Of a stretch of DNA of 64,000 nucleotides, positions 1-64,000 are shown one piece after another (the stretch's first letter is position 1; each line of letters opens with the position of its first letter). Source of the stretch: Secundilactobacillus folii (GTDB lineage: Bacteria > Bacillota > Bacilli > Lactobacillales > Lactobacillaceae); the NCBI RefSeq assembly GCF_009720675.1, contig NZ_WNJO01000004.1, positions 1-64,000 of the forward strand, given 5' to 3'. The position numbers were made by a program, and so were the translations under genes. A model generated the notes under the pieces. The model saw only the letters and a program-made list of their open reading frames with translations, was not told the origin of the DNA and made no database searches.

Positions 1-96
1 TTTCTAGAATTATTAGGGAATTGACTAATTTCAACTGGAATATTCTTTTGAAATAATAAGGGGTGTAATGATGAATAGGAAATACAGGTGGTCAAT

Positions 97-498
97 ATGC
101 ATTATCTCCGCATTTCTGACGCTCCCATTGAGGTGGCAGCGTTATACGAAAAACTGAAAGATCCAAAGTATGGTGGCATTGTCACCTTCGTTGGGACTGT
201 CCGTCAGTGGACGGGTGAGATCGAGACGAAGTATATCGACTATTCTGCATACCATCCAATGGCTGAAAAACAGTTGGAAAAACTCGCTGACCCAATTGAA
301 GCACAGGGCGCTCGAGTGGTCATTGCGCATCGAACCGGTCACCTAGAGCTCACGGATGAAGCGGTCTTTGTCGGTGTAGCAGCTGCCCACCGTAAAGATG
401 CCTTCCGCTGGTGCGAGTATCTGATTGACACGCTTAAAAAAGACGTCCCGATCTGGAAAAAAGAAACGGACACCGACGCAGTAAGGTGGGGTGATTAG
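97..498 (+). CDS. moaE: Molybdopterin synthase catalytic (large) subunit MoaE
   Basis: MoaE joins MoaD to form molybdopterin synthase, which inserts two sulfurs into cyclic pyranopterin monophosphate in molybdenum cofactor synthesis. The 133-residue protein shows the family landmarks in order: GTVR near residue 36, the HRTGHLEL stretch, AAAHR, and the lysine-rich PIWKKE motif that carries the active-site lysines near the C-terminus. An in-frame GTG at 88 is possible, but AGGTGG at 86-91 sits 5 nt before the ATG at 97, so I take 97 as the start. The stop is 2 nt before the moaD ATG, indicating translational coupling. The earlier cofactor genes (moaB, moaC, moeA, mob) are not in the window and may lie upstream. 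Confidence 0.95.
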   Translation: MHYLRISDAPIEVAALYEKLKDPKYGGIVTFVGTVRQWTGEIETKYIDYSAYHPMAEKQLEKLADPIEAQGARVVIAHRTGHLELTDEAVFVGVAAAHRKDAFRWCEYLIDTLKKDVPIWKKETDTDAVRWGD

Positions 499-500
499 TG

Positions 501-746
501 ATGGAGATTCAAGTGAAACTGTTTGCAATGTTACAAGAACAGCTTGGGGATTCAGTGGCTGTCGAAGTGCCAGCGCAGCCAACCGCAGACCAGATCAAGG
601 GTGCCGTTGGTCAATTGGCGCCAAACGTTCGGCAAATGGTCAGTACGGCGCGGTTAGCTGTCAACCAAGAATTTGCCGGTAACGGGCAATTAAAGCTCAG
701 TGCGGCTGATGAAGTGGCGCTGATTCCACCGGTAAGCGGCGGTTAG
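501..746 (+). CDS. moaD: Molybdopterin synthase sulfur carrier subunit MoaD
   Basis: This 81-residue ubiquitin-fold protein is the sulfur donor of molybdopterin synthase. It ends in the diagnostic PPVSGG, whose terminal Gly-Gly is adenylated and thiocarboxylated by a MoeB-type enzyme. A GTG at 498 overlapping the moaE stop is an alternative start. The ATG at 501 fits the family N-terminus better, and the GGTGGGGTG stretch inside the end of moaE provides the ribosome binding site. It is flanked by moaE and moaA in a tight operon. Confidence 0.95.
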   Translation: MEIQVKLFAMLQEQLGDSVAVEVPAQPTADQIKGAVGQLAPNVRQMVSTARLAVNQEFAGNGQLKLSAADEVALIPPVSGG

Positions 747-756
747 GAGGAATAAT

Positions 757-1755
757 ATGGAAAAACTTTATGATAAGTATGATCGTTTGCACGATTACGT
801 TCGACTTTCAATCACGGACCGTTGTAACTTACGGTGTGTCTACTGCATGCCCAAAGAAGGACTACCATTTTTCCCGACGGATAAGGTCTTATCACAAGAC
901 GAAATTGTTCAACTGATTCAAAACTTTGCTGAAATGGGCGTATCCAAGGTTCGAATCACGGGTGGTGAACCGCTGTTGCGAACCGATGTCGTCGATATTG
1001 TGCGACGAATTAAAGCGGTACCTGGTATCAATGATTTGTCGATTACCACGAACGGGTTATTTCTTGCCAAACAGGCTAAAGCACTTAAAGAAGCGGGCTT
1101 AGACCGCCTCAACATTAGTCTGGATACTTTCAAAGCTGATCGGTATAAGGAGATTACTCGTGGTGGCAACATTAATCAGGTATTGGAAGGTATTGAAGCA
1201 GCCAGCAAACTGCATTTTAAAAAAATCAAGCTTAACATTGTGCTCATTAAGGGTCAAAATGATGACGAGGTCTTAGATTTTCTGCGTTACACTAAAGACC
1301 ACGACGTCAACGTGCGTTTCATCGAATTCATGCCAATTGGGAACTCCTTAAAAACCTGGAAGAAGGAGTACGTTGGTCTAAAGAACGTGTTTGACGTGGC
1401 GGATGAGAACGGAATGGTCTATCACCCCATCGAGTTAAGGGGCAACGGGCCCTCGGATAATTACCAGATCGAAGGGTACGAGGGTAGCTTTGGCTTGATT
1501 CACCCCATCAGTTCAAAGTTTTGCGAAAATTGTAACCGCCTTCGAATTACGGCGGATGGTTACGTGAAGGCCTGCCTATACTGGAACGAAGAGATTGATA
1601 TCCGCTCAGCAATTCCGGATAAAAAAGCATTTCGTAAGCTGATTCAAAAAGCGTTGGATAACAAGCCGCTAAATCACGAGATGGCGATGTCTGAAACGGA
1701 TCGAATTATTGACAAAGCACCCACTTGGCGTCATATGAGTCAAATAGGAGGATAA
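757..1755 (+). CDS. moaA: GTP 3',8-cyclase MoaA (radical SAM)
   Basis: MoaA rearranges GTP with S-adenosylmethionine in the first step of molybdenum cofactor synthesis. The 332-residue length is normal. Cys23, Cys27 and Cys30 form the N-terminal radical SAM cluster site in CNLRCVYC, and GGEP follows at about 69-72. The second 4Fe-4S site is the C-terminal triad Cys256, Cys259 and Cys273. The protein ends in Gly-Gly, as many MoaA proteins do. AGGAGG lies 6 nt upstream of the ATG. The gene is 10 nt after moaD and 3 nt before narK, so it is clearly in the same operon. Confidence 0.97.
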   Translation: MEKLYDKYDRLHDYVRLSITDRCNLRCVYCMPKEGLPFFPTDKVLSQDEIVQLIQNFAEMGVSKVRITGGEPLLRTDVVDIVRRIKAVPGINDLSITTNGLFLAKQAKALKEAGLDRLNISLDTFKADRYKEITRGGNINQVLEGIEAASKLHFKKIKLNIVLIKGQNDDEVLDFLRYTKDHDVNVRFIEFMPIGNSLKTWKKEYVGLKNVFDVADENGMVYHPIELRGNGPSDNYQIEGYEGSFGLIHPISSKFCENCNRLRITADGYVKACLYWNEEIDIRSAIPDKKAFRKLIQKALDNKPLNHEMAMSETDRIIDKAPTWRHMSQIGG

Positions 1756-1758
1756 ATT

Positions 1759-2952
1759 ATGGCAACTCAACAAGATGTGGCACACGGCAGTCGTTACAAC
1801 GCGTACATGGCGTTGTTCATGGCGACGGTAGCAATGATCGTTTGTTTTATGTCCTGGTCAAACTTTGCACCATTATCAGCACAGGTGGCAACCATGTTCC
1901 ACTTGTCAGTCGGCCAGAAGACGTTACTGCTGGCAACACCAGTGTTATTAGGTTCGATTATGCGGATTCCAGTAGGGATTTTAAGTGACAAATACGGTGG
2001 CAAAAAAGTTTATATTATTCTGATGGTCTTTATCTTGATTCCGCTATTCATGATCACCAAAGTCCACACGTTTGGCATGTTACTGGTCGCAGCATTGTTA
2101 GTCGGAATGGCAGGGACGTCATTTGCGGTTGGTGTTTCGTACGCGTCCGTTTGGTTCCCGCCAGAACAGCAAGGATTCGCGTTAGGAATCGTGGCCATGG
2201 GGAACATGGGTAACGCTGTAGCCGCGTTGACTTTACCGAAGATCTCAGCATCGTATGGCTTCACAGCCGTTTACCATTTTCTGATGGTACTCACAGTGAT
2301 CTTGATTATCCTCTTCGCCATTTTCTGTAAGGAGATGCCGACGAATAAGGAAAAAACGATCTCTGGCGCCCTGTCAGTGGCTAAGGAGAGCAGTACCTGG
2401 TACTTATCACTGTTTTACTTCTTAACTTTCGGGCTGTTCGTGTCGTTTACCAACTTAACACCGGTCTTTTTGGGTGATATTTTTGGGGTAAATGCAGTTA
2501 CGGCGGGTCTTTATTCAGCCTTATTTGCCGCTTTATGTACCTTGATTCGACCGGTCGGCGGCTCAGCAGCTGACCATTTGCGGCCGATGTCGATGTTACA
2601 GTGGGTGTTCATATTAATTGCGATTTTTTCAGCCGTAATTATGTTATCATTTAAGTCACAAGCCATCTTTATTATTGGAATTGTTGGCACTGGCTTAGCA
2701 GCCGGTTGGGGCAATGGCGTTATCTTTAAAATGGTACCCTACGTTTCAAAGGGTAATACCGGAGCGGTTACGGGCTTCGTTGGCGCAGTTGGCGGTTTAG
2801 GTGGGTTCTTCCCGCCGTTGGTCGTTGGCTGGATCAAAGGCTGGACTGGCAGTTATGAAATTGGGATTGCACTGCTGATCATCACCGCATTAATCTGCTG
2901 GTACGTGTTACGCCGCCGCTTTATCAAGGGTGACGTGCACATTGTTCAATAA
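1759..2952 (+). CDS. narK: Nitrate/nitrite transporter NarK (MFS)
   Basis: This is a 397-residue major facilitator with about 12 membrane helices that fits the nitrate/nitrite porter family. The glycine-rich GIVAMGNMGNA near residue 145 matches the family nitrate signature, and a second glycine-rich helix, VGAVGGLGGFFPP, lies in the C-terminal half. It should bring nitrate in or export nitrite across the membrane. AGGAGG precedes the ATG. Its position directly behind moaA links cofactor supply to a molybdoenzyme, presumably a respiratory nitrate reductase encoded outside the window. Confidence 0.92.
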   Translation: MATQQDVAHGSRYNAYMALFMATVAMIVCFMSWSNFAPLSAQVATMFHLSVGQKTLLLATPVLLGSIMRIPVGILSDKYGGKKVYIILMVFILIPLFMITKVHTFGMLLVAALLVGMAGTSFAVGVSYASVWFPPEQQGFALGIVAMGNMGNAVAALTLPKISASYGFTAVYHFLMVLTVILIILFAIFCKEMPTNKEKTISGALSVAKESSTWYLSLFYFLTFGLFVSFTNLTPVFLGDIFGVNAVTAGLYSALFAALCTLIRPVGGSAADHLRPMSMLQWVFILIAIFSAVIMLSFKSQAIFIIGIVGTGLAAGWGNGVIFKMVPYVSKGNTGAVTGFVGAVGGLGGFFPPLVVGWIKGWTGSYEIGIALLIITALICWYVLRRRFIKGDVHIVQ

Positions 2953-2981
2953 TTCTGAATATATTTTGGAGGCACATAGTT

Positions 2982-3281
2982 ATGGAAGTCTTATCACCAG
3001 ATACAACCGTTTCAGAAGGTCCAGATCGGATGCTTTCCGAGCGTCATTTATCAATTGTTCGCTTGGTCTTACCTAAGGGGAAAACAATTAAACGTCACCG
3101 CTCAATGATGACAGTTACCGTTGTCGCCATTAAGGGTTCGATTCAGTTTCACACCGATGACGACGTCACCACTTTGACGCCGGGTAAGGCGGTGGTAATG
3201 CGTCCCGGTGAGTTTCACTGGTTAGAGGCACCGGATGAAGACGGTGAAGTAATGGTCGTCCATGGCGTACTGGCACAATAA
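2982..3281 (+). CDS. Small cupin-domain protein
   Basis: This is a 99-residue single-domain cupin. The central beta-barrel signature is visible as HRSMMTVTVVAIKG followed by PGKAVVMRPGEFHWLEA. The second motif keeps its histidine, but the first has only one clear histidine (KRHRS), so metal binding is uncertain. It lies 29 nt after narK with a GGAGG ribosome binding site and 16 nt before the DUF59 gene. That makes it part of the nitrate operon, perhaps as a small-molecule sensor or accessory protein. The function is not established. Confidence 0.75.
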   Translation: MEVLSPDTTVSEGPDRMLSERHLSIVRLVLPKGKTIKRHRSMMTVTVVAIKGSIQFHTDDDVTTLTPGKAVVMRPGEFHWLEAPDEDGEVMVVHGVLAQ

Positions 3282-3297
3282 TTAGGAGGCAAAAATT

Positions 3298-3630
3298 ATG
3301 GCAGAAGAAGTTGGCGAAAAATTTTCTCCCATTGAAAATAAAGTCATGACTGCACTGGAAGATGTGATCGACCCAGAACTGGGTATCGACATGGTCAACC
3401 TAGGTTTGATCTATGACATTAACGTTGATGATGATGGTAATTGCGTGGTGACGATGACGCTGACGACAATGGGTTGCCCACTGGGGAACCTGCTGGCGGA
3501 TTCGATCACCGAAGCGGTGACTTCGGTAGACGGGGTTAAGACCTGTGATATTAACCTTGTCTGGGAACCTGCCTGGGACATGGATCGGATGAGTCGGTTC
3601 GCGAAGGTTGCTTTGGGTATTCATGGTTAA
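3298..3630 (+). CDS. DUF59/MIP18-family iron-sulfur assembly factor
   Basis: This 110-residue protein belongs to the DUF59 family (SufT/PaaD-like), whose members assist iron-sulfur cluster maturation. It shows the DPELGIDMVNLGLIY motif near residues 24-38 and the MGCPLGN motif with the conserved cysteine near residue 60. AGGAGG is placed 6 nt before the ATG. In this operon it could mature clusters of the nitrate reductase or MoaA; that is inference from neighbours. It is the last gene of the moa-nar block before the regulator. Confidence 0.88.
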   Translation: MAEEVGEKFSPIENKVMTALEDVIDPELGIDMVNLGLIYDINVDDDGNCVVTMTLTTMGCPLGNLLADSITEAVTSVDGVKTCDINLVWEPAWDMDRMSRFAKVALGIHG

Positions 3631-3658
3631 ACAAGCTTTAAGATGGGATTGATTTCAA

Positions 3659-4567
3659 ATGGACATCGCAAAATTTGTGGCGCGACGCAAATCGTTACGC
3701 ATCTCACAGGTTAAAATGTGTGAAGGTATTTGCACACAATCAACACTTAGTAAGTTTGAAAGCGGCGGTCACGTACCGTCGCTGGCGATTCTAAGTAAAC
3801 TTTGTGCGCGGATCGGCCTCACGATTGATGATTTAAACGACAGCAACTCGGTAAATGCTAATCAGTTACAAAGCGAGTTAGATGATTTAGAGCAGCGGTT
3901 AGTCATGGAAGACTACCGGGGCGTTTTGGCCGGTCTCAAAGAAATTGATGACCAGCAGATGGATTCAATCCTCTTAAAGATGCAGTTTTACTATCTCCGA
4001 GGCTTTCTGGGCGCCATGATCAATCAGCCACCAGAAGAAGTCCTCTACGATTTTTCGCAAATCTTAAACGAACTGGACGAATCTCATGAAACGATTTTTA
4101 CCCAGTTGGTCTACGTGGGCTCAGGCGTGATGTATAGCCGGATGAATCAAGCTGACCGCGCGAATTTCTATTTCAAAAAGGTTCATGCCTTCATTCGAAA
4201 CGTGCTGAAGGATGAGAAAATGTATTTTAATCGGGTCGGTGACAACTACCTCCGATTGTTAACGCTGGTGTTTTTCTCCGCAAGCTATTACAACGAAACA
4301 CGGAAATTCAAACAGAGTGAGCAACTGGTCAACACCGGTGTGAAAATCTGCGCGCAACACCACGTCACCTACTACTTACCGCGACTGAAATTTTTAGCGG
4401 CTAAAAATGCGATTGAAGAAAAACAGGATAAGGCCGTTGTTGAGCGCTTGATCAATGAAGTGTTGGCCTTTGCCAGAATTAATGACAGTCAGGTGATTCA
4501 GGTCAAGGCTGCGGCTTTGAATACCAGATACGAAAAGGGTGAATCACTGACTGATTTAATCCCTTAA
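3659..4567 (+). CDS. Rgg/MutR-type transcriptional regulator
   Basis: This is a 302-residue regulator with an N-terminal XRE-type helix-turn-helix (about residues 5-60, including SQVKMCEGICTQSTLSKFE). It is followed by a long all-helical region that looks like the TPR-like peptide-binding domain of Rgg/PlcR/PrgX proteins. Members of this family often respond to short peptide pheromones. It starts 28 nt after the DUF59 stop with a weak GGGA ribosome binding site, so it may be read through from the nitrate operon. A hairpin terminator follows the stop. The target and inducer are unknown; a possible peptide ORF lies just downstream. Confidence 0.85.
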   Translation: MDIAKFVARRKSLRISQVKMCEGICTQSTLSKFESGGHVPSLAILSKLCARIGLTIDDLNDSNSVNANQLQSELDDLEQRLVMEDYRGVLAGLKEIDDQQMDSILLKMQFYYLRGFLGAMINQPPEEVLYDFSQILNELDESHETIFTQLVYVGSGVMYSRMNQADRANFYFKKVHAFIRNVLKDEKMYFNRVGDNYLRLLTLVFFSASYYNETRKFKQSEQLVNTGVKICAQHHVTYYLPRLKFLAAKNAIEEKQDKAVVERLINEVLAFARINDSQVIQVKAAALNTRYEKGESLTDLIP

Positions 4568-4580
4568 TAGGGAGTTGAAG

Positions 4581-4608
4581 GACGCACTTGCTTGTTGAGT
4601 GCGTCTTT
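4581..4608 (+). terminator. Rho-independent terminator after the Rgg gene
   Basis: GACGCACT (4581-4588) and AGTGCGTC (4598-4605) form a perfect 8-bp stem, followed by a short T run. It lies 14 nt after the regulator stop codon. Confidence 0.8.
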
Positions 4609-4626
4609 GCTATCTAGGGATTAAAA

Positions 4627-4716
4627 ATGATGAGCACTTTAAAAATTAAAATGAGTCATTCAGGTTGTCGGTTGCCATCAGCCATTATGATTGCAATGGT
4701 TATTACACAGCTCTAA
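4627..4716 (+). CDS. Possible 29-residue peptide ORF beside the Rgg gene
   Basis: This short ORF encodes 29 residues with a basic N-terminal part (STLKIKMSH) and a hydrophobic C-terminal part (AIMIAMVITQL). An AGGGA sequence lies 6 nt before its first ATG. Rgg regulators are often encoded beside short hydrophobic pheromone precursors, which is why I list it. Against it, the ORF sits behind a terminator. The best-looking promoter (TTGCTT, 17 nt, TATCTA) would start transcription after the ribosome binding site. Treat it as a candidate only. Confidence 0.25.
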   Translation: MMSTLKIKMSHSGCRLPSAIMIAMVITQL

Positions 4717-4738
4717 AATAATCAAATTTTTATGACTC

Positions 4739-4768
4739 AAAAAACGCCTCAGCTTATTGCTGAAGCGC
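4739..4768 (-). terminator. Terminator of the first TauE gene (minus strand)
   Basis: CGCCTCAGC (4745-4753) pairs with GCTGAAGCG (4759-4767) with one wobble. The A run at 4739-4744 reads as a T run on the minus strand just past the exporter stop codon. A shorter T run on the plus side makes it weakly bidirectional. Confidence 0.8.
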
Positions 4769-4789
4769 TTTTGATATGTAGCTTGTTCA

Positions 4790-5557
4790 CTAGAAATAAC
4801 TTTGCCAAAATAGAAAGCCTGCTAATCCAAAGGCGGCAAATGCAATCAGTGTTCGAATCGGTTGAACGGGAACGTGGCGTACAACAACCGGTCCTAGATA
4901 GCCACCAATAAACATCCCCAAGCCTAATGGCACCACCATCCACCAGTAAACTTTAGTGGTGAAAGCGTAGATGAAAATCGACATGATATTCGTGACAAAG
5001 GTCGTGAAGTTTTTGATGGCATTGGTCACGGCAAAGTTTTTCTGTAGTGTGAAGATTAAAATTGCCAGCAGGATCATGCCAGCAGAAGCCCCGAAATAAC
5101 CAATGTAGACTCCAACCAGAAAAATGGCCAGGTAGCGTAGAAAATTTTTCACGGGGTGCGGTTTTGACGTGGTTCGTTTCAGTGGCTTCTTTCGGAATTG
5201 AGACCAGAGCATTAAGATGCCAGCACCAAAAATCAAAAACGGAACGACTCGTTCAAAGGTCGACTCCGGCGCAAAAGCGAGGATCAAGGCACCCACGATG
5301 CCACCACACAAGGCGACCAAGGAAACCCTGGTCGTAATTCGACCGTTACCGTGCAGTTCCTTTGAAGAGGATAAAAGGGAACCGATCCCGGTGAATATTA
5401 AAGCAGCGGTATTGGTCGTATTAGCACTGACCGCTGGAAGTCCCAATGCCAGTAGGGTTGGGTAGGAAACTAAGGAGGCTAAGCCGGCAATCGTTGAAAG
5501 TAGTCCGGCAATAATACCCGCGATAATTAAAATGAGAATAATGAGCCATAATGACAA
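4790..5557 (-). CDS. TauE/SafE-family membrane exporter, tandem copy 1
   Basis: This 255-residue membrane protein has about eight hydrophobic helices. It shows the TauE/SafE (DUF81) family pattern: an N-terminal glycine-rich helix pair, the SANTTNTAALIFTGIGSL segment near residue 45, and the repeat-related IGYFGASAGMI segment near residue 160. Members export sulfite, sulfoacetate or other organosulfur anions, but the substrate here is unknown. The start is TTG at 5557 with AAGGAAGG upstream. It is roughly three-quarters identical by eye to, and exactly as long as, its neighbour at 5783-6550. A terminator separates the two, so each is probably transcribed on its own. Confidence 0.88.
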   Translation of the reverse strand: MSLWLIILILIIAGIIAGLLSTIAGLASLVSYPTLLALGLPAVSANTTNTAALIFTGIGSLLSSSKELHGNGRITTRVSLVALCGGIVGALILAFAPESTFERVVPFLIFGAGILMLWSQFRKKPLKRTTSKPHPVKNFLRYLAIFLVGVYIGYFGASAGMILLAILIFTLQKNFAVTNAIKNFTTFVTNIMSIFIYAFTTKVYWWMVVPLGLGMFIGGYLGPVVVRHVPVQPIRTLIAFAAFGLAGFLFWQSYF

Positions 5558-5584
5558 GTTACTGCCTTCCTTCAGTGGATGATT

Positions 5585-5602
5585 TATGTATTTAAATGCA
5601 TA
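5585..5602. promoter_or_regulatory. 18-bp palindrome upstream of TauE copy 1
   Basis: TATGTATTTAAATGCATA is self-complementary apart from one T/G pair. It lies 27 nt before the TTG start of the downstream minus-strand exporter, in the right place for an operator or promoter element. No binding family is recognised. Confidence 0.35.
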
Positions 5603-5701
5603 CTGTTTATTATAAGGTAGGCATTAGCGAGTATTCAATAGTAATATTAAAAAATAGTTAGAAAATTAGAAAAACTAGATTAATTTGCGGATACAACGCC
5701 C

Positions 5702-5735
5702 AAAAGAGCCTCACTTTAAAATGAGACTCCTTTTT
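5702..5735. terminator. Bidirectional terminator between the TauE copies
   Basis: GAG-C-CTCA (5706-5713) pairs with TGAG-A-CTC (5722-5729), with one mismatched pair. An A run lies on the left and a T run on the right, so it can end transcription on either strand. It most likely ends TauE copy 2 on the minus strand. Confidence 0.75.
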
Positions 5736-5782
5736 GCCATTTCTAAGAGGACTTATCAATACTATTCAAACGGGAATGATGT

Positions 5783-6550
5783 TTACCGATAACTCTGCCA
5801 AAATAAGTAGCCGGCTAAGCCAAAGGCAGCAAAAGCAATCACCGTTCGAACTGGTTGGACCGGAACGTGTCTGATGACTACGGGACCGGAATAGCCGCCA
5901 ATAAACATCCCTAAGCCTAATGGAATGACCATCCACCAGTAGATTTTAGTAGTGAAGGCGTAGATGACTAGTGACAAAACGTTGGCTGAAAAGGAAGTGA
6001 AATTTTTGATTGCGTTAGTGACGGCAAAGTTTTTCTGCAACATTGCCAGTAGAATCGCTAATAGGATCATCCCAGCAGAGGCTCCAAAGTAGCCAATGTA
6101 GATTCCTACCAGGAAAATTGCGATGTAACGAAAAACGTTTTGAACCGGATGATGAGGCACAGTGGCTGTGATCACCTTTTTCTTTTTAAACTGAGTCCAC
6201 AGCATCAGTGCGCCGGCGCCAAAAATTAGGAATGGCACGACCCTTTCAAACGTTTTTGCGGGGGCGAACGCTAGGATCAGGGCGCCAAAAACACTTCCAA
6301 TGAGTGCCGTTGAGGCAACTTGAAGAGTAACCTTACCGTTACCTTTAAGCTCCTTGGTTGATGACATTAATGAACCGATTCCCGTAAAAATAAGTGCGGC
6401 GGTGTTGGTGGTATTGGCGCTGACTGCGGGCACCCCTAAGGCTAGCAGGGTGGGATAAGAAACTAATGAAGCTAGACCCGCAATGGAAGCCAGCAGCCCA
6501 GCAGCAATTCCAGCAACAAATAAAATTAGGACCATGACAAATAATGACAA
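5783..6550 (-). CDS. TauE/SafE-family membrane exporter, tandem copy 2
   Basis: This is the second 255-residue TauE/SafE protein, arranged head to tail with the first. The segments SANTTNTAALIFTGIGSL, FERVVPFLIFGAG and IGYFGASAGMILLAIL are shared almost unchanged. The differences cluster in the first helix and in the cytosolic loop around residues 110-130. It also starts with TTG, preceded by AAAGGGGAAG. A Fur/PerR-like palindrome lies 35 nt upstream, between this gene and the divergent gene at 6692. This looks like a local gene duplication; the substrate is unknown. Confidence 0.88.
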   Translation of the reverse strand: MSLFVMVLILFVAGIAAGLLASIAGLASLVSYPTLLALGVPAVSANTTNTAALIFTGIGSLMSSTKELKGNGKVTLQVASTALIGSVFGALILAFAPAKTFERVVPFLIFGAGALMLWTQFKKKKVITATVPHHPVQNVFRYIAIFLVGIYIGYFGASAGMILLAILLAMLQKNFAVTNAIKNFTSFSANVLSLVIYAFTTKIYWWMVIPLGLGMFIGGYSGPVVIRHVPVQPVRTVIAFAAFGLAGYLFWQSYR

Positions 6551-6584
6551 GACTTCAACTTCCCCTTTAAGATATTTGATAGAA

Positions 6585-6599
6585 TAATAATGATTATTA
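6585..6599. promoter_or_regulatory. Fur/PerR-like 7-1-7 box
   Basis: TAATAAT-G-ATTATTA is a perfect 7-1-7 inverted repeat. It agrees at 12 of 14 arm positions with both the Fur (TGATAAT/ATTATCA) and the PerR (TTATAAT/ATTATAA) patterns. It lies between the divergent TauE copy 2 and the coiled-coil gene, 0.85 kb before the fetAB iron exporter. Control by a Fur-family protein is inferred, not shown. Confidence 0.45.
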
Positions 6600-6691
6600 T
6601 AGTTGAGAGCAGTCGGATTCTCAAATCGTTACCCACCGGAAGAACGAGGTTAGAAGCCAACACGATTCTATTTTTGAGGGAAGGTGAAAGC

Positions 6692-7345
6692 ATGGCAGTT
6701 CAGAAGCAATCAGACAACTTAAGGCGTCAAAAAAGAGCCTTATTAGCTAAAATACAAAGTGTGCAAGCTCGGTTATCACTGACTAACCGGGCAGTGCTAG
6801 CCATGGAACATATATCACCAGAAAGGGAAATGACTTTTTACAAGGCGAGCGCTGATCTAGAAATATATACCCGAATACTGAGCACTCTTGAATTCATTTC
6901 ACAGCAGCTAAAACGTTCCCCGGTCGACTTACCTGCTTATACCCAGCAACAGCGACAGCTGACTCTCCATAACATTTACCTGCGAAACCGGTACGCTTTT
7001 TGGCTGAGTAATTTTGTTACTGCAGGTGGTACGGCTGATTTTTTACGCCTGGAAGCACAGCAAAATGGCGATGCAATTATCAAACAAATCGTCTGGAGTG
7101 GTAATTTATTGATTAGTCGAAAAAAGGTGCGCCATTTACTAACTCACGCGAAACAGTTAAAGCCCATTTCTGATGCTGAATATGACATGATTGTTAATGT
7201 TATGAAGGAAGATTCGAATGCCCCGACGTTGTTTTACACGAACTTGGAGTTGATCCATTTGCAGCATAAGTTAACCGATGTTAAAGTCCATGATCAGTCT
7301 TGGGATAAGTTGATCGTGCTTCAGGCGGGTAATTCTCATGCCTGA
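6692..7345 (+). CDS. Uncharacterised coiled-coil protein
   Basis: I do not recognise this 217-residue protein. It has no signal peptide or membrane helix. The N-terminal third is charged and heptad-like (QKQSDNLRRQKRALLAKIQSV) and probably forms a coiled coil; the rest is predicted to be mostly helical. The reading frame is open from 6590, but GAGGGAAGGTGA places the ribosome binding site before the ATG at 6692, and the upstream residues look non-coding. It is divergent from TauE copy 2 across a Fur/PerR-like box and sits 109 nt before fetA. A link to metal or oxidative stress is only suggested by position. Confidence 0.6.
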   Translation: MAVQKQSDNLRRQKRALLAKIQSVQARLSLTNRAVLAMEHISPEREMTFYKASADLEIYTRILSTLEFISQQLKRSPVDLPAYTQQQRQLTLHNIYLRNRYAFWLSNFVTAGGTADFLRLEAQQNGDAIIKQIVWSGNLLISRKKVRHLLTHAKQLKPISDAEYDMIVNVMKEDSNAPTLFYTNLELIHLQHKLTDVKVHDQSWDKLIVLQAGNSHA

Positions 7346-7454
7346 TCAGCCCGCGAGCTAAGTTGAAACAAATCGTCCAAGGCTATTTAGTACCCACCAA
7401 CCGAATTCTACGATAAACTAAAACAAATAATAATATTTACCGGGGGCGGGTAGC

Positions 7455-8111
7455 ATGGCTGAACTTATTTTTGATATTCAAGAACTAAATTATGTGGTTG
7501 GAGATCACCAGATTCTGCACAGTATGACCACTCAAATTGAAAAGGGGGCTAACCTGACCATTGAGGGACCATCTGGTTCAGGGAAGAGTACCTTTTTAAG
7601 ACTATTGGCAACGTTATTAACACCCACGTCTGGGACGATTCTCTTCGAGGGTCGAAACCAGTTGGAATACCCGAAAATCAAGTATCGTCAGCAGGTTTCC
7701 TACTGCTTTCAACAGCCAACCCTTTTTGGAGAAACTGTTCGGGACAATTTAAAGTTTCCGTTCGAGATTCGCAATGCTGCATTTGACGAACAAAAGGTTT
7801 TAACATCACTAGAATCTGTTGAACTGAGTGCAGACATGATCGACCAGCAGATCACGAAGTTATCTGGCGGGGAAAAGCAGCGCGTGGCCCTCGTTCGCAA
7901 CCTCCTTTTTACGCCTAAAGTGTTGTTACTCGACGAGATTTCAGCTGGCTTAGATGCGGATACAAAGGGCGTGGTTCACCGACTGATCCAATCCTATCGT
8001 GCTAGTGGGGTCACCGTGATCTCAGTGACCCATGATGAAACTGAAATTGCCGCAGCAGATGACCTGATTGAGATTCGTAATGGTCAATTGGGGGTGCCGA
8101 GCCATGAATAA
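7455..8111 (+). CDS. fetA: ABC transporter ATPase FetA (iron export)
   Basis: This is a 218-residue ABC ATPase with the Walker A motif GPSGSGKST at about 38-46, a CFQQ Q-loop, the signature LSGGEKQR, and the Walker B motif VLLLDEIS followed by the VTHD switch. Its partner overlaps it by 8 nt and belongs to the UPF0014 permease family, which identifies the pair as FetAB/YbbLM. In other bacteria FetAB exports iron and raises resistance to oxidative stress. The ATG at 7455 follows a GGGGGCGGG ribosome binding site. Confidence 0.88.
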   Translation: MAELIFDIQELNYVVGDHQILHSMTTQIEKGANLTIEGPSGSGKSTFLRLLATLLTPTSGTILFEGRNQLEYPKIKYRQQVSYCFQQPTLFGETVRDNLKFPFEIRNAAFDEQKVLTSLESVELSADMIDQQITKLSGGEKQRVALVRNLLFTPKVLLLDEISAGLDADTKGVVHRLIQSYRASGVTVISVTHDETEIAAADDLIEIRNGQLGVPSHE

Positions 8112-8865
8112 CAATCTGATTGTCAGTCCAACGGCGCTGGCCTTTGCGGTGGTGCTGGTCGTGATTGCCTTAGCCATTAATTTAAAGGAAAAGATCGGCC
8201 TCGAGCGTGACATGATCATTGGCGTTGTCAGAGCCATTATTCAGCTTACCATTGTTGGCTATGTGCTGACTTACATCATCAAATTTAATCGGGTTTGGCT
8301 AACGGCACTCATGGTGGCCATCATTATCTTTAATGCCGCTCAGAACGCAAAGGGGCGCGCGGATGGTATCCCACACGCCTTCTTGATTAGTTTACTGGCG
8401 ATCGCCACGTCGACACTAGTCACGATTGCCCTGCTGATTTTTGCTGGGGCGGTCAAATTTGTGCCCAGTCAAATCGTGCCGGTATCTGGGATGATCGCTA
8501 GCAATGCCATGGTAGCGATTGGGTTATCCTACCGCAGTATGAATACTAGTTTTCATGATCAACGCCAAGGGGTTTTAGAACGATTGGCACTCGGGGCGAC
8601 TCTAAAGCAAAGCTCAGCCCACATCGTGCAAATGGCGGTTCGAACCGGGATGGCGCCAACAATCGACTCGGCCAAAACGGTCGGTATTGTGAGTTTACCT
8701 GGAATGATGTCTGGTCTAATTTTTGCTGGCGTTGATCCAACCAAGGCCATCATGTACCAGATCATGGTCACGTTTATGCTGTTAGCGGCCACTAGTATTG
8801 GCAGCGTGATTGCGTGCTACCTTGCTTATCCACGGTTTTATAATGCGGATATGCAGTTGCGCTAG
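8104..8865 (+). CDS. fetB: ABC transporter permease FetB (UPF0014)
   Basis: This 253-residue integral membrane protein of the UPF0014/FetB family has about six or seven helices. Diagnostic stretches are the RAIIQLTIVGYVL helix, the GMIASNAMVAIGL segment, and the cytoplasmic coupling region RMALGA-like ERLALGATLKQS followed by SLPGMMSGLIFAG. The ATG at 8104 overlaps the end of fetA by 8 nt, giving coupled translation. The reading frame extends upstream inside fetA, but those residues do not belong to the family. A strong terminator closes the operon. Confidence 0.9.
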   Translation: MNNNLIVSPTALAFAVVLVVIALAINLKEKIGLERDMIIGVVRAIIQLTIVGYVLTYIIKFNRVWLTALMVAIIIFNAAQNAKGRADGIPHAFLISLLAIATSTLVTIALLIFAGAVKFVPSQIVPVSGMIASNAMVAIGLSYRSMNTSFHDQRQGVLERLALGATLKQSSAHIVQMAVRTGMAPTIDSAKTVGIVSLPGMMSGLIFAGVDPTKAIMYQIMVTFMLLAATSIGSVIACYLAYPRFYNADMQLR

Positions 8866-8905
8866 AGAGGGATCTATATTTTTTAAAATTCAGTTGTAGA
8901 CAGAT

Positions 8906-8938
8906 AAAGAGCTTGGCTCATTTCGAACCAAGCTCTTT
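8906..8938 (+). terminator. Terminator of fetAB
   Basis: AAAGAGCTTGG (8906-8916) pairs perfectly with CCAAGCTCTTT (8928-8938) around an 11-nt loop. Short A and T tracts flank the stem. Confidence 0.85.
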
Positions 8939-9019
8939 AAATTGTCTCATCCAGTGTTGTCTGTCAATAAGGCCAACAGGTTAAAGGCTTTAACCCGTTA
9001 CTATGTCAGAATTTGTTAA

Positions 9020-9988
9020 TTAATTTTCGACTGGTACCCCAGCGTACAGCCGATCCATAATTGTTGCTACGGATTCAATCTTATTGATCTGTGAGATTCC
9101 CAAGCCAAACGAAGCATATCCCTGTGTTAGATCTCCGACCAGCATGCCTAAGCGCATCCCATCAAAAGCGTTGCTGGCTTTATAGATCTCCTCGCGGCTG
9201 GCACTGTCATTATCCATCTGAACCAGCTTATTTGGCAATTCACCTGGAAGGGAACGGTAATAAGCAGGTTCAGTGCGGTACATCACCAGATCATCTGCGT
9301 CTTCATCTAATGCTTGCTGCTTAATATTATCAGCCATTCGACTCTCTTCAGACATCATAAAGGCTGTACCAACGTAGAGGCCTTCTGCACCCAAATCAAA
9401 GACCGCCTTTGCGGTTCGAGCATCCACAATGCCACCTGCTGCCATCACTGGGACGTCTCCAGCTGCATCGACGATCATTGGGGTGACAGATAAGGTACCA
9501 ATAACTTTATCAGGTACGGTCCCACCCTCGTCAAAGCCGGTGGCAACAATGATATCAGCACCAGCAGCCACAGCACGCTTAGTGATTTCTACCGATGGAT
9601 TGAGTGGTCGGTAGACGATCGTGATGCCAGCGGCCTTGAGCTTATCAAATGCGGCTTGCGTGAAGTCACCTGCAGCGACTGCAACAGGCACTTTTTCGTC
9701 GATCATGACTTGCAGGGTTGGTTCAAAGAAGTCGTCGTCAATTGCTAGAATGTTGAGGCCAAATGGTTTGTTGGTCAGTGCCTTTACCTTTTGAATTTCA
9801 GCCCGTGTGCGATCCATGGTAACGTCAATCGAACGGGTCATTTCGGTTTGACCAGCATTAAAGCCTAAAGTTCCCAGTCCACCAGCATTACTTGCTGCGG
9901 CGACTAGCTTATCATCGGTCAACCAGAATAGTGGCGCCTGAATGATTGGCTTTTCAACTTTCAAAATTTCGGCAACTCGATTAGTCAT
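9020..9988 (-). CDS. Nitronate monooxygenase / FabK-like flavin oxidoreductase
   Basis: This is a 322-residue TIM-barrel flavoprotein. PIIQAPLFWLTDDKLVAAAS at residues 14-33, ASNAGGLGTLG, the phosphate-binding VMAAGGIVDARTA and the ALGAEGLYVGTAF-like segment are typical of the nitronate monooxygenase/2-nitropropane dioxygenase and FabK group. It may oxidise nitronates or act as an FMN-dependent reductase; sequence alone does not decide. The ATG follows GGAG at 11 nt. A divergent LysR-type gene starts 138 bp away and is the obvious candidate regulator. Confidence 0.82.
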   Translation of the reverse strand: MTNRVAEILKVEKPIIQAPLFWLTDDKLVAAASNAGGLGTLGFNAGQTEMTRSIDVTMDRTRAEIQKVKALTNKPFGLNILAIDDDFFEPTLQVMIDEKVPVAVAAGDFTQAAFDKLKAAGITIVYRPLNPSVEITKRAVAAGADIIVATGFDEGGTVPDKVIGTLSVTPMIVDAAGDVPVMAAGGIVDARTAKAVFDLGAEGLYVGTAFMMSEESRMADNIKQQALDEDADDLVMYRTEPAYYRSLPGELPNKLVQMDNDSASREEIYKASNAFDGMRLGMLVGDLTQGYASFGLGISQINKIESVATIMDRLYAGVPVEN

Positions 9989-10125
9989 AATTATTCACTC
10001 CAGTTATAGTTTAGTTACATTTAAATTGATTCATGTGCTATTATATTGTCATGTGTACATTATCTCCAATAACAAATACAATGTGAATTATTACTATTTA
10101 GATATAATTTTTAAAGGAGCCAAAC

Positions 10126-11049
10126 ATGAGTACTAATCGGACGCTACTGCACATTTTAAAAACGGTGGATTATTCACAAACTATCTCGGATATCGCTAAT
10201 CGACTTTATTTAAGCCAGCCCTACATCAGCAAGCTTTTAAAGGAGACTGAAAGTCGCCACCATGTGGTGATGGTGAAACGCAGTAAGCCAATTGAATTGA
10301 CGGAAGCAGGACGAACCATGATTCACGGGTTACAGTCAATCGTTGATGAAGAAGACCGGCTGAATGAAAATCTGACTGCAGTTGCCAATCCTGTGAAGCA
10401 ACCCATTAAAATTGGGGTGACCGACCCCTTTATCAGTGGGACAATCAGCGAAGCGATGACGGATTATTACGTTAGCCACGATGAACAGCGGTTCAGTATC
10501 CGAATGCTGACGGATCTCAATGACCATCAGGAAACCATGAACAACACGGATATTTTAATTGGCAGGCGATTGACTGGTAGCCAATTTGAAAAATTGGACG
10601 TTCCAAACCGACAACTTAGTCTGTTTGTTACTAACCATTGCCGTGGGTATCAACCCGAACAGCTCTATCAGAAATTCAGTCCTGATATGATGGCAAATTT
10701 GGACCTGTCGACTTATGTGGGCCTGGCAGGGTGTAACGCATTCGAGTGCTATGTTGATTTGAGTTTTAGAAAAGAAAACATTGATTTAATTCGAGCCATC
10801 ACCGTTCCAACCGCTGCAGATGCTTTGCGGACGGTTGACCGGTTACCGAAAGCAACGACGATCACAACGTTAACGACTGCTAAGCAAGTATTTCCTGAAC
10901 TGGACTTTAATTTGATCCCACTGCCAGCTAGTTTTATCAGCTTGGAAACGAGCATTAACTATCGTCAAAATGCAAGTGCCAACGTGATCGACACGGCAGC
11001 GTATTTGCAGCGAGCCCTGGTGCATTTGGATGCCAAAGTGACGGTTTGA
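10126..11049 (+). CDS. LysR-family transcriptional regulator
   Basis: This is a 307-residue regulator. Its N-terminal helix-turn-helix (residues 15-60, ISDIANRLYLSQPYISKLLKE) matches the LysR type with the usual winged-helix start, followed by a periplasmic-binding-like effector domain from about residue 90. AAAGGAG precedes the ATG. It is divergent from the flavin oxidoreductase at 9020-9988 across 137 AT-rich bases, the classic arrangement of a LysR regulator and its target. The effector is unknown. The HTH is slightly degenerate compared with canonical LysR, so confidence in the family is good but not complete. Confidence 0.8.
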   Translation: MSTNRTLLHILKTVDYSQTISDIANRLYLSQPYISKLLKETESRHHVVMVKRSKPIELTEAGRTMIHGLQSIVDEEDRLNENLTAVANPVKQPIKIGVTDPFISGTISEAMTDYYVSHDEQRFSIRMLTDLNDHQETMNNTDILIGRRLTGSQFEKLDVPNRQLSLFVTNHCRGYQPEQLYQKFSPDMMANLDLSTYVGLAGCNAFECYVDLSFRKENIDLIRAITVPTAADALRTVDRLPKATTITTLTTAKQVFPELDFNLIPLPASFISLETSINYRQNASANVIDTAAYLQRALVHLDAKVTV

Positions 11050-11173
11050 ATTCCCAGAAATCTCAATCATTGGCGTAGTAAAGTGTCATTGGTTGAAACC
11101 TTTAGGGCTTTGAAAGCGTCATTACGCAAAAGACTAATCCTCTAATTTTAGGTTGTCAGAAGGGAGAATGATA

Positions 11174-11824
11174 GTGTCCCAAAAAGTTAAACTAACTTTT
11201 CAGTCTCCAGAGATCCAGTATCTTTGTCGTCAAGACAAGCACCTTGCAAAAGTGATTCACATGATCGGGCCAATTGAGTACGAGATCCAGCAAAACGGCT
11301 ATGGCTTTTTGGTTGGCGAGATCATGGGTCAAATGGTGTCAAATAAAGTCGCCGCTATCTTCGTCCAACGGCTAAAGGCTAAGTGTGATCAAAGCATTAC
11401 ACCTGAACGAATTGAAACGCTATCAGACAAAGAGCTGCGTGACATTGGCATTTCCAATTCAAAAGTTAGCTATATTCGCAACGTGACGAAGGCTTTTAAC
11501 GATGGTGAGATTTTAGCGACGAACTTTGAAAATAAAACTGATCAGGAAATTTTGGCTACCTTAACGTCTGTCAAAGGTATTGGCAACTGGTCGGCTAAAA
11601 TGTACCTCATCTTTGTGCTAAATCGTCCCAATGTTTTGCCATATGAAGACTTGGCGTTTCTTCAGGGCTACGGTTGGATGTGGAATACTGACGATTATAG
11701 AAAACAGTCAGTCAGCAAAAGGTGCAAAAAATGGTCGCCCTATGCTTCAATTGCAGCCCGGTATATGTATCAAGCGCTAGACCGAGGGTATACTAAAGAG
11801 AAGTTTCATTTATTTAAAAAATAG
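11174..11824 (+). CDS. DNA-3-methyladenine glycosylase, HhH-GPD (AlkA-like)
   Basis: This is a 216-residue base-excision repair glycosylase of the helix-hairpin-helix GPD superfamily. The hairpin-helix motif is LTSVKGIGNWSAKMYLIF near residue 135, and the catalytic aspartate lies in LPYEDLAFLQG about 20 residues later. QMVSNKVAAIFVQRL near residue 50 matches the family core QxIS motif region. It should excise alkylated purines. I place the start at GTG 11174 because GAAGGGAG ends 7 nt before it. An ATG at 11168 and a TTG at 11153 are in frame but poorly spaced from that site. Confidence 0.85.
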   Translation: MSQKVKLTFQSPEIQYLCRQDKHLAKVIHMIGPIEYEIQQNGYGFLVGEIMGQMVSNKVAAIFVQRLKAKCDQSITPERIETLSDKELRDIGISNSKVSYIRNVTKAFNDGEILATNFENKTDQEILATLTSVKGIGNWSAKMYLIFVLNRPNVLPYEDLAFLQGYGWMWNTDDYRKQSVSKRCKKWSPYASIAARYMYQALDRGYTKEKFHLFKK

Positions 11825-12135
11825 GGCATGGTATTTTCGTAAAATAGACACGGAATTTGGTAATTAGGCTCAGTTTGCTTTTTTTTTAGTAGTCGGATTC
11901 AGATATTATTGACTTGTGGGGTGGGGTTGCCAATTGCAGGTTTTCTGAGGGAGTTTGGACAAGCACTTAAAGGAGTGGTTTTTAAGACTGACTAAACTGC
12001 GGCACATACTAATTAAATTGACAGTAAGCAGTAGGGCTCGTCATTTCTAACAATTTTGTGCTATTCTGAAAATAATCCGGGTAATTGCAGGCGATACCTG
12101 AACCAACATTGCCGTTGAAATGGAAAGGAATAATC
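11825..12135. other. Gene-free interval before the amidotransferase
   Basis: The 311 bases contain a nine-T tract at about 11880-11888 and a TTGACA at about 12017, but no well-spaced -10 element, no convincing ORF and no clear terminator stem. I see nothing else in it. Confidence 0.5.
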
Positions 12136-12810
12136 ATGAGAATTAACGTACTTCAACATACACCGAGCGAAGGTCCTGGTAGCATTGCAGACTGGGCTGC
12201 AGAGCGCGGTCATGATCTTTACATCTACCATCCCTACCAATTTAACGGTATCTTGCCAACTGCGGATGAAACTGATCTGCTGGTTGTACTGGGCGGACCA
12301 ATTAGTCCGAATGACGATCTTGACTGGATCAAAGCAGAACGAGAATTGATTGCACAACTACTTAAAGCACATAAACCGATTTTTGGGGCCTGCTACGGTG
12401 CACAACAAATCGCTAAAACGCTAGGGTATCAAGTCGGGAAAGCCCCGCATAAAGAAGTTGGCTGGGCGCCAGTTTACCGTCAAAGCGATGTGATTCCTAA
12501 CTTACCGGAGCAATTAACAGCGTTACACTGGCATGAAGAAATGTTCGAAGTTCCCAAGCAAGCTCAGTTGCTGTTTACCAGTGACTTAGTTCATAATCAA
12601 GGCTTTTTGCTGGGCAATAACGTGATCGGTCTACAATTTCACTTGGAGCCGAAGTTATTAAATGTCCGCACAATGACCATTAACGATGGGGCTTATGCGT
12701 TGACTAACAATGCGTTGCACCAAACCCCAGAAGAAATTAGAAATTTACCAGTGCCAAAGGAAAACCGTGAGATGATCTACCAGATGTTTGACTATATCAC
12801 TAAAGCTTAG
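12136..12810 (+). CDS. Class I glutamine amidotransferase-like protein
   Basis: This is a 224-residue stand-alone GATase1 domain of the GMP-synthase-like (YfeJ/PuuD-related) group. The nucleophile elbow GACYGAQQIAK carries the catalytic cysteine near residue 95. The catalytic His and Glu are in QFHLEPK near residue 177. LVVLGGPISPNDD near residue 57 forms the oxyanion strand. No synthetase domain or partner is encoded nearby, so the substrate of the released ammonia is unknown. GGAAAGGAA precedes the ATG at 12136; the frame extends 51 nt upstream without a ribosome binding site. A large terminator follows. Confidence 0.85.
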   Translation: MRINVLQHTPSEGPGSIADWAAERGHDLYIYHPYQFNGILPTADETDLLVVLGGPISPNDDLDWIKAERELIAQLLKAHKPIFGACYGAQQIAKTLGYQVGKAPHKEVGWAPVYRQSDVIPNLPEQLTALHWHEEMFEVPKQAQLLFTSDLVHNQGFLLGNNVIGLQFHLEPKLLNVRTMTINDGAYALTNNALHQTPEEIRNLPVPKENREMIYQMFDYITKA

Positions 12811-12911
12811 CGGAAATCAGAATTATATGTCATCATTATAGTAGGAACGGGCTGATGAACTGGTTTAATTCGTCCGTTTGTTGGTCGTTTAATGGTTAAT
12901 CATTTAAGTTG

Positions 12912-12961
12912 CGTTAAAGAAGCGTACCTCACGAGTGGGTACGGCTTCTTTAACGTTTTTT
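12912..12961 (+). terminator. Terminator of the amidotransferase gene
   Basis: CGTTAAAGAAGCGTACC pairs with the complementary strand ending at 12955, with one bulged G. Six T residues follow at 12956-12961. The stem is long and the loop small, so it may serve both strands. Confidence 0.85.
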
Positions 12962-13026
12962 GTCTTTTATTAGAAAGTCTATTGAGAAAAAGTCGTTAGT
13001 TAATTAAAGAGACTTTTGTCACGGCC

Positions 13027-14790
13027 TCATTTTGAGAATTTTAAAATGCGACGATTGCCAAATTGTTTTATTAACAAGAAGAACAATAACAAGCCCCAAA
13101 AGATACCGGTCGAGAAGCTTAATGCAGCGGTGAAAAACGTCGGGCGGTACGTTAATCGAAAGACGTTAACCCCTTTATTTAGGTGAATGATAGGTTGCTT
13201 CAAGGGGTTAAATTTAATCTTAGTCTTCGGTACTTGGTGGTTATTCAAAAATAGGCTAGAACGTCGGTACATGACCAGTGGCAGAATTTGATATTTTGCC
13301 TTCTTCATTTTGAATTTGACTAAGAGATTTCCCTTGGATGTGACCCTTTTAGTGAAGTGGCTATTGTCCACCTTGACTAGGTCCCAATACAAAGGATAAG
13401 CAAATCGAAGACTCTTTCCTGGGTGAGACGGAGTTAGCGAGTTAGTTGTGGGAAGATAATCTACGGAATTCTTCTTAATAGTAGTTAATCCTGCTTGGAG
13501 GTTTTGACTATTGAAAGCTTTCTTGATCGCGGCGTTATTAGCAAATTTCGTTACATTGTGTGAGTAGGACAGCACAGTATGCTCATTCCATGCCATGCTT
13601 TGTGTATTTACAAGGTAAGCGGCAACGCCAAGGTTAGCAAAACTGATGGCCAGTGCGATCGAATAAAAGGACTTTTTGAAATGAACATGGTTGTAATTTA
13701 AGCCAACCAAGATTGGGGTTAACAGCTCAGGAAGCACGTTTAGTCTCCTTGGAAATTGAAGTAAGACCTGTAGTGCGGGTAGATGATGACTAACCCAAGT
13801 CCAAGGAAAAATTGGCGAGGCAACTACGATAAAAACGACAATTGTTACTACAACGGATTTCGCTAATATGGAAGTTTGCTTCCAGTTCAGTATGCTGATT
13901 ATTAATTGAGTGGTAATAAGTACCCAAAAAACGATACCGTGAGTGAACGCAAAATTAATGGTATTAGGTAATGAAAGGTTGAAAGTTGAGGTATAGTCTG
14001 CCATGTTGGCGTATGGCCACGGGGTTAAAAGGGTATTGGCAGGCATAATTTCCAACATAACACCCCAAACATTACCGGTTAGCAGAATAGTTTCAATGAC
14101 TGCTAAAAGGCCATAACTTAGGCTTTTCTTGGTGTTTTTCTTTTGAAATAGGACCCCTATGATGATGGGCACGAGGGCAATTGTTGTGATGATTGCACTA
14201 AGGATATGCGTTTGAATTAAAATGGCCATGGGTATCGCTAATGCTAAGCTGTTTTTCCAGTTGATTTTTTGGTTGAAGAACGTGAAGGCACCTGCGAAGA
14301 CGTACGGCATGAGTGCCGCTCCCCAACCAGTAAATTGTTGCGCTGTAATCCAAACAATGACGGCAGGACTGGTTGCGTACAGTGTAGCGGCTACGAGTTG
14401 TAGAAGCCTATTGAACTTTAGTTGTCGGCCAATCACCATCATGCCAAAAAACGCGACAACCATGAGCATGGCGCTCGACAGGACTTCATAGTGAAACCAT
14501 GATCCAGCCATTAGCAACAGTGCGCCCTGAAGGTAAGCCATAACCGCACCATAGAGTGCATTAACAATTCGCCCCGTTTCATCGAAGCCAAAGTTCATCA
14601 AAAAGTAATTGTAATGACCGGTCTTAATTTGAGCCATCGTGTCGTAGAATCGATTGAAATGAAATATAGAATCGACGCCTAAAATCACACTGTGGGTATG
14701 AACTTGTGGCCAAAGCGTTATACAGATGACAATCGCCAGTACCACCACTGTTTCAATGAGAAATCTAAAATTTGACTTTGAAAGTGTCAA
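13027..14790 (-). CDS. Large polytopic membrane protein, YfhO/GT-C-like
   Basis: This 587-residue protein has about 11-12 hydrophobic helices over residues 10-430, an extracytoplasmic-like C-terminal domain (about 430-555) and a final helix. The N-terminal loop after helix 1, with GVDSIFHFNRFYDTMAQIKTG, resembles the first loop of PTPS-related, YfhO-like and GT-C membrane glycosyltransferase-like proteins, which use lipid-linked sugars. I cannot assign a donor or acceptor. The start is TTG at 14790 behind GGAGGAAT. Its first bases overlap the stop of the 161-residue gene upstream (TTGA), so the two are translated together. Confidence 0.65.
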   Translation of the reverse strand: MTLSKSNFRFLIETVVVLAIVICITLWPQVHTHSVILGVDSIFHFNRFYDTMAQIKTGHYNYFLMNFGFDETGRIVNALYGAVMAYLQGALLLMAGSWFHYEVLSSAMLMVVAFFGMMVIGRQLKFNRLLQLVAATLYATSPAVIVWITAQQFTGWGAALMPYVFAGAFTFFNQKINWKNSLALAIPMAILIQTHILSAIITTIALVPIIIGVLFQKKNTKKSLSYGLLAVIETILLTGNVWGVMLEIMPANTLLTPWPYANMADYTSTFNLSLPNTINFAFTHGIVFWVLITTQLIISILNWKQTSILAKSVVVTIVVFIVVASPIFPWTWVSHHLPALQVLLQFPRRLNVLPELLTPILVGLNYNHVHFKKSFYSIALAISFANLGVAAYLVNTQSMAWNEHTVLSYSHNVTKFANNAAIKKAFNSQNLQAGLTTIKKNSVDYLPTTNSLTPSHPGKSLRFAYPLYWDLVKVDNSHFTKRVTSKGNLLVKFKMKKAKYQILPLVMYRRSSLFLNNHQVPKTKIKFNPLKQPIIHLNKGVNVFRLTYRPTFFTAALSFSTGIFWGLLLFFLLIKQFGNRRILKFSK

Positions 14791-15272
14791 TTCAATTCCT
14801 CCCGTTTTTGAGCCGGAGTTGATGTTTTTTCTCTAGTGGTGAAGGAAAGAGAGAACCATAAAGGCCATAGAACGAGTAAAATTTGAGCTGGCTGAAAATG
14901 CCAAACTGGACGGAAAAGCCAAGCAAATATTCCAAAATATTGTTGCTGTGGTGTAAAAAGGTTACCATTTGCTAAGCTAAACGTGTTACCAATGACACGC
15001 TTATCCAGCCAAATGAACCACCAATAGTAGAAACAGTTAGGGTACAGTATGAGACCAATGATCAGATACAATACAAAAATTGTGGCCACCAACGGATTGT
15101 ACGGAATCAAAATCACGTGCCAACTGATCCAATGGTAAGTATTAACCCAAAACTGAGCAGTGAGTAGCAGAAATATCGGCACGCTTAGAAACTTTTTGAA
15201 TATATCCCAAGGTGATCGATTTATCCAAAAATATTTCAACCAAAGCACTCCAAATTCAGCAATAGTTTTCAT
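14787..15272 (-). CDS. Small membrane protein, partner of the YfhO-like gene
   Basis: This 161-residue protein has about three or four hydrophobic segments, rich in Trp, Tyr and Phe (for example CFYYWWFIWLDKRV), and a polar C-terminus. I do not recognise the family. GGGAGGATTATA precedes the ATG. It is first in a two-gene operon and overlaps the large membrane protein by 4 nt, which suggests a functional pair, perhaps an accessory subunit in envelope polysaccharide or lipid modification. Confidence 0.55.
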   Translation of the reverse strand: MKTIAEFGVLWLKYFWINRSPWDIFKKFLSVPIFLLLTAQFWVNTYHWISWHVILIPYNPLVATIFVLYLIIGLILYPNCFYYWWFIWLDKRVIGNTFSLANGNLFTPQQQYFGIFAWLFRPVWHFQPAQILLVLWPLWFSLSFTTREKTSTPAQKREELN

Positions 15273-15629
15273 TATAATCCTCCCAAGCCCATGACATGTG
15301 TGCTACATCTCTAAGGCTCTGTGGTATCTCAAGTGCATTAACAGCAGTTTCTGTCATTGTATTCCATAAAAGAAGTTTTTCCAATTTTTCGTCATGTATT
15401 AATTAGACTAAATAAGTATTTGATTGTGGCAACATTAAATAGAAGTTATTAACCACACAAATGCAGGCTTATAATTCTGGCCTGAAGATCATAGAGGACA
15501 CTTGTAAAAAAACGTCTAAAGTTAAAAATACCATTTAAGGTAAATTTTAAAAATTAATTTTGTAAATTGTGCATGAATGAGCTAAATGATTAGAAAAGAA
15601 TCGCAATATCTGCTCAGTTGTATGCCTAT

Positions 15630-15647
15630 CATGAAGCGATTTTCATG
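15630..15647. promoter_or_regulatory. Inverted repeat CATGAA-N6-TTCATG
   Basis: CATGAA (15630-15635) and TTCATG (15642-15647) are perfect inverted arms around GCGATT, about 300 bp before the ADH start. The symmetry and spacing suit a dimeric regulator, but no family is recognised. Confidence 0.3.
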
Positions 15648-15746
15648 CTATATTTCATAGGATGAGACGGAAATTGCGGTCTGTTTACTATGTGAGAAAA
15701 ATAACAATCACTAAGAATCTAACCAAAATTTAATTATTTATTTTAC

Positions 15747-15760
15747 TGAAACCGCTTTAT
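15747..15760. promoter_or_regulatory. Candidate cre (CcpA) site upstream of ADH
   Basis: TGAAACCGCTTTAT matches the cre pattern TGWNANCGNTNWCA except at its last two bases. It lies 192 nt before the dehydrogenase operon. Catabolite control is plausible for alcohol and aldehyde genes, but the match is partial. Confidence 0.3.
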
Positions 15761-15951
15761 TTCTGCGTCAAAATGGTCTATAACAGAGTTGTTGAATGAA
15801 TGAGAAGTAATTCACAAGTAATCAGATTGTTTCGGTGTTCTCATAATCGCCAACTAATGGAGGTTAAGCCCATAATTACTTGCCAATTAGTTTTCAGGTT
15901 GATTTTCAACAGATGTTAATTGGTTAATTAATTTTATGGAGATGACATGTT

Positions 15952-17073
15952 ATGCGGATCAAAGCAGCAGTTGTTGATAAGCAAGGAAGTAATTTCGATA
16001 TCAGAGATGACATTGAATTAGCAGACATGGGGGCTGATGATTTACAAGTCCACATGGTTGCCAGTGGGATTTGTCACTCAGATGAAGCTTTACGTAAAGG
16101 TGATGCCGTAATTGGCTATCCAATTATTTTAGGGCACGAAGGTTCTGGGATCGTTGAAAAGGTTGGTCCTGAAGTTAAGAACTTCAAGCCTGGTGATCAC
16201 GTTGTTCTATCATTTTATAGCTGTGGTGCCTGTGACAATTGTCTGCAAGGTATTCCAACCCAATGCTTGAACTACGCTGCAAACAACCTGTCTGGTGTTC
16301 GTCCAGACGGCAGTGCTCACTTTACTGAAGGCGGCAAGCAGGTTGATGATATGTTTGATCAATCATCATTCACAACTACCACCATTGTTCGTGAAAGCAA
16401 CGCCGTTAAAGTTGACAAAGATCTTGATCTTCGTAAGCTTGGACCTCTGGGCTGTGGCTACGTAACTGGTAGTGGTACTGTTTTGAACACCTTGAAGCCA
16501 AAGCCAGGTCAAACAATCGCCGTCTTTGGTACTGGTGCCGTTGGTTTAGCAGCCATGATGGCCGGCAAGATCTCTGGCTGCACCACTGTTATCGCTGTTG
16601 ATGTTGTTGATTCACGGTTGGAGTTGGCTAAGGAATTAGGTGCCACTGACGTTATCAACAGCAGCAAAGAAGACGCCGTTGAAGTTATCAAGTCATTGAC
16701 TGGTGGCTATGGTGTTAACTTCGCTGTTGACACAACTGGTGTTACCAAGGTCATGGAAGATTCCATCCAAGCCTTAGCACAAGGTGGGACTTCAGCTTGC
16801 ATCGCCGTTACTCCTAACCACGTTGATTTGGATACTTGGAACGACCTTTGTGTCAGCGACCGTTCAGTAATCGGTGTTAACATGGGCGATTCAATTCCAC
16901 AAATTGACATTCCTCGTTTGATTAAGTTCTACAAGGCCGGCATGTTCGACTTCGACAAGACCGAAAAGTTCTACGACTTCGATCAAATCAATGAAGCTAA
17001 CGCAGATTCTGGTAGTGGTAAGACCATCAAACCAGTTTTGATCATCGACAAGGACTACGTTCCAGGCAAATAA
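15952..17073 (+). CDS. Zinc-dependent alcohol dehydrogenase (aryl-alcohol/class III-like)
   Basis: This is a 373-residue medium-chain dehydrogenase. Catalytic zinc ligands are seen in ASGICHSD and in GHEGSGIVEKVG; the structural zinc site is the Cys quartet CGACDNCLQGIPTQC; the NAD-binding turn is FGTGAVGLAAMMAG near residue 185. Length and layout resemble the aryl/benzyl alcohol and class III branch of the family. It is followed by an aldehyde dehydrogenase 61 nt later, so the pair may interconvert an alcohol, an aldehyde and an acid. Codon use is strongly biased (GTT, AAC, TTC, CGT), suggesting high expression. GGAG lies 11 nt before the ATG. Confidence 0.9.
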   Translation: MRIKAAVVDKQGSNFDIRDDIELADMGADDLQVHMVASGICHSDEALRKGDAVIGYPIILGHEGSGIVEKVGPEVKNFKPGDHVVLSFYSCGACDNCLQGIPTQCLNYAANNLSGVRPDGSAHFTEGGKQVDDMFDQSSFTTTTIVRESNAVKVDKDLDLRKLGPLGCGYVTGSGTVLNTLKPKPGQTIAVFGTGAVGLAAMMAGKISGCTTVIAVDVVDSRLELAKELGATDVINSSKEDAVEVIKSLTGGYGVNFAVDTTGVTKVMEDSIQALAQGGTSACIAVTPNHVDLDTWNDLCVSDRSVIGVNMGDSIPQIDIPRLIKFYKAGMFDFDKTEKFYDFDQINEANADSGSGKTIKPVLIIDKDYVPGK

Positions 17074-17134
17074 TTGCTTAGTTGGTTGATTTAATTTTAA
17101 AAATAAACTTGCATTTTGAAAGGAAGTAAATCTC

Positions 17135-18610
17135 ATGTCACAAACAGTGAACAAGTTAAAGCATTATCAAATGTATGTTAACGGTGAGTTTAAGGATTCA
17201 AAATCAGGTAAATTATTAACGGTCATTAACCCATCGACTGGTGCAGAAATTTCAACTGTTCCTAGTGCAACCCGTGAAGAGACACAGGAAGCTATCGATG
17301 CCGCTTATGAAGCAGAAAAATCATGGAAGTTCGTTCCAGCCGCAACTCGTGGCCAGTACTTACATGAAGTTGCCGAAGCTGTTCGTGCCGATTCAGAGCA
17401 CCTGATCGACATGCTGCAAGAAGAACAAGGTAAGATTCGTTCATTAGCACAAACCGAAATTTTGTTCTCAGCAGACTACTTCGATTACATGGCAGCCGCT
17501 GCACGGACTTATGAAGGTGAAATTCTTCAATCCGACAACGCTAATGAAAACATTATGATTACGAAGCAACCAATCGGTGTTGCAGCTGGGATTCTCCCAT
17601 GGAACTTCCCATTCTTCCTGATTGCTCGTAAGATGGGCCCGGCTTTGGTAACTGGTAACACCATCGTTATGAAGCCAAGTTCAGACACACCAAACCTTGC
17701 TTTGGAATTCGCTAAGATCGTTGACAAAGTTGGTATTCCAAATGGTGTTGTTAACATCATTACTGGACCAGGTTCGGTTGTTGGTGACGAACTTTCCAAG
17801 AACAAGAAGATCGGCATTATTAGTTTGACCGGTTCCGTTGATTCTGGTAAGCGTGTCATGGCATCTGCATCAACTCACATGGCTAAGGTTTCACTGGAAT
17901 TAGGTGGTAAAGCACCTGCCATTGTATGCAGCGATGCAGACATTGACTTGGCTGTTCAATCAATCATCGATTCACGTGTTGATAACAATGGTCAGTTGTG
18001 CAACAACTGTGAGCGTGTTTACGTTCAAGAAGATGTTGCCGATGAATTCATCAAGAAACTCAGTGATAAGATGTCAGCCATCAAAGTTGCTAACCCAATC
18101 GCTGACAAGGATTCAGGTATCGGCCCGCTGATCAACCAAGGCGCTTTGGACAAGGTTGCTGGCATGGTTGACCGGGCTGTTAAAGCAGGCGGCAAGGTTA
18201 CTGCTGGTGGTCACAAAGTTCAGATCGAGAATGGCTACTACTACGAACCAACTGTTATTACCAACGTTAAACAAGATTCTGAGATTGTTCAGGACGAAAT
18301 CTTCGGACCAGTTCTGCCAATCGTTACCTTCAAGACATTGGATGAAGCCATTGACATGGCTAACGACAGTGACTTCGGTTTGACAAGTTCAATCTTCACT
18401 AACAATATCGATAACGCACAACGTGCCGCTAACGAATTGGAAGATGGTGAAACTTACATCAACCGGTTCAACTTCGAAGCAATGAACGGTTCTCACTCCG
18501 GCTGGAAGGAATCAGGTATCGGTGGCGATGATGGTCGTCATGGTATCGATGAATTCTTGAACACCCACGTAATTTACTTACAAGGACACCCAGAAAAAGC
18601 TAAAGGTTAA
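17135..18610 (+). CDS. aldA: NAD-dependent aldehyde dehydrogenase (AldA-like)
   Basis: This is a 491-residue aldehyde dehydrogenase. PWNFPFFLIARKMGPAL and the NAD-site segment TGSVDSGK are present. The general-base Glu is in LELGGKAP, and the catalytic Cys is in GQLCNNCERVYVQ, which closely resembles the same motif of E. coli lactaldehyde/glycolaldehyde dehydrogenase AldA. The end motif EIFGPVLPIV is intact. It lies directly behind the alcohol dehydrogenase, shares its biased codon use, and ends in a strong terminator, so the two form a bicistronic unit. The physiological aldehyde is not determined by the sequence. Confidence 0.88.
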   Translation: MSQTVNKLKHYQMYVNGEFKDSKSGKLLTVINPSTGAEISTVPSATREETQEAIDAAYEAEKSWKFVPAATRGQYLHEVAEAVRADSEHLIDMLQEEQGKIRSLAQTEILFSADYFDYMAAAARTYEGEILQSDNANENIMITKQPIGVAAGILPWNFPFFLIARKMGPALVTGNTIVMKPSSDTPNLALEFAKIVDKVGIPNGVVNIITGPGSVVGDELSKNKKIGIISLTGSVDSGKRVMASASTHMAKVSLELGGKAPAIVCSDADIDLAVQSIIDSRVDNNGQLCNNCERVYVQEDVADEFIKKLSDKMSAIKVANPIADKDSGIGPLINQGALDKVAGMVDRAVKAGGKVTAGGHKVQIENGYYYEPTVITNVKQDSEIVQDEIFGPVLPIVTFKTLDEAIDMANDSDFGLTSSIFTNNIDNAQRAANELEDGETYINRFNFEAMNGSHSGWKESGIGGDDGRHGIDEFLNTHVIYLQGHPEKAKG

Positions 18611-18632
18611 TCTTTAATTAGCTTTCACCTGT

Positions 18633-18672
18633 GAAAAGGCGCGTAGAGATGATTGTCTCTAGGTGCCTTTTC
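18633..18672 (+). terminator. Terminator of the ADH/ALDH operon
   Basis: GAAAAGGC-GC-GTAGAGA pairs with TCTCTAG-GT-GCCTTTTC around a short loop, ending in T-rich sequence, 23 nt after the aldehyde dehydrogenase stop. Confidence 0.8.
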
Positions 18673-18826
18673 TGTTAAGATACGGGTGGAACCGTTTTCA
18701 CAAACTGTATTTTCAAGGCTATTCTTCACAAGGGTGAAGGCACTGAAGTGGGAGAAGGCTGTAAAATGCAGTTTGAACGGCATTATCGAAATTGTTCAAA
18801 TTGATAATGGAGTGGAGGAATGTGTT

Positions 18827-20062
18827 ATGAGTATTGTGGTTTCTGCCTTAAAGGAAGAGCAGCCGCACGAAAAACGCGTTGCCATCGACCCTGAGGTGAC
18901 TAAGCGATTAGTCAAAGCAGGCATGAAAGTGCTGATTGAAAAGGGGGCTGGCGAGGCATCTTACTATAACGACGATAGCTATACTAAAGCAGGCGCAGAA
19001 GTTGTTGACCGTCAGACAGCCTTAGCGCAGGGTAATATTATTGCTGTGATCAATTTACCAAGTGATGACACGTTGAATGCTTTGCAATCTGGTCAGGTGT
19101 TAATGGGCTTACTGAGCTCATTGATCAAGCCAGACAAGATGCAGCAATTAGCTGATAAGAAAGTCAGCGCGCTGTCGTTTGAGTTGCTGCCACGGACAAT
19201 TAGTCGGGCACAAACGATGGATGTTTTGAGTTCACAAGCAAGTATCGCGGGCTACAAAGCCGCTTTGGTTGCCAGTGATATCTATCCAAAGTACTTTCCA
19301 ATGATGATCACTGCTGCTGGGACTGTTAAACCAGCCAAGGTGCTTGTCTTAGGGACTGGGGTTGCCGGACTGCAAGCCATTGGGACTGCTAAGCGTTTAG
19401 GCGCCATCGTTTCGGGCTATGATGTTCGTCCTGCTTCTAAAGGTGAAGTTGAATCATTAGGGGCAACCTTTATGACCAGTTCAGTATCCAATGGTGCTGG
19501 TTCCGGTGGTTATGCCCGAGCCTTAACACCAGAAGAAACAAAGGCCCAACAAGAAGAGTTAGCTGGGTTCATTGCTGACAACGATGTCATTATTACCACG
19601 GCACAAGTGCCTGGTCATAAGCCACCTTTGATGGTGCCGCAAAGTAGTGTTGATAACGCTAAACCAGGCACGGTTTTCATTGATTTGGCAGCTAGTGACC
19701 TTGGTGGCAACGTGGCTGGCAGTAAGCCTGACGAGACCGTCACCACTGATAATCAAGTCATGGTCGTCGGTGGAAACAATCTTGCCAGTGAGCTTTCGAA
19801 TTCAGCTTCTCAACTTTTTGCTAAGAACGTTCAAGCGGTTATTAACGCCATGGTCGACAAGGATGGTAATCTGTCCATTGATCCTAAAGATGACGTCTTT
19901 AGCGGTTTGACAGCAACGACAGGCGGAGAGATCATCAACGCCCGTCTACGAGAAGCTTTGAAACTAGAACCGCTACCTGAAGATCAACCGGCAAGTGACG
20001 CACCTGATAGCGCAGCTAGTGATCAGGCGGCACAACCGGCTGGAGAGAAAGGGGCGAAGTAG
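18827..20062 (+). CDS. pntAA: NAD(P) transhydrogenase subunit alpha 1 (PntAA, NAD-binding)
   Basis: This is the 411-residue soluble NAD(H)-binding subunit (domain I) of proton-translocating transhydrogenase. It opens with SALKEEQPHEKRVAIDP and carries the dinucleotide-binding VLVLGTGVAGLQAIGTAKRLGA near residue 175, the SYDVRP-like GYDVRPASKGEVESLGA stretch and the alanine-dehydrogenase-like VIITTAQVPG. Unlike the fused E. coli PntA it lacks membrane helices and ends in an Ala/Asp/Gln-rich tail. The frame is open from 18653, but TGGAGG lies 9 nt before the ATG at 18827, and the residues before it overlap the preceding terminator. Confidence 0.95.
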   Translation: MSIVVSALKEEQPHEKRVAIDPEVTKRLVKAGMKVLIEKGAGEASYYNDDSYTKAGAEVVDRQTALAQGNIIAVINLPSDDTLNALQSGQVLMGLLSSLIKPDKMQQLADKKVSALSFELLPRTISRAQTMDVLSSQASIAGYKAALVASDIYPKYFPMMITAAGTVKPAKVLVLGTGVAGLQAIGTAKRLGAIVSGYDVRPASKGEVESLGATFMTSSVSNGAGSGGYARALTPEETKAQQEELAGFIADNDVIITTAQVPGHKPPLMVPQSSVDNAKPGTVFIDLAASDLGGNVAGSKPDETVTTDNQVMVVGGNNLASELSNSASQLFAKNVQAVINAMVDKDGNLSIDPKDDVFSGLTATTGGEIINARLREALKLEPLPEDQPASDAPDSAASDQAAQPAGEKGAK

Positions 20063-20063
20063 G

Positions 20064-20378
20064 ATGAGTCAGGAATTATTTACGAACCTTGCAATCTTTG
20101 TTTTAAGTCTGCTGGTAGGCTTTGAAGTTATCAGTAAAATTCCTTCAACTTTGCACACACCGATGATGTCTGGTGCGAATGCCATTCACGGTGTCGTTGT
20201 TGTTGGGAGTATCCTAGTTGCTCTGGAGGCCAATTCGCCGCTCTTCTATACGATTGCCTTTATTGCGGCGGTCTTAGGAGCTATCAACGTTGCCGGTGGT
20301 TACGTTGTTACCGACCGGATGCTCGAAATGTTCTCAAAGCCAAAAAAGGATAATAATAACAAAGGAGGCGAACAATAA
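20064..20378 (+). CDS. pntAB: NAD(P) transhydrogenase subunit alpha 2 (PntAB, membrane)
   Basis: This small membrane subunit of 104 residues has three helices corresponding to the C-terminal membrane part of fused PntA. FVLSLLVGFEVISKIPSTLHTPLM-like sequence (here TPMMSGANAIHGVVVVG) is the diagnostic motif. The start at ATG 20064 follows the pntAA stop by 1 nt, with GAGAAAGGGG upstream. Its stop codon overlaps the pntB ATG by one base. The frame extends into pntAA, but those residues do not belong to the protein. Confidence 0.95.
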   Translation: MSQELFTNLAIFVLSLLVGFEVISKIPSTLHTPMMSGANAIHGVVVVGSILVALEANSPLFYTIAFIAAVLGAINVAGGYVVTDRMLEMFSKPKKDNNNKGGEQ

Positions 20379-21793
20379 TGTCAGGATTAATGACAACTGT
20401 TTCACTGTCATATCTGGTCAGTGCCGTCTGCTACGTTATGGGACTGCATATGATGCGGACGCCAAAGACCGCCAGAAATGGTAACCGACTTTCTTCAGTC
20501 GGGATGTTCTTAGCTGTGATCATGACGTTCATTGTTGCCTTAGTTAACCATAAAGCCTCGACTACGGCGTGGATCCTGTTAGTCATTGGACTGGTAATTG
20601 GTGTTGGCTACGGGGTTTGGAGAGCGCGAACCGTTCAGATGACTGACATGCCTCAACTGGTTAGTCTCTTCAACGCTGTGGGTGGTGGCGCCGCTGCTGC
20701 CATTGGTACGTTTGACTACCTGAGCCGGCCTAGTGGTGCAAGCTTAGCGTTTGCATTTTCATTCCCAGTCATCTTGGACCTGATCATTGGTAGTGTTACC
20801 TTCTCAGGTTCACTGATTGCCACTGGGAAGCTGGCTGGTAAAGTTTCTGGTAAGCCAATTACATTTCCTGGTGCGAAGTTGTTAAATGCCCTGGTAGTGC
20901 TGGTAATTTTAGCTGCCTTCGTTATGACGATCTGGTTCCCAGTTAATGTTTGGACCTTGGTAGTTGCGATCGTTGCTAGTTTGATCTTTGGTATCTTAAT
21001 GACCATCCCAATTGGTGGTGCTGATATGCCTGTTGTGGTATCGCTACTGAACGCCTTCACTGGTTTAGCGGTTGCCATGGCCGGGTTCGTTATTGACAAC
21101 CAAGTCTTGATCATTGCTGGTGCCTTAGTTGGTGCCGCTGGTACAATTTTGACGCTGCAAATGGCCGCAGCTATGAACCGTTCTGTTGCCAACATTATTG
21201 CCGGTGGTTTTGGTACTGGTGATAGTGGTGGTACGTCGACGGATGAAGTACCGGTTAACGTTAAGGAAACCAGTGCTGATGACGTTGGTGTTCAACTGGC
21301 TTATGCTAAGAACGTTATGATTGTTCCTGGGTATGGGCTGGCTGCTGCACAAGCTCAACATGAAGTTGCTGAGTTGGCAAAATTGTTGACGGATAATGGT
21401 ATTAATGTCAACTATGCGATTCACCCGGTTGCGGGTCGTATGCCTGGTCATATGAACGTGCTGTTGGCGGAAGTCAATGTGCCATATGATCAAATGAAGC
21501 AGTTGGAAGAAGCTAACTCGATGTTTGAAACGACGGATGTTTCGTTGGTTATTGGTGCCAACGATGTTACTAATCCGGAGGCGCGTGAACCAAATACGGC
21601 AATTTCAGGAATGCCGATTTTGGATGTTGATAAGTCGAAGTCGATTGTTGTCATTAAGCGTTCAATGAGTACTGGGTATGCAGGTATTCAAAACCCATTG
21701 TTCTCAAATGATAAGACGAGCATGTTCTTCTCGGATGCGAAGAAGGGTCTGCAGGAGATCATTGCGTCGACGAAGGAGTATTTGGATCAATAG
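20378..21793 (+). CDS. pntB: NAD(P) transhydrogenase subunit beta (PntB)
   Basis: This 471-residue subunit has about nine membrane helices followed by the NADP(H)-binding domain III. FNAVGGGAAAAIG near residue 95 and the domain III motif VPGYGLAAAQAQHEVAELA near residue 310 are intact, as are VHPVAGRMPGHMNVLLAEA-like and MPILDVDKSKSIVVIKRS. With PntAA and PntAB it couples hydride transfer between NADH and NADP to proton movement, supplying NADPH. AAAGGAGG precedes the start. A long nested palindrome begins 2 nt after the stop and may end the transcript. Confidence 0.96.
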   Translation: MSGLMTTVSLSYLVSAVCYVMGLHMMRTPKTARNGNRLSSVGMFLAVIMTFIVALVNHKASTTAWILLVIGLVIGVGYGVWRARTVQMTDMPQLVSLFNAVGGGAAAAIGTFDYLSRPSGASLAFAFSFPVILDLIIGSVTFSGSLIATGKLAGKVSGKPITFPGAKLLNALVVLVILAAFVMTIWFPVNVWTLVVAIVASLIFGILMTIPIGGADMPVVVSLLNAFTGLAVAMAGFVIDNQVLIIAGALVGAAGTILTLQMAAAMNRSVANIIAGGFGTGDSGGTSTDEVPVNVKETSADDVGVQLAYAKNVMIVPGYGLAAAQAQHEVAELAKLLTDNGINVNYAIHPVAGRMPGHMNVLLAEVNVPYDQMKQLEEANSMFETTDVSLVIGANDVTNPEAREPNTAISGMPILDVDKSKSIVVIKRSMSTGYAGIQNPLFSNDKTSMFFSDAKKGLQEIIASTKEYLDQ

Positions 21794-21794
21794 A

Positions 21795-21913
21795 GTGTGA
21801 AACAAGGCGCTTAAAGACTGGCGTATAAGGAGACCCGGACAGCATTCACGGTGGGTTTTACCGTGAATGCTGTCCGGGTCTCCTTATACATAGGTCTTTG
21901 CCTTGTTGAACAC
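21795..21913. repeat. Long nested palindrome, locus 1 (full unit)
   Basis: Outer arms GTGTGAAACAAGGC (21795-21808) and GCCTTGTTGAACAC (21900-21913), a middle AAAGACT/GGTCTTT pair, and a perfect 30-bp inner stem (21823-21852 with 21860-21889, loop of 7) give one 119-bp hairpin. It begins 2 nt behind the pntB stop. The order of segments and the trailing TAGGTCTTTGCCTTG and CGTTTCGGC motifs match the repeats at 42.4 and 45.4 kb, although the inner stem sequence differs completely. Confidence 0.85.
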
Positions 21914-22015
21914 GTTTCGGCTAGGAGACAGGAACGAATGGACACGAACCTTATTTACGGTTGTTTTTACCGTGAATACGGTTCGTGTCTGCTTATAAAT
22001 AGGTTTCTGCTTTGC
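21914..22015. repeat. Nested palindrome, locus 1 (second half-unit)
   Basis: After GTTTCGGCTAGGAGACAGG, a second hairpin pairs 21941-21961 with 21969-21989 (21 bp, two imperfect pairs). It is followed by the same tail type (TTATAAATAGGTTTCTGC). It lacks the left outer arm, like the half-units at the other two loci. The remaining bases up to 22170 show no feature. Confidence 0.75.
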
Positions 22016-22170
22016 TGATTGTTTAATGGTGAAACAAAAGTTTCAGTAAAGTTAAAACGTGAACCAAATAAAAATTGCGTTCATGTATTTGCATCTGGCT
22101 TTATACTGGGAACTGAAAGTATCTCAAAGAAATATGCAAACGATAAGCAGTTAGCAAAGGAGGTATCCTA

Positions 22171-22567
22171 ATGAAAATTCAATCCCTAGATCACCTAGTT
22201 TTTAACCATCCAAAATATTGCCGATACTGTTCATTTTTACCACGATATATTAGGCATGACCGTCATTCACTTTGAAAATGGCCGGACAGCACTAACTTTT
22301 GGGAAACTGAAACTGAATTTGCATCAAGTAGGACATGAGTTTGAACCTAAAGCCGATTTTCCCACCCCTGGTTCAGAAGATTTTTGCCTGCTTACAGAGA
22401 CGCCGCTGACAACGGTCATCAACGAACTTAAGGCGCAGCACGTGGTAATAGAAGAAGGGCCGGTCATTCGGCACGGCGCGACCGGACTTTTACGCTCAGT
22501 TTATGTACGGGATCCTGACCAGAACTTAGTCGAGATCAGTCAAAAAGAAACTGCTGATAATCAATGA
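22171..22567 (+). pseudogene. Frameshifted VOC/glyoxalase-family gene
   Basis: AAAGGAGG precedes an ATG at 22171 that begins MKIQSLDHLV, the usual start of a vicinal-oxygen-chelate (glyoxalase/bleomycin-resistance fold) protein. The frame fails after a run of five T at 22199-22203. Removing one T gives a continuous reading HLVLTIQNIADTVHFYHDI and on through GMTVIHFENG to the stop at 22567. The conserved metal residues are otherwise present (first His, LNLHQVG, VYVRDPDQNLVEI). The downstream frame alone (from 22256) would make an N-terminally truncated 103-residue protein. This is either a real pseudogene, a slippery-site phase variant, or a sequencing error in a homopolymer. Confidence 0.85.
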
Positions 22568-22659
22568 TTCCGGAGCATTATTGTGATTCTAAGCAGTGAT
22601 TTAATTCTTAGCGTTCGTCAGTAATCGTGCTAATCTTAACAATAAAGGAAGGTGTAATA

Positions 22660-23172
22660 ATGGCAAATGAAAGTATCATCATGCAGCGGCATTCAATTCG
22701 TGATTTTAGTGATCGGCAGGTTGATTCTGATTTGTTGAAAGCAGTTTTTGCTGAAGCACAACGCGCACCATCGGCAATGAATAAGCAGCCTTGGCGTGTA
22801 TATGTGGCTACCGGTGAGGCGACAAAACGAATTAGGCAAGCCCATGCTAAGGCGTCTGATCAGGGTGGAACCGTCTTGTTTAACGCGCCGGTGCTAGTTT
22901 ATATTACGGTGCCAAAAGGTTCGGCAAGCCTGACATACTACGATGCTGGAGCCTTTGGATACAGTGTGTTATTAGCGGCTGTGGACCACGGACTAAGCAG
23001 TATTCCAGCGTATCAGTTCGTTCGCTTCCCCGAAGAAGTTATTAAGGAATTCGATCTTCCCGCAAATGAAGAACTGGCGATGGGCCTTGGTTTGGGTTAT
23101 CCTGCAGCCGATGCGGCCACGGGGAAAACACCACGGTTGCCGCTTGACCAAATTTTAACCGTGCATGAGTAG
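22660..23172 (+). CDS. Nitroreductase-family protein, short form
   Basis: This is a 170-residue FMN-dependent nitroreductase-fold protein. The phosphate-binding RHSIRDFSDR near residue 10, APSAMNKQPWRVYVA, and C-terminal GLGLGYP are present. Compared with its neighbour at 23400 it lacks about 40 residues between AKASDQ and LFNAPVLVYI, a region that forms a helical insertion in the long form. GGAAGGTG lies 6 nt before the ATG. Enzymes of this family reduce nitroaromatics, quinones or flavins with NAD(P)H; the substrate is unknown. Confidence 0.85.
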   Translation: MANESIIMQRHSIRDFSDRQVDSDLLKAVFAEAQRAPSAMNKQPWRVYVATGEATKRIRQAHAKASDQGGTVLFNAPVLVYITVPKGSASLTYYDAGAFGYSVLLAAVDHGLSSIPAYQFVRFPEEVIKEFDLPANEELAMGLGLGYPAADAATGKTPRLPLDQILTVHE

Positions 23173-23251
23173 GGTTGAACTAACAAGTTAACGATTTTTT
23201 CTTTGTGACCCACGTCCAATGGCTTGGATGTTAAATTGGTCAACGAAACTG

Positions 23252-23279
23252 GGCTAAGCTGATTAGGCTTGGCCTTTTT
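23252..23279 (+). terminator. Terminator after the first nitroreductase
   Basis: GGCTAAGC (23252-23259) pairs with GCTTGGCC (23267-23274) with one wobble, followed by five T residues. Confidence 0.75.
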
Positions 23280-23399
23280 GATTCGAGTTCAGGACTGCCA
23301 GCAAACTTCCAAGGGCGCAATCACTCAAGAAGTGTAAACACTTACGCGTAGTTAGTAACAGTGCTAGGTTAGAAAGTGGACTCATTAAGGAGAATGGTT

Positions 23400-24041
23400 A
23401 TGATAGATAATAGCGTACAATTAAAGCGTCGTTCAGCACGTAATTTTAGTGATAAACCAGTGGACCTTGAAGTACTTAAACAAATCATTTCTGAGGCAAC
23501 TCATGCGCCCTCTTGGGAAAACAGTCAACCATGGCAGATCTACTTAGCAGTTGGTGAGACCGCTAAACGCTTACGTCAGCACCACGCCGAGGCAACCAAG
23601 CAGCAGCAAAAAAGTTGGACAGAAGTTATGCCACCGCAAGATTGGGCGCAAAAGCCCAAGGCTAATATTGATCAGTGGGTCAAAAGTATGTCTGCTTTCA
23701 TGGGCAGCGAGGTAAAAGAATTCTCGTCAGCCGGCCCTCAGCTTTTCAATGCCCCGGCGTTGGTTTACATGACAATGCCTAAAGAATCGACGAGTTATTC
23801 TGCGTATGATATTGGCGCTTTGGGCTACGGTATCTTATTGGCAGCTGAAGAACGCGGTATCAGTGGTATTCCGGCCTATGAATTTGTTCGTTATCCCAGT
23901 GAAGTGCGTCAGGAATTTGAAATACCTGAAAATGAAGCCATCTTTATGGGAATTGGGCTTGGGTACCCAACGGCCAAAAAGATGAATACAATGCAGACAA
24001 CTCGTAATTCCATCGATGATATATTGCAAATTCGCGATTAA
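23400..24041 (+). CDS. Nitroreductase-family protein, long form
   Basis: This is a 213-residue nitroreductase paralogous to the gene at 22660. The FMN motif RRSARNFSDK, APSWENSQPWQIYLA, LFNAPALVYMTMP and the closing GIGLGYP align with it, and the middle carries the extra helical segment around SWTEVMPPQDW. AAGGAG is 7 nt before the ATG at 23400; an ATG at 23394 and a GTG at 23376 are in frame but badly spaced. The two genes look like an old tandem duplication with separate transcription, since a terminator lies between them. Confidence 0.87.
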   Translation: MIDNSVQLKRRSARNFSDKPVDLEVLKQIISEATHAPSWENSQPWQIYLAVGETAKRLRQHHAEATKQQQKSWTEVMPPQDWAQKPKANIDQWVKSMSAFMGSEVKEFSSAGPQLFNAPALVYMTMPKESTSYSAYDIGALGYGILLAAEERGISGIPAYEFVRYPSEVRQEFEIPENEAIFMGIGLGYPTAKKMNTMQTTRNSIDDILQIRD

Positions 24042-24083
24042 GTATTCTTAGCCATTTTGGATTAGTTATATTGCCGTTTAAGT

Positions 24084-24260
24084 GAGAGTGGGGCAAAACC
24101 TGGTTTGATCCAAGAATGTGAGCAAAGAGCGCTGCGGATTCCTGGTTTGGAATCTGCAGCGCTCTTTGCTTGATAGCCGGGATCTGAGTTTTGACGCCCG
24201 TTTAGACCACGTCCAGTCTTGGAGGCTAAGGAACGTGTTTAACTACCTCAGCTTCAAGAG
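24084..24260. repeat. Compound palindromic element behind the second nitroreductase
   Basis: The core is a 21-bp stem, GCAAAGAGCGCTGCGGATTCC against its complement, with a single wobble and a 6-nt TGGTTT loop (about 24122-24169). It is framed by partly complementary GGGGCAAAAC and GTTTTGACGCCC arms, then by a second imperfect stem, CTTGGAGGCTAAGG with CCTCAGCTTCAAG. It has no sequence in common with the repeats at 21.8, 42.4 and 45.4 kb but the same nested design. An ORF reading through it (24118-24387) is not credible. Confidence 0.7.
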
Positions 24261-24364
24261 ATTAGTTCAATACTTACCAATGTTAACTTTTTGCCCAGCC
24301 TCCTTTTTATGCGTCAAAATTGTGTTAACCAGTGCCTTAAATTCCATTGTTAAGTACCCTTCGG

Positions 24365-24372
24365 TATATAAT
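24365..24372 (+). promoter_or_regulatory. -10 element of the beta-lactamase-fold gene
   Basis: A perfect TATAAT at 24367-24372 lies 34 nt before the ATG. No convincing -35 hexamer is found at 16-18 nt spacing, so the promoter is only partly supported. Confidence 0.4.
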
Positions 24373-24405
24373 AAAAGTGTCAATTAACTGAGGGGAATGA
24401 TAGCG

Positions 24406-25326
24406 ATGTTAAAGCGACGTGTAAAACGGTTATTGATGTCGGTCATGACAGTTTTGATTTTCTTTGTGGGTGTGGGATCCTTTGGTATCGGTGCATTAGC
24501 GGCGCCAACTTCACAGCAGGTTAAAGCGCAGCAACAAGTGGTTAAAAAGCAACTTCAATCGTATCTAAACAAAGTTAGTCAGGATAAAACGGCAAGCGTG
24601 GCGTTCTATAATCTTGGTGCGCAGTCAGATACAGTCGCTGGTCAAACCGCTTCGGCTCCGTTTTACAAGTCTGGAGCCTTAGCTGTTTATAGTCCAAATG
24701 CGCACAAAACTTACACCAGTGCTAGTACTTATAAATTGTTTATCATTGCTAATATTTGTGCTCGTATTGATGCTGGGACTTTGAATAAGAAGGTACTAAG
24801 GAGTTCAGGCTTTGAACAAATGATTTTGCACAGTCGAAATGAATTTGCAGAAAATTACCTGAAGACTTACGGGGCAGCTAAAGTTAACTTGTTTTTACGA
24901 AAACTAGGTCTCTATTCCTACGTGTTTGCCTCCAATCGAGCAGCACGGACTACCGCTGCATCGCTTTCTTCGATCATGCGGCGGCTGGACCAGGGAAAGT
25001 ATCCCTTTGATAACGCCAGCAATCGTCAGCGGGTTTTGTCGCTCATGCAACGGCAAGTGTATCGCTCGGGAATTCCTAAAGGTGCAGCACAAGCAATGCA
25101 GGGGGCTCGAGCAGCAGATAAGGTGGGGTGGCTGTGGTCGTACAACAACGATGCTGCAATCGTAACTTTACCAAATGGTCAACGTTACGTGCTCGTTGTA
25201 ATGACTCACGGCCATGGTCAGCACGGTTTTAGTGGATTTCCTCGCATCGCAACCATTACTAAAAACGTCCAAAAGATTGTTTATGGCGGAACAACGACTA
25301 GTAAAATACAGTTGTTGTATGAGTAA
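24406..25326 (+). CDS. Secreted beta-lactamase-fold (class A-like) serine hydrolase
   Basis: This 306-residue protein has an N-terminal signal peptide or anchor (basic MLKRRVKRLL then a hydrophobic stretch to ALAAP near residue 34). The active-site set of serine penicillin-recognising enzymes is visible: STYK at about 107-110, SRN as the SxN motif about 30 residues later, and DKVG in place of KTG near residue 240. It probably acts on peptidoglycan or a related substrate outside the cell; true beta-lactamase activity cannot be assumed. GAGGGG fits the ATG at 24406 better than the one at 24397. Confidence 0.8.
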   Translation: MLKRRVKRLLMSVMTVLIFFVGVGSFGIGALAAPTSQQVKAQQQVVKKQLQSYLNKVSQDKTASVAFYNLGAQSDTVAGQTASAPFYKSGALAVYSPNAHKTYTSASTYKLFIIANICARIDAGTLNKKVLRSSGFEQMILHSRNEFAENYLKTYGAAKVNLFLRKLGLYSYVFASNRAARTTAASLSSIMRRLDQGKYPFDNASNRQRVLSLMQRQVYRSGIPKGAAQAMQGARAADKVGWLWSYNNDAAIVTLPNGQRYVLVVMTHGHGQHGFSGFPRIATITKNVQKIVYGGTTTSKIQLLYE

Positions 25327-25362
25327 TTAAAGTTAAAACGACCAGTTATTTAAGATCCAGTC

Positions 25363-25400
25363 AAACGCGGCTTTCTCCAAAAGGAAAAGGCTGCGTTTTT
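25363..25400 (+). terminator. Terminator of the serine hydrolase gene
   Basis: AAACGC-GGC-TTTCTCC pairs imperfectly with GGAAAAGGCTGCGTTT around four A residues, ending in a T run at 25396-25400. Confidence 0.7.
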
Positions 25401-25433
25401 ACGTCTGGAATGAGAATTGATTACTTTTGAAGG

Positions 25434-25997
25434 CTATAGTTCATCTAAATGCTTCAGACCAACTGTCAGCATCCGTTCAAAACTAGCCGTTTCAGCCACT
25501 GTCTCATTTTTAAACCAACCGCTGCCAACATTCAGGATTTCGCCAATCACCAGATTACGAATCATTCGCGAAGCGTTTAGATGCTGTGTTGGTGTAAGTG
25601 ACATGGTATCCAGCAACTGATTCAATAGGTTGCGAATCGACCAGTCGCTGGCATCCGCTTGGTTAGCTTGTAACTGTTCACGAGGGGTGGAAATCACAAA
25701 TTGTGCAATTCGAAAGTGTTCTAGTGAATAGTTTCTGACTGAGATCGCATATCGGATAACAGCTGCCTTACCCGAGATACCGATAAGGGCACTCTGTAAG
25801 AAATTAAAGAGATCGGTACTATACAACTTGGCAATAGCGACGTTTAAAGATTTGACATCTGTAAAATAATTGTACAGCGCTTGTGAACGGGTGCCTAACT
25901 GCTTGCTGATATTAGTGAATGAAAGTGGGATCTGCTCGTTTATTAGTTGCATGGCAGTCCGCACAATTTTTTCAGGGTTTAAAGTTCGACTTGTCAA
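25434..25997 (-). CDS. TetR-family transcriptional repressor
   Basis: This is a 187-residue regulator. The N-terminal TetR helix-turn-helix spans about residues 8-55 (IVRTAMQLINEQIPLSFTNI followed by LGTRSQALYNYFTD), with a variable helical ligand domain after it. The start is TTG at 25997 behind AAGGTGA. It is divergent from a TauE/SafE exporter across 71-89 bp containing two short palindromes, so repression of that exporter, and of itself, is likely. The ligand is presumably related to the exported compound. Confidence 0.82.
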   Translation of the reverse strand: MTSRTLNPEKIVRTAMQLINEQIPLSFTNISKQLGTRSQALYNYFTDVKSLNVAIAKLYSTDLFNFLQSALIGISGKAAVIRYAISVRNYSLEHFRIAQFVISTPREQLQANQADASDWSIRNLLNQLLDTMSLTPTQHLNASRMIRNLVIGEILNVGSGWFKNETVAETASFERMLTVGLKHLDEL

Positions 25998-26014
25998 AAA
26001 ATCACCTTCCAGAC

Positions 26015-26027
26015 TTGTATTTTACAA
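26015..26027. promoter_or_regulatory. Candidate TetR operator 1
   Basis: TTGTA-TTT-TACAA is a perfect 5-3-5 inverted repeat in the short divergent interval between the TetR gene and its exporter neighbour. Confidence 0.45.
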
Positions 26028-26041
26028 TTTATCATTTATAA

Positions 26042-26054
26042 TTACAAGGTGTAA
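26042..26054. promoter_or_regulatory. Candidate TetR operator 2
   Basis: TTACA-AGG-TGTAA is a second perfect 5-3-5 inverted repeat, 14 nt from the first. The arms differ in order from the first site (TTACA against TTGTA), so one of the two may be the true operator. Confidence 0.4.
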
Positions 26055-26068
26055 ATAACTTTTGTGAG

Positions 26069-26821
26069 ATGAAAGAAGTCCTTTTCGTGAATACGATAAT
26101 TTTAGCCGTTGCTGGTGTGGTGATTGGCTTGTTCGTGATTTCTACCGGTGGCGGAGGGGCGGCCTTTTACCTCGGCATTTTAACTGGGGTGTTCAAGCTC
26201 GCCCCCGCCACGGCAGCCGCAACTTCGATTATCACCGCATTACCATCAATTATCATTGGCTCCTGGGGGTATTATCGACAACATTTGATTAATTTTCGAA
26301 TCGGCAACTTAATGTTGATTTCGGCGGTTCCAGCGGTGATTGTCGGGGCCTTGATCTCGCCTTATATACCAGAAACGATTTACCGTTGGATCATCGGGAT
26401 TATCCTAGTACTTTTAGGTGTTCGAATCTTTTTGCAGCGGGGTTCCAGCCGCAAGCCGCAGCACGGTAAAATGCTCGCTATTTTATACGGTATAATGAGC
26501 GGCCTAATGGTTGGGGTCGCTGGCTTGAGCGGTGGCGGTCCGATCATGGCTGGTGCTTTGATCCTTGGTCTGGACACTTTTCACGCGACCGCAACGTCTT
26601 CGTACGTCTTAGTTGGCATGTGCTTTTTAGGCGCCATTCTGCATTTAACCAACGGCAGCGTCGACTGGGCTGCCGGTTTGCCATTGATGTTAGGCGCAAT
26701 CGTTGGTGCAACTATGGCACCGCTGCTGGTAAAGCGGATTTCTCAGTCTAAGCATAATGGCTGGGTGCAGCCGCTGATTGCAGTCTTGCTGATATTTATG
26801 GGGATCAATACGATTCGGTAG
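26069..26821 (+). CDS. TauE/SafE-family membrane exporter, third copy
   Basis: This 250-residue exporter has about eight helices. GLFVISTGGGGAAFYLGILTG near residue 20, ATAAATSIITALPSI, and VGVAGLSGGGPIMAGALILG near residue 150 are the two related halves of the fold. It is clearly divergent from the tandem pair at 4.8-6.5 kb and closer in pattern to the glycine-rich anion exporters. The ATG at 26069 has no good ribosome binding site, while GAAAGAAG stands before the GTG at 26087, so the true start may be 26087. The divergent TetR gene is the likely regulator. Confidence 0.85.
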   Translation: MKEVLFVNTIILAVAGVVIGLFVISTGGGGAAFYLGILTGVFKLAPATAAATSIITALPSIIIGSWGYYRQHLINFRIGNLMLISAVPAVIVGALISPYIPETIYRWIIGIILVLLGVRIFLQRGSSRKPQHGKMLAILYGIMSGLMVGVAGLSGGGPIMAGALILGLDTFHATATSSYVLVGMCFLGAILHLTNGSVDWAAGLPLMLGAIVGATMAPLLVKRISQSKHNGWVQPLIAVLLIFMGINTIR

Positions 26822-26970
26822 TCTTAGGGTCAAAGCTTGAGTGCTGTCGTAGAGCGATGAAAGTTACCGTTTCTAGACCTACAGTTTCAAACGTGATGCA
26901 GACGTCATTTCACACGGGGACGACCTAAAGTCGTATAATGAGAGTATTCTAATCATTAACGGAGGCACAC

Positions 26971-29505
26971 ATGGCAGAATTAAAGCATTTTTACGAGACT
27001 TTTCAACCTAGTCATTATAATTTATACCTTGATATCAACCGGGAAACGAAGCTAATTTCTGGTAAAACGACTATTACTGGGCATGCGAGTGAAACCGATA
27101 TCGCACTCCATCAGAAATACTTAACTGTTTCGTCAGTTGAAGCCGACGATCAAACAGTTGAATTTGACCTTGATCAAAAGGCAGAAGCGATTCGAATTCA
27201 CCTGAATCAGAGTGGCGAGACGACACTGACGGTGACCTATACAGCCCCGTTAACTGACACTATGATGGGTATTTACCCTTCGTACTATGAAGTGAATGGC
27301 GAAAGAAAGCAGATCATTGGCACTCAATTTGAGACGACCTTTGCTCGGCAAGCCTTTCCAAGCATTGACGAACCAGAAGCCAAAGCAACTTTTGATTTAG
27401 CAATTAAATTTGATGAACATCCCGGCGAAACGGTGATTAGCAACATGCCGGAAGTCCGAACAGAAAACGGTGTTCACTACTTTGATACCACCGTCAAAAT
27501 GTCCACGTACCTCATTGCCTTTGCCTTTGGCGAACTGCAAAGTAAACAGACTAAGACAAAGAGTGGTGTGACCGTGGGCGTCTTTGGTACCAAGGCCCAT
27601 CAAGCTAAGGAGCTGGACTTTGCCCTAGACATCGCGAAACGGTCCATCGAGTTTTATGAGGACTTTTACCACACCCCATATCCGTTACCTCATTCGTGGC
27701 AACTAGCACTGCCTGATTTCTCGGCAGGGGCGATGGAAAACTGGGGGCTGGTGACTTATCGGGAAGCCTATCTACTGTTAGATCCTGATAACACTGCGTT
27801 GGAAACAAAGCAGTTAGTCGCGACCGTCATTGCCCACGAACTGGCTCATCAATGGTTTGGTGATTTAGTCACCATGAAGTGGTGGGACGACCTGTGGTTA
27901 AATGAAAGCTTTGCTAACATGATGGAATACGTGGCAGTGGATGCCATTGAACCTGACTGGCACATTTGGGAAATGTTCCAGACCTCTGAGGCCCCGATGG
28001 CTTTAAACCGTGATGCTACGGATGGGGTTCAATCGGTGCACGTCAATGTTGAAGATCCAGCAGAAATTGATGCGATTTTCGATAGTGCGATCGTTTACGC
28101 CAAGGGTGCACGGATGTTAGTGATGGTTCGAGCGCTGATTGGCGATGATGCTTTGCGGCAGGGACTCAAACAATATTTTGCTGCTCACCGATACAGCAAC
28201 GCTACCGGTGCTGATTTATGGTCAGCTCTTGGTGACGCCTCTCATTTAGACGTGGGTGCCATCATGAATTCCTGGCTGGAACAACCGGGTTATCCGGTAG
28301 TTGACGCTAAGGTTGATGATGGTCAACTGGTCTTGACTCAACAGCAATTCTTCATCGGTGATGGTCAGGATCAGAATCGTCGTTGGCAGATCCCACTGAA
28401 CAGTAATGACCCACAGGCACCACTCATTTTCAAGGATGCTAAACTGTCCTTGGGTGATTATAACGATGTACGCCAGCGAATTGGGGAGCCATTCCGCGTG
28501 AACGTGGGGAACAATTCACACTTTATCGTTCACTATGACGAAACGCTTTTAAATGATATTTTGAACCATTTGGACGGCTTAGATGCAATCGCTCAGTTGC
28601 AGTTACTGCAAGATCTGAGACTATTGGCAGAAGGCAGCCGGATCTCCTATGCTAAAGTTGTGCCTCTGCTAAGCCGCTTTGCCAACAGTCAGGCAACCGT
28701 TGTGATCACGGCGCTATACACGATGGCCAATAATCTCAAAAAGTTTGTTACATCAGATTCACCTGAGGAAAAGGCCTTGAAAAATCTGTTTGGTATTTTA
28801 AGCAGCGACCAGGTGACGCGTTTAGGCTGGTTACCAAAGGCTGGCGAATCAAATGACGATCAGTTGGCTCGACCGACAATTTTAAGTGCTGCCCTGTACG
28901 CTCAAAATAGTGAAGCGGTCAAAGCAGCCCACCAAATTTTTACCGATAATAAGGCTCAGTTGGAGACACTATCGGCAGATATTCGTGGATTAGTACTGAC
29001 AAACGAGGTCAAACATTACGGTTCTGAGGCCCTCTTCAATCAACTATTAGAGACCTATCGAAAGACCTCGGATGCCAGTTATAAATCCAGTATTCGTGTT
29101 GCCTTGACTAGTACGCCGGATGCGCAATTAATTGGTAAACTTATCGGTAAGTTCGAAGATGCAGATACCATCAAGCCTCAAGATTTGCGAGGGTGGTACC
29201 GAGGGGTGCTAGCTAATTCACACGGCGAGCAAGCAGCTTGGGACTGGATCCGTAATGATTGGCAGTGGTTGGAAGATACCGTGGGTGGTGACATGGAATT
29301 TGCCACTTACATTACCGTTACGACGGGGATCTTTAAGACACCAGAACGGTTAGCAGAGTTTAAAGCGTTCTTTGAACCAAAGATCAATACGCCGGGTTTG
29401 ACTCGTGAAATCAAGATGGATATTAAGATCGTGACGACGCGGGTAGCCTTGATTGAAGCTGAGAAGACGGCTGTTAATGCAGCGATTGCAAAGGCGGTTC
29501 ATTAA
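26971..29505 (+). CDS. pepN: Aminopeptidase N (M1 family) PepN
   Basis: This 844-residue cytosolic zinc aminopeptidase is the main lysine/arginine-type aminopeptidase of lactic acid bacteria, working in peptide utilisation. The substrate-binding GAMEN (near residue 254), the zinc site HELAHQWFGDLVT with the distal LWLNESFA, and the FARQAFPSIDEPEAKATF segment are all intact. Length is typical. CGGAGG precedes the ATG, and a perfect TATAAT lies about 32 nt upstream, although its -35 partner is unclear. No signal peptide is seen. Confidence 0.96.
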   Translation: MAELKHFYETFQPSHYNLYLDINRETKLISGKTTITGHASETDIALHQKYLTVSSVEADDQTVEFDLDQKAEAIRIHLNQSGETTLTVTYTAPLTDTMMGIYPSYYEVNGERKQIIGTQFETTFARQAFPSIDEPEAKATFDLAIKFDEHPGETVISNMPEVRTENGVHYFDTTVKMSTYLIAFAFGELQSKQTKTKSGVTVGVFGTKAHQAKELDFALDIAKRSIEFYEDFYHTPYPLPHSWQLALPDFSAGAMENWGLVTYREAYLLLDPDNTALETKQLVATVIAHELAHQWFGDLVTMKWWDDLWLNESFANMMEYVAVDAIEPDWHIWEMFQTSEAPMALNRDATDGVQSVHVNVEDPAEIDAIFDSAIVYAKGARMLVMVRALIGDDALRQGLKQYFAAHRYSNATGADLWSALGDASHLDVGAIMNSWLEQPGYPVVDAKVDDGQLVLTQQQFFIGDGQDQNRRWQIPLNSNDPQAPLIFKDAKLSLGDYNDVRQRIGEPFRVNVGNNSHFIVHYDETLLNDILNHLDGLDAIAQLQLLQDLRLLAEGSRISYAKVVPLLSRFANSQATVVITALYTMANNLKKFVTSDSPEEKALKNLFGILSSDQVTRLGWLPKAGESNDDQLARPTILSAALYAQNSEAVKAAHQIFTDNKAQLETLSADIRGLVLTNEVKHYGSEALFNQLLETYRKTSDASYKSSIRVALTSTPDAQLIGKLIGKFEDADTIKPQDLRGWYRGVLANSHGEQAAWDWIRNDWQWLEDTVGGDMEFATYITVTTGIFKTPERLAEFKAFFEPKINTPGLTREIKMDIKIVTTRVALIEAEKTAVNAAIAKAVH

Positions 29506-29845
29506 TGAGCAGTCAAAACTTATTGAGACGTAGTTTATGATGCGAGCTTTTGAATTTCTTCAATGATATATATTGAAGAATTAGACGGGATTAAAACCGA
29601 ATTAAATAGGACTGGTTCAAATGAGTTTTCAATCTGAAAACTCATCTGGAACAGTCCTATTTTGGTTATTTTTGGAAACCATGATTCAACCTTTTGTCAA
29701 GGGCTTCGTTGATGGTTATCATTCGGATTAATAGTCGGATATGAAACCAACTGCATTATAGACAATAAAATGCATTAAACAGCAACTGGACTATTATTTG
29801 TTGCTTTACCTGTGATATCATAATCGTTATGAATTAATTCAGGGG
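29506..29845. other. Interval between pepN and the MATE gene
   Basis: Apart from the terminator at 29607-29664, this 340-bp interval is AT-rich and without ORFs. No well-formed promoter could be picked out for the downstream pump. Confidence 0.5.
29607..29664 (+). terminator. Terminator of pepN
   Basis: ATAGGACTG...GAGTTTTC (left arm from 29607) pairs with GAAAACTC...CAGTCCTAT (ending at 29660) with a few mismatches near the middle, followed by T residues. It is about 100 nt after the stop. Confidence 0.75.
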
Positions 29846-31195
29846 ATGATCGCTATTATTGAGTTATTTGAAAAAGCACCAATACCAAAAGCCTATTTTA
29901 CGCTGGCATTACCGGTGGTTTTAGGGACCGTCGTTTCCATGATCTATAACTTAACGGATACTTTTTTCATTGCTCAAACTCAAAATGCCAATTTAGTTGC
30001 CGGTATTACATTATGTACACCACTTTTTTCGATGATGATTGCACTGGGTGATATGTTCGGCCTCGGGGGTAGTTCTGCTATCTCGCGGTTGCTTGGGCAA
30101 AAGAAGTATCAGTTAGCCGGACGCATCAACAGTTTTTGTTTTTACGGCGCTCTATTGCTGGGTGTCGTGGTGATGATTTGCTTATTCGTGTTTAAAAAGC
30201 AGGGCTTAGGTCTCTTAGGGGTCACACCCCAGACTTATCAGTATGCCAACATTTTCTATGAAATTATGGCGGTGGCCAGCGTCTTGATTATTGTCTCTTT
30301 GGTACCAATTAATACATTGCGAACAGAAGGACTGGCAGTGCAGTCCATGATCGGTACAGCTTCTGGGACAGTTTTGAAAATTTTTCTGGATCCCTTGTTT
30401 ATTTTTGGCTTTCATTTGGGGGCAGCAGGTGCCGCTTTAGCAACGGTCGTCGGTTATCTCGTTACTGATTCGATTTTGATTGGCTACACCATTTTTCGAG
30501 CTAGATACCTTCACCTACATATTCGAAAAAGCCGAATCCCGTTTGTTGAAATTAAGGACGTTTTGATGATTGGCCTACCCGCATCAATGACTAACTTTAT
30601 GACGATGTTAGGAACGGCTTTAATGAATAATTTCCTGATTGTTTACGGCGCTAATAAAGTCGCCGGATTTGGGATCGCCATCAAAGTCGAAACCATTGTG
30701 ATCATGGTGCTGGTCGGTTTTTGTTTCGGCTCACAAGCCTTGATCGGTTATAATTACGGGGCTAGAAATAAGGAACGACTCAAGAAAATTATTCAGTTTG
30801 ATTTGTTAGTCAACGTTGGTTTTGCCTTTATCATCGCCCTGGGATTAATGGTGATTGCACCAGGATTATGTGGCCTATTCATGAAAAATCAGGGGGTCGT
30901 CAGTGCGGCTAGTTATATGTTACGGTGGTTTCTGATTACGACGCCTTTCATTGGCGCAGCGATGGTTTTCACTACGATGTTTCAATCAGTCAATCAACCA
31001 CTGGATGCGTTTATTATGTCAATTTCTCGTCAAGGAGTCGTCTTCACAGTGGTGATTATTATCACAGCGGCACTAATGGGTTATCAAGGCGTCATCGTCT
31101 CACAGCCGATTGCGGACGTTATCACAGCCGTAATTGGACTTGGCTTGTATTATCGGCAATTTGGGCCACACGGTAAGGTGGTTAAAAACTGGTAG
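29846..31195 (+). CDS. MATE-family multidrug efflux protein
   Basis: This is a 449-residue, 12-helix MATE (multi antimicrobial extrusion) transporter. LALPVVLGTVVSMIYNLTDTFFIAQ at the start, GDMFGLGGSSAISRLLGQKK near residue 70, and the second-half repeat IGLPASMTNFMTMLGTALMNN and GIAIKVETIVIM match the family. The start is awkward: AGGGG directly touches the ATG at 29846, while in-frame ATT codons at 29855 and 29858 are at normal distance. An upstream ATG at 29829 runs into a stop after two codons. Substrates cannot be predicted. Confidence 0.88.
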   Translation: MIAIIELFEKAPIPKAYFTLALPVVLGTVVSMIYNLTDTFFIAQTQNANLVAGITLCTPLFSMMIALGDMFGLGGSSAISRLLGQKKYQLAGRINSFCFYGALLLGVVVMICLFVFKKQGLGLLGVTPQTYQYANIFYEIMAVASVLIIVSLVPINTLRTEGLAVQSMIGTASGTVLKIFLDPLFIFGFHLGAAGAALATVVGYLVTDSILIGYTIFRARYLHLHIRKSRIPFVEIKDVLMIGLPASMTNFMTMLGTALMNNFLIVYGANKVAGFGIAIKVETIVIMVLVGFCFGSQALIGYNYGARNKERLKKIIQFDLLVNVGFAFIIALGLMVIAPGLCGLFMKNQGVVSAASYMLRWFLITTPFIGAAMVFTTMFQSVNQPLDAFIMSISRQGVVFTVVIIITAALMGYQGVIVSQPIADVITAVIGLGLYYRQFGPHGKVVKNW

Positions 31196-31221
31196 TGTCA
31201 TCAAATTAAATTTGCGCTGGG

Positions 31222-31265
31222 AGCAGTCTGTTGATCATTATTTGATGATTAGCAAACTGCTTTTT
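31222..31265 (+). terminator. Terminator of the MATE gene
   Basis: AGCAGT-C-TGTT-G-ATCAT pairs with ATGAT-T-AGCA-A-ACTGCT, with three unpaired columns, followed by five T residues. Confidence 0.8.
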
Positions 31266-31274
31266 AATGCCAGC

Positions 31275-31299
31275 AAAAAAGCCCTGCCAAAGCAGGGTT
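31275..31299 (-). terminator. Minus-strand terminator between convergent genes
   Basis: GCCCTGC (31281-31287) and GCAGGGT (31292-31298) form a stem with a CAAA loop. The six A residues on its left give a T run only on the minus strand, so it serves transcripts coming from the small gene at 31463-31780. Confidence 0.7.
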
Positions 31300-31433
31300 G
31301 ATTCATGATAAATTATATTTTGAAATCAGAGGCAATCAAATGATTTTTAAACCGTATTGTCATGGAAAAATAATGTGTAATTTCTGCATAATTGTCGGCA
31401 ATTTTTGGTGAAATAAGGTATTCTATTAGCATT

Positions 31434-31457
31434 AAATAAAAGGGCAGGGACCTGCCT
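31434..31457 (-). terminator. Second minus-strand terminator
   Basis: AGGCAGG-TC-CCTGCCC on the minus strand, followed by TTTTATTT, stands 6 nt after the stop of the 31463-31780 gene. The inner loop would open to four or more bases. Confidence 0.6.
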
Positions 31458-31462
31458 CGATG

Positions 31463-31780
31463 CTATTCTTCTTCACCACCAAAGTTCAATTCTGACATTG
31501 AATCTTCCAATTCCTCAAGCAAATCGGTTTGCTCCATGAAGTTGACCCATGCTTGCCGAGTATGTTCACCACGAATCTGGCTAGCAATCTTACTGTTGAC
31601 GTCATCTAGAACCTGGTCGAATAATTTGTCGGCTTGTCGTTGAACCATGGTGTCATTATAACGGCGGGCTGGTGCACGCTTCAGGTTTTCTTGATTCAAG
31701 TAAGCTAGCGCTTTTTCCATAAAGCGTTCTTCCACTTGGCTATTTTCCTTTAGGTAAGTTTGTAATTCTGAATTATCCAA
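31463..31780 (-). CDS. Small acidic conserved-looking protein, TTG start
   Basis: I do not recognise this roughly 105-residue, highly charged, helical protein with an acidic end (SELNFGGEEE). The frame is open to 31894, where it would overlap the start of the divergent lipoprotein gene, and an ATG at 31798 has no ribosome binding site. GGAG at 31789-31792 stands 8 nt before a TTG at 31780, which gives the protein a start at DNSELQTYLKENSQ. I prefer that start. No membrane segment or signal is present. Confidence 0.6.
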   Translation of the reverse strand: MDNSELQTYLKENSQVEERFMEKALAYLNQENLKRAPARRYNDTMVQRQADKLFDQVLDDVNSKIASQIRGEHTRQAWVNFMEQTDLLEELEDSMSELNFGGEEE

Positions 31781-31856
31781 TATATCATCTCCATTCATGA
31801 ACCAATATTGCTTATTAGTATAACTGAGAAACCAGAATAGATAAACAGGAGGAGTT

Positions 31857-32963
31857 ATGAAACGCTTTTGGCTCATCGTGATGTTCGTCAGCATAACTGT
31901 ATTTATCCAAGGCTGTGCGGCGCGTCATGATTCAACCGCCATTTCCCACCAACAGACTGCTGTCCTTTTACCCTCGACGCACTATAGCACGCATACGCAA
32001 CAAGTCGATGACCTAGCAGGCTTTGTCAAAGCACAATTAGTGACTCCAAAAGGTATTTACAGTCAAAATCAAGTTGGCAATCAACCTAATTTCTTGCTGT
32101 CAGAATCCGCTGGTCTTTGGCTCATATATCTAGCCAATACCGGTCAGTTTCAAGAATATCGACGATTTTATCAACAGACGGTAACCACTTTTGGGCAAGA
32201 AGGAATCCTCATGTATCGCGTGACAACACCAAACCAGACACGGGCAACTGTTAACGCGACGCTGGACGACCTGCGTGTGATCCGCAGTCTTGGCCTCTAC
32301 TCAGCAAAAACGCACAGTCATGTTTATCTGAAGAAGGCAACCACGCGATTTGCTAGATTGTGGCAAAAAGTTGGCGTCGGTGATTATTGGCATGATTTGT
32401 ACGATGTCAAGGATCACCAAGTTTCACCCCTCAGTTCTCTGGCCTACTATGATTTACTCACCCTGAAGGTTTTCGACCGCACGTTAAAGGACGGCAAGCA
32501 GCGTTATCAACGTCAGCTGAAGTTTGTCCAAAACGGATTCTTGGGGCATAGTTTACCATTGTATGCGGTGAATTATAATTGGCAAAATCACCGCTATTCC
32601 AGGGCTTCATTGAACACTTCTGAAGCTTTATTGACTTTGCTGCACTTAGCAGAGGTTCATAAGCTTCGTTCTGATTCCTTGATGTGGTTACGCCAACGAA
32701 TCAATGCTGCTAAATTGTATAATGGCTACAATGTGCAAGGAGAGGTGACTGATTGGGGACAGTCTGCGGCGAATTACGCGATTGCGGCTCAGATTTTCGC
32801 CACAGTCAAACAACGTGGCTTGTATAATCAAGCCATGAATCAAGTTTGGCGGTTTCAAATTAAGCTTCCCAGCTCAAAATTGAGCGGATCTTTAGGTGAC
32901 TCAAAGCATCATGTCAGTTATGCTTTCAATGACTTAGAGGCTCTCCAGGCATCTGTGTATTGA
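31857..32963 (+). CDS. Lipoprotein, glycoside hydrolase family 8-like
   Basis: This is a 368-residue protein with a type II signal peptide: MKRFWLIVMFVSITVFIQGC, where the cysteine of the lipobox is residue 20. The mature part is alpha-helical with repeats such as SESAGLWLIYLANTGQFQEY and NTSEALLTLLHLAEV, resembling the (alpha/alpha)6 barrel of GH8 enzymes and related exopolysaccharide hydrolases. The expected acidic catalytic pair cannot be fixed by eye, so activity is uncertain. AGGAGGAG precedes the ATG. It is probably anchored outside the membrane and acts on a surface polysaccharide. Confidence 0.65.
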   Translation: MKRFWLIVMFVSITVFIQGCAARHDSTAISHQQTAVLLPSTHYSTHTQQVDDLAGFVKAQLVTPKGIYSQNQVGNQPNFLLSESAGLWLIYLANTGQFQEYRRFYQQTVTTFGQEGILMYRVTTPNQTRATVNATLDDLRVIRSLGLYSAKTHSHVYLKKATTRFARLWQKVGVGDYWHDLYDVKDHQVSPLSSLAYYDLLTLKVFDRTLKDGKQRYQRQLKFVQNGFLGHSLPLYAVNYNWQNHRYSRASLNTSEALLTLLHLAEVHKLRSDSLMWLRQRINAAKLYNGYNVQGEVTDWGQSAANYAIAAQIFATVKQRGLYNQAMNQVWRFQIKLPSSKLSGSLGDSKHHVSYAFNDLEALQASVY

Positions 32964-32964
32964 T

Positions 32965-32978
32965 TGTAATCGCTTTAA
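32965..32978. promoter_or_regulatory. Candidate cre (CcpA) site before pyruvate oxidase
   Basis: TGTAATCGCTTTAA fits the cre pattern TGWNANCGNTNWCA at every defined position except position 13. It is 71 nt before the pyruvate oxidase start and just upstream of a TAGAAT that may be the -10 element. Pyruvate oxidase genes of lactobacilli are known catabolite-control targets. Confidence 0.5.
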
Positions 32979-33035
32979 TAATTTATCTCCCAACATGGTA
33001 GAATAAAGGTAACAACTATGAGGAGGGCGAATTTC

Positions 33036-34778
33036 ATGGCACAGATGAAAGCATCACAGGCACTTGTGAAGGAATTATCAAATTGGCAAATTAAACACGT
33101 TTACGGGATCCCAGCAGATTCTTTGATCGATGGGTTTGCGGCTGAGCACGACCTGGTGCGTTATATTCAAGTTCGGCATGAAGAGGTTGGCGCGTTAGCA
33201 GCAGTGGCGGAAGCTAAGTTGACTGGAAAAATTGGTGTAGCAATGGCTTCAGTCGGCCCTGGAGCTCTGCATTTACTTTATGGTCTCTACGACGCCAAAA
33301 TGGACCATACGCCAATGCTGGTGATAATTAGTAATGTGGCGACTGGAATGATCAATACGCATTACCTGCAAGACATGGACGAAGACGAACTTTTCTCCAG
33401 TCTGGATACTTTCCACCGCCAGGTCAGCGATGCGCGTCAGATTCCGCAGACGATTCGCGCCGCTATTCAATCAGCTTATGAAAATCAAGCACCCTCAGTG
33501 GTTATTATTCCGGATGATCTGGCTAATCAGACAATCGAATATGACGCATTGCCGATTCAACATCAAACGCGGCAGGTGCTTAAGGGATCAAAAGAGCAAG
33601 CAGTTGCTACGGCTTCGCTAATCAAACAAGCAAAACGACCGGTCATGTTAATTGGTAACGGTGTGCGCCACGCCCAAGACGAAGTGGTTGAATTCTCCAA
33701 ACGATTTAGCTTACCAGTGGTTGTGACGGCACCCGCAGTTGGTTATCTGCCGAGCAACTTTGAAAATAATATGGGGCCACAAGGTGAAATTGGGACGCAA
33801 CCGGCTTACGAGGCGATGCATATGGCCGATCTGGTCATCATGGTCGGCACCAGTTATCCATTTATGCGTTTTATGCCATCTGATATTAAAACGGTTCAAA
33901 TAAATTGTGATGGCGAGGCCTTAGGTGAGCAATTTCCAGCCATTCAAATGGTTCAAGCGGATGCTAAAACCTACTTGAAACAGGTGCTCGATCAACAAAA
34001 TGAACCGTTACCGGTTTCCAAGTTTTTGCGAGCCTGTCAGCAAGCGCGTGTTAACTGGCTCCACTACTTAGACGCGCGAGTGGCTGCCCGACCAGATGGC
34101 TTACTGACCCCGGAAGCAGTTTTACGTGCGGCTAATGAGCTGGTCACACCAGACACCGTTTACGGCCTCGATATTGGGAACAACACGGTCTGGTCTACCA
34201 GAATGCTGCCATTTGGCGACGGTCAGACGATGACCATGTCCTCGTGGTTGGGTGCCATGGGCTACGCGGTTTCCGCGGGTATTGCTGCTAAAATGAGCTA
34301 TCCTAATAAACGCGTACTGACGGTTTCTGGTGATGGTGGCTTTTCAATGGTCGTTCAGGATATCTTGACTCAGGTTCAGTATCATTTGCCCGTGATCAAT
34401 ATTGTGCTTGAAAACGGCGGCTATGGGTTTATTCGACAAGAAAAGGCCATGACTGGTCAATCTGATTACGCGCTGAAATTTATGAACGCTAATTGGGCTG
34501 GCGTGGCTGAGAACATGGGTGCTGTTGGTCTGCGAGTCACTGATGATGCATCGTTAAAACATGCCATTGCGGCCGTTAAGGAACACCTAGCTAGCGGCAG
34601 TGACCGTCCAGTTGTTTTAGATGCAGTTGTCACGGATGAGGCACCTTTGAACACAACCTCCATGAAACTTGATCCTGATAAATATTCTGATAAAATGATT
34701 GGGCAGTTTAGAGCCAAATACCAGTTGGATAGTGATCACTACCCTGCACTGCGCTCAATTATGAATGATTTAGATTAA
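33036..34778 (+). CDS. Pyruvate oxidase-like thiamine diphosphate enzyme
   Basis: This 580-residue enzyme has the three-domain layout of the acetolactate synthase/pyruvate oxidase family. The activating glutamate is in VRHEEVGALAAVAEAK near residue 52, GPGALHLLYGLYDAKMDH follows, the FAD-binding middle domain comes next, and the thiamine motif is GDGGFSMVVQD with the Asn in LENGGYGF. Pyruvate oxidase converts pyruvate, phosphate and oxygen to acetyl phosphate, CO2 and peroxide. The substrate loop (NVATGMINTHYLQDMDE) is not identical to the best known enzymes, so another 2-oxo acid is possible. GAGGAGG selects the ATG at 33036 over one at 33018. Confidence 0.83.
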   Translation: MAQMKASQALVKELSNWQIKHVYGIPADSLIDGFAAEHDLVRYIQVRHEEVGALAAVAEAKLTGKIGVAMASVGPGALHLLYGLYDAKMDHTPMLVIISNVATGMINTHYLQDMDEDELFSSLDTFHRQVSDARQIPQTIRAAIQSAYENQAPSVVIIPDDLANQTIEYDALPIQHQTRQVLKGSKEQAVATASLIKQAKRPVMLIGNGVRHAQDEVVEFSKRFSLPVVVTAPAVGYLPSNFENNMGPQGEIGTQPAYEAMHMADLVIMVGTSYPFMRFMPSDIKTVQINCDGEALGEQFPAIQMVQADAKTYLKQVLDQQNEPLPVSKFLRACQQARVNWLHYLDARVAARPDGLLTPEAVLRAANELVTPDTVYGLDIGNNTVWSTRMLPFGDGQTMTMSSWLGAMGYAVSAGIAAKMSYPNKRVLTVSGDGGFSMVVQDILTQVQYHLPVINIVLENGGYGFIRQEKAMTGQSDYALKFMNANWAGVAENMGAVGLRVTDDASLKHAIAAVKEHLASGSDRPVVLDAVVTDEAPLNTTSMKLDPDKYSDKMIGQFRAKYQLDSDHYPALRSIMNDLD

Positions 34779-34799
34779 ACGATAGGAATGATTCAAAGT

Positions 34800-35681
34800 A
34801 TGAAATTTTCATGGTCTGCTAAACTAGGTGATGCCACAGCCAAACAAGTGCTGACTCATCATGGTGTGAGTCACCGCATGTTTACCCAAATCAATCAAAA
34901 TAATGGTCAAATTTTAGTCGGTGAAAAACTGGTTAAGCCAGCAACAAAGGTCAAACCAGGAGACCGGGTGACACTAATTGTTCCCGCTGAAACTGCGGAT
35001 CCCAATGTGCCGGTCAGTCATCAGCCACTGACAGTGGTCTATGAAGATGCGCATGTTCTGGTGGTCTTAAAACCAGCTGGCTTAACCTCGGTTCCTGGGC
35101 CCAGCAATCGGGAAGACACACTGGTAAACCGAGTTAAGGGACATTTGGTGGCTGGACAAGAAGAGAACCTGGTACCGCATATTGTGACTCGGTTAGATCG
35201 TGATACTAGCGGACTGGTATTGGTGGCTAAGCATCGGCTAGCTAATTCCTGGTTAAATCAGCAATTGGCGGATGGTCGTCTGCAAAAACGTTATTTAGCA
35301 ATCGTTAGCGGCAATATCACAACTGATCACGGGATGATCGACGCTCCGATTCGTCGGGCGACTGATGGCTTTAATCAAATCGTAGCAGATGATGGTAAGT
35401 CAGCGCAGACTGAATACTGGGTGCGCCAACGTGGAACAGGATGGACGCTGGTAGCTGTTTTACTGCATACCGGACGGACGCATCAGATTCGCGTGCATTT
35501 CCAATCGATTGGGCACCCATTATTGGGAGACGAACTTTATGGTGGCCCTAGAGAGCTGATTAAGCGGCAAGCTCTTCATGCTTACCAACTAACTTACGAA
35601 GATCCGATCACGGGTGCACCACGACAATTTACGGCCAAAATGCCTGCGGACATGGCACAAGTGATACAACGAGCAAATTGA
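34800..35681 (+). CDS. RluD-family RNA pseudouridine synthase
   Basis: This is a 293-residue pseudouridine synthase of the RluA/RluD family. An S4-like N-terminal part is followed by the catalytic RLDRDTSGLVLVAKH near residue 130, with the essential aspartate, and the closing LHTGRTHQIRVHFQSIGHPLLGD block. It modifies uridines in rRNA or tRNA; the exact target is not deducible. The gene is 21 nt after pyruvate oxidase. Of the ATGs at 34788 and 34800, the second is better spaced from TAGGA. Confidence 0.9.
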   Translation: MKFSWSAKLGDATAKQVLTHHGVSHRMFTQINQNNGQILVGEKLVKPATKVKPGDRVTLIVPAETADPNVPVSHQPLTVVYEDAHVLVVLKPAGLTSVPGPSNREDTLVNRVKGHLVAGQEENLVPHIVTRLDRDTSGLVLVAKHRLANSWLNQQLADGRLQKRYLAIVSGNITTDHGMIDAPIRRATDGFNQIVADDGKSAQTEYWVRQRGTGWTLVAVLLHTGRTHQIRVHFQSIGHPLLGDELYGGPRELIKRQALHAYQLTYEDPITGAPRQFTAKMPADMAQVIQRAN

Positions 35682-35782
35682 AAATTCATCCGAATTCATG
35701 AATGAATATCTGAGGGTTACATGTTAAAAAATAGGGTATCATTAGAATTCATCTCATAGTGAGCTTTTTTCGAGAATAATGC

Positions 35783-35810
35783 TTGATATTTAAAAATAAT
35801 TCGGTATTAT
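35783..35810 (+). promoter_or_regulatory. Promoter of the 65-residue protein gene
   Basis: TTGATA (35783-35788) and TATTAT (35805-35810) are separated by 16 nt. The promoter lies 30 nt before the ATG. Confidence 0.55.
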
Positions 35811-35840
35811 GGCTACTGTAAAAACTACTAAGGAGTGAAT

Positions 35841-36038
35841 ATGATGACAGGTAATGATGAGTCACAGCAGCAGGCAATTGCAAAAATTTTGAATCAAATG
35901 GATGAAAACCTTTCGGAATTGTCATGGTTTGACTGCGACTTAAAGGATGACCAATTTGCTAAGCACGTGGCGGAAATGAAAGCCTCTTTGAATGCTGCAA
36001 AGAAACCATTTGCTGCACGTGATCTGGTTAGTGAATAA
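35841..36038 (+). CDS. Small acidic protein of unknown function
   Basis: This is a 65-residue soluble, mostly helical protein that I do not recognise. It has its own promoter-like sequence, an AAGGAG ribosome binding site 5 nt before the ATG at 35841, and a perfect terminator downstream, which together argue that it is a real gene. A central SELSWFDCDLKDDQF stretch is the most distinctive part. No motif points to a function. Confidence 0.65.
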   Translation: MMTGNDESQQQAIAKILNQMDENLSELSWFDCDLKDDQFAKHVAEMKASLNAAKKPFAARDLVSE

Positions 36039-36100
36039 CCCCGTTTTTGACACCTGTTTGTTGCCTTGAATTTGTACCATTGTACTCAAACGATTTTTAA

Positions 36101-36144
36101 CGCCACCCAACACGAAACAGACGTTTTGTGTTGGGTGGTTTTGT
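36101..36144 (+). terminator. Terminator of the small protein gene
   Basis: CCACCCAACAC (36103-36113) pairs perfectly with GTGTTGGGTGG (36128-36138), with A/T-rich inner bases, and is followed by four T residues. Confidence 0.85.
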
Positions 36145-36176
36145 TGTAAACTAAGAATTATAAAGGAGTGAAGAAC

Positions 36177-36896
36177 ATGTCAGAAAATTTGGCGGTGCCA
36201 TGCATTGTGGACGGGAAGACCTATCGCGTGGAAGAAGGCATGTATCTGGCCGATCTGTCAACGTCGATTCGTCAGCGGGTTAAGCAAGATTACCCCAAGG
36301 CCAAGGTGACCGATTTTATATGTAGTCATCATTTACTCAAGTACCGGTTAGCCAGCGTTGATTCGATGATCAATTCAGATTTAAAGCAGAGTCAAAAAAT
36401 TAACCGGAAGCTGACCCGAGCGATGCAGAGTGACGATTATGAAATCACTGACGTCAACGAAACGCTGACAAAGAGTCTGACATTTGGCGAGCGGGTGGCT
36501 GATAATGTTGCGCGTTTTGGCGGTAGTTGGGGCTTTATTGGTGTTTTCGTCTTTGTCTTGATCGCGTGGATGGCAGTTAATAGTTTGCAATTATTTGGGA
36601 TTCATTTTGACCACTATCCTTTCATCCTGTTAAATCTTTGTTTAAGCTGTATTTCAGCCATTCAGGCCCCCATTATTATGATGAGTCAAAACCGATCAGC
36701 AGACAGGGACCGAATGGACGCTGAAAATGATTTTCACGTGAATTTAAAATCGGAACACGAACTACGAATTCTGCACGCCAAGTTGGATCATTTGTCCCAG
36801 AATCAAATTCCGCACACACTTGAAATTGAAAAGCTGCAAATCGAGATCTTATCTGAAATTCGATCGGAATTAGCGGAGTTACGGGACAGACAATAG
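36177..36896 (+). CDS. DUF1003-family membrane protein
   Basis: This 239-residue protein has two adjacent membrane helices in the DUF1003 block (residues about 105-190). Diagnostic are FGGSWGFIGVFVFVLIAWMAVN and the loop SAIQAPIIMMSQNRSADRDR. The N-terminus carries a short conserved CIVDG-type segment, and the C-terminus is a charged coiled coil (ALHAKLDHL-like). The function of DUF1003 is unknown; such proteins are widespread in lactobacilli. AAGGAG selects the ATG at 36177 rather than the GTG at 36168. Confidence 0.85.
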   Translation: MSENLAVPCIVDGKTYRVEEGMYLADLSTSIRQRVKQDYPKAKVTDFICSHHLLKYRLASVDSMINSDLKQSQKINRKLTRAMQSDDYEITDVNETLTKSLTFGERVADNVARFGGSWGFIGVFVFVLIAWMAVNSLQLFGIHFDHYPFILLNLCLSCISAIQAPIIMMSQNRSADRDRMDAENDFHVNLKSEHELRILHAKLDHLSQNQIPHTLEIEKLQIEILSEIRSELAELRDRQ

Positions 36897-37017
36897 TTAG
36901 ACTTTAGAATTAGGATAAAGATGGGACACCTAAGAAGGTAAAATAATGGTTTAGCAGAAATTTTGACAACCTAACCGATTTCATGTATGCTCTTAGCATC
37001 ATGATAGGAGGATTTTT

Positions 37018-37605
37018 GTGATTACGATACGAGAGGCCAACCAGGATGATGCTGGCCAGATAGCACCCTTAATCGGTTTGATTTTTGATGAGATGCAACT
37101 TGAGGAACTTGACGACGTTCCCGAACCCGACTTAGAGAAGGTCATTACGATGGCTTACCGGACGCATAGTTACTTGTCTGGTGATGCAACCACCGTGGTG
37201 GCCGAGGCCGATGGTCAAGTTGTTGGAGTAGCTTTTGGTTACCCCGGCGAAAAAGAAGCACGGGTTGACGAAGTGTTAAGGCGCTTATCCGATAAAAGCG
37301 CCGCCTTTGAGACACCATTCGAAGCTGAATCGGAAACCGACGGCGGAGAGTGGTACTTAGATTCGATCGCGGTTTCCCCTGATTATCAGGGTCACGGCAT
37401 TGGTAAACGTTTGCTGGCAGCCCTGCCAGCTTATGTTCACCGTGATGATGAAAATGTGATGGGATTGATCGTGGATTTTGATAATCCTGGTGCCATGGCA
37501 CTTTACGAACGGGTCGGTTTTGAAGTGGTGGGTACTAAAATGGTGGGCGATCACCAGTACTACCATATGCAACGACGCCTTCAAGTGCCGGAAATGGTGC
37601 ATTAA
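37018..37605 (+). CDS. GNAT-family N-acetyltransferase
   Basis: This is a 195-residue GCN5-related acetyltransferase. The acetyl-CoA-binding motif A is WYLDSIAVSPDYQGHGIGKR near residues 117-136, with the QGHGIGKRLL turn, and motif B is NPGAMALYERVGFEVVG. GGAGGATTTTT precedes a GTG start. It stands alone between two terminators. The acyl acceptor is unknown. Confidence 0.88.
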   Translation: MITIREANQDDAGQIAPLIGLIFDEMQLEELDDVPEPDLEKVITMAYRTHSYLSGDATTVVAEADGQVVGVAFGYPGEKEARVDEVLRRLSDKSAAFETPFEAESETDGGEWYLDSIAVSPDYQGHGIGKRLLAALPAYVHRDDENVMGLIVDFDNPGAMALYERVGFEVVGTKMVGDHQYYHMQRRLQVPEMVH

Positions 37606-37620
37606 ATGAACTAAAAAAAT

Positions 37621-37662
37621 AAAAAACGAGCGCGGCTCTCATTGAGAACCACGCTTGTTTTG
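37621..37662. terminator. Bidirectional terminator between convergent genes
   Basis: AACGAGCGCGGCTCTC pairs with GAGAACCACGCTTGTT (wobbles allowed) around ATT. A tracts lie on the left and T tracts on the right, serving both the acetyltransferase and pyrD. Confidence 0.8.
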
Positions 37663-37668
37663 TAAGTT

Positions 37669-38613
37669 TTAATCGTCAAAGGTTTTTAGTTTGCCACGAA
37701 AATCATCAATTGTTTCGTAACCCTTATGTGCCATAATTTCCGTTAGTTCTTGTGAAACCCGGTCAAATACCCGGGTACCTTCATAACCAAATTGCGTCCC
37801 AATTTGAACCATTGAAGCGCCACAAAGAATGTGCTCAAAGGCGTCTTGCCCATTTAAAATGCCGCCGGTACCAACAATGCTGATTTCGGGTTTTAAACGT
37901 AAGGCTAAGCCGCGGACGTTGGCCAAGGCGGTTGGTTTTACAGAGATTCCACCGATTCCGCCGAAACCACCTTTTGGCTTGATGACGACTTTTTCAGTTT
38001 CAGGATCGACCACTAGACCATTACCAATACTGTTGATCGTGTTCACAAATGTTAAGGGATATTGATTAAGGATCTCCGCAATTTGATCAAAATGGACGAG
38101 GTCAAAATAGGGTGGTAGTTTGACACCTAATGGTTTAGTGAAGAACTGAAAGACTTCGTTAAGGACGGTATTCACCCGGTCAAAATCGTAGCCAACTTGG
38201 GGCTTTCCCGGGACATTCGGGCAGGATAGGTTAAGTTCTACAAAGCCGTTAAAGTTAGAATCTTGCACCTGGTGCAGCATGGCAAGGTTATCTTCTAAAC
38301 TAGTCCCTGCTACTGAAAGAAAGTTAGTGCTATCAGGACGTTTTTGCTCGTCTTCCACCACATAGTTCAAATAATAATCTAAGCCGTTGTTGGGCAGCCC
38401 CATTGAATTAATGCTGCCAAGGTGCAGTTCATGCATCCGCGGAGCCGGATTTCCTGCTCGTTTATGCGGTGTGGCGCTCTTGGTCACGTAGGCGCCCGCC
38501 TTCGATGCCACGAGGGCGTCTAAATCTTTATTTGTTTGGCAACGAATGCCGGCTGCATTCATCATGCAGTTGTCAAAATGTCGTCCGCCAATGGTCGTTT
38601 CTAAAGTAATCAT
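37669..38613 (-). CDS. pyrD: Dihydroorotate dehydrogenase, class 1A (fumarate type)
   Basis: This 314-residue cytosolic FMN enzyme oxidises dihydroorotate to orotate in pyrimidine synthesis, using fumarate in class 1A. MNAAGIRC near residue 19, the catalytic-cysteine loop [12 protein letters not shown] near residue 131, [13 protein letters not shown] and GGFGGIGG are all characteristic of the class. The ATG at 38613 follows GGGAGC; the TTG just upstream is less likely. It is separated from the other pyrimidine genes of the window and shows no PyrR motif in its own leader. Confidence 0.95.
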
Positions 38614-38785
38614 CAAATGTCAGCTCCCTGTCTGATTTTATTTGCTGTTCAATTGCCGTTAACTGTACAGGAAAATGTGGAGGTCGTCAAGGTGAAAATA
38701 CGGCGGATAAGCAAGCTGTATTTTGCCAAAAACGGTGCTAGAACTGGTATGATAGAAGTTAAATAAACGCGAGGAGGATTCACAT

Positions 38786-39193
38786 TTGAGCGAAAATAAG
38801 GACGTCAGCTTAAAACTGGGTGACGAGAAATTTACTGAAATGATGCTGTTTTTAAAAACGCCCATCAATCAGCAAAACCACAGAGATTATAAATTTGACG
38901 ATGCGGAACTGCGTGAGTTGCAGCCAGGAATCTGGGCGATGCCAGCCTACTTAAAAGAGGGTGATGCATACAGCCTCTTTTTCCTGTTTACGACGATTGA
39001 TACGGGCGATATGGTAGTGGCCTTTGCGGAGGGTGAACCCCTTGAGAAGCGATTGGCATTGGGCAAACCGATGACTACTGGGGCTGGCTTGAACAGCTTA
39101 TTTGCCCAGCAGGAGAAGCGCGCCCAACGTGTGTTGAAATTTTTAAATGATATTTCGCGGGCGGATGAAGCAGAATGGCGACAAATTATTTAA
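38786..39193 (+). CDS. Conserved-looking hypothetical protein, TTG start
   Basis: This is a 135-residue soluble protein that I do not recognise. It has no signal peptide or helix long enough for a membrane. GAGGAGG at 38771-38777 lies 8 nt before the TTG, leaving little doubt about the start. Divergent from pyrD and upstream of the pyrP leader. The hydrophobic core AYSLFFLFTTIDTGDMVVAF suggests a compact alpha/beta fold. Confidence 0.6.
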   Translation: MSENKDVSLKLGDEKFTEMMLFLKTPINQQNHRDYKFDDAELRELQPGIWAMPAYLKEGDAYSLFFLFTTIDTGDMVVAFAEGEPLEKRLALGKPMTTGAGLNSLFAQQEKRAQRVLKFLNDISRADEAEWRQII

Positions 39194-39248
39194 TTGCTCA
39201 ACGTTGATTTGCTCCGGACTTAAAGTCTTTTAATTGCTGTAGATTATC

Positions 39249-39277
39249 TTGACACGGTTACTAAACTTACCTATACT
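39249..39277 (+). promoter_or_regulatory. Promoter of the PyrR-controlled permease operon
   Basis: TTGACA (39249-39254) and TATACT (39272-39277) are separated by exactly 17 nt, close to the consensus. Transcription should start about 39284. Confidence 0.8.
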
Positions 39278-39283
39278 CAAAAT

Positions 39284-39386
39284 TAAATAACAACCTTTTA
39301 ACTTAGTCCCGTGAGGCTAATAAGGGGTCGGTGCTGGCGACAGCTGCAAACGACACCTCTATACCTGCGGGCATAGGGGTGTTTTT
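39284..39386 (+). promoter_or_regulatory. PyrR attenuator leader of the uracil permease
   Basis: AGTCCCGTGAGGCT at 39305-39318 matches the PyrR-binding pattern ARUCCNGNGAGGYU at every position. It is followed by a terminator stem: ACACCTCTAT (39353-39362) with ATAGGGGTGT (39373-39382) and a T run to 39386. PyrR bound with UMP would favour the terminator, lowering permease expression when pyrimidines are plentiful. Confidence 0.9.
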
Positions 39387-39407
39387 ACGTTGAATAAGGA
39401 GGAAATC

Positions 39408-40691
39408 ATGGCAAAACAAACGCGTTACCGTAATCCGGATGCGGTTTTGGACATTTGGGAACGGCCATCCTTCATGCAGTGGGTTGGCTTATCGATTCAG
39501 CACTTATTTTCAATGTTTGGTTCAACGGTTTTAGTGCCCATTCTAGTTGGCTTAAATCCTGGTATTGCGCTCTTTAGTTCGGGTGTTGGGACACTGATGT
39601 ATATCTTGATCACCAAGGGCAAGATTCCCGCTTATATGGGTTCCAGTTTTTCGTTTATCGTGGTCATGCAAAGTCTGATGAAGCAGGCTGGCTATCCGTC
39701 GATTGCTCAAGGAACCCTGGCCGTTGGTGTGGTTTATCTGATCGTGAGTGTTTTAGTTTCATTGATTGGTTCCGACTGGATCGATAAGGCGTTACCGCCG
39801 ATCGTTGTCGGACCAATCATTATGGTGATTGGGTTATCACTAGCTGGTAGTGCCGCCACGAACGCTACGATGGTTTCCGGTCACTACAGTTTAGTGTCCT
39901 TTGCCATTGCCATGGCAACCCTGCTCATTACCGTTTTCTTTAACATGTTTTTGAAGGGCTTTTTGGGCCTGATCCCTATTTTGCTGGGAATCGTCTGCGG
40001 TTACATTTTTGCAGTGCTGGCTGGGGTCGTGGACTTTGGCCCGGTCATGTCGGCACCCTGGTTTAAACTACCGGCTTTTGAAATTCCAATTTTAAGCTAT
40101 CCCTTGACTTGGCATATTGATGCCATCTTGAGCATGGCTCCAATTGCATTTGTCACGATGACTGAACACATGGGACACATCATGGTGCTTAATAAATTAA
40201 CGCACCGAAACTTCTTCAAGGATCCGGGCTTAAACCATACTCTAGCTGGGGATGGAACGGCATCGATCATTGCCAGTTTAGTTGGTGGCCCGCCAATTAC
40301 TAGTTATGGTGAAAATATTGGTGTGCTGGCGATTACCCGGGTTCATTCGGTCTATATGCTTGGTGGAGCAGCACTCTTTGCGGTGCTCTTCTCCTTCATT
40401 GGTAAGTTAAGTGCACTGATTGAAAGTATTCCGTCACCAGTGATTGGTGGGATCAGTTTTCTCTTGTTTGGTGTGATTGCTTCTAGCGGGCTGCGAGTTC
40501 TCGTTGATAATCACATCGATTTTAACGAAAAACGGAACCTCATCATTTCCGCCACAATTTTGGTCATTGGGATTGGAAATGCAACTTTACAGATTGGCGG
40601 TTTAACCTTTTCTGGTTTGTCGATCGTCACGGTGCTTGGAATCGTTTTGAATCTGATCCTACCAAAGCACGCTGTCAACGAAGCAGATTAG
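39408..40691 (+). CDS. pyrP: Uracil permease (NCS2 family)
   Basis: This is a 427-residue NCS2 nucleobase transporter with about 12-14 membrane segments. SIQHLFSMFGSTVLVPILVG near residue 25, the QHL-type start, and the substrate motif GGPPITSYGENIGVLAIT near residue 290 identify the uracil branch. The PyrR attenuator in front agrees with uracil as substrate. AAGGAGG places the start at ATG 39408, while the TTG at 39390 lies inside the leader. A second permease follows 12 nt later in the same transcript. Confidence 0.93.
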   Translation: MAKQTRYRNPDAVLDIWERPSFMQWVGLSIQHLFSMFGSTVLVPILVGLNPGIALFSSGVGTLMYILITKGKIPAYMGSSFSFIVVMQSLMKQAGYPSIAQGTLAVGVVYLIVSVLVSLIGSDWIDKALPPIVVGPIIMVIGLSLAGSAATNATMVSGHYSLVSFAIAMATLLITVFFNMFLKGFLGLIPILLGIVCGYIFAVLAGVVDFGPVMSAPWFKLPAFEIPILSYPLTWHIDAILSMAPIAFVTMTEHMGHIMVLNKLTHRNFFKDPGLNHTLAGDGTASIIASLVGGPPITSYGENIGVLAITRVHSVYMLGGAALFAVLFSFIGKLSALIESIPSPVIGGISFLLFGVIASSGLRVLVDNHIDFNEKRNLIISATILVIGIGNATLQIGGLTFSGLSIVTVLGIVLNLILPKHAVNEAD

Positions 40692-40703
40692 GAGATGTGA
40701 AAA

Positions 40704-42065
40704 TTGGCTAAGAATGGTTTAGGGCAAGTGCCAGCAATTCCTATGGCTTCTCGGCACATGTCGTACTGGGATATGTTTGCAACGTGGGTTGGTGCTAATG
40801 CCAATAATGGAACTTGGTATATCGGTGGTGTGATTGCCGCCTGTGGTTTTCTAACAGCTTCAACTACGCTGATCATTTCAGGAATCGTTTCATACTTATT
40901 GCTGGCAGCCGCAAGCTTTATGGGCTATAAGACTGGTTTGACGGCAATGACTCTGACCCGGGCATCGTTTGGCCTGCGGGGCAGTTTGTTACCTTCAGTC
41001 ATTAATTTAGTGCAATTTATTGGCTGGGCGGCTGTAAACACGTTTATTGCGGCAACTTCCATGAGCTTTCTATTTCATGACCTCTTTGGTTGGCCAGTGT
41101 TTGGCAAACCAGGTGGCACGATGGGTCTAGCCGTGGGCATCTTCGTCATGAGTATTTTTCATCTGCTCAGTATTTCGCTTGGGCAGCGTTCGGTGCAGAT
41201 GATCGAACGAATCGGGATCGTCTTAGTTTTCATTTTCGTTATCTGGGAATCGATCGTCGTTTTTAAAACTGTTTCGTTTCATCAAATTGTGACCTGGCGT
41301 GCTCCCCGAAATTTGCGGATGACACCGGGAGCAGCGATTGATGTTTTAGCTGCCTTCAACTTGGCTTGGGTCACTGCGGCAAGTGACTTTTCGAGATTCA
41401 CTGGGGTCCGCAAAAACGCGACTCAAGCATCATTTTTGGGTGCGAATCTTGGGCTGTTTTGGTTTGCATTTATCGGTGTCATCGCAACGATTGGGACAGC
41501 CATCACCCTTAATCACTTCGACCCCAACAATTCTGACCCCAGTACGATTGCCAGTAAGCTGGGTCTTGGCTTCTTAGCAATGATTGTCATCATTTTAACT
41601 AGTACTACGGCAAATGCAGTTAATTTGATGTCTGCAGGATCTGCTCTAACGAATATGACCCGGCGATTAAGTTTGACCGTCAGTTTATGGGTTGTGACGT
41701 TGGTTGCAACAGCGGTGACGTTTCTACCGATTTTTGTGGCTTCGTTCTTAACGGTTTTCACGGCCTTTCTAGATGGAATTGGCATGGTGCTAGGTCCAGA
41801 GATTGGTATTTTTCTGGTTGATTTCTTCTGGCTACGTAAGCAACGTTATGAGATTGAGGACTTCACCAAGGTGCATGGTCAGTATTGGTATCGCGGTGGG
41901 GTCAACTGGATCGCGATTTTTGTCTGGGCGGTTTCGGTGGCCTGCTATATTGGTTTGAAGCATGTGCCAATGGTTGCAGATACGATTGGGGCGACTTTCG
42001 TGGTGATTTTGATCAGCATGATTTTATACGGACTGCTAATGAATTTCGCACAAAAGAGGGCTTAA
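40704..42065 (+). CDS. NCS1-family cytosine/pyrimidine permease
   Basis: This is a 453-residue NCS1 transporter with 12 helices. DMFATWVGANANNGTWYIGG near residue 22 is the family helix 1 pattern, and TRASFGLRGS, IGWAAVNTFIAA and ALVKMMTII-opposed helices complete the fold. It is expressed with pyrP under the PyrR leader, so cytosine or a related pyrimidine precursor is the likely substrate; other NCS1 members carry hydroxymethylpyrimidine or allantoin. The start is TTG at 40704, placed after AGGAGATG; the next ATG (40743) would cut the N-terminus. Confidence 0.85.
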   Translation: MAKNGLGQVPAIPMASRHMSYWDMFATWVGANANNGTWYIGGVIAACGFLTASTTLIISGIVSYLLLAAASFMGYKTGLTAMTLTRASFGLRGSLLPSVINLVQFIGWAAVNTFIAATSMSFLFHDLFGWPVFGKPGGTMGLAVGIFVMSIFHLLSISLGQRSVQMIERIGIVLVFIFVIWESIVVFKTVSFHQIVTWRAPRNLRMTPGAAIDVLAAFNLAWVTAASDFSRFTGVRKNATQASFLGANLGLFWFAFIGVIATIGTAITLNHFDPNNSDPSTIASKLGLGFLAMIVIILTSTTANAVNLMSAGSALTNMTRRLSLTVSLWVVTLVATAVTFLPIFVASFLTVFTAFLDGIGMVLGPEIGIFLVDFFWLRKQRYEIEDFTKVHGQYWYRGGVNWIAIFVWAVSVACYIGLKHVPMVADTIGATFVVILISMILYGLLMNFAQKRA

Positions 42066-42334
42066 TCTGTTCCCAAGTGCGGTTGATAATGTTATTCTTA
42101 CAGTAGTGGTAGGCACGATTGGCTAATACTGGAAATACTTTTGAAGTTTGTCTTTAAATGTAGTTTGATAAACGTCGCTAGTCGCTAAACTTGACAAATA
42201 TGCCATGGATGGCGCTTCAATGCGCTTTGAGTGCTCAGTGTAAGCTGAGCCAGTAATCGTATTCTGATTGACGGGTAAGTGAAAATTAAGAAATTGATTT
42301 TCTCAGTGCTAGCCAGTCAACCTACTACTAGGGA

Positions 42335-42365
42335 AGCCCTGCCAGATTAAACTGGTGGGGTTTTT
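42335..42365 (+). terminator. Terminator of the permease operon
   Basis: AGCCCTGCCAG pairs with CTGGTGGGG around ATTAAA and ends in five T residues, 270 nt after the stop. A small additional stem (GCTCAG with CTGAGC) lies at 42233-42250. Confidence 0.8.
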
Positions 42366-42372
42366 CAGTAGA

Positions 42373-42483
42373 GCGCAAAGCAAGGCGTTAAGAGACCGGC
42401 GTAGAAGGCCCTAATAGCGAAAACCCCGGGTTTGGGTTTTGGCTATTAGGGCCTTCTACATAGGTCTCTGCCTTGCTTTGCGC
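42373..42483. repeat. Long nested palindrome, locus 2 (full unit)
   Basis: Four nested arms pair almost perfectly: GCGCAAAGCAAGGC with GCCTTGCTTTGCGC (outer 14 bp), AGAGACC with GGTCTCT, an 18-bp stem 42401-42418 with 42442-42459, and AAAACCC with GGGTTTT around a 7-nt loop. The whole folds to a 111-nt hairpin. Confidence 0.88.
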
Positions 42484-42676
42484 GTTTCGGCTATATAAAA
42501 GGCAACCACGCCGAAAACCCCGGGTTTGGGTTTTGGCTATTCGGGCCTTCTACATAGGTCTCTGCCTTGCTTTGCGCGTTTCGGCAATATAAAAGGCAAC
42601 CATGCCGAAAACCCCGGGTTTGGGTTTTGGCTATTAGGGCCTTCTACATCGGTCTCTGCCTTACTTTGCGCGTTTC
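42484..42676. repeat. Two tandem half-units, 94-bp period
   Basis: The right half of the locus 2 palindrome, from the CCGAAAACCCC loop to GCGCGTTTCG, is repeated twice more. The TTTGCGCGTT landmarks stand at 42477, 42571 and 42665, an exact 94-bp period. Copies differ at few bases (for example TATTCGGG against TATTAGGG). The half-units lack the left outer and inner arms, so they pair only in competition with the first copy's right half. Confidence 0.85.
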
Positions 42677-43027
42677 GAGACAGGACCCTGGAGTCTCTCT
42701 AAAGTAATAATCAAAAGAAGTAAATCATTTAAAAGCGACCCAAGGATAATTCAATCAAGTTAGTAGCTAATACTTCAATTAAATTGGTATTCTTTGTGAA
42801 TTTCCACAAATATTTCATGCTATAAAGGCGATTATTACCTGTTAAATGATGCTTTTATAAAATGTGAAATTAATTTTGCATGACGCTTTCATTCCTGAAA
42901 TATCAACCCCATAAAATTAGAAAGCTCTTAATGAAATTATTAGGATATTTTTGAAGGATTTTGGTAGACTTTCGCGCTTATTCGCGTTAAGATATCAAAA
43001 TCTTGTGAAATAAAAGGGGTGGAACAA
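42677..43027. other. Gene-free AT-rich interval
   Basis: About 350 bp with no credible ORF. It ends in the ribosome binding site of the acetyltransferase gene. I see no clear promoter pair or repeat in it beyond the tail of the preceding repeat array. Confidence 0.5.
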
Positions 43028-43573
43028 ATGTATTTACGTCGCGCAGAAATGAAAGATTTATCACAAATCGAATCAATCATCCAGGATGGCAAAAAGCACC
43101 TGGCGGCTCAACACATTGATCAATGGCAGGGGGGATACCCGAATACCAACGTGCTGGTGGACGATATTCAAAACGGCCACACGATGGTCCTTGTCGAAGG
43201 CTATGAAGTTTTAGGGACGGCTGCGGTCATTCCAGCACCGGACGAAAGCTATCAAGTCATTGATGGTGAGTGGCTGACGCGTGGTGATAATTACGTTGCC
43301 ATCCACCGAGTTGCTGTATCAGCAAATCACCGTGGCCAAGGCCTTTCAGGCAAGTTGTTTGCGGCTATCTTTAAAGAAATTGAAGAACACTCTTCAGTCA
43401 AAGGTATCCGAATTGATACGCATCCTGATAATAAGGGCATGCAGCACGTCATTAAAAAGTCTGGTTTCACTTCAACAGGCACTGTTGAAGTACTGGCCGA
43501 TGAACAAACTTCAGTTCACGATTTTGCTTATGAAAAGCTGACTAGGGCAGGTTCATTAGTAAACGCACAGTAA
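43028..43573 (+). CDS. GNAT-family N-acetyltransferase
   Basis: This is a 181-residue GCN5-related acetyltransferase. The acetyl-CoA motif is YVAIHRVAVSANHRGQGLSGKL near residue 92, followed by IRIDTHPDNKGMQHVIKKSGF as motif B. The N-terminal RRAEMKDLSQIESI is the usual first strand and helix. AAAAGGGGTGG supports the ATG at 43028. The gene is monocistronic with a long terminator; the acceptor is unknown. Confidence 0.88.
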   Translation: MYLRRAEMKDLSQIESIIQDGKKHLAAQHIDQWQGGYPNTNVLVDDIQNGHTMVLVEGYEVLGTAAVIPAPDESYQVIDGEWLTRGDNYVAIHRVAVSANHRGQGLSGKLFAAIFKEIEEHSSVKGIRIDTHPDNKGMQHVIKKSGFTSTGTVEVLADEQTSVHDFAYEKLTRAGSLVNAQ

Positions 43574-43615
43574 CTGACTTTGATAATCTTAAAAAACGCA
43601 TTGCATTAAAATTTT

Positions 43616-43681
43616 GATAAAATAAGCCATTGGCAAATGAAATCTCAGTTGGGAGGTCGTTTGTCAATGGCTTATTTTAAT
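43616..43681. terminator. Long terminator hairpin after the acetyltransferase
   Basis: AAAATAAGCCATTG-G-CAAA pairs with TTTG-T-CAATGGCTTATTTT over about 20 bp, with a T run on the right and an A run on the left, so it can stop both strands. Confidence 0.85.
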
Positions 43682-43789
43682 TTTACAAAGGTGACTTCAC
43701 AGCTGTTAAAAGATTTTAATTTGTAATGCCTAACTCGCTAGCACAATTCCCCTAAAAATGCGATAATGGATGCGCTAGGAGGAATTGGT

Positions 43790-44722
43790 ATGGCAGACAG
43801 CAAAGAAATGACAGGTAAAAAATTCTTCTCGGTCACAATGTTGAATGCTGGTATTACGCTGGTGGAAGCAATTGGTGGCATATTTTCCGGCAGTTTATCG
43901 TTGGTTTCAGACGCCTTTCACAACCTTGGTGACACCTTTTCCATTGTAATCAGCTACATTGCCCACCGAATTAGTCAACGTGATGAAGATGAACGCAATA
44001 CGTTTGGCTATGGTCGAGCTCAAATTTTAGCCGCCATGTTGAACGCTCTTTTGCTGATCGTACTATCCGTTTTTTTGGTGGTTGAAGCTGCCAAACGGCT
44101 GAGTCACCCGGAGACCATCAACGGCGAATTGATGATGGTAGTCGCGGTGATTGGTCTAGCTGCCAATTTAGCCTCCGCTATTTTGATGCATCGCGGTGCC
44201 AAACATAACATGAATATGAAAGCAACGTACTTGCATCTACTGAGTGATACATTATCATCAGTTGGTGTTATCTTCGGTGCGCTGATGATTCAGTGGTACA
44301 ATGTTACCATGATTGACCCGATTATTACGATTATCGTTGCAATCTACATTACTTTTGAATCTTGGCCAATTGTGCGCAATTCCATCACGATTTTAATGCA
44401 GGGTGCGCCACAGATGGATTATGATGCGATCAAGGCTGATTTAATGTCGATTGACGGTATCACCAACGTCCATCACATTCACATTTGGATGATTGATGAG
44501 AATCGGATCATGTTTTCAGCCCACATTAACATGCGCGATATGTTACTGAGTGAAGCGGAACCGATTTACCGTCAAATTGAACGATTGCTGGCCACGAAGT
44601 ACGGTATTTGTCACGTGACCCTTCAGGCAGAGGACGTGCGTGGACGTGATGAGGACATGATTTTGAATGAGGACTTGGAACAGCAATTAAAGACTAGGCA
44701 ACAGGGAAATAGCAAGGAGTAA
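43790..44722 (+). CDS. CDF-family metal cation efflux protein
   Basis: This is a 310-residue cation diffusion facilitator with six helices and a C-terminal cytosolic domain. The metal site residues in SDAFHNLGD (helix 2) and HLLSDTLSSVGV (helix 5) are present, and VHHIHIWMIDEN is the conserved C-domain motif. The H/D pattern suits zinc, cobalt or manganese. AGGAGG precedes the ATG at 43790. The gene 7 nt downstream encodes a DtxR/MntR-type sensor, so the metal may be manganese or iron; that is inference. Confidence 0.9.
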   Translation: MADSKEMTGKKFFSVTMLNAGITLVEAIGGIFSGSLSLVSDAFHNLGDTFSIVISYIAHRISQRDEDERNTFGYGRAQILAAMLNALLLIVLSVFLVVEAAKRLSHPETINGELMMVVAVIGLAANLASAILMHRGAKHNMNMKATYLHLLSDTLSSVGVIFGALMIQWYNVTMIDPIITIIVAIYITFESWPIVRNSITILMQGAPQMDYDAIKADLMSIDGITNVHHIHIWMIDENRIMFSAHINMRDMLLSEAEPIYRQIERLLATKYGICHVTLQAEDVRGRDEDMILNEDLEQQLKTRQQGNSKE

Positions 44723-44729
44723 GATAAGT

Positions 44730-45377
44730 ATGACCCCAATGAAAGAGGATTATTTAAAAATTATCTTCGAACTCGGTGGCACGAGTGAGAAAGTATCAAA
44801 TAAACAGATCGCCATCAGTTTAAACATTGCGGCGGGCTCGGTAACAGAAATGATTAATAAAATGGCTGAAGAGGGCTTAGTCGTTCACGAACCGTACGCG
44901 GGAATTTCGCTAACGTCAACGGGACGTGATTTAGCAGTTACACTGGTTCGCAAGCATCGACTATGGGAAACTTTTTTGGTTAAAAAGCTCAATTTTGCTT
45001 TACCAGATTTGGATGTAGAAGCTGAAAAGTTGGAACACGTGACGAGTGAGAAGTTGGCAAATGCCTTGGATGACGCTTTGAATCATCCAAAAAAGTGTCC
45101 GCATGGCGGCACAATTCCAGATCGTCATGGAAAGTTTGCCGGCGAATCTCATTTGATTTTAAATGACGTGAAGGACGGTCAAACGGTCACGGTGGCAAGG
45201 TTTATTGATAATCATGATTTGTTAACATATCTCGGTGATATTAAGTTGGATATTGGTGATAAGTTAACGGTTAATAAGCATGATCCGTTTGAGGGACCGG
45301 TACTGGTCACGAACCTAACGGATGATCAGGATCTGACGATTGGGTATAAGGCAGCGCATTATATATTTGTAGACTAG
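44730..45377 (+). CDS. DtxR/MntR-family metal-dependent regulator
   Basis: This is a 215-residue regulator in three parts: winged helix-turn-helix (residues 1-60, ISLNIAAGSVTEMINKMAEEGL), a metal-binding dimerisation domain with RKHRLWETF, LEHVTSEK and CPHGGTIP as the likely Mn/Fe ligands, and a C-terminal SH3-like domain from about residue 145. The longer form with the third domain resembles IdeR/SloR more than the short Bacillus MntR. It is expected to sense manganese or iron. It follows the CDF gene by 7 nt. A nested palindrome starts 1 nt after the stop and probably ends the transcript. Confidence 0.87.
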   Translation: MTPMKEDYLKIIFELGGTSEKVSNKQIAISLNIAAGSVTEMINKMAEEGLVVHEPYAGISLTSTGRDLAVTLVRKHRLWETFLVKKLNFALPDLDVEAEKLEHVTSEKLANALDDALNHPKKCPHGGTIPDRHGKFAGESHLILNDVKDGQTVTVARFIDNHDLLTYLGDIKLDIGDKLTVNKHDPFEGPVLVTNLTDDQDLTIGYKAAHYIFVD

Positions 45378-45378
45378 A

Positions 45379-45489
45379 GCGCAAAGCAAGGCGGTTAAAG
45401 ACCGGCGTAGAAGGCCCCAATAGCGAAAACCCCGGGTTTGGGTTTTGGCTATTGGGGCCTTCTACATAGGTCTTTGCCTTGCGGAGCGC
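45379..45489. repeat. Long nested palindrome, locus 3 (full unit)
   Basis: This has the same architecture as locus 2: outer GCGCAAAGCAAGGC with GCCTTGCGGAGCGC (mismatched in the middle three columns), AAAGACC with GGTCTTT, and an 18-bp inner stem. Compared with locus 2, the inner stem reads CCCCAATAGC with GCTATTGGGG instead of CCCTAATAGC with GCTATTAGGG, a paired change; the AGAGACC/GGTCTCT arm has changed to AAAGACC/GGTCTTT in step. Confidence 0.87.
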
Positions 45490-45592
45490 GTTTCGGCTAG
45501 ATGACAGGCAACCACAGGAAAACCCCGGGTTTGGGTTTTGGCTATTGGGGCCTTCTACATAGGTCTTTGCCTTGCGGAGCGCGTTTCGGCAG
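45490..45592. repeat. Nested palindrome, locus 3 (one half-unit)
   Basis: A second right half, GGAAAACCCCGGGTTTGGG and onward to GCGCGTTTCGGC, follows the full unit with one copy only. It carries the same variant bases (ATTGGGG, TCTTTGCCTTGCGGAGC) as the full unit before it, so the two halves have been kept alike within this locus. Confidence 0.82.
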
Positions 45593-45680
45593 TATTTTCA
45601 ATTTGTAGTAATATCGATGGTCTAACGGCTGCTTTCAAAGTATAATCAGAATAGAAACGGATGGAACGGAGGAATCAGTC

Positions 45681-46430
45681 ATGTCGAATAATCGGGGACA
45701 CTTGATGATCAAGACAGCGCTTCATGCAGGGCGGATCATGATTGAAAGTGGTTCAGAAGTTGCGCGGGTCGAAGATACGATCAACCGAATTGCTATCAAT
45801 GCTGGTTTTCCAGATAGTAAGGTCTACGTTACAATCACCGGAATGATGATGTCCATTTCTGGTGAAGAAAATGCCCAGATTGAGCCCGTCTCTTCGCGAA
45901 CCATTGATTTGGAAAAGATTTCATTAGTTAACGATTATTCACGACAGTTTGCTGCAGGCAGCATTTCTCTAGAACAATTTGATGACTTGCTAACTAAACT
46001 CGAGCAAAATCCTCCTTATTTTTCGTTTTGGCTGCAACTGATATCGGCCGGCTTAGTGAGTGGCACTCTGGAAGTTGTTTTTCGAAATAATTATCAGGAT
46101 TTTCTCATTACATGTGTCATCGGATTGATTGGTTGGGCAGTCTTTTATGGTGTTAATCAGTTAGCACGGGTTCGATTTCTGAGCGAGTTTTTAGCATCTG
46201 TCGCAATTGGAGCAATGGCGATTCTTGCTGTGCGCGCTAATTTAGGCAACAGCGTGGATGATATTATTATTGGAAGTGTCATGCCTCTAGTTCCTGGTGT
46301 TCCGTTGACTAATGCGGTGCGTGATATCTTAGCTGGCGACCTGGTCAGCGGGATTGCTAGAGGTATTGAAGCACTGATGAGTGCGATTGCTATTGGCAGC
46401 GGGATCGCCATGATCCTTCAAGTGTTGTGA
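45681..46430 (+). CDS. ThrE-type threonine/serine exporter, N-terminal part
   Basis: This 249-residue protein corresponds to the N-terminal half of ThrE (DUF1212). The soluble start has the conserved AGRIMIESGSEVARVEDTINRIA near residue 13 and then about five helices. The C-terminal half is the separate gene 10 nt downstream. CGGAGG precedes the ATG. Together the pair would export threonine or serine, or another small molecule, across the membrane. Confidence 0.85.
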   Translation: MSNNRGHLMIKTALHAGRIMIESGSEVARVEDTINRIAINAGFPDSKVYVTITGMMMSISGEENAQIEPVSSRTIDLEKISLVNDYSRQFAAGSISLEQFDDLLTKLEQNPPYFSFWLQLISAGLVSGTLEVVFRNNYQDFLITCVIGLIGWAVFYGVNQLARVRFLSEFLASVAIGAMAILAVRANLGNSVDDIIIGSVMPLVPGVPLTNAVRDILAGDLVSGIARGIEALMSAIAIGSGIAMILQVL

Positions 46431-46440
46431 GGACGAATGA

Positions 46441-46923
46441 ATGATTGAATTAGTGACAGATTTAATACTAACTTACATCGCCACAATTACTTTTGGTATT
46501 TTGCTCAACGTTCCCAGACGAGGCCTGAACATGGCCGGCTGGATCGGTACCCTGAGTTATTTGGCCTACAAGTTGTGTATGCTCACTTCTTTAGGCATGG
46601 CGCTGTCCAATCTTATTGGTGCCTTACTGATTGGTATCTTGAGTATGCAGACTGCTCGTTTTAAGAAGATGCCAGTGATCAACTTTAACATTCCGGCATT
46701 GGTGCCATTTGTTCCTGGTGGACAAGCTTACCAGATGGTTAAGAACTTTGCGCTGGGTGATAATTCGCTGGCACTGAGTTACCTATTGCAGGTTGTCATC
46801 ATTGCCGGGGCAATTGCGTTTGGCTTTTTACTGGCAGAGTTATTTAACCGGCTGCAAGCCCGTTTGATGCTCAAGCTATCTAGCCGTTGGCGACATGAGA
46901 ATCGGCATAATCCAAGGTTGTAA
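46441..46923 (+). CDS. ThrE-type exporter, C-terminal part (DUF3815)
   Basis: This is a 160-residue membrane protein with about five helices, matching the C-terminal half of ThrE. NVPRRGLNMAGWIGTLSYLAY near residue 24 and NIPALVPFVPGGQAYQMVKNFALG near residue 87 are the conserved spots. The start follows GAGGACGA, 10 nt after the partner gene. A 24-bp terminator closes the unit. Confidence 0.87.
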   Translation: MIELVTDLILTYIATITFGILLNVPRRGLNMAGWIGTLSYLAYKLCMLTSLGMALSNLIGALLIGILSMQTARFKKMPVINFNIPALVPFVPGGQAYQMVKNFALGDNSLALSYLLQVVIIAGAIAFGFLLAELFNRLQARLMLKLSSRWRHENRHNPRL

Positions 46924-46956
46924 GTCAATATATTCTAGGAACTCGATTAAAATGAT

Positions 46957-47011
46957 AAAAAGCGGTACTAGATAAATTTCTCCCATTGAGAATTTATCTA
47001 GTACCGCTTTT
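46957..47011. terminator. Terminator between thrE-type genes and the DUF1634 gene
   Basis: AAAAGCGGTACTAGATAAATT pairs perfectly with AATTTATCTAGTACCGCTTTT around a 13-base centre. It has A on one side and T on the other and can stop convergent transcripts from both strands. Confidence 0.85.
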
Positions 47012-47082
47012 GTGGTCGAATTTAGTATCTAAATTCAGTCTTGGATTCACTATGTGACGTATTGATACTTTAAAATCAATCT

Positions 47083-47466
47083 TTAAACTGTATGACCAAT
47101 GATAAAACTAATACATAAAATGATCAGTACAGACGTTGTGATCCAGACGTAGAGCGTGTCATGCTCCTTGTAAAAGGCGTAGATTGAAACGACAACACGA
47201 AGTACCGGCGTTAAAATTAAGCAAAACATGCCGACCATCATAACGGCGTAGGGTTTGAGTGCAATAGTCCCCAGCAAAATTGATTTGATCGTCGTTGGTT
47301 GGTGACCAACAGGGTAGCCCCCATTGCCACCATGGACTAACAAGAGAATCAGGCCCAGTAACATGATGATTGCGGCAACGATGACACCAATTTGCAGAAT
47401 GCGACCGATCATGATCTCAATGTGTTCCATTTCTTTTTCGGTGGCACTTGATTGTTTTTCTGGCAT
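47083..47466 (-). CDS. DUF1634 membrane protein
   Basis: This is a 127-residue protein with three hydrophobic helices of the DUF1634 family, a common partner of TauE/SafE exporters. HIEIMIGRILQIGVIVAAIIMLLGLIL near residue 20 is the first helix. GGAGG is 8 nt before the ATG at 47466 on the minus strand; the longer reading to 47481 overlaps the exporter and is less likely. It is 4 nt downstream of the exporter gene in the same operon. The function is unknown. Confidence 0.8.
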   Translation of the reverse strand: MPEKQSSATEKEMEHIEIMIGRILQIGVIVAAIIMLLGLILLLVHGGNGGYPVGHQPTTIKSILLGTIALKPYAVMMVGMFCLILTPVLRVVVSIYAFYKEHDTLYVWITTSVLIILCISFIIGHTV

Positions 47467-47470
47467 CTGG

Positions 47471-48310
47471 TTAACCTCCAATTCCCTTATAGAGCATTTG
47501 TAAACCGATAAATAAAATGACCGGAATAAAGATGATTCGAATCACCCGTGCTGGCAAGACCTGCATAATTCTTGAGCCAAGTACGGCACCAACTAAAATT
47601 CCCAAAGCCAACGGTACCGCGATATTGGGCAGAATCGAACCGTTAAAAAAGTACACCGTGGCACTGGCAGCTGCTGTCACACCCATCATTAAATTACTGG
47701 TGGCCGAGGAAGGCTTTAAAGGCATCTTCATGAAAGTATCCATTGCAGTGACTTTGAACGCACCGGACCCAATTCCAAGCATGCCACTGGCTAGGCCAGC
47801 ACCGAGCATGACAAGAAAACCTTGAGGAACCTGTTCAACTTGGTAATGAACTTCCTTGAATTCGGCTTTGTCGAAGTAGCTGCCGTTAAGTTTTAGCTTA
47901 GTGGCAATTGGGTCAGCTTTGACGTTAGCCAGATTTTCCTGTCCGCGGCGAAGCTTGCGCCACATGTTCCAGCCAGAAAAGACCAGCAGGGCACCGAATA
48001 GCAAATACAAATACTTTGGGTTCAAGACACCAGTCAGTAACGCGCCAGCAATCCCACCGATAGTCGTGGCAATTTCCAAAAACATTGCAACCCTTAAATT
48101 GAGGACCTCATCTCGCAGGTAGGCAATTGTCGAGCCTGAACTGGTGGCGATAACAGCAATGATACTGGCACCAATCGCATATTTGATATCTAACCCCATT
48201 GCCAGGGTTAAAACGGGTGTGATGATAATACCACCGCCGAGGCCTAAAATAGCGCCTGCAATCCCGGCAAATAGACCAACACCAATCATTAGTAGCATTG
48301 TTTGAATCAT
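47471..48310 (-). CDS. TauE/SafE-family membrane exporter, fourth copy
   Basis: This is a 279-residue exporter with about eight helices. GAILGLGGGIIITPVLTLAMGL near residue 22 and GAGLASGMLGIGSGAFKV near residue 172 are the repeated half motifs of the fold. A cytosolic loop of about 30 residues (ENLANVKADPIATKLKL) lies between halves. It has its own GAGAGGA ribosome binding site and is followed by the DUF1634 gene. It differs clearly from the other three exporters of the window; the substrate, perhaps an organic or sulfur anion, is unknown. Confidence 0.86.
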   Translation of the reverse strand: MIQTMLLMIGVGLFAGIAGAILGLGGGIIITPVLTLAMGLDIKYAIGASIIAVIATSSGSTIAYLRDEVLNLRVAMFLEIATTIGGIAGALLTGVLNPKYLYLLFGALLVFSGWNMWRKLRRGQENLANVKADPIATKLKLNGSYFDKAEFKEVHYQVEQVPQGFLVMLGAGLASGMLGIGSGAFKVTAMDTFMKMPLKPSSATSNLMMGVTAAASATVYFFNGSILPNIAVPLALGILVGAVLGSRIMQVLPARVIRIIFIPVILFIGLQMLYKGIGG

Positions 48311-48490
48311 GTCAAATTCCTCTCTTGATTAAGGTCAAAATAATAGCAATTAAAATAATCCTCAACAACTTTAGCATATTTTGGAGTGACTTAAAATGCC
48401 TGATTAAATTGAATGCGGATACATTTAAGGCAAACCTTTTTTAATATTCTACTAACAATCAAGACTTCATATCAGACGTGCAATAATGTA

Positions 48491-48499
48491 TGCTATACT
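48491..48499 (+). promoter_or_regulatory. Extended -10 promoter before the PAP2 gene
   Basis: TG-C-TATACT at 48491-48499 is an extended -10 element, 44 nt before the ATG. No good -35 hexamer is seen at standard spacing, as is common with extended -10 promoters. Confidence 0.5.
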
Positions 48500-48542
48500 C
48501 AATTTTGCAGTGCGAATTCGTAAATAATGGGAGGAAGTAACA

Positions 48543-49208
48543 ATGATCATTGAACAAGAACGCGACCGACCGTATCGTTTGTTGGTTAGCGGAGGCTTGT
48601 TTGCTTTTCTAGCGGCTGTTGTAATGGCCCAATCAGGTCTATTAAACTTCATTGATAGTGTTTTTATTGGTGTGATTCAAAAACATCAGACGAATTTTAA
48701 AGCAACAATTATGACGGTCGTATCCTTTCTTGGTAGTCCAACGATGGATATTATATGGATCCTTATCATTGCTTTTCTATTGTGGGGGTTCAAGTTTAAG
48801 ATTCCGGCTTTATGGGCCATTGGCACTATCATCGGCGGCGACATTGTTGCAACCCTCGCTAAGGATATTGTCCAACGGGCCCGTCCATTTGGTCATTTAG
48901 CAGCAGACAATGGTTACAGTTTCCCCAGTGGCCATGTATTCGGCATGACGCTAGTTCTCGCCGTTTTGTGGATCGTTGTAACACCAATGATCCAGACTGA
49001 TTGGAAACTGATTCTAACGCGGACAGTAATGGTATTGTGGTTGCTTTTACTAGCAGTTTCGCGTATTTATCTCGGTGCGCACTACCCCTCGGATACCTTG
49101 GGGGCAATGTTACTAGCCTACGCATGGCTCCAAATCAGTGAATGGTTATATTTGTGGTTGGCGCCGAAACTGATCAAGATGAGGTTTTTAGCAAATTCAT
49201 ATTACTGA
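48543..49208 (+). CDS. PAP2-family membrane phosphatase
   Basis: This is a 221-residue PAP2/undecaprenyl-pyrophosphatase-type enzyme with about six helices. The three catalytic motifs are in order: KDIVQRARPFG near residue 114, PSGH within SFPSGHVFGMT near residue 127, and SRIYLGAHYPSDTLGA near residue 178. It is likely to dephosphorylate undecaprenyl pyrophosphate or phosphatidic acid outside the membrane. GGAGG precedes the ATG. It stands alone in its transcript; a second PAP2 gene is at 60861. Confidence 0.9.
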   Translation: MIIEQERDRPYRLLVSGGLFAFLAAVVMAQSGLLNFIDSVFIGVIQKHQTNFKATIMTVVSFLGSPTMDIIWILIIAFLLWGFKFKIPALWAIGTIIGGDIVATLAKDIVQRARPFGHLAADNGYSFPSGHVFGMTLVLAVLWIVVTPMIQTDWKLILTRTVMVLWLLLLAVSRIYLGAHYPSDTLGAMLLAYAWLQISEWLYLWLAPKLIKMRFLANSYY

Positions 49209-49228
49209 TCATGATTTAATAAACAATA

Positions 49229-49274
49229 AAGAAGTCTGATTTTCAGTATTTACTGAAAGTCAGGCTTCTTTTTG
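49229..49274. terminator. Terminator between PAP2 and the esterase
   Basis: AAGAAGTCTGATTTTCAGT pairs with ACTGAAAGTCAGGCTTCTT (wobbles) around ATTT, followed by T residues. It sits between convergent genes. Confidence 0.85.
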
Positions 49275-49284
49275 AGACTTAAAT

Positions 49285-50085
49285 TTACAGTGTGTCGTTC
49301 AACCATTCCTCAACTAATGTAACCCAGTGGGCAACGTGCGGCTGATTGGCTTCGCGCTTCCAGGCTGTCAAATGGTTGGCGAGTGCTAATCCATGTGGAC
49401 CGTGGCGGAAGACGTGTAATTCATAGGGTACTTTGGCTTGGCTAAGTGCAGTGGCGTACGCCAAACTATTTGTCGATGGCACTAAGGGATCATCAGCTGT
49501 GACCCAGATGAAAGTTGGCGCGTTTGTCGCAGTCACATGTTCATCTGCAGCTAGTGAATCTGGGTCATCGGTCCACTGTTCAAGCATCCCTTCTTTAACC
49601 GGGAAGCCAAGCTTTGGACTGATTTCAGGGTAGCCCAAAATAACGGCAGCTGGTTTGAACTCTTCACTCTTTGCACCGGCCTGTTCAGCCAACCAAGGCG
49701 CATCCCAGTAATCATTGTAAAGGGCTGCCACCTGTCCACCGACTGAGAAGCCTGCTACGGCCACTCGGTCGAAATCGACGTGCCAGTCAGCGCTTTTAGC
49801 TCGTAGCATGCTAAATGACTTTGCCAGTTCTACCAGTGGTGCTGGATAGAGTGGCTGCTTTTCATCAACTACGCTGTAACGCAGGAAAAAGGCCTGATAG
49901 CCAAGGTTAAAAAAGGCCAGTGCTAATGTTTCAGTTTGCGGTTGCGGAATGTGCGTATACGAACCGCCTGGAATGATGATGACAGCTGGTAAAGTCTGGT
50001 CATCATCGTCAGGGTTTGTGGCGCGCAAGTATCCTTGTAAGTAAGCAGCGGTATCACTGCCGAGTGATTCTTTAACAATTTGCAT
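49285..50085 (-). CDS. Alpha/beta hydrolase (esterase-like)
   Basis: This is a 266-residue alpha/beta hydrolase of the acetyl esterase/BD-FAE type. The oxyanion start IIPGGSYTHI near residue 39, the nucleophile elbow GFSVGG near residue 115, the acid TADDPLVP, and the histidine in FRHGPHGLALA near residue 231 make a complete triad. No signal peptide is present, so it is cytosolic. AGGATG at 9 nt favours the ATG at 50085 over two ATGs directly upstream. The ester substrate is unknown. Confidence 0.85.
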   Translation of the reverse strand: MQIVKESLGSDTAAYLQGYLRATNPDDDDQTLPAVIIIPGGSYTHIPQPQTETLALAFFNLGYQAFFLRYSVVDEKQPLYPAPLVELAKSFSMLRAKSADWHVDFDRVAVAGFSVGGQVAALYNDYWDAPWLAEQAGAKSEEFKPAAVILGYPEISPKLGFPVKEGMLEQWTDDPDSLAADEHVTATNAPTFIWVTADDPLVPSTNSLAYATALSQAKVPYELHVFRHGPHGLALANHLTAWKREANQPHVAHWVTLVEEWLNDTL

Positions 50086-50197
50086 AGTCATCATCCTAAT
50101 TGTAATCTATAATTAAATCAGCTAAAAAAGTGTAGTGTCAAAAACCGATATCCTTATTTTAACGCATTTTGCACTTCTGTAAAAAGGGAACGATCAA

Positions 50198-50725
50198 ATG
50201 ATGGAAAATATTCAGACCAAACGACTGCTTTTGCGGCCATTTGTGGAATCTGACCTGGCTGATTTTTACGCCTTTGTGGGTGATGCCCAAAGTGCTCATT
50301 CAGCAGGTTTTCAGTACGCACACAGTGAATCAGATGCCGCTTATATGTTAAAAAGTCTGACGAAAAAGAAAATTTTTGCAATCGTTGAACTTCGGACACA
50401 GCGAGTCATTGGCAGTATTGGGTTGTACCCGCGGATGGGAAATGATGGTTTGCAGGAACCTCGCACAGCCGATTTAGGATACGTTTTGAACCGTTCATAT
50501 TGGGGTCAGGGTTATATGACTGAAGCTGGTCAAGCGTTGATCAAGGCTCTGTTTGACCAAAATGAGTTAGATACGATTTGGGCGAGCCATCTTCAGGATA
50601 ACCAGCGGTCTAAACGAGTGATCCAAAAGTTGGGTTTCCACTATGTTGACGCGTTTACCCATTCCCAAACCGCCTTATTTCAACCTGGAGCAACCGAATT
50701 GATCTACCGGCGGGATCGGGAATAA
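50198..50725 (+). CDS. RimJ/RimL-type GNAT acetyltransferase
   Basis: This 175-residue acetyltransferase opens with the RimJ/RimL-like MENIQTKRLLLRPFVESDL and contains DLGYVLNRSYWGQGYMTEA near residue 97 (acetyl-CoA site) and NQRSKRVIQKLGF near residue 137. Such enzymes acetylate ribosomal protein N-termini or small molecules. AAAGGGA lies 8 nt before the ATG. No operon partners. Confidence 0.88.
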   Translation: MMENIQTKRLLLRPFVESDLADFYAFVGDAQSAHSAGFQYAHSESDAAYMLKSLTKKKIFAIVELRTQRVIGSIGLYPRMGNDGLQEPRTADLGYVLNRSYWGQGYMTEAGQALIKALFDQNELDTIWASHLQDNQRSKRVIQKLGFHYVDAFTHSQTALFQPGATELIYRRDRE

Positions 50726-50923
50726 AAATACATTTTGAAAGCTGGAGGTTATTAAATCAATTTGACTTTTTGTGGCGCTATTGACTTCGAGTGGCAGTGT
50801 TTTGACGACGAATGTTCACGAGAGTCACAAGTTGCATTTTAGTCACGTTTTATCCGCCGAAACGTGTTAATTAGCTTAGTGACACACTTATACTTGGCGC
50901 TAGCATTCGCTGCAGACCCGGGG

Positions 50924-50952
50924 TTGCATTTTAAAGTCGCACGGGTTAGTAT
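50924..50952 (+). promoter_or_regulatory. Promoter of the lysine riboswitch transcript
   Basis: TTGCAT (50924-50929) and TAGTAT (50947-50952) are 17 nt apart and place the start of transcription a few bases before the riboswitch. The region 50726-50923 upstream shows only a short CACGTTT/AAACGTG stem. Confidence 0.6.
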
Positions 50953-50965
50953 TGAAACATCAAAA

Positions 50966-51136
50966 AAGAAGAGGCGCGAATCAAAAGAGTCGCTTGCGTG
51001 AGAACTGTCAGGTTCGATGATTGCAAGTCAAAGGGTGGTTCGCCGAAGCCGGCTGTAGCTGATAGTACAGGAGGCTGGGACCTGTCTTAAGAAGACTGGG
51101 ACTGTCGCAACGATGTGTTGCGGAGAGCTTCCTACG
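50966..51136 (+). promoter_or_regulatory. Lysine riboswitch (L box) aptamer
   Basis: The conserved blocks of the L box appear in order: AGAGGCGCGAA at 50970, AAAGGGTGGTTCGCCGAAG near 51030-51048, AGGCTGGGACCTGTCTTAAG near 51072-51091, and GGACTGTCGC through CGGAGAGCTTCC near 51108-51132. Its position before a lysine permease gene agrees. Lysine binding should favour the downstream terminator. Confidence 0.9.
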
Positions 51137-51153
51137 TTAGAATGATCATTCGG

Positions 51154-51189
51154 GTCGTCTCGCAGGTAAGCTGCGTGCGGCTCTTTTTT
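51154..51189 (+). terminator. Riboswitch-controlled terminator before lysP
   Basis: GTCGTCTCGCAG (51154-51165) pairs with CTGCGTGCGGC (51171-51181) around GTAAG, and six T residues follow. This is the expression platform of the lysine riboswitch, 35 nt before the ATG. Confidence 0.85.
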
Positions 51190-51223
51190 ATTGGCAAAAT
51201 GAACGTGAAAGTGAGTGTAAAAA

Positions 51224-52678
51224 ATGGCAGATCGAACAAGTGACAACGAAGTGAAACGTGAACTAAAAACGCGACACATTTCAATGATTGCCTTGGGCGG
51301 CAGTATTGGAACTGGCCTTTTCGTCGCAAGTGGTTCGGCAATTTCAAAGGCTGGACCGGGCGGTGCCCTGTTAGCCTACGTTGCTTTAGGGGTCATGGTT
51401 TATTTTTTGATGACCTCCCTTGGTGAAATGGCAACTAATATGCCGGTTTCCGGTTCCTTTGCAACTTACTCAACCAAGTACGTTGATCCGGCGTTAGGTT
51501 TTGCGATGGGTTGGAACTACTGGTTCAACTGGGCGATCACACTGGCTGTGGATATTAGTACTGCGGCGTTAGTAATGAAATTTTGGCTGCCAAATATTCC
51601 TGGATGGATCTGGAGTACGATCGTTCTAATTTTAATTTTTCTAATTAATGCGCTGACAGTTAAGGCATTTGGTGAAACCGAATACTGGATGGCGATGATT
51701 AAAGTCGTCACAGTTGTGATCTTCCTGATCGTTGGTGTGTTGACGATTGTTGGTATTTTGGGTGGGCACGCAACTGGTTTAGAGAACTTTACCTATAAGA
51801 AAGCACCATTTGTTGGTGGTGTTCCGGCAACTTTAAGTGTCTTCGTTGTGGCTGGATTCTCATTCCAAGGCACTGAACTGGTTGGCATCACTGCTGGCGA
51901 GTCGGCCACTCCTGAAAAGAGTGTGCCCAAAGCAATTAACCAGGTCTTTTGGCGAATCCTGTTATTCTATATTTTAGCGATTTTCGTCATTGCTTGCCTG
52001 ATTCCGTACACCAGTCCTAAACTATTAGGATCGTCGGCTTCAGACGTCTCCATCAGTCCGTTTACACTCGTTTTCCAACGTGCAGGTCTGGCAGCAGCAG
52101 CAAGTGTCATGAACGCCGTTATTTTGACTTCCGTCATGTCGGCAGCAAATTCAGGCATGTATGCTTCCTCAAGAATGCTTTATTCGTTGTCGCTTGACCA
52201 CTTTGCACCTAAATATTTCCAGCACACGACTAAAAACGGGGTGCCATTACGAGCGCAGGTTGCGACTACCATCATTGGTGCGTTGACCTTCATTACGGGA
52301 ATCACCGGTCCAGAAGTTTACACCTGGCTGGTTGCTGCGTCTGGGTTAACTGGCTTCATTGCTTGGCTGGGGATCGCGATTTCCCACTTTCGGTTCCGGC
52401 GGGCGTTCATTAAGCAGGGTCACGATTTGTCCGAATTGAAGTATCATGCTAAGTGGTTCCCGTTTGGCCCAATTTTGGCACTGATTTTGTGTATCGTGGT
52501 CATTGCTGGTCAAAATGTTTCGGCGTTTGCAAACTTCGATTGGGAACAAATTGGTGTCACCTATTTGAGTGTGCCGCTGTTCTTTATCCTGTATTTTTAC
52601 TACAAAATTCGTTATCATACCCACCTCATTCCGTTGGATCAGGTGGATGTAAAACCACATAAAGAAACTAAGATTTGA
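51224..52678 (+). CDS. lysP: Lysine-specific permease (APC family)
   Basis: This is a 484-residue amino acid-polyamine-organocation transporter with 12 helices. The opening KTRHISMIALGGSIGTGLFVAS near residue 15 and the helix 6 pair FSFQGTELVGITAGES near residue 205 match the AAT/LysP branch. The lysine riboswitch in its leader identifies lysine as the most likely substrate. The start at ATG 51224 has only a weak GTGAGTG ribosome binding site. Expression should fall when lysine is abundant. Confidence 0.92.
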   Translation: MADRTSDNEVKRELKTRHISMIALGGSIGTGLFVASGSAISKAGPGGALLAYVALGVMVYFLMTSLGEMATNMPVSGSFATYSTKYVDPALGFAMGWNYWFNWAITLAVDISTAALVMKFWLPNIPGWIWSTIVLILIFLINALTVKAFGETEYWMAMIKVVTVVIFLIVGVLTIVGILGGHATGLENFTYKKAPFVGGVPATLSVFVVAGFSFQGTELVGITAGESATPEKSVPKAINQVFWRILLFYILAIFVIACLIPYTSPKLLGSSASDVSISPFTLVFQRAGLAAAASVMNAVILTSVMSAANSGMYASSRMLYSLSLDHFAPKYFQHTTKNGVPLRAQVATTIIGALTFITGITGPEVYTWLVAASGLTGFIAWLGIAISHFRFRRAFIKQGHDLSELKYHAKWFPFGPILALILCIVVIAGQNVSAFANFDWEQIGVTYLSVPLFFILYFYYKIRYHTHLIPLDQVDVKPHKETKI

Positions 52679-52828
52679 ATCGTTTAGTGTTGGTGGAAAT
52701 ATTTTCCATCGGCACTTTTTTAAATTTAAAATGCCGAAAATACTTTCCTTTTAACTCTAAATTTGGCTTTCAAAGTTTGAATTGCATGGTTTTATTGAAA
52801 CGGGGTTAAGATGTTTATCTACTACATG

Positions 52829-52856
52829 TTGCATTTAACAATTGCAATGATACAAT
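52829..52856 (+). promoter_or_regulatory. Promoter of the deoxynucleoside kinase
   Basis: TTGCAT (52829-52834) and TACAAT (52851-52856) are 16 nt apart, about 40 nt before the ATG. Confidence 0.6.
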
Positions 52857-52895
52857 ATAAAGTACTGAGTTTTAAAGCTAAAGGAGAAATATTTG

Positions 52896-53534
52896 ATGAT
52901 TGTACTTTCAGGAACTATTGGTGCTGGGAAAACTAGCCTGACCAACTTACTTGCGGAACATCTGCACAAACCTGCTTTTTATGAATCAGTGGATGATAAC
53001 AAAATTTTGCCGCTATTTTATAAGGACCCGAAAAAATATGGTTTTTTGCTCCAAATTTACTTTCTGAATAAGCGTCTGGAAAGTATCAAAGCGGCCTCAA
53101 AAGATGATGAGTCAGTGTTGGATCGCTCAATCTTTGAAGATTCCCTGTTGTTTAAGCTAAATGCCGATTTGGGTCGTGCGACGCAAACCGAATCTGACAT
53201 TTATAATTCACTTTTAAGCAATATGATGGAGGAGTTACCGAATACCCATCATCGTAAGAATCCTGACCTACTGATTCACATCAACATTTCCTTTAAGACG
53301 ATGCTATCACGAATTAAAAAACGTGGGCGCTCTTATGAACAGGTGGATAAGGACCCCAGCCTTTATGATTACTACCAAGAGTTAGACGCTCGGTATTCGG
53401 ACTGGTATAGCCACTACGACAAATCACCAAAGATGCAGATCGATGGCGATAAGTTGGACTTTGTTGAAGATGCTTCAGCCCAAAAGAAAGTGCTGGCATT
53501 AGTCGATCAAAAAATAACTGAGCTTGACCTTTAA
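52896..53534 (+). CDS. Deoxynucleoside kinase (dAdo/dGuo/dCyd kinase family)
   Basis: This is a 212-residue deoxynucleoside kinase. The P-loop GTIGAGKTSL at about residues 6-15, the substrate-binding VLDRSIFEDSLLF near residue 74 and the lid RIKKRGRSYEQ near residue 144 are typical of the dAK/dGK/dCK family. It phosphorylates imported deoxynucleosides for salvage. AAGGAG is 9 nt before the ATG at 52896; a TTG directly upstream is the alternative. Lactobacilli often use such kinases to obtain DNA precursors. Confidence 0.9.
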   Translation: MIVLSGTIGAGKTSLTNLLAEHLHKPAFYESVDDNKILPLFYKDPKKYGFLLQIYFLNKRLESIKAASKDDESVLDRSIFEDSLLFKLNADLGRATQTESDIYNSLLSNMMEELPNTHHRKNPDLLIHINISFKTMLSRIKKRGRSYEQVDKDPSLYDYYQELDARYSDWYSHYDKSPKMQIDGDKLDFVEDASAQKKVLALVDQKITELDL

Positions 53535-53539
53535 CCCAG

Positions 53540-53568
53540 TTGCTTTCTAGGGATAAATCATTTACAAT
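53540..53568 (+). promoter_or_regulatory. Promoter of the serS transcript
   Basis: TTGCTT (53540-53545) and TACAAT (53563-53568) are 17 nt apart, placing the start of the T-box leader near 53575. Confidence 0.65.
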
Positions 53569-53574
53569 GAATGC

Positions 53575-53777
53575 AATTAGCAAACGCAATGTACCTTTAA
53601 GTAGATGTTCAGAGAGACGGGTTGCTGTGAACCGTTCATCGAAACTCCAGTACATGAAAGCGGACAGGTAATGCTGTACGGTTGATCACCGTTACCGATA
53701 TTTGAGTGTACAGTTATGCTGTAAACTTGGGTGGTACCGCGAGCTTTCGTCCCAATTTTTGGGGCGAAAGCTTTTTT
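53575..53777 (+). promoter_or_regulatory. T-box riboswitch leader of serS
   Basis: The T-box sequence GGGTGGTACCGCG is at 53729-53741. Upstream, AGAGAGACGGGTTG begins stem I, and a TCC triplet at 53646-53648 in GAAACTCCAG is a plausible serine specifier codon. A terminator follows: AGCTTTCGTCCC (53742-53753) with GGGGCGAAAGCT (53761-53772) and T residues. Uncharged tRNA-Ser would prevent the terminator and allow synthetase expression. Confidence 0.92.
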
Positions 53778-53807
53778 TGCGGGCCAAATAAAGAGAGGAG
53801 CAACATG

Positions 53808-55085
53808 ATGATCGATTTAAAATTAGTTAGGACAGAAACGGATTTTGTAAAAGAAAAGCTCGCGACTCGTGGTATTGAAGCTGCTGAGATCGATGATCTG
53901 GTCAATTTAGATCAAAAACGACGTGACTTGATCGTTAAAAGTGAAACGATGAAAGCTGAACGCAACCAGGTGTCAGATGAGATTTCACAATTGAAACGTA
54001 ACAAGGAAGACGCATCTGGTAAGATCAATCAGATGAAGCAGGTCAGTGCTGATATTAAAGCAATGGACGAGCAACTCACTCAGATTGCAGAAGACGTCCA
54101 CGATAAAGCATCTAGATTACCAAACATCCCCAACGACAACGTTCCCGTTGGCCTAACTGAGGATGGGTCTGTCGAACTGCGAAAGTGGGGCGACATTCCC
54201 ACTTTTGATTTTAAGCCAAAATCACATTGGGACATTGGAGAGGCATTAGGTATCCTGGATTTTGAACGTGGTGCTAAAGTTTCAGGCAGTCGCTTTTTGT
54301 ACTATATCGGCCAGGGAGCTCGTTTGGAACGTGCCCTGTATAACTTCTTTCTTGATGAAAATGAGAAGGCTGGTTTTACGGAAGTTCTGCCACCGTACAT
54401 GGTCAACAGTGATTCAATGTACGGTACTGGTCAATTTCCAAAGTTTACCGAAGATGTTTATTCATTAAAAGAGGCTGACGAAACACTGATTCCAACTGCC
54501 GAAGTACCGCTAGTCAACTATTACCGCGATGAGGTGATCGATACTGAAAAATTACCAGTGAAGTTTACGGCTTTAACGCCAGCGTTCCGTTCAGAAGCAG
54601 GAAGTGCTGGGCGAGATACCCGTGGCCTTATTCGGTTACACCAATTTAATAAGGTTGAAATGGTTCAGTTTACGAAGCCAGAGCATTCATGGGATGCCTT
54701 GGAAAAAATGACTAACCACGCCGAGGACTTACTAAAGAAACTGGGGATTGCGCATCATGTTATCACTTTGACCACCAGTGACATGAGCTTTACTGCTGCG
54801 ATGACTCATGACCTGGAAGTCTGGTTACCGTTCCAAGATAAGTATCGGGAAATTTCAAGCTGTTCAAACTGTACCGACTTTCAGGCTCGTCGGGCGCATA
54901 TCCAATACCGTGACGAGAACGGGAAACTTCAATATGTTCATACGTTGAATGGCTCTGGTCTGGCTGTTGGACGGACTGTGGCGGCGATTTTGGAAAACTA
55001 TCAAAATGCCGATGGCACCGTCAACATTCCTGAAGTATTACAGCCATACATGGGCGGTCAAACCAAGATTGTGAAGGAAAAGTAA
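53808..55085 (+). CDS. serS: Seryl-tRNA synthetase
   Basis: This is a 425-residue class II synthetase. An N-terminal coiled-coil arm (about residues 25-110, [20 protein letters not shown]) is followed by the catalytic core: motif 2 [20 protein letters not shown] and motif 3 [18 protein letters not shown]. It charges tRNA-Ser in the cytosol. GAGAGGAG places the start at ATG 53808 (7 nt) or 53805 (4 nt); MIDLKLVR agrees with the family start. The frame extends back into the leader to 53706, but that part is not coding. Confidence 0.97.
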
Positions 55086-55140
55086 ACGGTCTAGTGGGCA
55101 CCAAAAATTGGTTAGCGCACAGAGTATAGTGAGATCAAGA

Positions 55141-55175
55141 GTGGGTTTCCCGATTGTTTGGGAACCCACCTTTTA
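55141..55175 (+). terminator. Terminator after serS
   Basis: GTGGGTT-T-CCC pairs with GGG-A-ACCCAC around GATTGTTT (55141-55169), followed by four T residues. Confidence 0.8.
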
Positions 55176-55549
55176 TAGTGTTATCCAGTCGGGACTGGAG
55201 GCCCACCCCCATTAATCTTGGTTGATCCCTGATTTAGCATTTATTCAGTCAATTAATGCCCTGGGTCGTTAACTTCAATGTTAATTACATTTTTATAAAA
55301 CCAAACAGCAAACTTATTCATTATCAAGAGTGCTAATATTTAAAATCTCTCATGGCCTCTTAGTTGGTATTTGGTCGTGAATTGATGAACCTAATGAGAA
55401 TGATAGCAGTAGTTCAGAGTGTTGAAATACAGTTAAATAAATTAAAAAAAGGACTAGCTTTTTTATTCAAATACGTGTAATATAGTTCTTGCAGTTTGTT
55501 GGACGCATAATTATTTCTGGATAACTATTCATTCAATTTTAAAAAGTTG
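55176..55549. other. Gene-free interval before the tRNA cluster
   Basis: About 370 bp with no credible ORF, no rRNA sequence and no recognisable repeat. It is AT-rich towards the tRNA promoter. Confidence 0.5.
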
Positions 55550-55578
55550 TTGACAGTAATTTCACAGGATGATAAACT
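55550..55578 (+). promoter_or_regulatory. Promoter of the tRNA cluster
   Basis: TTGACA (55550-55555) and TAAACT (55573-55578) are separated by 17 nt, 53 nt before the first tRNA. It shows that the cluster has its own promoter and is not the tail of an rRNA operon. Confidence 0.75.
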
Positions 55579-55631
55579 GTAATAGTTGTTTCGAAGAGGT
55601 CGATCGTAATTGTTCACCTTTTGAGCATCAT

Positions 55632-55704
55632 GGAGGATTAGCTCAGTTGGGAGAGCGTCTGCCTTACAAGCAGAGGGTCACAGGTTCGAGCCCTGTATCC
55701 TCCA
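55632..55704 (+). tRNA. tRNA-Val (TAC)
   Basis: A 73-nt cloverleaf with acceptor arms GGAGGAT and ATCCTCC, anticodon loop CTTACAA and T-loop GTTCGAG. The anticodon TAC reads GTA and, by wobble, other valine codons. CCA is not encoded. Confidence 0.97.
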
Positions 55705-55706
55705 TT

Positions 55707-55779
55707 GAGCCGTTAGCTCAGTTGGTAGAGCATCTGACTTTTAATCAGAGGGTCGACAGTTCGAGACTGTCACGGCTCA
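55707..55779 (+). tRNA. tRNA-Lys (TTT)
   Basis: A 73-nt cloverleaf with acceptor arms GAGCCGT and ACGGCTC, and anticodon loop CTTTTAA giving anticodon TTT. It starts 3 nt after tRNA-Val. Confidence 0.97.
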
Positions 55780-55796
55780 TTAACCAGGATCACCAT

Positions 55797-55878
55797 GCGG
55801 GTGTGGCGGAACTGGCAGACGCGCTAGATTTAGGTTCTAGTGTCTTACGACGTGGGGGTTCGAGTCCCTTCACCCGCA
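55797..55878 (+). tRNA. tRNA-Leu (TAG)
   Basis: An 82-nt class II tRNA with a long variable arm. Acceptor arms GCGGGTG and CACCCGC; anticodon loop TTTAGGT gives TAG. Confidence 0.97.
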
Positions 55879-55905
55879 TTTAACGCAAATATAAACATCA
55901 CTTTC

Positions 55906-55978
55906 GCCGACTTAGCTCAGTTGGCAGAGCATCTCACTAGTAATGAGGAGGTCGGAGGTTCGAATCCTCTAGTCGGCA
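55906..55978 (+). tRNA. tRNA-Thr (AGT)
   Basis: A 73-nt cloverleaf with acceptor arms GCCGACT and AGTCGGC. The anticodon loop CTAGTAA gives anticodon AGT, with adenine at the wobble position, which is uncommon in bacteria. Confidence 0.93.
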
Positions 55979-55982
55979 TTGT

Positions 55983-56054
55983 GCGGAAGTAGTTCAGTGG
56001 TAGAACATCACCTTGCCATGGTGGGGGTCGCGGGTTCGAATCCCGTCTTCCGCT
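55983..56054 (+). tRNA. tRNA-Gly (GCC)
   Basis: A 72-nt cloverleaf with acceptor arms GCGGAAG and CTTCCGC; anticodon loop TTGCCAT gives GCC. Its discriminator base is T. Confidence 0.96.
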
Positions 56055-56070
56055 TTTTGCGTTTATTCCT

Positions 56071-56156
56071 GCCGGGGTGGCGGAATTGGCAGACGCACAG
56101 GACTTAAAATCCTGCGGTCAGTGATGACCGTACCGGTTCGATCCCGGTCCTCGGCA
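56071..56156 (+). tRNA. tRNA-Leu (TAA)
   Basis: An 86-nt class II tRNA with a long variable arm. Anticodon loop CTTAAAA gives TAA. It is the second leucine tRNA of the cluster. Confidence 0.97.
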
Positions 56157-56173
56157 TTAAGTTAATATTATTT

Positions 56174-56247
56174 GCACCCATAGCGCAACTGGATAGAGTG
56201 TCTGACTACGAATCAGAAGGTTGTAGGTTCGACTCCTACTGGGTGCA
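56174..56247 (+). tRNA. tRNA-Arg (ACG)
   Basis: A 74-nt cloverleaf with acceptor arms GCACCCA and TGGGTGC; anticodon loop CTACGAA gives ACG, in which the wobble adenine is converted to inosine by TadA in bacteria. Confidence 0.97.
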
Positions 56248-56272
56248 TTTTTGTTGTTATACTGACAGCAAA

Positions 56273-56346
56273 CGGGAAGTAGCTCAGCTTGGTAGAGCAC
56301 TACGTTCGGGACGTAGGGGTCGCAGGTTCAAATCCTGTTTTCCCGA
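56273..56346 (+). tRNA. tRNA-Pro (CGG)
   Basis: A 74-nt cloverleaf with acceptor arms CGGGAAG and TTTCCCG; anticodon loop TTCGGGA gives CGG, specific for CCG. The last gene of the cluster. Confidence 0.95.
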
Positions 56347-56369
56347 TTATAAAAGTTCGAGCGTAGATT

Positions 56370-56397
56370 GAAGTCATCTAATTTGATGGCTTTTTTA
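56370..56397 (+). terminator. Terminator of the tRNA cluster
   Basis: AAGTCATC pairs with GATGGCTT (one wobble) around a short AT loop, followed by six T residues, 24 nt after tRNA-Pro. Confidence 0.75.
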
Positions 56398-56555
56398 TTT
56401 TGTCGATAGTTTGAGATGATTCTTAACTTAATGGTGTTCGGATAGTCAACAAGATAATCTAAAGTCTGCTCTGCTGGTGCTACGGCTTGGCTGACTTGAA
56501 TGACTCTCGAGTCGAATTTGAGCAGATGAACAGCTTTATGGAAAACACATAAATA

Positions 56556-56609
56556 AAAACGGCGTATCACTATCTGACGAGGAGTCTCGCTTTATAGTGA
56601 TGCGCCGTT
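56556..56609 (-). terminator. Terminator of the DedA gene (minus strand)
   Basis: AACGGCGTATCACTAT (56559-56574) and its partner ATAGTGATGCGCCGTT (56594-56609) form a 16-bp stem with one wobble. The A-rich left flank reads as TTTTTATTT on the minus strand, 70 nt after the dedA stop. Confidence 0.8.
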
Positions 56610-56678
56610 CTTAAATCTGGGATCTTAAAACAGATATTTAATTTAAAAACTTTTCCTATTTTATTTGTCTGAATCTAA

Positions 56679-57323
56679 CTAATTGATCTTTGGTCGTCTT
56701 GATCGGATAGCCAAAATAGCTGCTGGCACTAAGGAAATCACGACGATTGCCATCATAATCAATTCAAAATGGGTCTGAACTCCAGGAATATTACCAAATA
56801 AGTAACCTGATAAAACTGCTACGGTTACCCAACTGACCCCGCCTAAAACGTTGAAGAGGATAAACTTGCGGTAAGGCATTTTACTGATACCAGCTGTGAA
56901 GGGAATCAGCGTTCGGATAATCGGCATGAAGCGACCTAAAAATATGGCGAGGCTACCATACCGTTGGTAGAAGTTACTTGCTTGTTCCAGACGTTTTGGC
57001 TTGATTAGTTTTTGCCAGCGTGGATTTTTAAGGTGGTGACCAAAGCGTTTACCGATTTCAAAATTGAGGCTGTCACCTGCTATTGCTGCGACAGATAGTA
57101 GTAAAATTAAAACCAGATGGTTGAGTGAATGGGTGCTGAGGGCTGCCAGTGAACCACTTAAGAAGAGTAGGGAATCACCTGGTAGAAATGGCAGTATGAC
57201 GACGCCCGTTTCGATAAAGATCACTAAAAACAAACCCCCATATACTAAGCTGCCGTACTGAGCAATCAGTGCAGGCAGGAGGTGTTGAACATTTAAGACT
57301 GATGCAAGTAGCGCTGTTAACAT
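56679..57323 (-). CDS. DedA-family membrane protein
   Basis: This is a 214-residue DedA/SNARE-associated-fold protein with about five hydrophobic segments. GVVILPFLPGDSLLFLSGSLAA near residue 40 and the FLGRFMPIIRTLIPFTAGISKM stretch near residue 127, with the essential arginines, are diagnostic. DedA proteins act as lipid carriers, several being undecaprenyl phosphate flippases, and support membrane potential and antimicrobial resistance. AGAGG precedes the ATG. It is divergent from the two-component system gene. Confidence 0.92.
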   Translation of the reverse strand: MLTALLASVLNVQHLLPALIAQYGSLVYGGLFLVIFIETGVVILPFLPGDSLLFLSGSLAALSTHSLNHLVLILLLSVAAIAGDSLNFEIGKRFGHHLKNPRWQKLIKPKRLEQASNFYQRYGSLAIFLGRFMPIIRTLIPFTAGISKMPYRKFILFNVLGGVSWVTVAVLSGYLFGNIPGVQTHFELIMMAIVVISLVPAAILAIRSRRPKIN

Positions 57324-57567
57324 GGGGTATCAACCTCTTTTCTCTTGAATACCTGAATCATAATTGATTTTAAACAGGAGAAATAGCGGGTTTAGATGTG
57401 GAAGTTCTTATAATTTCTCAGAAACAGGATTAATTAAAACAGGCAACGGTCATCTGCTAGTTATTTAAACAAATATGAGAAAATCACAGGACTTTTTTCG
57501 CTAAGTCCTTTATGATAAAAAAGAAGGTTCTTAGCTATTTAAAATGGAATTAAACGGGGTGAACAAG
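57324..57567. other. Divergent promoter interval between DedA and the response regulator
   Basis: This 244-bp AT-rich interval must hold promoters for both directions. I could not pick a convincing -35/-10 pair. TATGATAAA near 57510 is the best -10-like string for the plus strand. Nothing else stands out. Confidence 0.4.
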
Positions 57568-58269
57568 ATGTCGACTTCCCTACTCCTAGTTGAGGATGAA
57601 GCGGGTTTGACGGATTATTTAAAAACGGAGCTTCAATTCGAAGATTATGTTATCTTTACGGCTCAAGACGGTAAAGAGGCGTTACAGGAATTTGAAAATT
57701 TGCGTGGCCAGTTGGATGTAATCTTACTGGACTGGATGTTGCCTAAATTAGATGGTCTAGAAGTTTTAAGACGGATTCGACGAAATAGTGATATTCCGGT
57801 GATCATGATGACCGCACGGGATTACGTTGGTGATAAAGTTGCAGGTCTCGATACTGGTGCGGATGATTATATCACCAAGCCCTTTGAAATTGAGGAATTA
57901 CTGGCAAGGTTACGTGTTATCTTACGGCATAAAAAGAAGCACACACCGCAGGAAGAGACCCAAAATTATCGGGTTGATGACCTGGTGCTGAATCCCAAAC
58001 TTAGACAGGTTACCCGAAATAATAAGATTATTCAGCTCACACAGCGTGAATATGAGTTGCTTTTGACCTTGATTCAGCATTCTGGTGAGACGATGTCACG
58101 CGATGACTTATTGAACACGGTTTGGGGCATTGATTTTGAAGGACAGCCCAACGTTGTGGACGTGTACATTAGGTATCTGCGCTTAAAAGTCGATCACGAT
58201 TTTGAACACCAGCTGATTCACACCGTAAGAGGTATTGGTTACGTTTTAAGCGCTAATTATCAGGGTTAG
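57568..58269 (+). CDS. OmpR/PhoB-family response regulator
   Basis: This is a 233-residue response regulator with an N-terminal receiver domain and a C-terminal winged helix. The acidic pocket is VEDE at residues 8-11, the phosphorylated aspartate is Asp55 in LLDWMLPKLDG, and the switch Thr and Lys are in MMTARDY and YITKPFE. The C-terminal RYLRLKVDH and VRGIGYVL are the DNA-binding wing. GGGGTG supports ATG 57568 over 57544. It is 9 nt from its kinase. Targets may include the downstream glycosyltransferase genes. Confidence 0.95.
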   Translation: MSTSLLLVEDEAGLTDYLKTELQFEDYVIFTAQDGKEALQEFENLRGQLDVILLDWMLPKLDGLEVLRRIRRNSDIPVIMMTARDYVGDKVAGLDTGADDYITKPFEIEELLARLRVILRHKKKHTPQEETQNYRVDDLVLNPKLRQVTRNNKIIQLTQREYELLLTLIQHSGETMSRDDLLNTVWGIDFEGQPNVVDVYIRYLRLKVDHDFEHQLIHTVRGIGYVLSANYQG

Positions 58270-58278
58270 GAGATTAAA

Positions 58279-59661
58279 ATGGCGTCTAAAAATAAACGGC
58301 CAGAAACGACCACCAAACAGATTCAAAGCCGATTTATGTCTTTATTTACGGTTTTTGCGTTGCTGATTGGCTTCGGCGTTGTGTCGGTAGTGGGTGTTCA
58401 GTTAGTGCGCCAGCGTCAACAGGAGTCTGTTGAGCTGTTAAGTAGTTTGAAAAGATCCATCATTGATGACCGTCCCGATTGGAATCAGTGGCGAAAAAGT
58501 AGCACGATCAACACTCGGGATACTTTCGTTCGTGTGCATAATAGTCGGATCGGCGAAGCACCTGGCACCTATTACTCTAAGGGGACCCAGGACTTTTTAA
58601 AGGCTAAGAAAATTCACGTTTTGGGATTTCCAGCATTAACTTACGTTAGTCATTATGGCTTTATGTACTACCGTTCTGGGACCCGCTTAGGCATCCGTTC
58701 CGAAATTTGGTTGAGCTTGCAACCCATGGTCGCTGTTCTTATCTCAGTACTGATGACCGTGGTCATCTTTTTACTACTTGGATTGACCATTGGCAGCTAT
58801 TTAATCACGCTCAGTGCCAAACAACTGACGCGTCCTCTGTTGCAACTGACTAATGCCGCTGCCAAGCAAAGTCAAGATGCGAATGACTATGCGTCAGCGT
58901 TGCCGGTACCTGATAATCCCCTTGAGGTTGAACAGTTAGCTAGTAGTTTTAACCAACTGCTAGAGACCGTCAATCAAAAAAGTGAGCAGGAAAAAGCGTT
59001 CGTTTCGAATGCTGCCCACGAGTTACGAACGCCAATTGCCGTCATTTTGGGTCACAGTAAGTTAATTCAACGACGGGGAAAGAGTCATCCAGAACTCGTG
59101 AATCACTCCGTGGCGTTTATTACCGATGAAGCAACCCGGATGCAAAGGCTGGTCAATCAGCTGCTTGTTTTATCAAGAGCCGATCGTGCCAAAAGTGAAC
59201 GAAGTTATATCAACCTTTCTGACGTTGTGTTTGAAACGGTTGAGGAGGAGCGAGCAGTTTTATCCCAACGAATTGCTGTCACTGGAGACCATTCCGCTGT
59301 GGTGTACACCAATGCTGATAACGTCCAACAAATTCTACGGACGTTGCTTGATAACGCAGGCAAATACTCCCCAAAAGGGAGTTTAATTTCAGTTAAAATT
59401 CAGACTACCGATACTAAAATTATATTGTCGGTTACTGATGAAGGTCCGGGGATCAAACCTGAAGATCAGCCACGAGTTTTCGATCGATTTTACCGCGGTG
59501 ATTTTGCTCGCGATGAGCATATTCAAGGAACTGGCTTGGGTTTATCAATTGCTAAACAATTAGCTAATCTGAATCAAATCGAACTAGATGTCACTTCGAA
59601 TCAGCCAGTAGGCACAATTTTTACCCTCAGTTTTAACAATCCTAAGTATCAATTAAGTTAA
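58279..59661 (+). CDS. Sensor histidine kinase (HAMP-HisKA)
   Basis: This is a 460-residue kinase with two membrane helices (about residues 20-42 and 152-175) enclosing an extracytoplasmic sensor of about 110 residues. A HAMP linker, the phosphorylated His in NAAHELRTPIAVILGH near residue 250, the N box LLDNAGKYSP, the G1 box DEGPGIKPED and the G2 box GTGLGLSIAK follow. With the upstream regulator it forms a complete two-component system. The signal is unknown; the neighbours suggest an envelope stress. A 19-bp perfect terminator follows the stop. Confidence 0.94.
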   Translation: MASKNKRPETTTKQIQSRFMSLFTVFALLIGFGVVSVVGVQLVRQRQQESVELLSSLKRSIIDDRPDWNQWRKSSTINTRDTFVRVHNSRIGEAPGTYYSKGTQDFLKAKKIHVLGFPALTYVSHYGFMYYRSGTRLGIRSEIWLSLQPMVAVLISVLMTVVIFLLLGLTIGSYLITLSAKQLTRPLLQLTNAAAKQSQDANDYASALPVPDNPLEVEQLASSFNQLLETVNQKSEQEKAFVSNAAHELRTPIAVILGHSKLIQRRGKSHPELVNHSVAFITDEATRMQRLVNQLLVLSRADRAKSERSYINLSDVVFETVEEERAVLSQRIAVTGDHSAVVYTNADNVQQILRTLLDNAGKYSPKGSLISVKIQTTDTKIILSVTDEGPGIKPEDQPRVFDRFYRGDFARDEHIQGTGLGLSIAKQLANLNQIELDVTSNQPVGTIFTLSFNNPKYQLS

Positions 59662-59680
59662 TATCAGGTATCCAGCATGG

Positions 59681-59725
59681 AGGCTAACAGCTCAAACTTA
59701 GAAGTTTGAGCTGTTAGCCTTTTTA
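59681..59725 (+). terminator. Terminator of the two-component operon
   Basis: AGGCTAACAGCTCAAACTT pairs perfectly over 19 bp with AAGTTTGAGCTGTTAGCCT around two bases (a larger loop will open), followed by five T residues. Confidence 0.9.
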
Positions 59726-59911
59726 TTTTGAATTTGTGTAAAATTTTTCCTTGGATAAACTAGACACCCTTCCCTGAGAACTGCCCAAGTCTTACCATTG
59801 CAAGCATTTCTGATATTTTCTAATAAAACTCTTTTATTTTGGCTGTATTTTAAAATCTTTCTTTTTTCTAAACTAAGGGCATCAAGTTTGATAAGAAGAA
59901 GGGAGCCCGAA

Positions 59912-60856
59912 ATGAAAACTATTTCAATCGTTGTACCTTGTTATAACGAAGAAGCTGCAATTCCAATTTTTTATCGCACGATTGAGTCGATACTACTCAC
60001 GTTTTGCGAAAAGGAAACCGAGATGTATCGATGGGAGTACTGGTTTGTTAACGACGGCTCAACGGACAAGAGCCTTGACCAAATGAAAATTATTAACGCC
60101 TCCGCGCCTCATCAGGTTCATTTCGTTGATTTCTCGCGAAATTTTGGTAAAGAAGCTGCTTTAAAAGCCGGCTTAGAACAAGCCAAGGGTGATTATGTGG
60201 CTGTCATGGATGTTGACCTCCAGGACCCACCCGAATTACTACCTCAAATGATTCGCATTTTGAATACCACGGATAACGATGTTGTCGCCACAAAGCGGGG
60301 TGACCGAAAAGGAGAACCAAAAGTTCGATCATGGTTATCCAACCTATTTTATAAACTGATTAATCATATTTCACAGGTCAAGATGCAGCCGGGTGTTCGG
60401 GATTATCGCCTGATGCGGCGTGCCGTAGTAAAAGCTGTTCTTGCCTTACCTGAATCAAATCGTTTTTCGAAGGGAATCTTTAGCTGGGTCGGCTTCAAAA
60501 CAGAGACGATCACGTTTAAGAATCGGCCTAGAGTTGCCGGTGAGACGCATTGGTCAATGAGGCAACTGCTAGATTACTCGTTAGGTGGTATTTTGGACTA
60601 TTCTGAGCTTCCCCTTACGCTGGCTTCCTGGGGTGGTATTAGCGCGTTTGTGCTGGCCATTATTGGGATGGTCACCGTAGTGGTTAGAAAAATGATGTTT
60701 GGTGATCCGACAATGGGTTGGGCGTCTCTAGTCTCAATCATTTTATTCGTTGGTGGTATTCAGCTATTTAGTCTTGGCATTATTGGTAAATACATTAGCA
60801 AGATCTACTTAGAAACCAAGCACCGCCCAGCGTTTCTAATTCGTGAAAAGAGGTGA
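59912..60856 (+). CDS. Polyprenyl-phosphate glycosyltransferase (CsbB/GtrB-like, GT2)
   Basis: This is a 314-residue family 2 glycosyltransferase with two C-terminal membrane helices. SIVVPCYNEEAAIPIFY at residue 5, FVNDGSTDKS near 50, the metal-binding DVDLQDPPELL near 100 and the processing loop GVRDYRLMRR near 165 identify the DPM1-like CsbB/GtrB type. Such enzymes load a sugar onto undecaprenyl phosphate at the inner membrane face. GAAGAAGGGAG supports ATG 59912; the reading back to 59798 is not coding. PAP2 and YfhO-type genes follow. Confidence 0.9.
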   Translation: MKTISIVVPCYNEEAAIPIFYRTIESILLTFCEKETEMYRWEYWFVNDGSTDKSLDQMKIINASAPHQVHFVDFSRNFGKEAALKAGLEQAKGDYVAVMDVDLQDPPELLPQMIRILNTTDNDVVATKRGDRKGEPKVRSWLSNLFYKLINHISQVKMQPGVRDYRLMRRAVVKAVLALPESNRFSKGIFSWVGFKTETITFKNRPRVAGETHWSMRQLLDYSLGGILDYSELPLTLASWGGISAFVLAIIGMVTVVVRKMMFGDPTMGWASLVSIILFVGGIQLFSLGIIGKYISKIYLETKHRPAFLIREKR

Positions 60857-60860
60857 TTGG

Positions 60861-61505
60861 ATGTCGCGCGCAAAAGAAATTGGACCAATCGCGTTAAATT
60901 GGTGCGGTTTCATTATTTTTTCAATGCTGGTTTGCTTAACTCAGTATACTTTGGCCTATGATCGACAGATTACTGGGGTTGTTCAACACTTTGTCAGTCC
61001 AAGCCGTACCATCATCTTCAATCTGATTTCAATCACGGGTTCCCCCATGGTCACACTAGGATTGGGAATGCTCATCGCACTCTTCTTTATTATTCGTGAA
61101 GATTTACAGAAGGGTGCTCTGGTGATTTCAGTTTTCCTATTTACAAATGGGATTGGCTGGGTACTGAAAGATTTACTGCGCCGGCCACGACCGCTGGCTC
61201 AGCTCACGCAGACCCAAGGCTTTAGTTATCCTAGCTCCCACGTGATGGGCTCACTGTTATTAGTGATCGTTGTCTTACACTTTTGGCACCCAGTGTTGGT
61301 CCGAAACCGTGTGCTTCAAATCGTCATTTTGAGTGGCTGGTTTGGTCTGGTTTGCCTCTCGCGAATCTATTTACAGGCTCACTTTTTAACGGATGTGATT
61401 GGTGGCGCATGGCTAGCGGCTGTGAGTTATCAGTCCGTTGAATTTGCAGTCCAGGGATTCGTTGATCGTCATACGCATCAGGATTCAGCAGAATCAAAGA
61501 CTTAA
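60861..61505 (+). CDS. PAP2-family membrane phosphatase, second copy
   Basis: This is a 214-residue PAP2 phosphatase with about six helices. Catalytic motifs are KDLLRRPRPLA near residue 103, PSSHVMGS near residue 124, where the first glycine is replaced by serine, and SRIYLQAHFLTDVIGG near residue 170. AGAGGTGATTGG precedes the ATG at 60861, 4 nt after the glycosyltransferase stop. Its place in the operon suggests recycling of undecaprenyl pyrophosphate or phosphate during lipid-linked sugar use. Confidence 0.87.
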   Translation: MSRAKEIGPIALNWCGFIIFSMLVCLTQYTLAYDRQITGVVQHFVSPSRTIIFNLISITGSPMVTLGLGMLIALFFIIREDLQKGALVISVFLFTNGIGWVLKDLLRRPRPLAQLTQTQGFSYPSSHVMGSLLLVIVVLHFWHPVLVRNRVLQIVILSGWFGLVCLSRIYLQAHFLTDVIGGAWLAAVSYQSVEFAVQGFVDRHTHQDSAESKT

Positions 61506-61622
61506 CCGTTCCTGGTATTTAATTCTGAGAAATTCTCAGAAGTTTCACTATTTTACCCTGTATTTCATTCTGGTATACACGACTATGCTGGTATCTATAA
61601 AGAAATGGAACGGAGAAATACT

Positions 61623-64000
61623 ATGGCACGTTTACAAAAATTAAGTTCAAAGATGATACTTGCGGGTCTTCTGACAATTGTCTGTTTGACAGTTATCTTT
61701 GGTTACTATCGAATTACGCCGTTTGGTTCAAATAATTTACTTGTGGGAGATATGTCGGCACAATACGTCCAATTTTTGACTTACTTTCGTCATATTTTCC
61801 TCGGCGGGCACTTTGAGACCTTCAGTTTCACGTTTGGTGTCGGTGAGAACATGGTTCCCATGATGGCTTACTACCTCATGAGTCCGTTTAACTTATTAGT
61901 CTTACTAGTTTCAACAAGTCACATTCCAACGATCATTACCCTGATTTTTATGCTTAAAATGGCTTGTATCTCAGCGACAATGACTTATTTCTTGGCTAAA
62001 CATACTGGTCAAAGTCGCTGGAGCGCCGTAATTTTTGGCGTTGCCTTTAGCCTTTGCGGGTTCATCGTGGCCGACTACCTCAACATTATGTGGTTAGATA
62101 GTCTGATTTACCTGCCACTGATTGCGGATGGCATCGATCGACTTGACGAAAAGTCTGGCAAAATACGGCTTTTTGTGTGGTTAACTTTGAGCCTTCTTTC
62201 CAACTATTATCTGGGTTACATCACTGGCATCTTCACTCTGATCTATTTTATTTACGTCAGGTATGTGCGACACGAATCGCTCCGCTCGCGTATGTCAGTC
62301 GATTTCGTGGTGACTGAAGGTTTGAGCGTGTTCTCAAGTATGGCGATTTTACTGCCAACTTTAATGGGCATGCTCAAAACCGCAAAAGTGGCTTCTGTAG
62401 CTGCGGAATTTGCACTGCGGCCGATGTTTGGCTGGGAAATCGTTTCTCAATTAGGCAGTGGCAGCGAAAATTATACGAATCGACTCAGTCACGCGCCAGC
62501 AATTTTTATTACCCTAACGCTGACCTTGTTAGTGTTCAGTTATTTCGTTAATAAAACCATTGACAGTCGAAAAAAGAAAGCAGCGCTGACGGTCTTTATC
62601 ATTATGCTGTTGTCAATGTTTATTCAGCCACTGAACACCGCTTGGCACATGTTCCATCAACCTGCGGGGTCACCTTTCCGAGATGCTTTTTTAGTGAGCT
62701 TTCTTGCGATTACTCTAGCTTATGAGGCTTGGATTGCGAACCCCAGAATGTTGTCAAAAACTAAACAGGCTGGTATCGTGGTCGGCACTCAGTTATTACT
62801 AATTTCCGGCTTTCTTTATCTACGATTAGCTAAAAATGGCCCCAGTGCATTTGGTCTTGCCAGACATTACGGCTATCAGCCAAATTCAGCTGCAGTTTTG
62901 TTAGTTAATTTAGTTGTTGTGGCGATTGCCGGTAGCTTGATTTTTGTCAGAGCCAAACGGCAAAACATGTTGACTCTGGGTGTGTTAGCGACAGTGATGG
63001 GCGAAAGTATTTTTAATTTTGGCTACGAGCTGCGGCACGCACCATTGGGTAATCAAGCCGGTTACAAGACTGACATCGCGCAGGAAAGCAAACTGTTTAC
63101 TCAGTTACCAAGCTCACAAGCGTTATACCGAACTAATTTTACTGGCCGGTCGTTGCCCAATTCGTTTAAAGGGACAGCTTACTCGGGCTATAATGACTCC
63201 TTACTCTATAATTTTAATGGTATTAAGCAGTATGACTCGACCATGAACGAACAGACCCGCGAGAGTTTGAAATCGTTGGGGCTTTACAGTAAAAATGCAC
63301 GCCGAATTAGTAATTTAGGTTTAACAAGTGTGTCAGCCTTTCTGTTAGGTGTCCGCTATGAGGTCAATACTCAAACTGGCGTCACCAAGAATCCCAATTA
63401 TATTGGAATGGGCTTCCCTGTATCCAGCCGGTTCAAACAGCTGACGCTGCATAAAAAGGCCATTTTAACTAATTTAAGAACTATTTTACAAGCCATCAAA
63501 CCAAGTCAAAAAGCTTACTTTCTTGGTTTAAAAAAGAGTCAAAAATCAGCAAGTCCCGTTATTACTAAGACTGGTCGCCATCCGTATGCCTTCCAAGTGA
63601 AAACCAAAGTTAGCGGTCCTGTTTACCTCGATTCTAAGAGTACAATGATCAATAATTCCAGCATCATTGTGAATGGCAAACCGCTTAACATCATGGGGAC
63701 TGTCAATAATACCTACCTTGTGAACTTAGGCAATTATGCGGCTAACCGGAAGTTAACGATTCGAATTTCCGCTAAAAATGCTAGTGTCTTCAGTAAGGTG
63801 CACGTTGTTGATTTGGACATGAATCGTTTCCACTCGCTAGTCACAGCCCAGACTGGATTTAAACCCCAAATCAAGCGGAATTCGATCACAGGCACTGTGA
63901 CGCGGACTAACAGTAAGGATAAATATCTTTACGCTTCGATCCCTTACGATTCTGGTTGGCACGCCACCGTCAATGGTCGTCGAGTTAAGGTCAGTCCGGC
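61623..64000 (+). CDS. YfhO-family membrane protein (cut by window end)
   Basis: The frame is open from the ATG at 61623 to the last base, at least 792 residues, with no stop, so the C-terminus lies outside the window. About a dozen helices come first, including the YfhO loop VGDMSAQYVQFLTYFRH near residue 41 and LNIMWLDSLIYLPLIADG near residue 155, then a long extracytoplasmic domain ending with IPYDSGWHATVNG near 780. In other Firmicutes YfhO works with the CsbB glycosyltransferase to add sugars to lipoteichoic acid; the neighbours here fit that model. CGGAGA precedes the ATG. Confidence 0.9.
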   Translation, partial: MARLQKLSSKMILAGLLTIVCLTVIFGYYRITPFGSNNLLVGDMSAQYVQFLTYFRHIFLGGHFETFSFTFGVGENMVPMMAYYLMSPFNLLVLLVSTSHIPTIITLIFMLKMACISATMTYFLAKHTGQSRWSAVIFGVAFSLCGFIVADYLNIMWLDSLIYLPLIADGIDRLDEKSGKIRLFVWLTLSLLSNYYLGYITGIFTLIYFIYVRYVRHESLRSRMSVDFVVTEGLSVFSSMAILLPTLMGMLKTAKVASVAAEFALRPMFGWEIVSQLGSGSENYTNRLSHAPAIFITLTLTLLVFSYFVNKTIDSRKKKAALTVFIIMLLSMFIQPLNTAWHMFHQPAGSPFRDAFLVSFLAITLAYEAWIANPRMLSKTKQAGIVVGTQLLLISGFLYLRLAKNGPSAFGLARHYGYQPNSAAVLLVNLVVVAIAGSLIFVRAKRQNMLTLGVLATVMGESIFNFGYELRHAPLGNQAGYKTDIAQESKLFTQLPSSQALYRTNFTGRSLPNSFKGTAYSGYNDSLLYNFNGIKQYDSTMNEQTRESLKSLGLYSKNARRISNLGLTSVSAFLLGVRYEVNTQTGVTKNPNYIGMGFPVSSRFKQLTLHKKAILTNLRTILQAIKPSQKAYFLGLKKSQKSASPVITKTGRHPYAFQVKTKVSGPVYLDSKSTMINNSSIIVNGKPLNIMGTVNNTYLVNLGNYAANRKLTIRISAKNASVFSKVHVVDLDMNRFHSLVTAQTGFKPQIKRNSITGTVTRTNSKDKYLYASIPYDSGWHATVNGRRVKVSP

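Follow-up and report, generated by a model that had tools for sequence, protein, structure and literature searches.

EFAR, the Enterococcus faecalis repeat, is a miniature element reportedly published in 2007: it is about 170 bp long, is made of two stem-loops and, on integrating into a small stem-loop, leaves part of the latter in place. It is presumably the same as the Efa-1 family. GTAG REPs are tagged with GTAG and associated with RAYT proteins; the ERIC and Correia families are conserved in sequence, and we know of no order-wide covariation for either of them. Efa-1 is given as 163 bp long and formed by a pair of adjacent stem-loops (PMC2267715). EFAR is mentioned once in PMC3733652, where REPs are described as 20-40 bp elements, the GTAG ones lying near ORF 3' ends and supplying the TAG. 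Ribosomes stall at REPs found within 15 nt of the stop, according to passages of PMC5082802 citing Liang 2015, while ERIC and Correia (NEMIS) sequences appear in passages of PMC10969869 as palindromic elements that are co-transcribed with genes and cut by RNases, ERIC being located also at gene 3' ends.

In the window analyzed here, a whole stretch of 64,000 nucleotides from Secundilactobacillus folii, three loci contain nested hairpins. Judged from their sequences, these and their relatives are best read as copies of one palindromic, non-coding element that is dispersed through genomes, an EFAR/REP-like miniature element spread across Lactobacillales.

Structure and covariation of the hairpins

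Each locus features, on the + strand, one nested hairpin of about 124-133 nt and, behind it, partial tandem units, in which the right half is repeated with a linker at a spacing of 93-109 nt. Energies of the single hairpins, given below, were computed with few flanking bases included. W1 (21791..21922, + strand) matches the covariance model with 140 bits and folds at -87.2 kcal/mol; its partial second unit (21923..22018, +), which has its own compensated stem, is marked by the inverted pair I3 and by a direct repeat, 21941-22018 being 77% identical to 21832-21909. W2 (42369..42492, +; 132.6 bits, -86.3 kcal/mol) is followed by two partial units (42493..42676, +) with a period of 94 nt, the direct repeats beginning at 42418, 42512 and 42606, with 81-97% identity to the first. 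W3 (45375..45498, +; 137.4 bits, -77.7 kcal/mol) is followed by a single partial unit (45499..45590, +), containing an identical repeat of 73 nt (45518-45590).

From the outside inwards, the shared architecture comprises a 4-bp outer stem, a 7-bp stem, a short 5'-side segment, often GTTTA or GGTTA, without a pairing partner on the 3' side, a 6-bp stem, a small asymmetric loop and an inner stem of roughly 26 bp, whose letters change freely. Elements of the window genome start with NAGAG or NAAGG; the 3' end is CGTTT, or CGATT in one subfamily, and the length range is narrow, 124-132 nt in the window. The common nested-palindrome design, proposed for the three loci in the original prediction, was borne out by the folds and by the analysis of repeats and inverted pairs. 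The inner stem of the first locus, there held to be unrelated to the others, is not so: the apex of this locus (ATTCACGGTGGG...) is similar to that of other copies in the window genome.

The wider loci 1, 2 and 3 fold much more stably than dinucleotide shuffles, with z values of -16.6, -7.1 and -7.3, respectively; in the lowest-energy fold of the whole locus 2 the left arm skips the nearest right arm and pairs with that of the third unit. Among ten copies of the window genome, two-sided change was found at 26 of 43 pairs: the observed pairing, two-sided changes and covariation score were matched by none of 500 shuffles, and the number of further pair types was equalled by 5 of 500. In 31 divergent copies the figure rises to 41 of 43 pairs (0/500 shuffles), and re-inspection confirmed the paired changes initially noticed when loci 2 and 3 were compared. 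Near-identical copies were also compared, in pairs that are not independent of each other: those at least 93% identical in the window genome differ by 22 one-sided changes, 12 of which to or from G-U, versus 2 two-sided Watson-Crick swaps, the corresponding figures in relatives being 5 and 1. This predominance of one-sided changes indicates that pairing evolves stepwise. Within the same comparison, paired columns are slower to change than unpaired ones in every bin. These observations on sequence support the view that pairing is kept despite sequence change, by selection on the fold.

The folded form was addressed by counting mismatches at the model pairs. In 155 copies, three identical ones in the A3 set having been dropped and antisense matches to the same palindromes removed, G-U occurs 368 times versus 53 for A-C. 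In a two-arm alignment, where all mismatches are scored alike and single loci under 3050 nt are skipped, G-U exceeds A-C in 58 of 62 copies of the window genome, the reverse being found in none, and in 86 of 93 copies from relatives, with the reverse in 3. Such an excess implies that selection acts on the + strand in a single-stranded folded form, and counts against a DNA cruciform; of the earlier proposal of a fold selected as RNA or as cruciform, the selection is supported and the cruciform disfavoured. Orientation of the element and its position at stop codons favour RNA over single-stranded DNA, which makes RNA the likelier folded form.

Distribution and placement at stop codons

The model matches 77 sense-strand sequences at 41 places of the window genome, antisense matches to the same palindromes having been removed before counting. 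A second model found the element in 129 of 395 genomes sampled across the order Lactobacillales, and in none of 198 genomes of a phylum sample. A search for further copies and covariation in relatives had been set beforehand as a refuting test: model searches found both in many related genomes, some of the match listings including antisense matches. Plasmids carry copies too (117 records). BLASTN searches with copies from other genera produced matches, though one copy gave none; W2 had no BLASTN match in plasmids and phages, and an exact-pattern scan of named genomes returned no copies.

Of 127 copies, 62 of them from the window genome, 76 have their nearest copy at a different locus of their own genome, versus 33 expected by label shuffling: similar copies thus group by genome, which suggests dispersal. 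Elsewhere in the window genome head-to-tail arrays are also found, with copies abutting or nearly so. A search of plasmid loci and E. faecalis contigs revealed no clean empty site. Two stretches (G006 and G012) overlap for only about 40 kb, with one common site, filled in both, and two "empty" sites of the Lactiplantibacillus group resemble decayed relics of the left end of the element. Two candidate modes of spread were rejected: a Y1/RAYT partner, as the Y1 transposase domain (PF01797) has no match in the window genome (7 of 14 congeners are also without one), and a reverse transcriptase, as PF00078 has no match in the window genome and is matched in 3 of the 15 genomes of the genus.

The first bases of W1 and W3 provide the TAG stop codons of ORFs 20378-21793 and 44730-45377, respectively. 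In the main set of 118 arrays (2 of 120, at loci under 3000 nt, were left out), 67 have their 5' edge at -4..+5 relative to a stop codon of the same orientation, where chance would give about 1%, and only one has it at +6..+30. Four further sets gave 9/22, 9/36, 7/20 and 11/26, with a null of 0.9-1.5%; the first overlaps the main set. Single loci shorter than 3050 nt are excluded from this comparison, which took in 70 of the 80 matches of one search, omitting low-scoring, partial and antisense ones and a complete match at a locus edge (L331). Adjacency to stops in reverse orientation is absent from four sets, including the main one, and was found once in the 26 arrays of the last (other families). 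TAG is used at 32 of the 67 stop-adjacent arrays, versus 145 of 528 background stops. The other 51 arrays lie away from any recognised stop codon: 8 follow a terminator, the less frequent kind of placement, and inspection by eye puts several more at the ends of short ORFs below the 90-codon cut-off. The nearest upstream ORF is oppositely oriented in 28 of the 118 arrays. Most orthologues of the two genes checked, those upstream of W1 and W3, lack the element (one W1 orthologue, G007, was left out of the comparison), so no single gene needs it.

Proposed role and alternative explanations

We propose, with moderate confidence, that this EFAR-like dispersed element is kept as an RNA hairpin of 3' untranslated regions, a function we infer. 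In the transcript of the upstream gene, the hairpin would be the first structured part of the 3' UTR, where it could block 3'-5' exonucleases and help to set the mRNA 3' end; as a terminating ribosome would sit over the 5' strands of the outer stems, the hairpin may close fully only once that ribosome has left. A bolder version, which we consider unlikely, has translation dictating where this order-wide RNA element lies: with the 5' edge inside the footprint of a ribosome at the stop codon, closing of the outer stems would report ribosome release and decide the fate of the message 3' end, and the element would spread without a known transposase of the single-stranded DNA or RNA-copying type.

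The folded strand might rather be single-stranded DNA on which enzymes of transposition or recombination act, as RAYT proteins do on REPs and as happens at attC sites; the host would gain nothing, and stop-codon sites would be merely safe or targeted. Hairpins of single-stranded DNA also tolerate G-T better than A-C, and the clustering of like copies, the abutting or nearly abutting arrays, the narrow length range and the 117 plasmid records would all suit such a substrate. We find it somewhat doubtful, however: the enzyme search, covering Y1 and reverse transcriptase classes, gave no match for either in the window genome, nor for Y1 in 7 of 14 congeners, and insertion alone would not be expected to yield the sense orientation seen at stops (67 versus 0 in the main set). 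An integron attC reading had been set aside; the elements follow ordinary chromosomal genes. Long stems of unrelated letters, nearly perfect in many copies, could also be kept so by replication template switching (quasipalindrome correction), without selection; the G-U excess on one strand, one-sided changes coming before two-sided ones and asymmetric loops kept at the same places make this highly improbable.

It seems improbable that the element works as a transcription terminator and has replaced ordinary ones. Where orthologues of the W1 and W3 genes lack the element, an ordinary terminator usually follows the stop, as judged by eye, and canonical terminators, counted by a crude finder, follow 7 of 44 stop-adjacent arrays versus 70 of 232 control stops (Fisher p 0.066), which is only suggestive of ordinary terminators being fewer after elements. 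However, the hairpin is not followed by the U-tract of an intrinsic terminator: the tail is GTTTC in all three window copies, and GTTTC or GATTC in most window-genome copies inspected, a poor U-tract in either form. A second, terminator-like hairpin follows 5 of 6 inspected plasmid copies, with a clear T-run in two. Moreover, W2 already lies behind a terminator, beginning just past its U-tract: the conserved non-coding stretch that ends in this intrinsic terminator (42083..42366, +; start set by eye) directly precedes W2 as context outside the element, has nhmmer matches in 52 of 80 named loci and no credible Rfam match.

As many lactic-acid bacteria carry dozens of copies per genome, the proposed 3'-UTR hairpin would represent a large, little-described share of 3' untranslated sequence. 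Its coupling to stop codons and its fixed fold with free letters are an unusual constraint, and the role of palindromic repeats at gene ends becomes directly testable, in harmless food bacteria, by covariance models and 3'-end maps.

Comparison with described families

No family of Rfam 15 matches the three loci, all matches being below curated scores, and the titles and abstract openings examined name no family of this layout for Lactobacillus. The available passages of PMC12207403, a Term-seq study of 13 species including E. faecalis, and of PMC10969869 contain no mention of EFAR. Five sequence strings from E. faecalis-type copies matched none of the papers searched; one string of the element matched only an unrelated virus paper. 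The original statement that no named family has this layout holds for Rfam, but has to be qualified for EFAR: the E. faecalis copies consist of a long hairpin of about 120 nt and a second one of about 50 nt, about 170 bp or little more in all, with shortened and interrupted forms, and fit the description of EFAR as we know it, the comparison being by description only.

Like EFAR, the element is palindromic, dispersed and found in the same order. In contrast, window copies have one complete hairpin each, without the second, terminator-like one, and other letters, and those of the window genome differ also by the head-to-tail arrays found elsewhere in it. To our knowledge, stop-codon anchoring and an order-wide range are not part of the EFAR description. 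GTAG REPs and BIMEs share with the element the many copies near ORF 3' ends, and its placement there with an element-supplied TAG as stop codon is that of GTAG REPs; it differs in its length of about 124 nt, in lacking the GTAG tag and in a genome without a Y1 transposase match. With ERIC and Correia (NEMIS) sequences it has in common the nature of a palindromic miniature element and, with ERIC, the occurrence also at gene 3' ends.

The hairpin family in the window and beyond

The three palindromic loci of the original prediction were confirmed: in each, the + strand carries a single complete nested hairpin, at 21791-21922 (W1), 42369-42492 (W2) and 45375-45498 (W3), followed on its 3' side by one or two partial units, made of the repeated right half and a linker. 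The first bases of W1 and W3, TAG, are the stop codons of the ORFs at 20378-21793 and 44730-45377, respectively. Shuffling of the wider loci gave z-scores of -16.6 (W1), -7.1 (W2) and -7.3 (W3); W2 and W3 are 94% alike. A small asymmetric internal loop of the element (45404-45406 with 45466-45468, for example) occurs, by eye, in matched versions, GGCG with CATAG, GGAG with TGCAG and AGAA with TGGCC, giving the impression that the loop's sides co-change outside standard pairs. The window also holds a lysine riboswitch (50961-51138) and eight clustered tRNA genes (55631-56346).

The covariance-model search for further copies, suggested along with the original prediction, found them in all 14 congeners. 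The first model, built from ten copies of the window's own genome and used at E<=0.01, gave 123 matches there, antisense ones included; removal by hand of antisense matches to the same palindromes left 77 matches in 41 places, many of which are head-to-tail arrays of copies abutting or nearly so. The same model gave 35 to 83 matches in 12 congeners (antisense included, at most 83 candidates scored); the remaining two gave 4 and 1, which rose to 7 and 2 when more candidates were scored (antisense included).

A second model, based on 31 copies, most from divergent genomes, matched 129 of 395 genomes and 41 of 80 genera of an order sample (E<=1e-5, eight candidates scored per genome), and none of the 198 other genomes of a phylum sample (17 candidates scored per genome); those listed among these, 20 in number, are members of the same class or phylum. 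In a set of 16 genomes that was picked for having matches and spans 12 other genera, each contains 5 to 110, antisense included, and the copies printed from other genera share the plan seen in the own genome. One family is represented by the genome G139 alone, whose copy is identical to one from the genome G007, with the flanks also identical where printed; this identity between two different families of the order (L251 and L058) may reflect contamination or shared mobile DNA. Plasmid copies came from 117 records, 94 of them from Enterococcus. NZ_CP151545.1 and CP069369.1, plasmid records filed under Pseudomonas aeruginosa and Klebsiella pneumoniae, show 73-80% matches to an enterococcal copy, and may be mis-assigned; sequences labelled as Enterococcus or Listeria phage (L382-L384, H141-H160) seem instead to come from bacterial host contigs that contain the element.

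Selection on the folded strand

Across the ten own-genome copies, pairing holds in 96.7% of cells, with both sides altered at 26 of 43 pairs; for the 31 divergent copies the figures are 90.6% and 41 of 43. None of 500 shuffles matches the observed pairing and two-sided change, and slid partners pair at 31-50%. We regard the structure of the element as strongly supported.

Selection on the fold, as RNA or as DNA cruciform, had been predicted: the covariation bears out the selection, and the strand bias speaks against the cruciform. Paired arms could be kept by a cruciform, or by arm-to-arm copying, but neither would give a strand bias of G-U over A-C, and model pairs in 155 distinct copies comprise 5817 Watson-Crick, 368 G-U, 53 A-C and 332 others. 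A second count, from a two-arm alignment weighting every mismatch alike, found G-U exceeding A-C in 58 of 62 own-genome copies (the opposite in 0), 86 of 93 from relatives (3), 19 of 20 from other Lactobacillaceae genera (1) and 17 of 24 from other families (2); since it takes in fixed internal loops, it is less clean than the model-based count.

Among compared copy pairs, which share copies and are not independent, own-genome copies at least 93% identical show 2 two-sided Watson-Crick swaps versus 22 one-sided changes, a proportion rising with divergence to 13 versus 44 at 88-93% and 147 versus 262 at 80-88%, while the change rate in paired and unpaired columns is 0.030 and 0.066 in the closest bin, and 0.139 and 0.172 in the 80-88% bin.

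Placement and possible role

Counting ORFs from 90 codons upwards, we found 67 of the 118 arrays of the main set to start at -4 to +5 of a co-oriented stop codon, against a background of 1.04% of intergenic positions; only 1 lies at +6 to +30, and none of the 118 abuts a stop codon in reverse orientation. The nearest upstream ORF runs in the opposite direction for 28 arrays. TAG accounts for 32 of the 67 adjoining stops and, in the background, for 145 of 528 (p 0.001). Of the 51 remaining arrays, 8 immediately follow an intrinsic terminator, as do 262 of 9000 control positions, and several more, by eye, sit at the ends of short ORFs below the cut-off. Stop-adjacent cases number 9 of 22 in named Secundilactobacillus (a set overlapping the main one), 9 of 36 in other named Lactobacillaceae, 7 of 20 in unnamed other Lactobacillaceae genera and 11 of 26 in other families, where one reverse-orientation case occurs. 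This placement is strongly supported.

Upstream of W2 is a conserved non-coding stretch (42083-42366, + strand) with a start that by eye is promoter-like and with its own terminator, which W2 follows. This stretch has no credible match in Rfam; it occurs in 52 of the 80 named Lactobacillaceae loci, and a by-eye count over some 220 nt puts the identity between the genomes G006 and G012 at about 96%. An element starts at -3 to +21 of the end of the stretch in 18 of the 52 loci (Secundilactobacillus 7/12; Levilactobacillus and one unnamed MAG 4/28; Lactiplantibacillus and one unnamed MAG 7/11; Pediococcus 0/1), with paired letters widely different from genus to genus. Among 11 readable orthologues of the W1 gene, own included, only the window genome's is followed by an element; for the W3 gene, whose protein is 75-91% identical in 13 named Secundilactobacillus relatives, an identity that places the window in this genus, 3 of 14 are. 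Like copies cluster within genomes: 76 of 127 copies, against 33 expected, have their closest relative at a different locus in the genome that carries them.

The likeliest reading is that the element is retained as the first structure that the 3' UTR contains, where the hairpin would guard or set the mRNA 3' end; a coupling to the terminating ribosome is possible, we infer, since both outer stems have their 5' strands within ~16 nt after the stop. A role as pure terminator is less likely, given the poor U-tract and the terminator-like hairpins adjoining other copies. The main rival to a 3' UTR structure is a substrate for single-stranded DNA transposition. Profile searches for mobility enzymes covered PF01797 (Y1 transposase) and PF00078 (reverse transcriptase): neither matched in the own genome, nor did PF01797 in 7 of 14 congeners, and no clean empty site was found among the plasmid loci, E. 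faecalis contigs and Lactiplantibacillus-group sites inspected.

Relation to known repeats

The E. faecalis copies, from plasmids and from contigs resembling E. faecalis host DNA, consist of a ~120-nt hairpin and a second one of ~50 nt, ~170 bp or slightly more in all; shortened and interrupted forms occur as well. At 11170-11360 and 20390-20800 of the record L383, such copies are reduced to a short hairpin or split by other modules. Collapse of the element may also account for short terminator hairpins that start with AGAG..GACAAAAG.

Enterococcus faecalis repeats (EFAR) were reportedly described by Venditti et al. in 2007, and the E. faecalis copies found here presumably fit that description. 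They also fit Efa-1, a listed E. faecalis family, as described in PMC2267715. The family is therefore provisionally filed as EFAR-like rather than as EFAR itself. Palindromic repeats with a GTAG tag (REPs), according to PMC3733652, sit like our element at ORF ends and provide TAG; for REPs within 15 nt of the stop, ribosome stalling is reported in PMC5082802. Compared with the known kind, the present element is far wider in range and anchored at stop codons.
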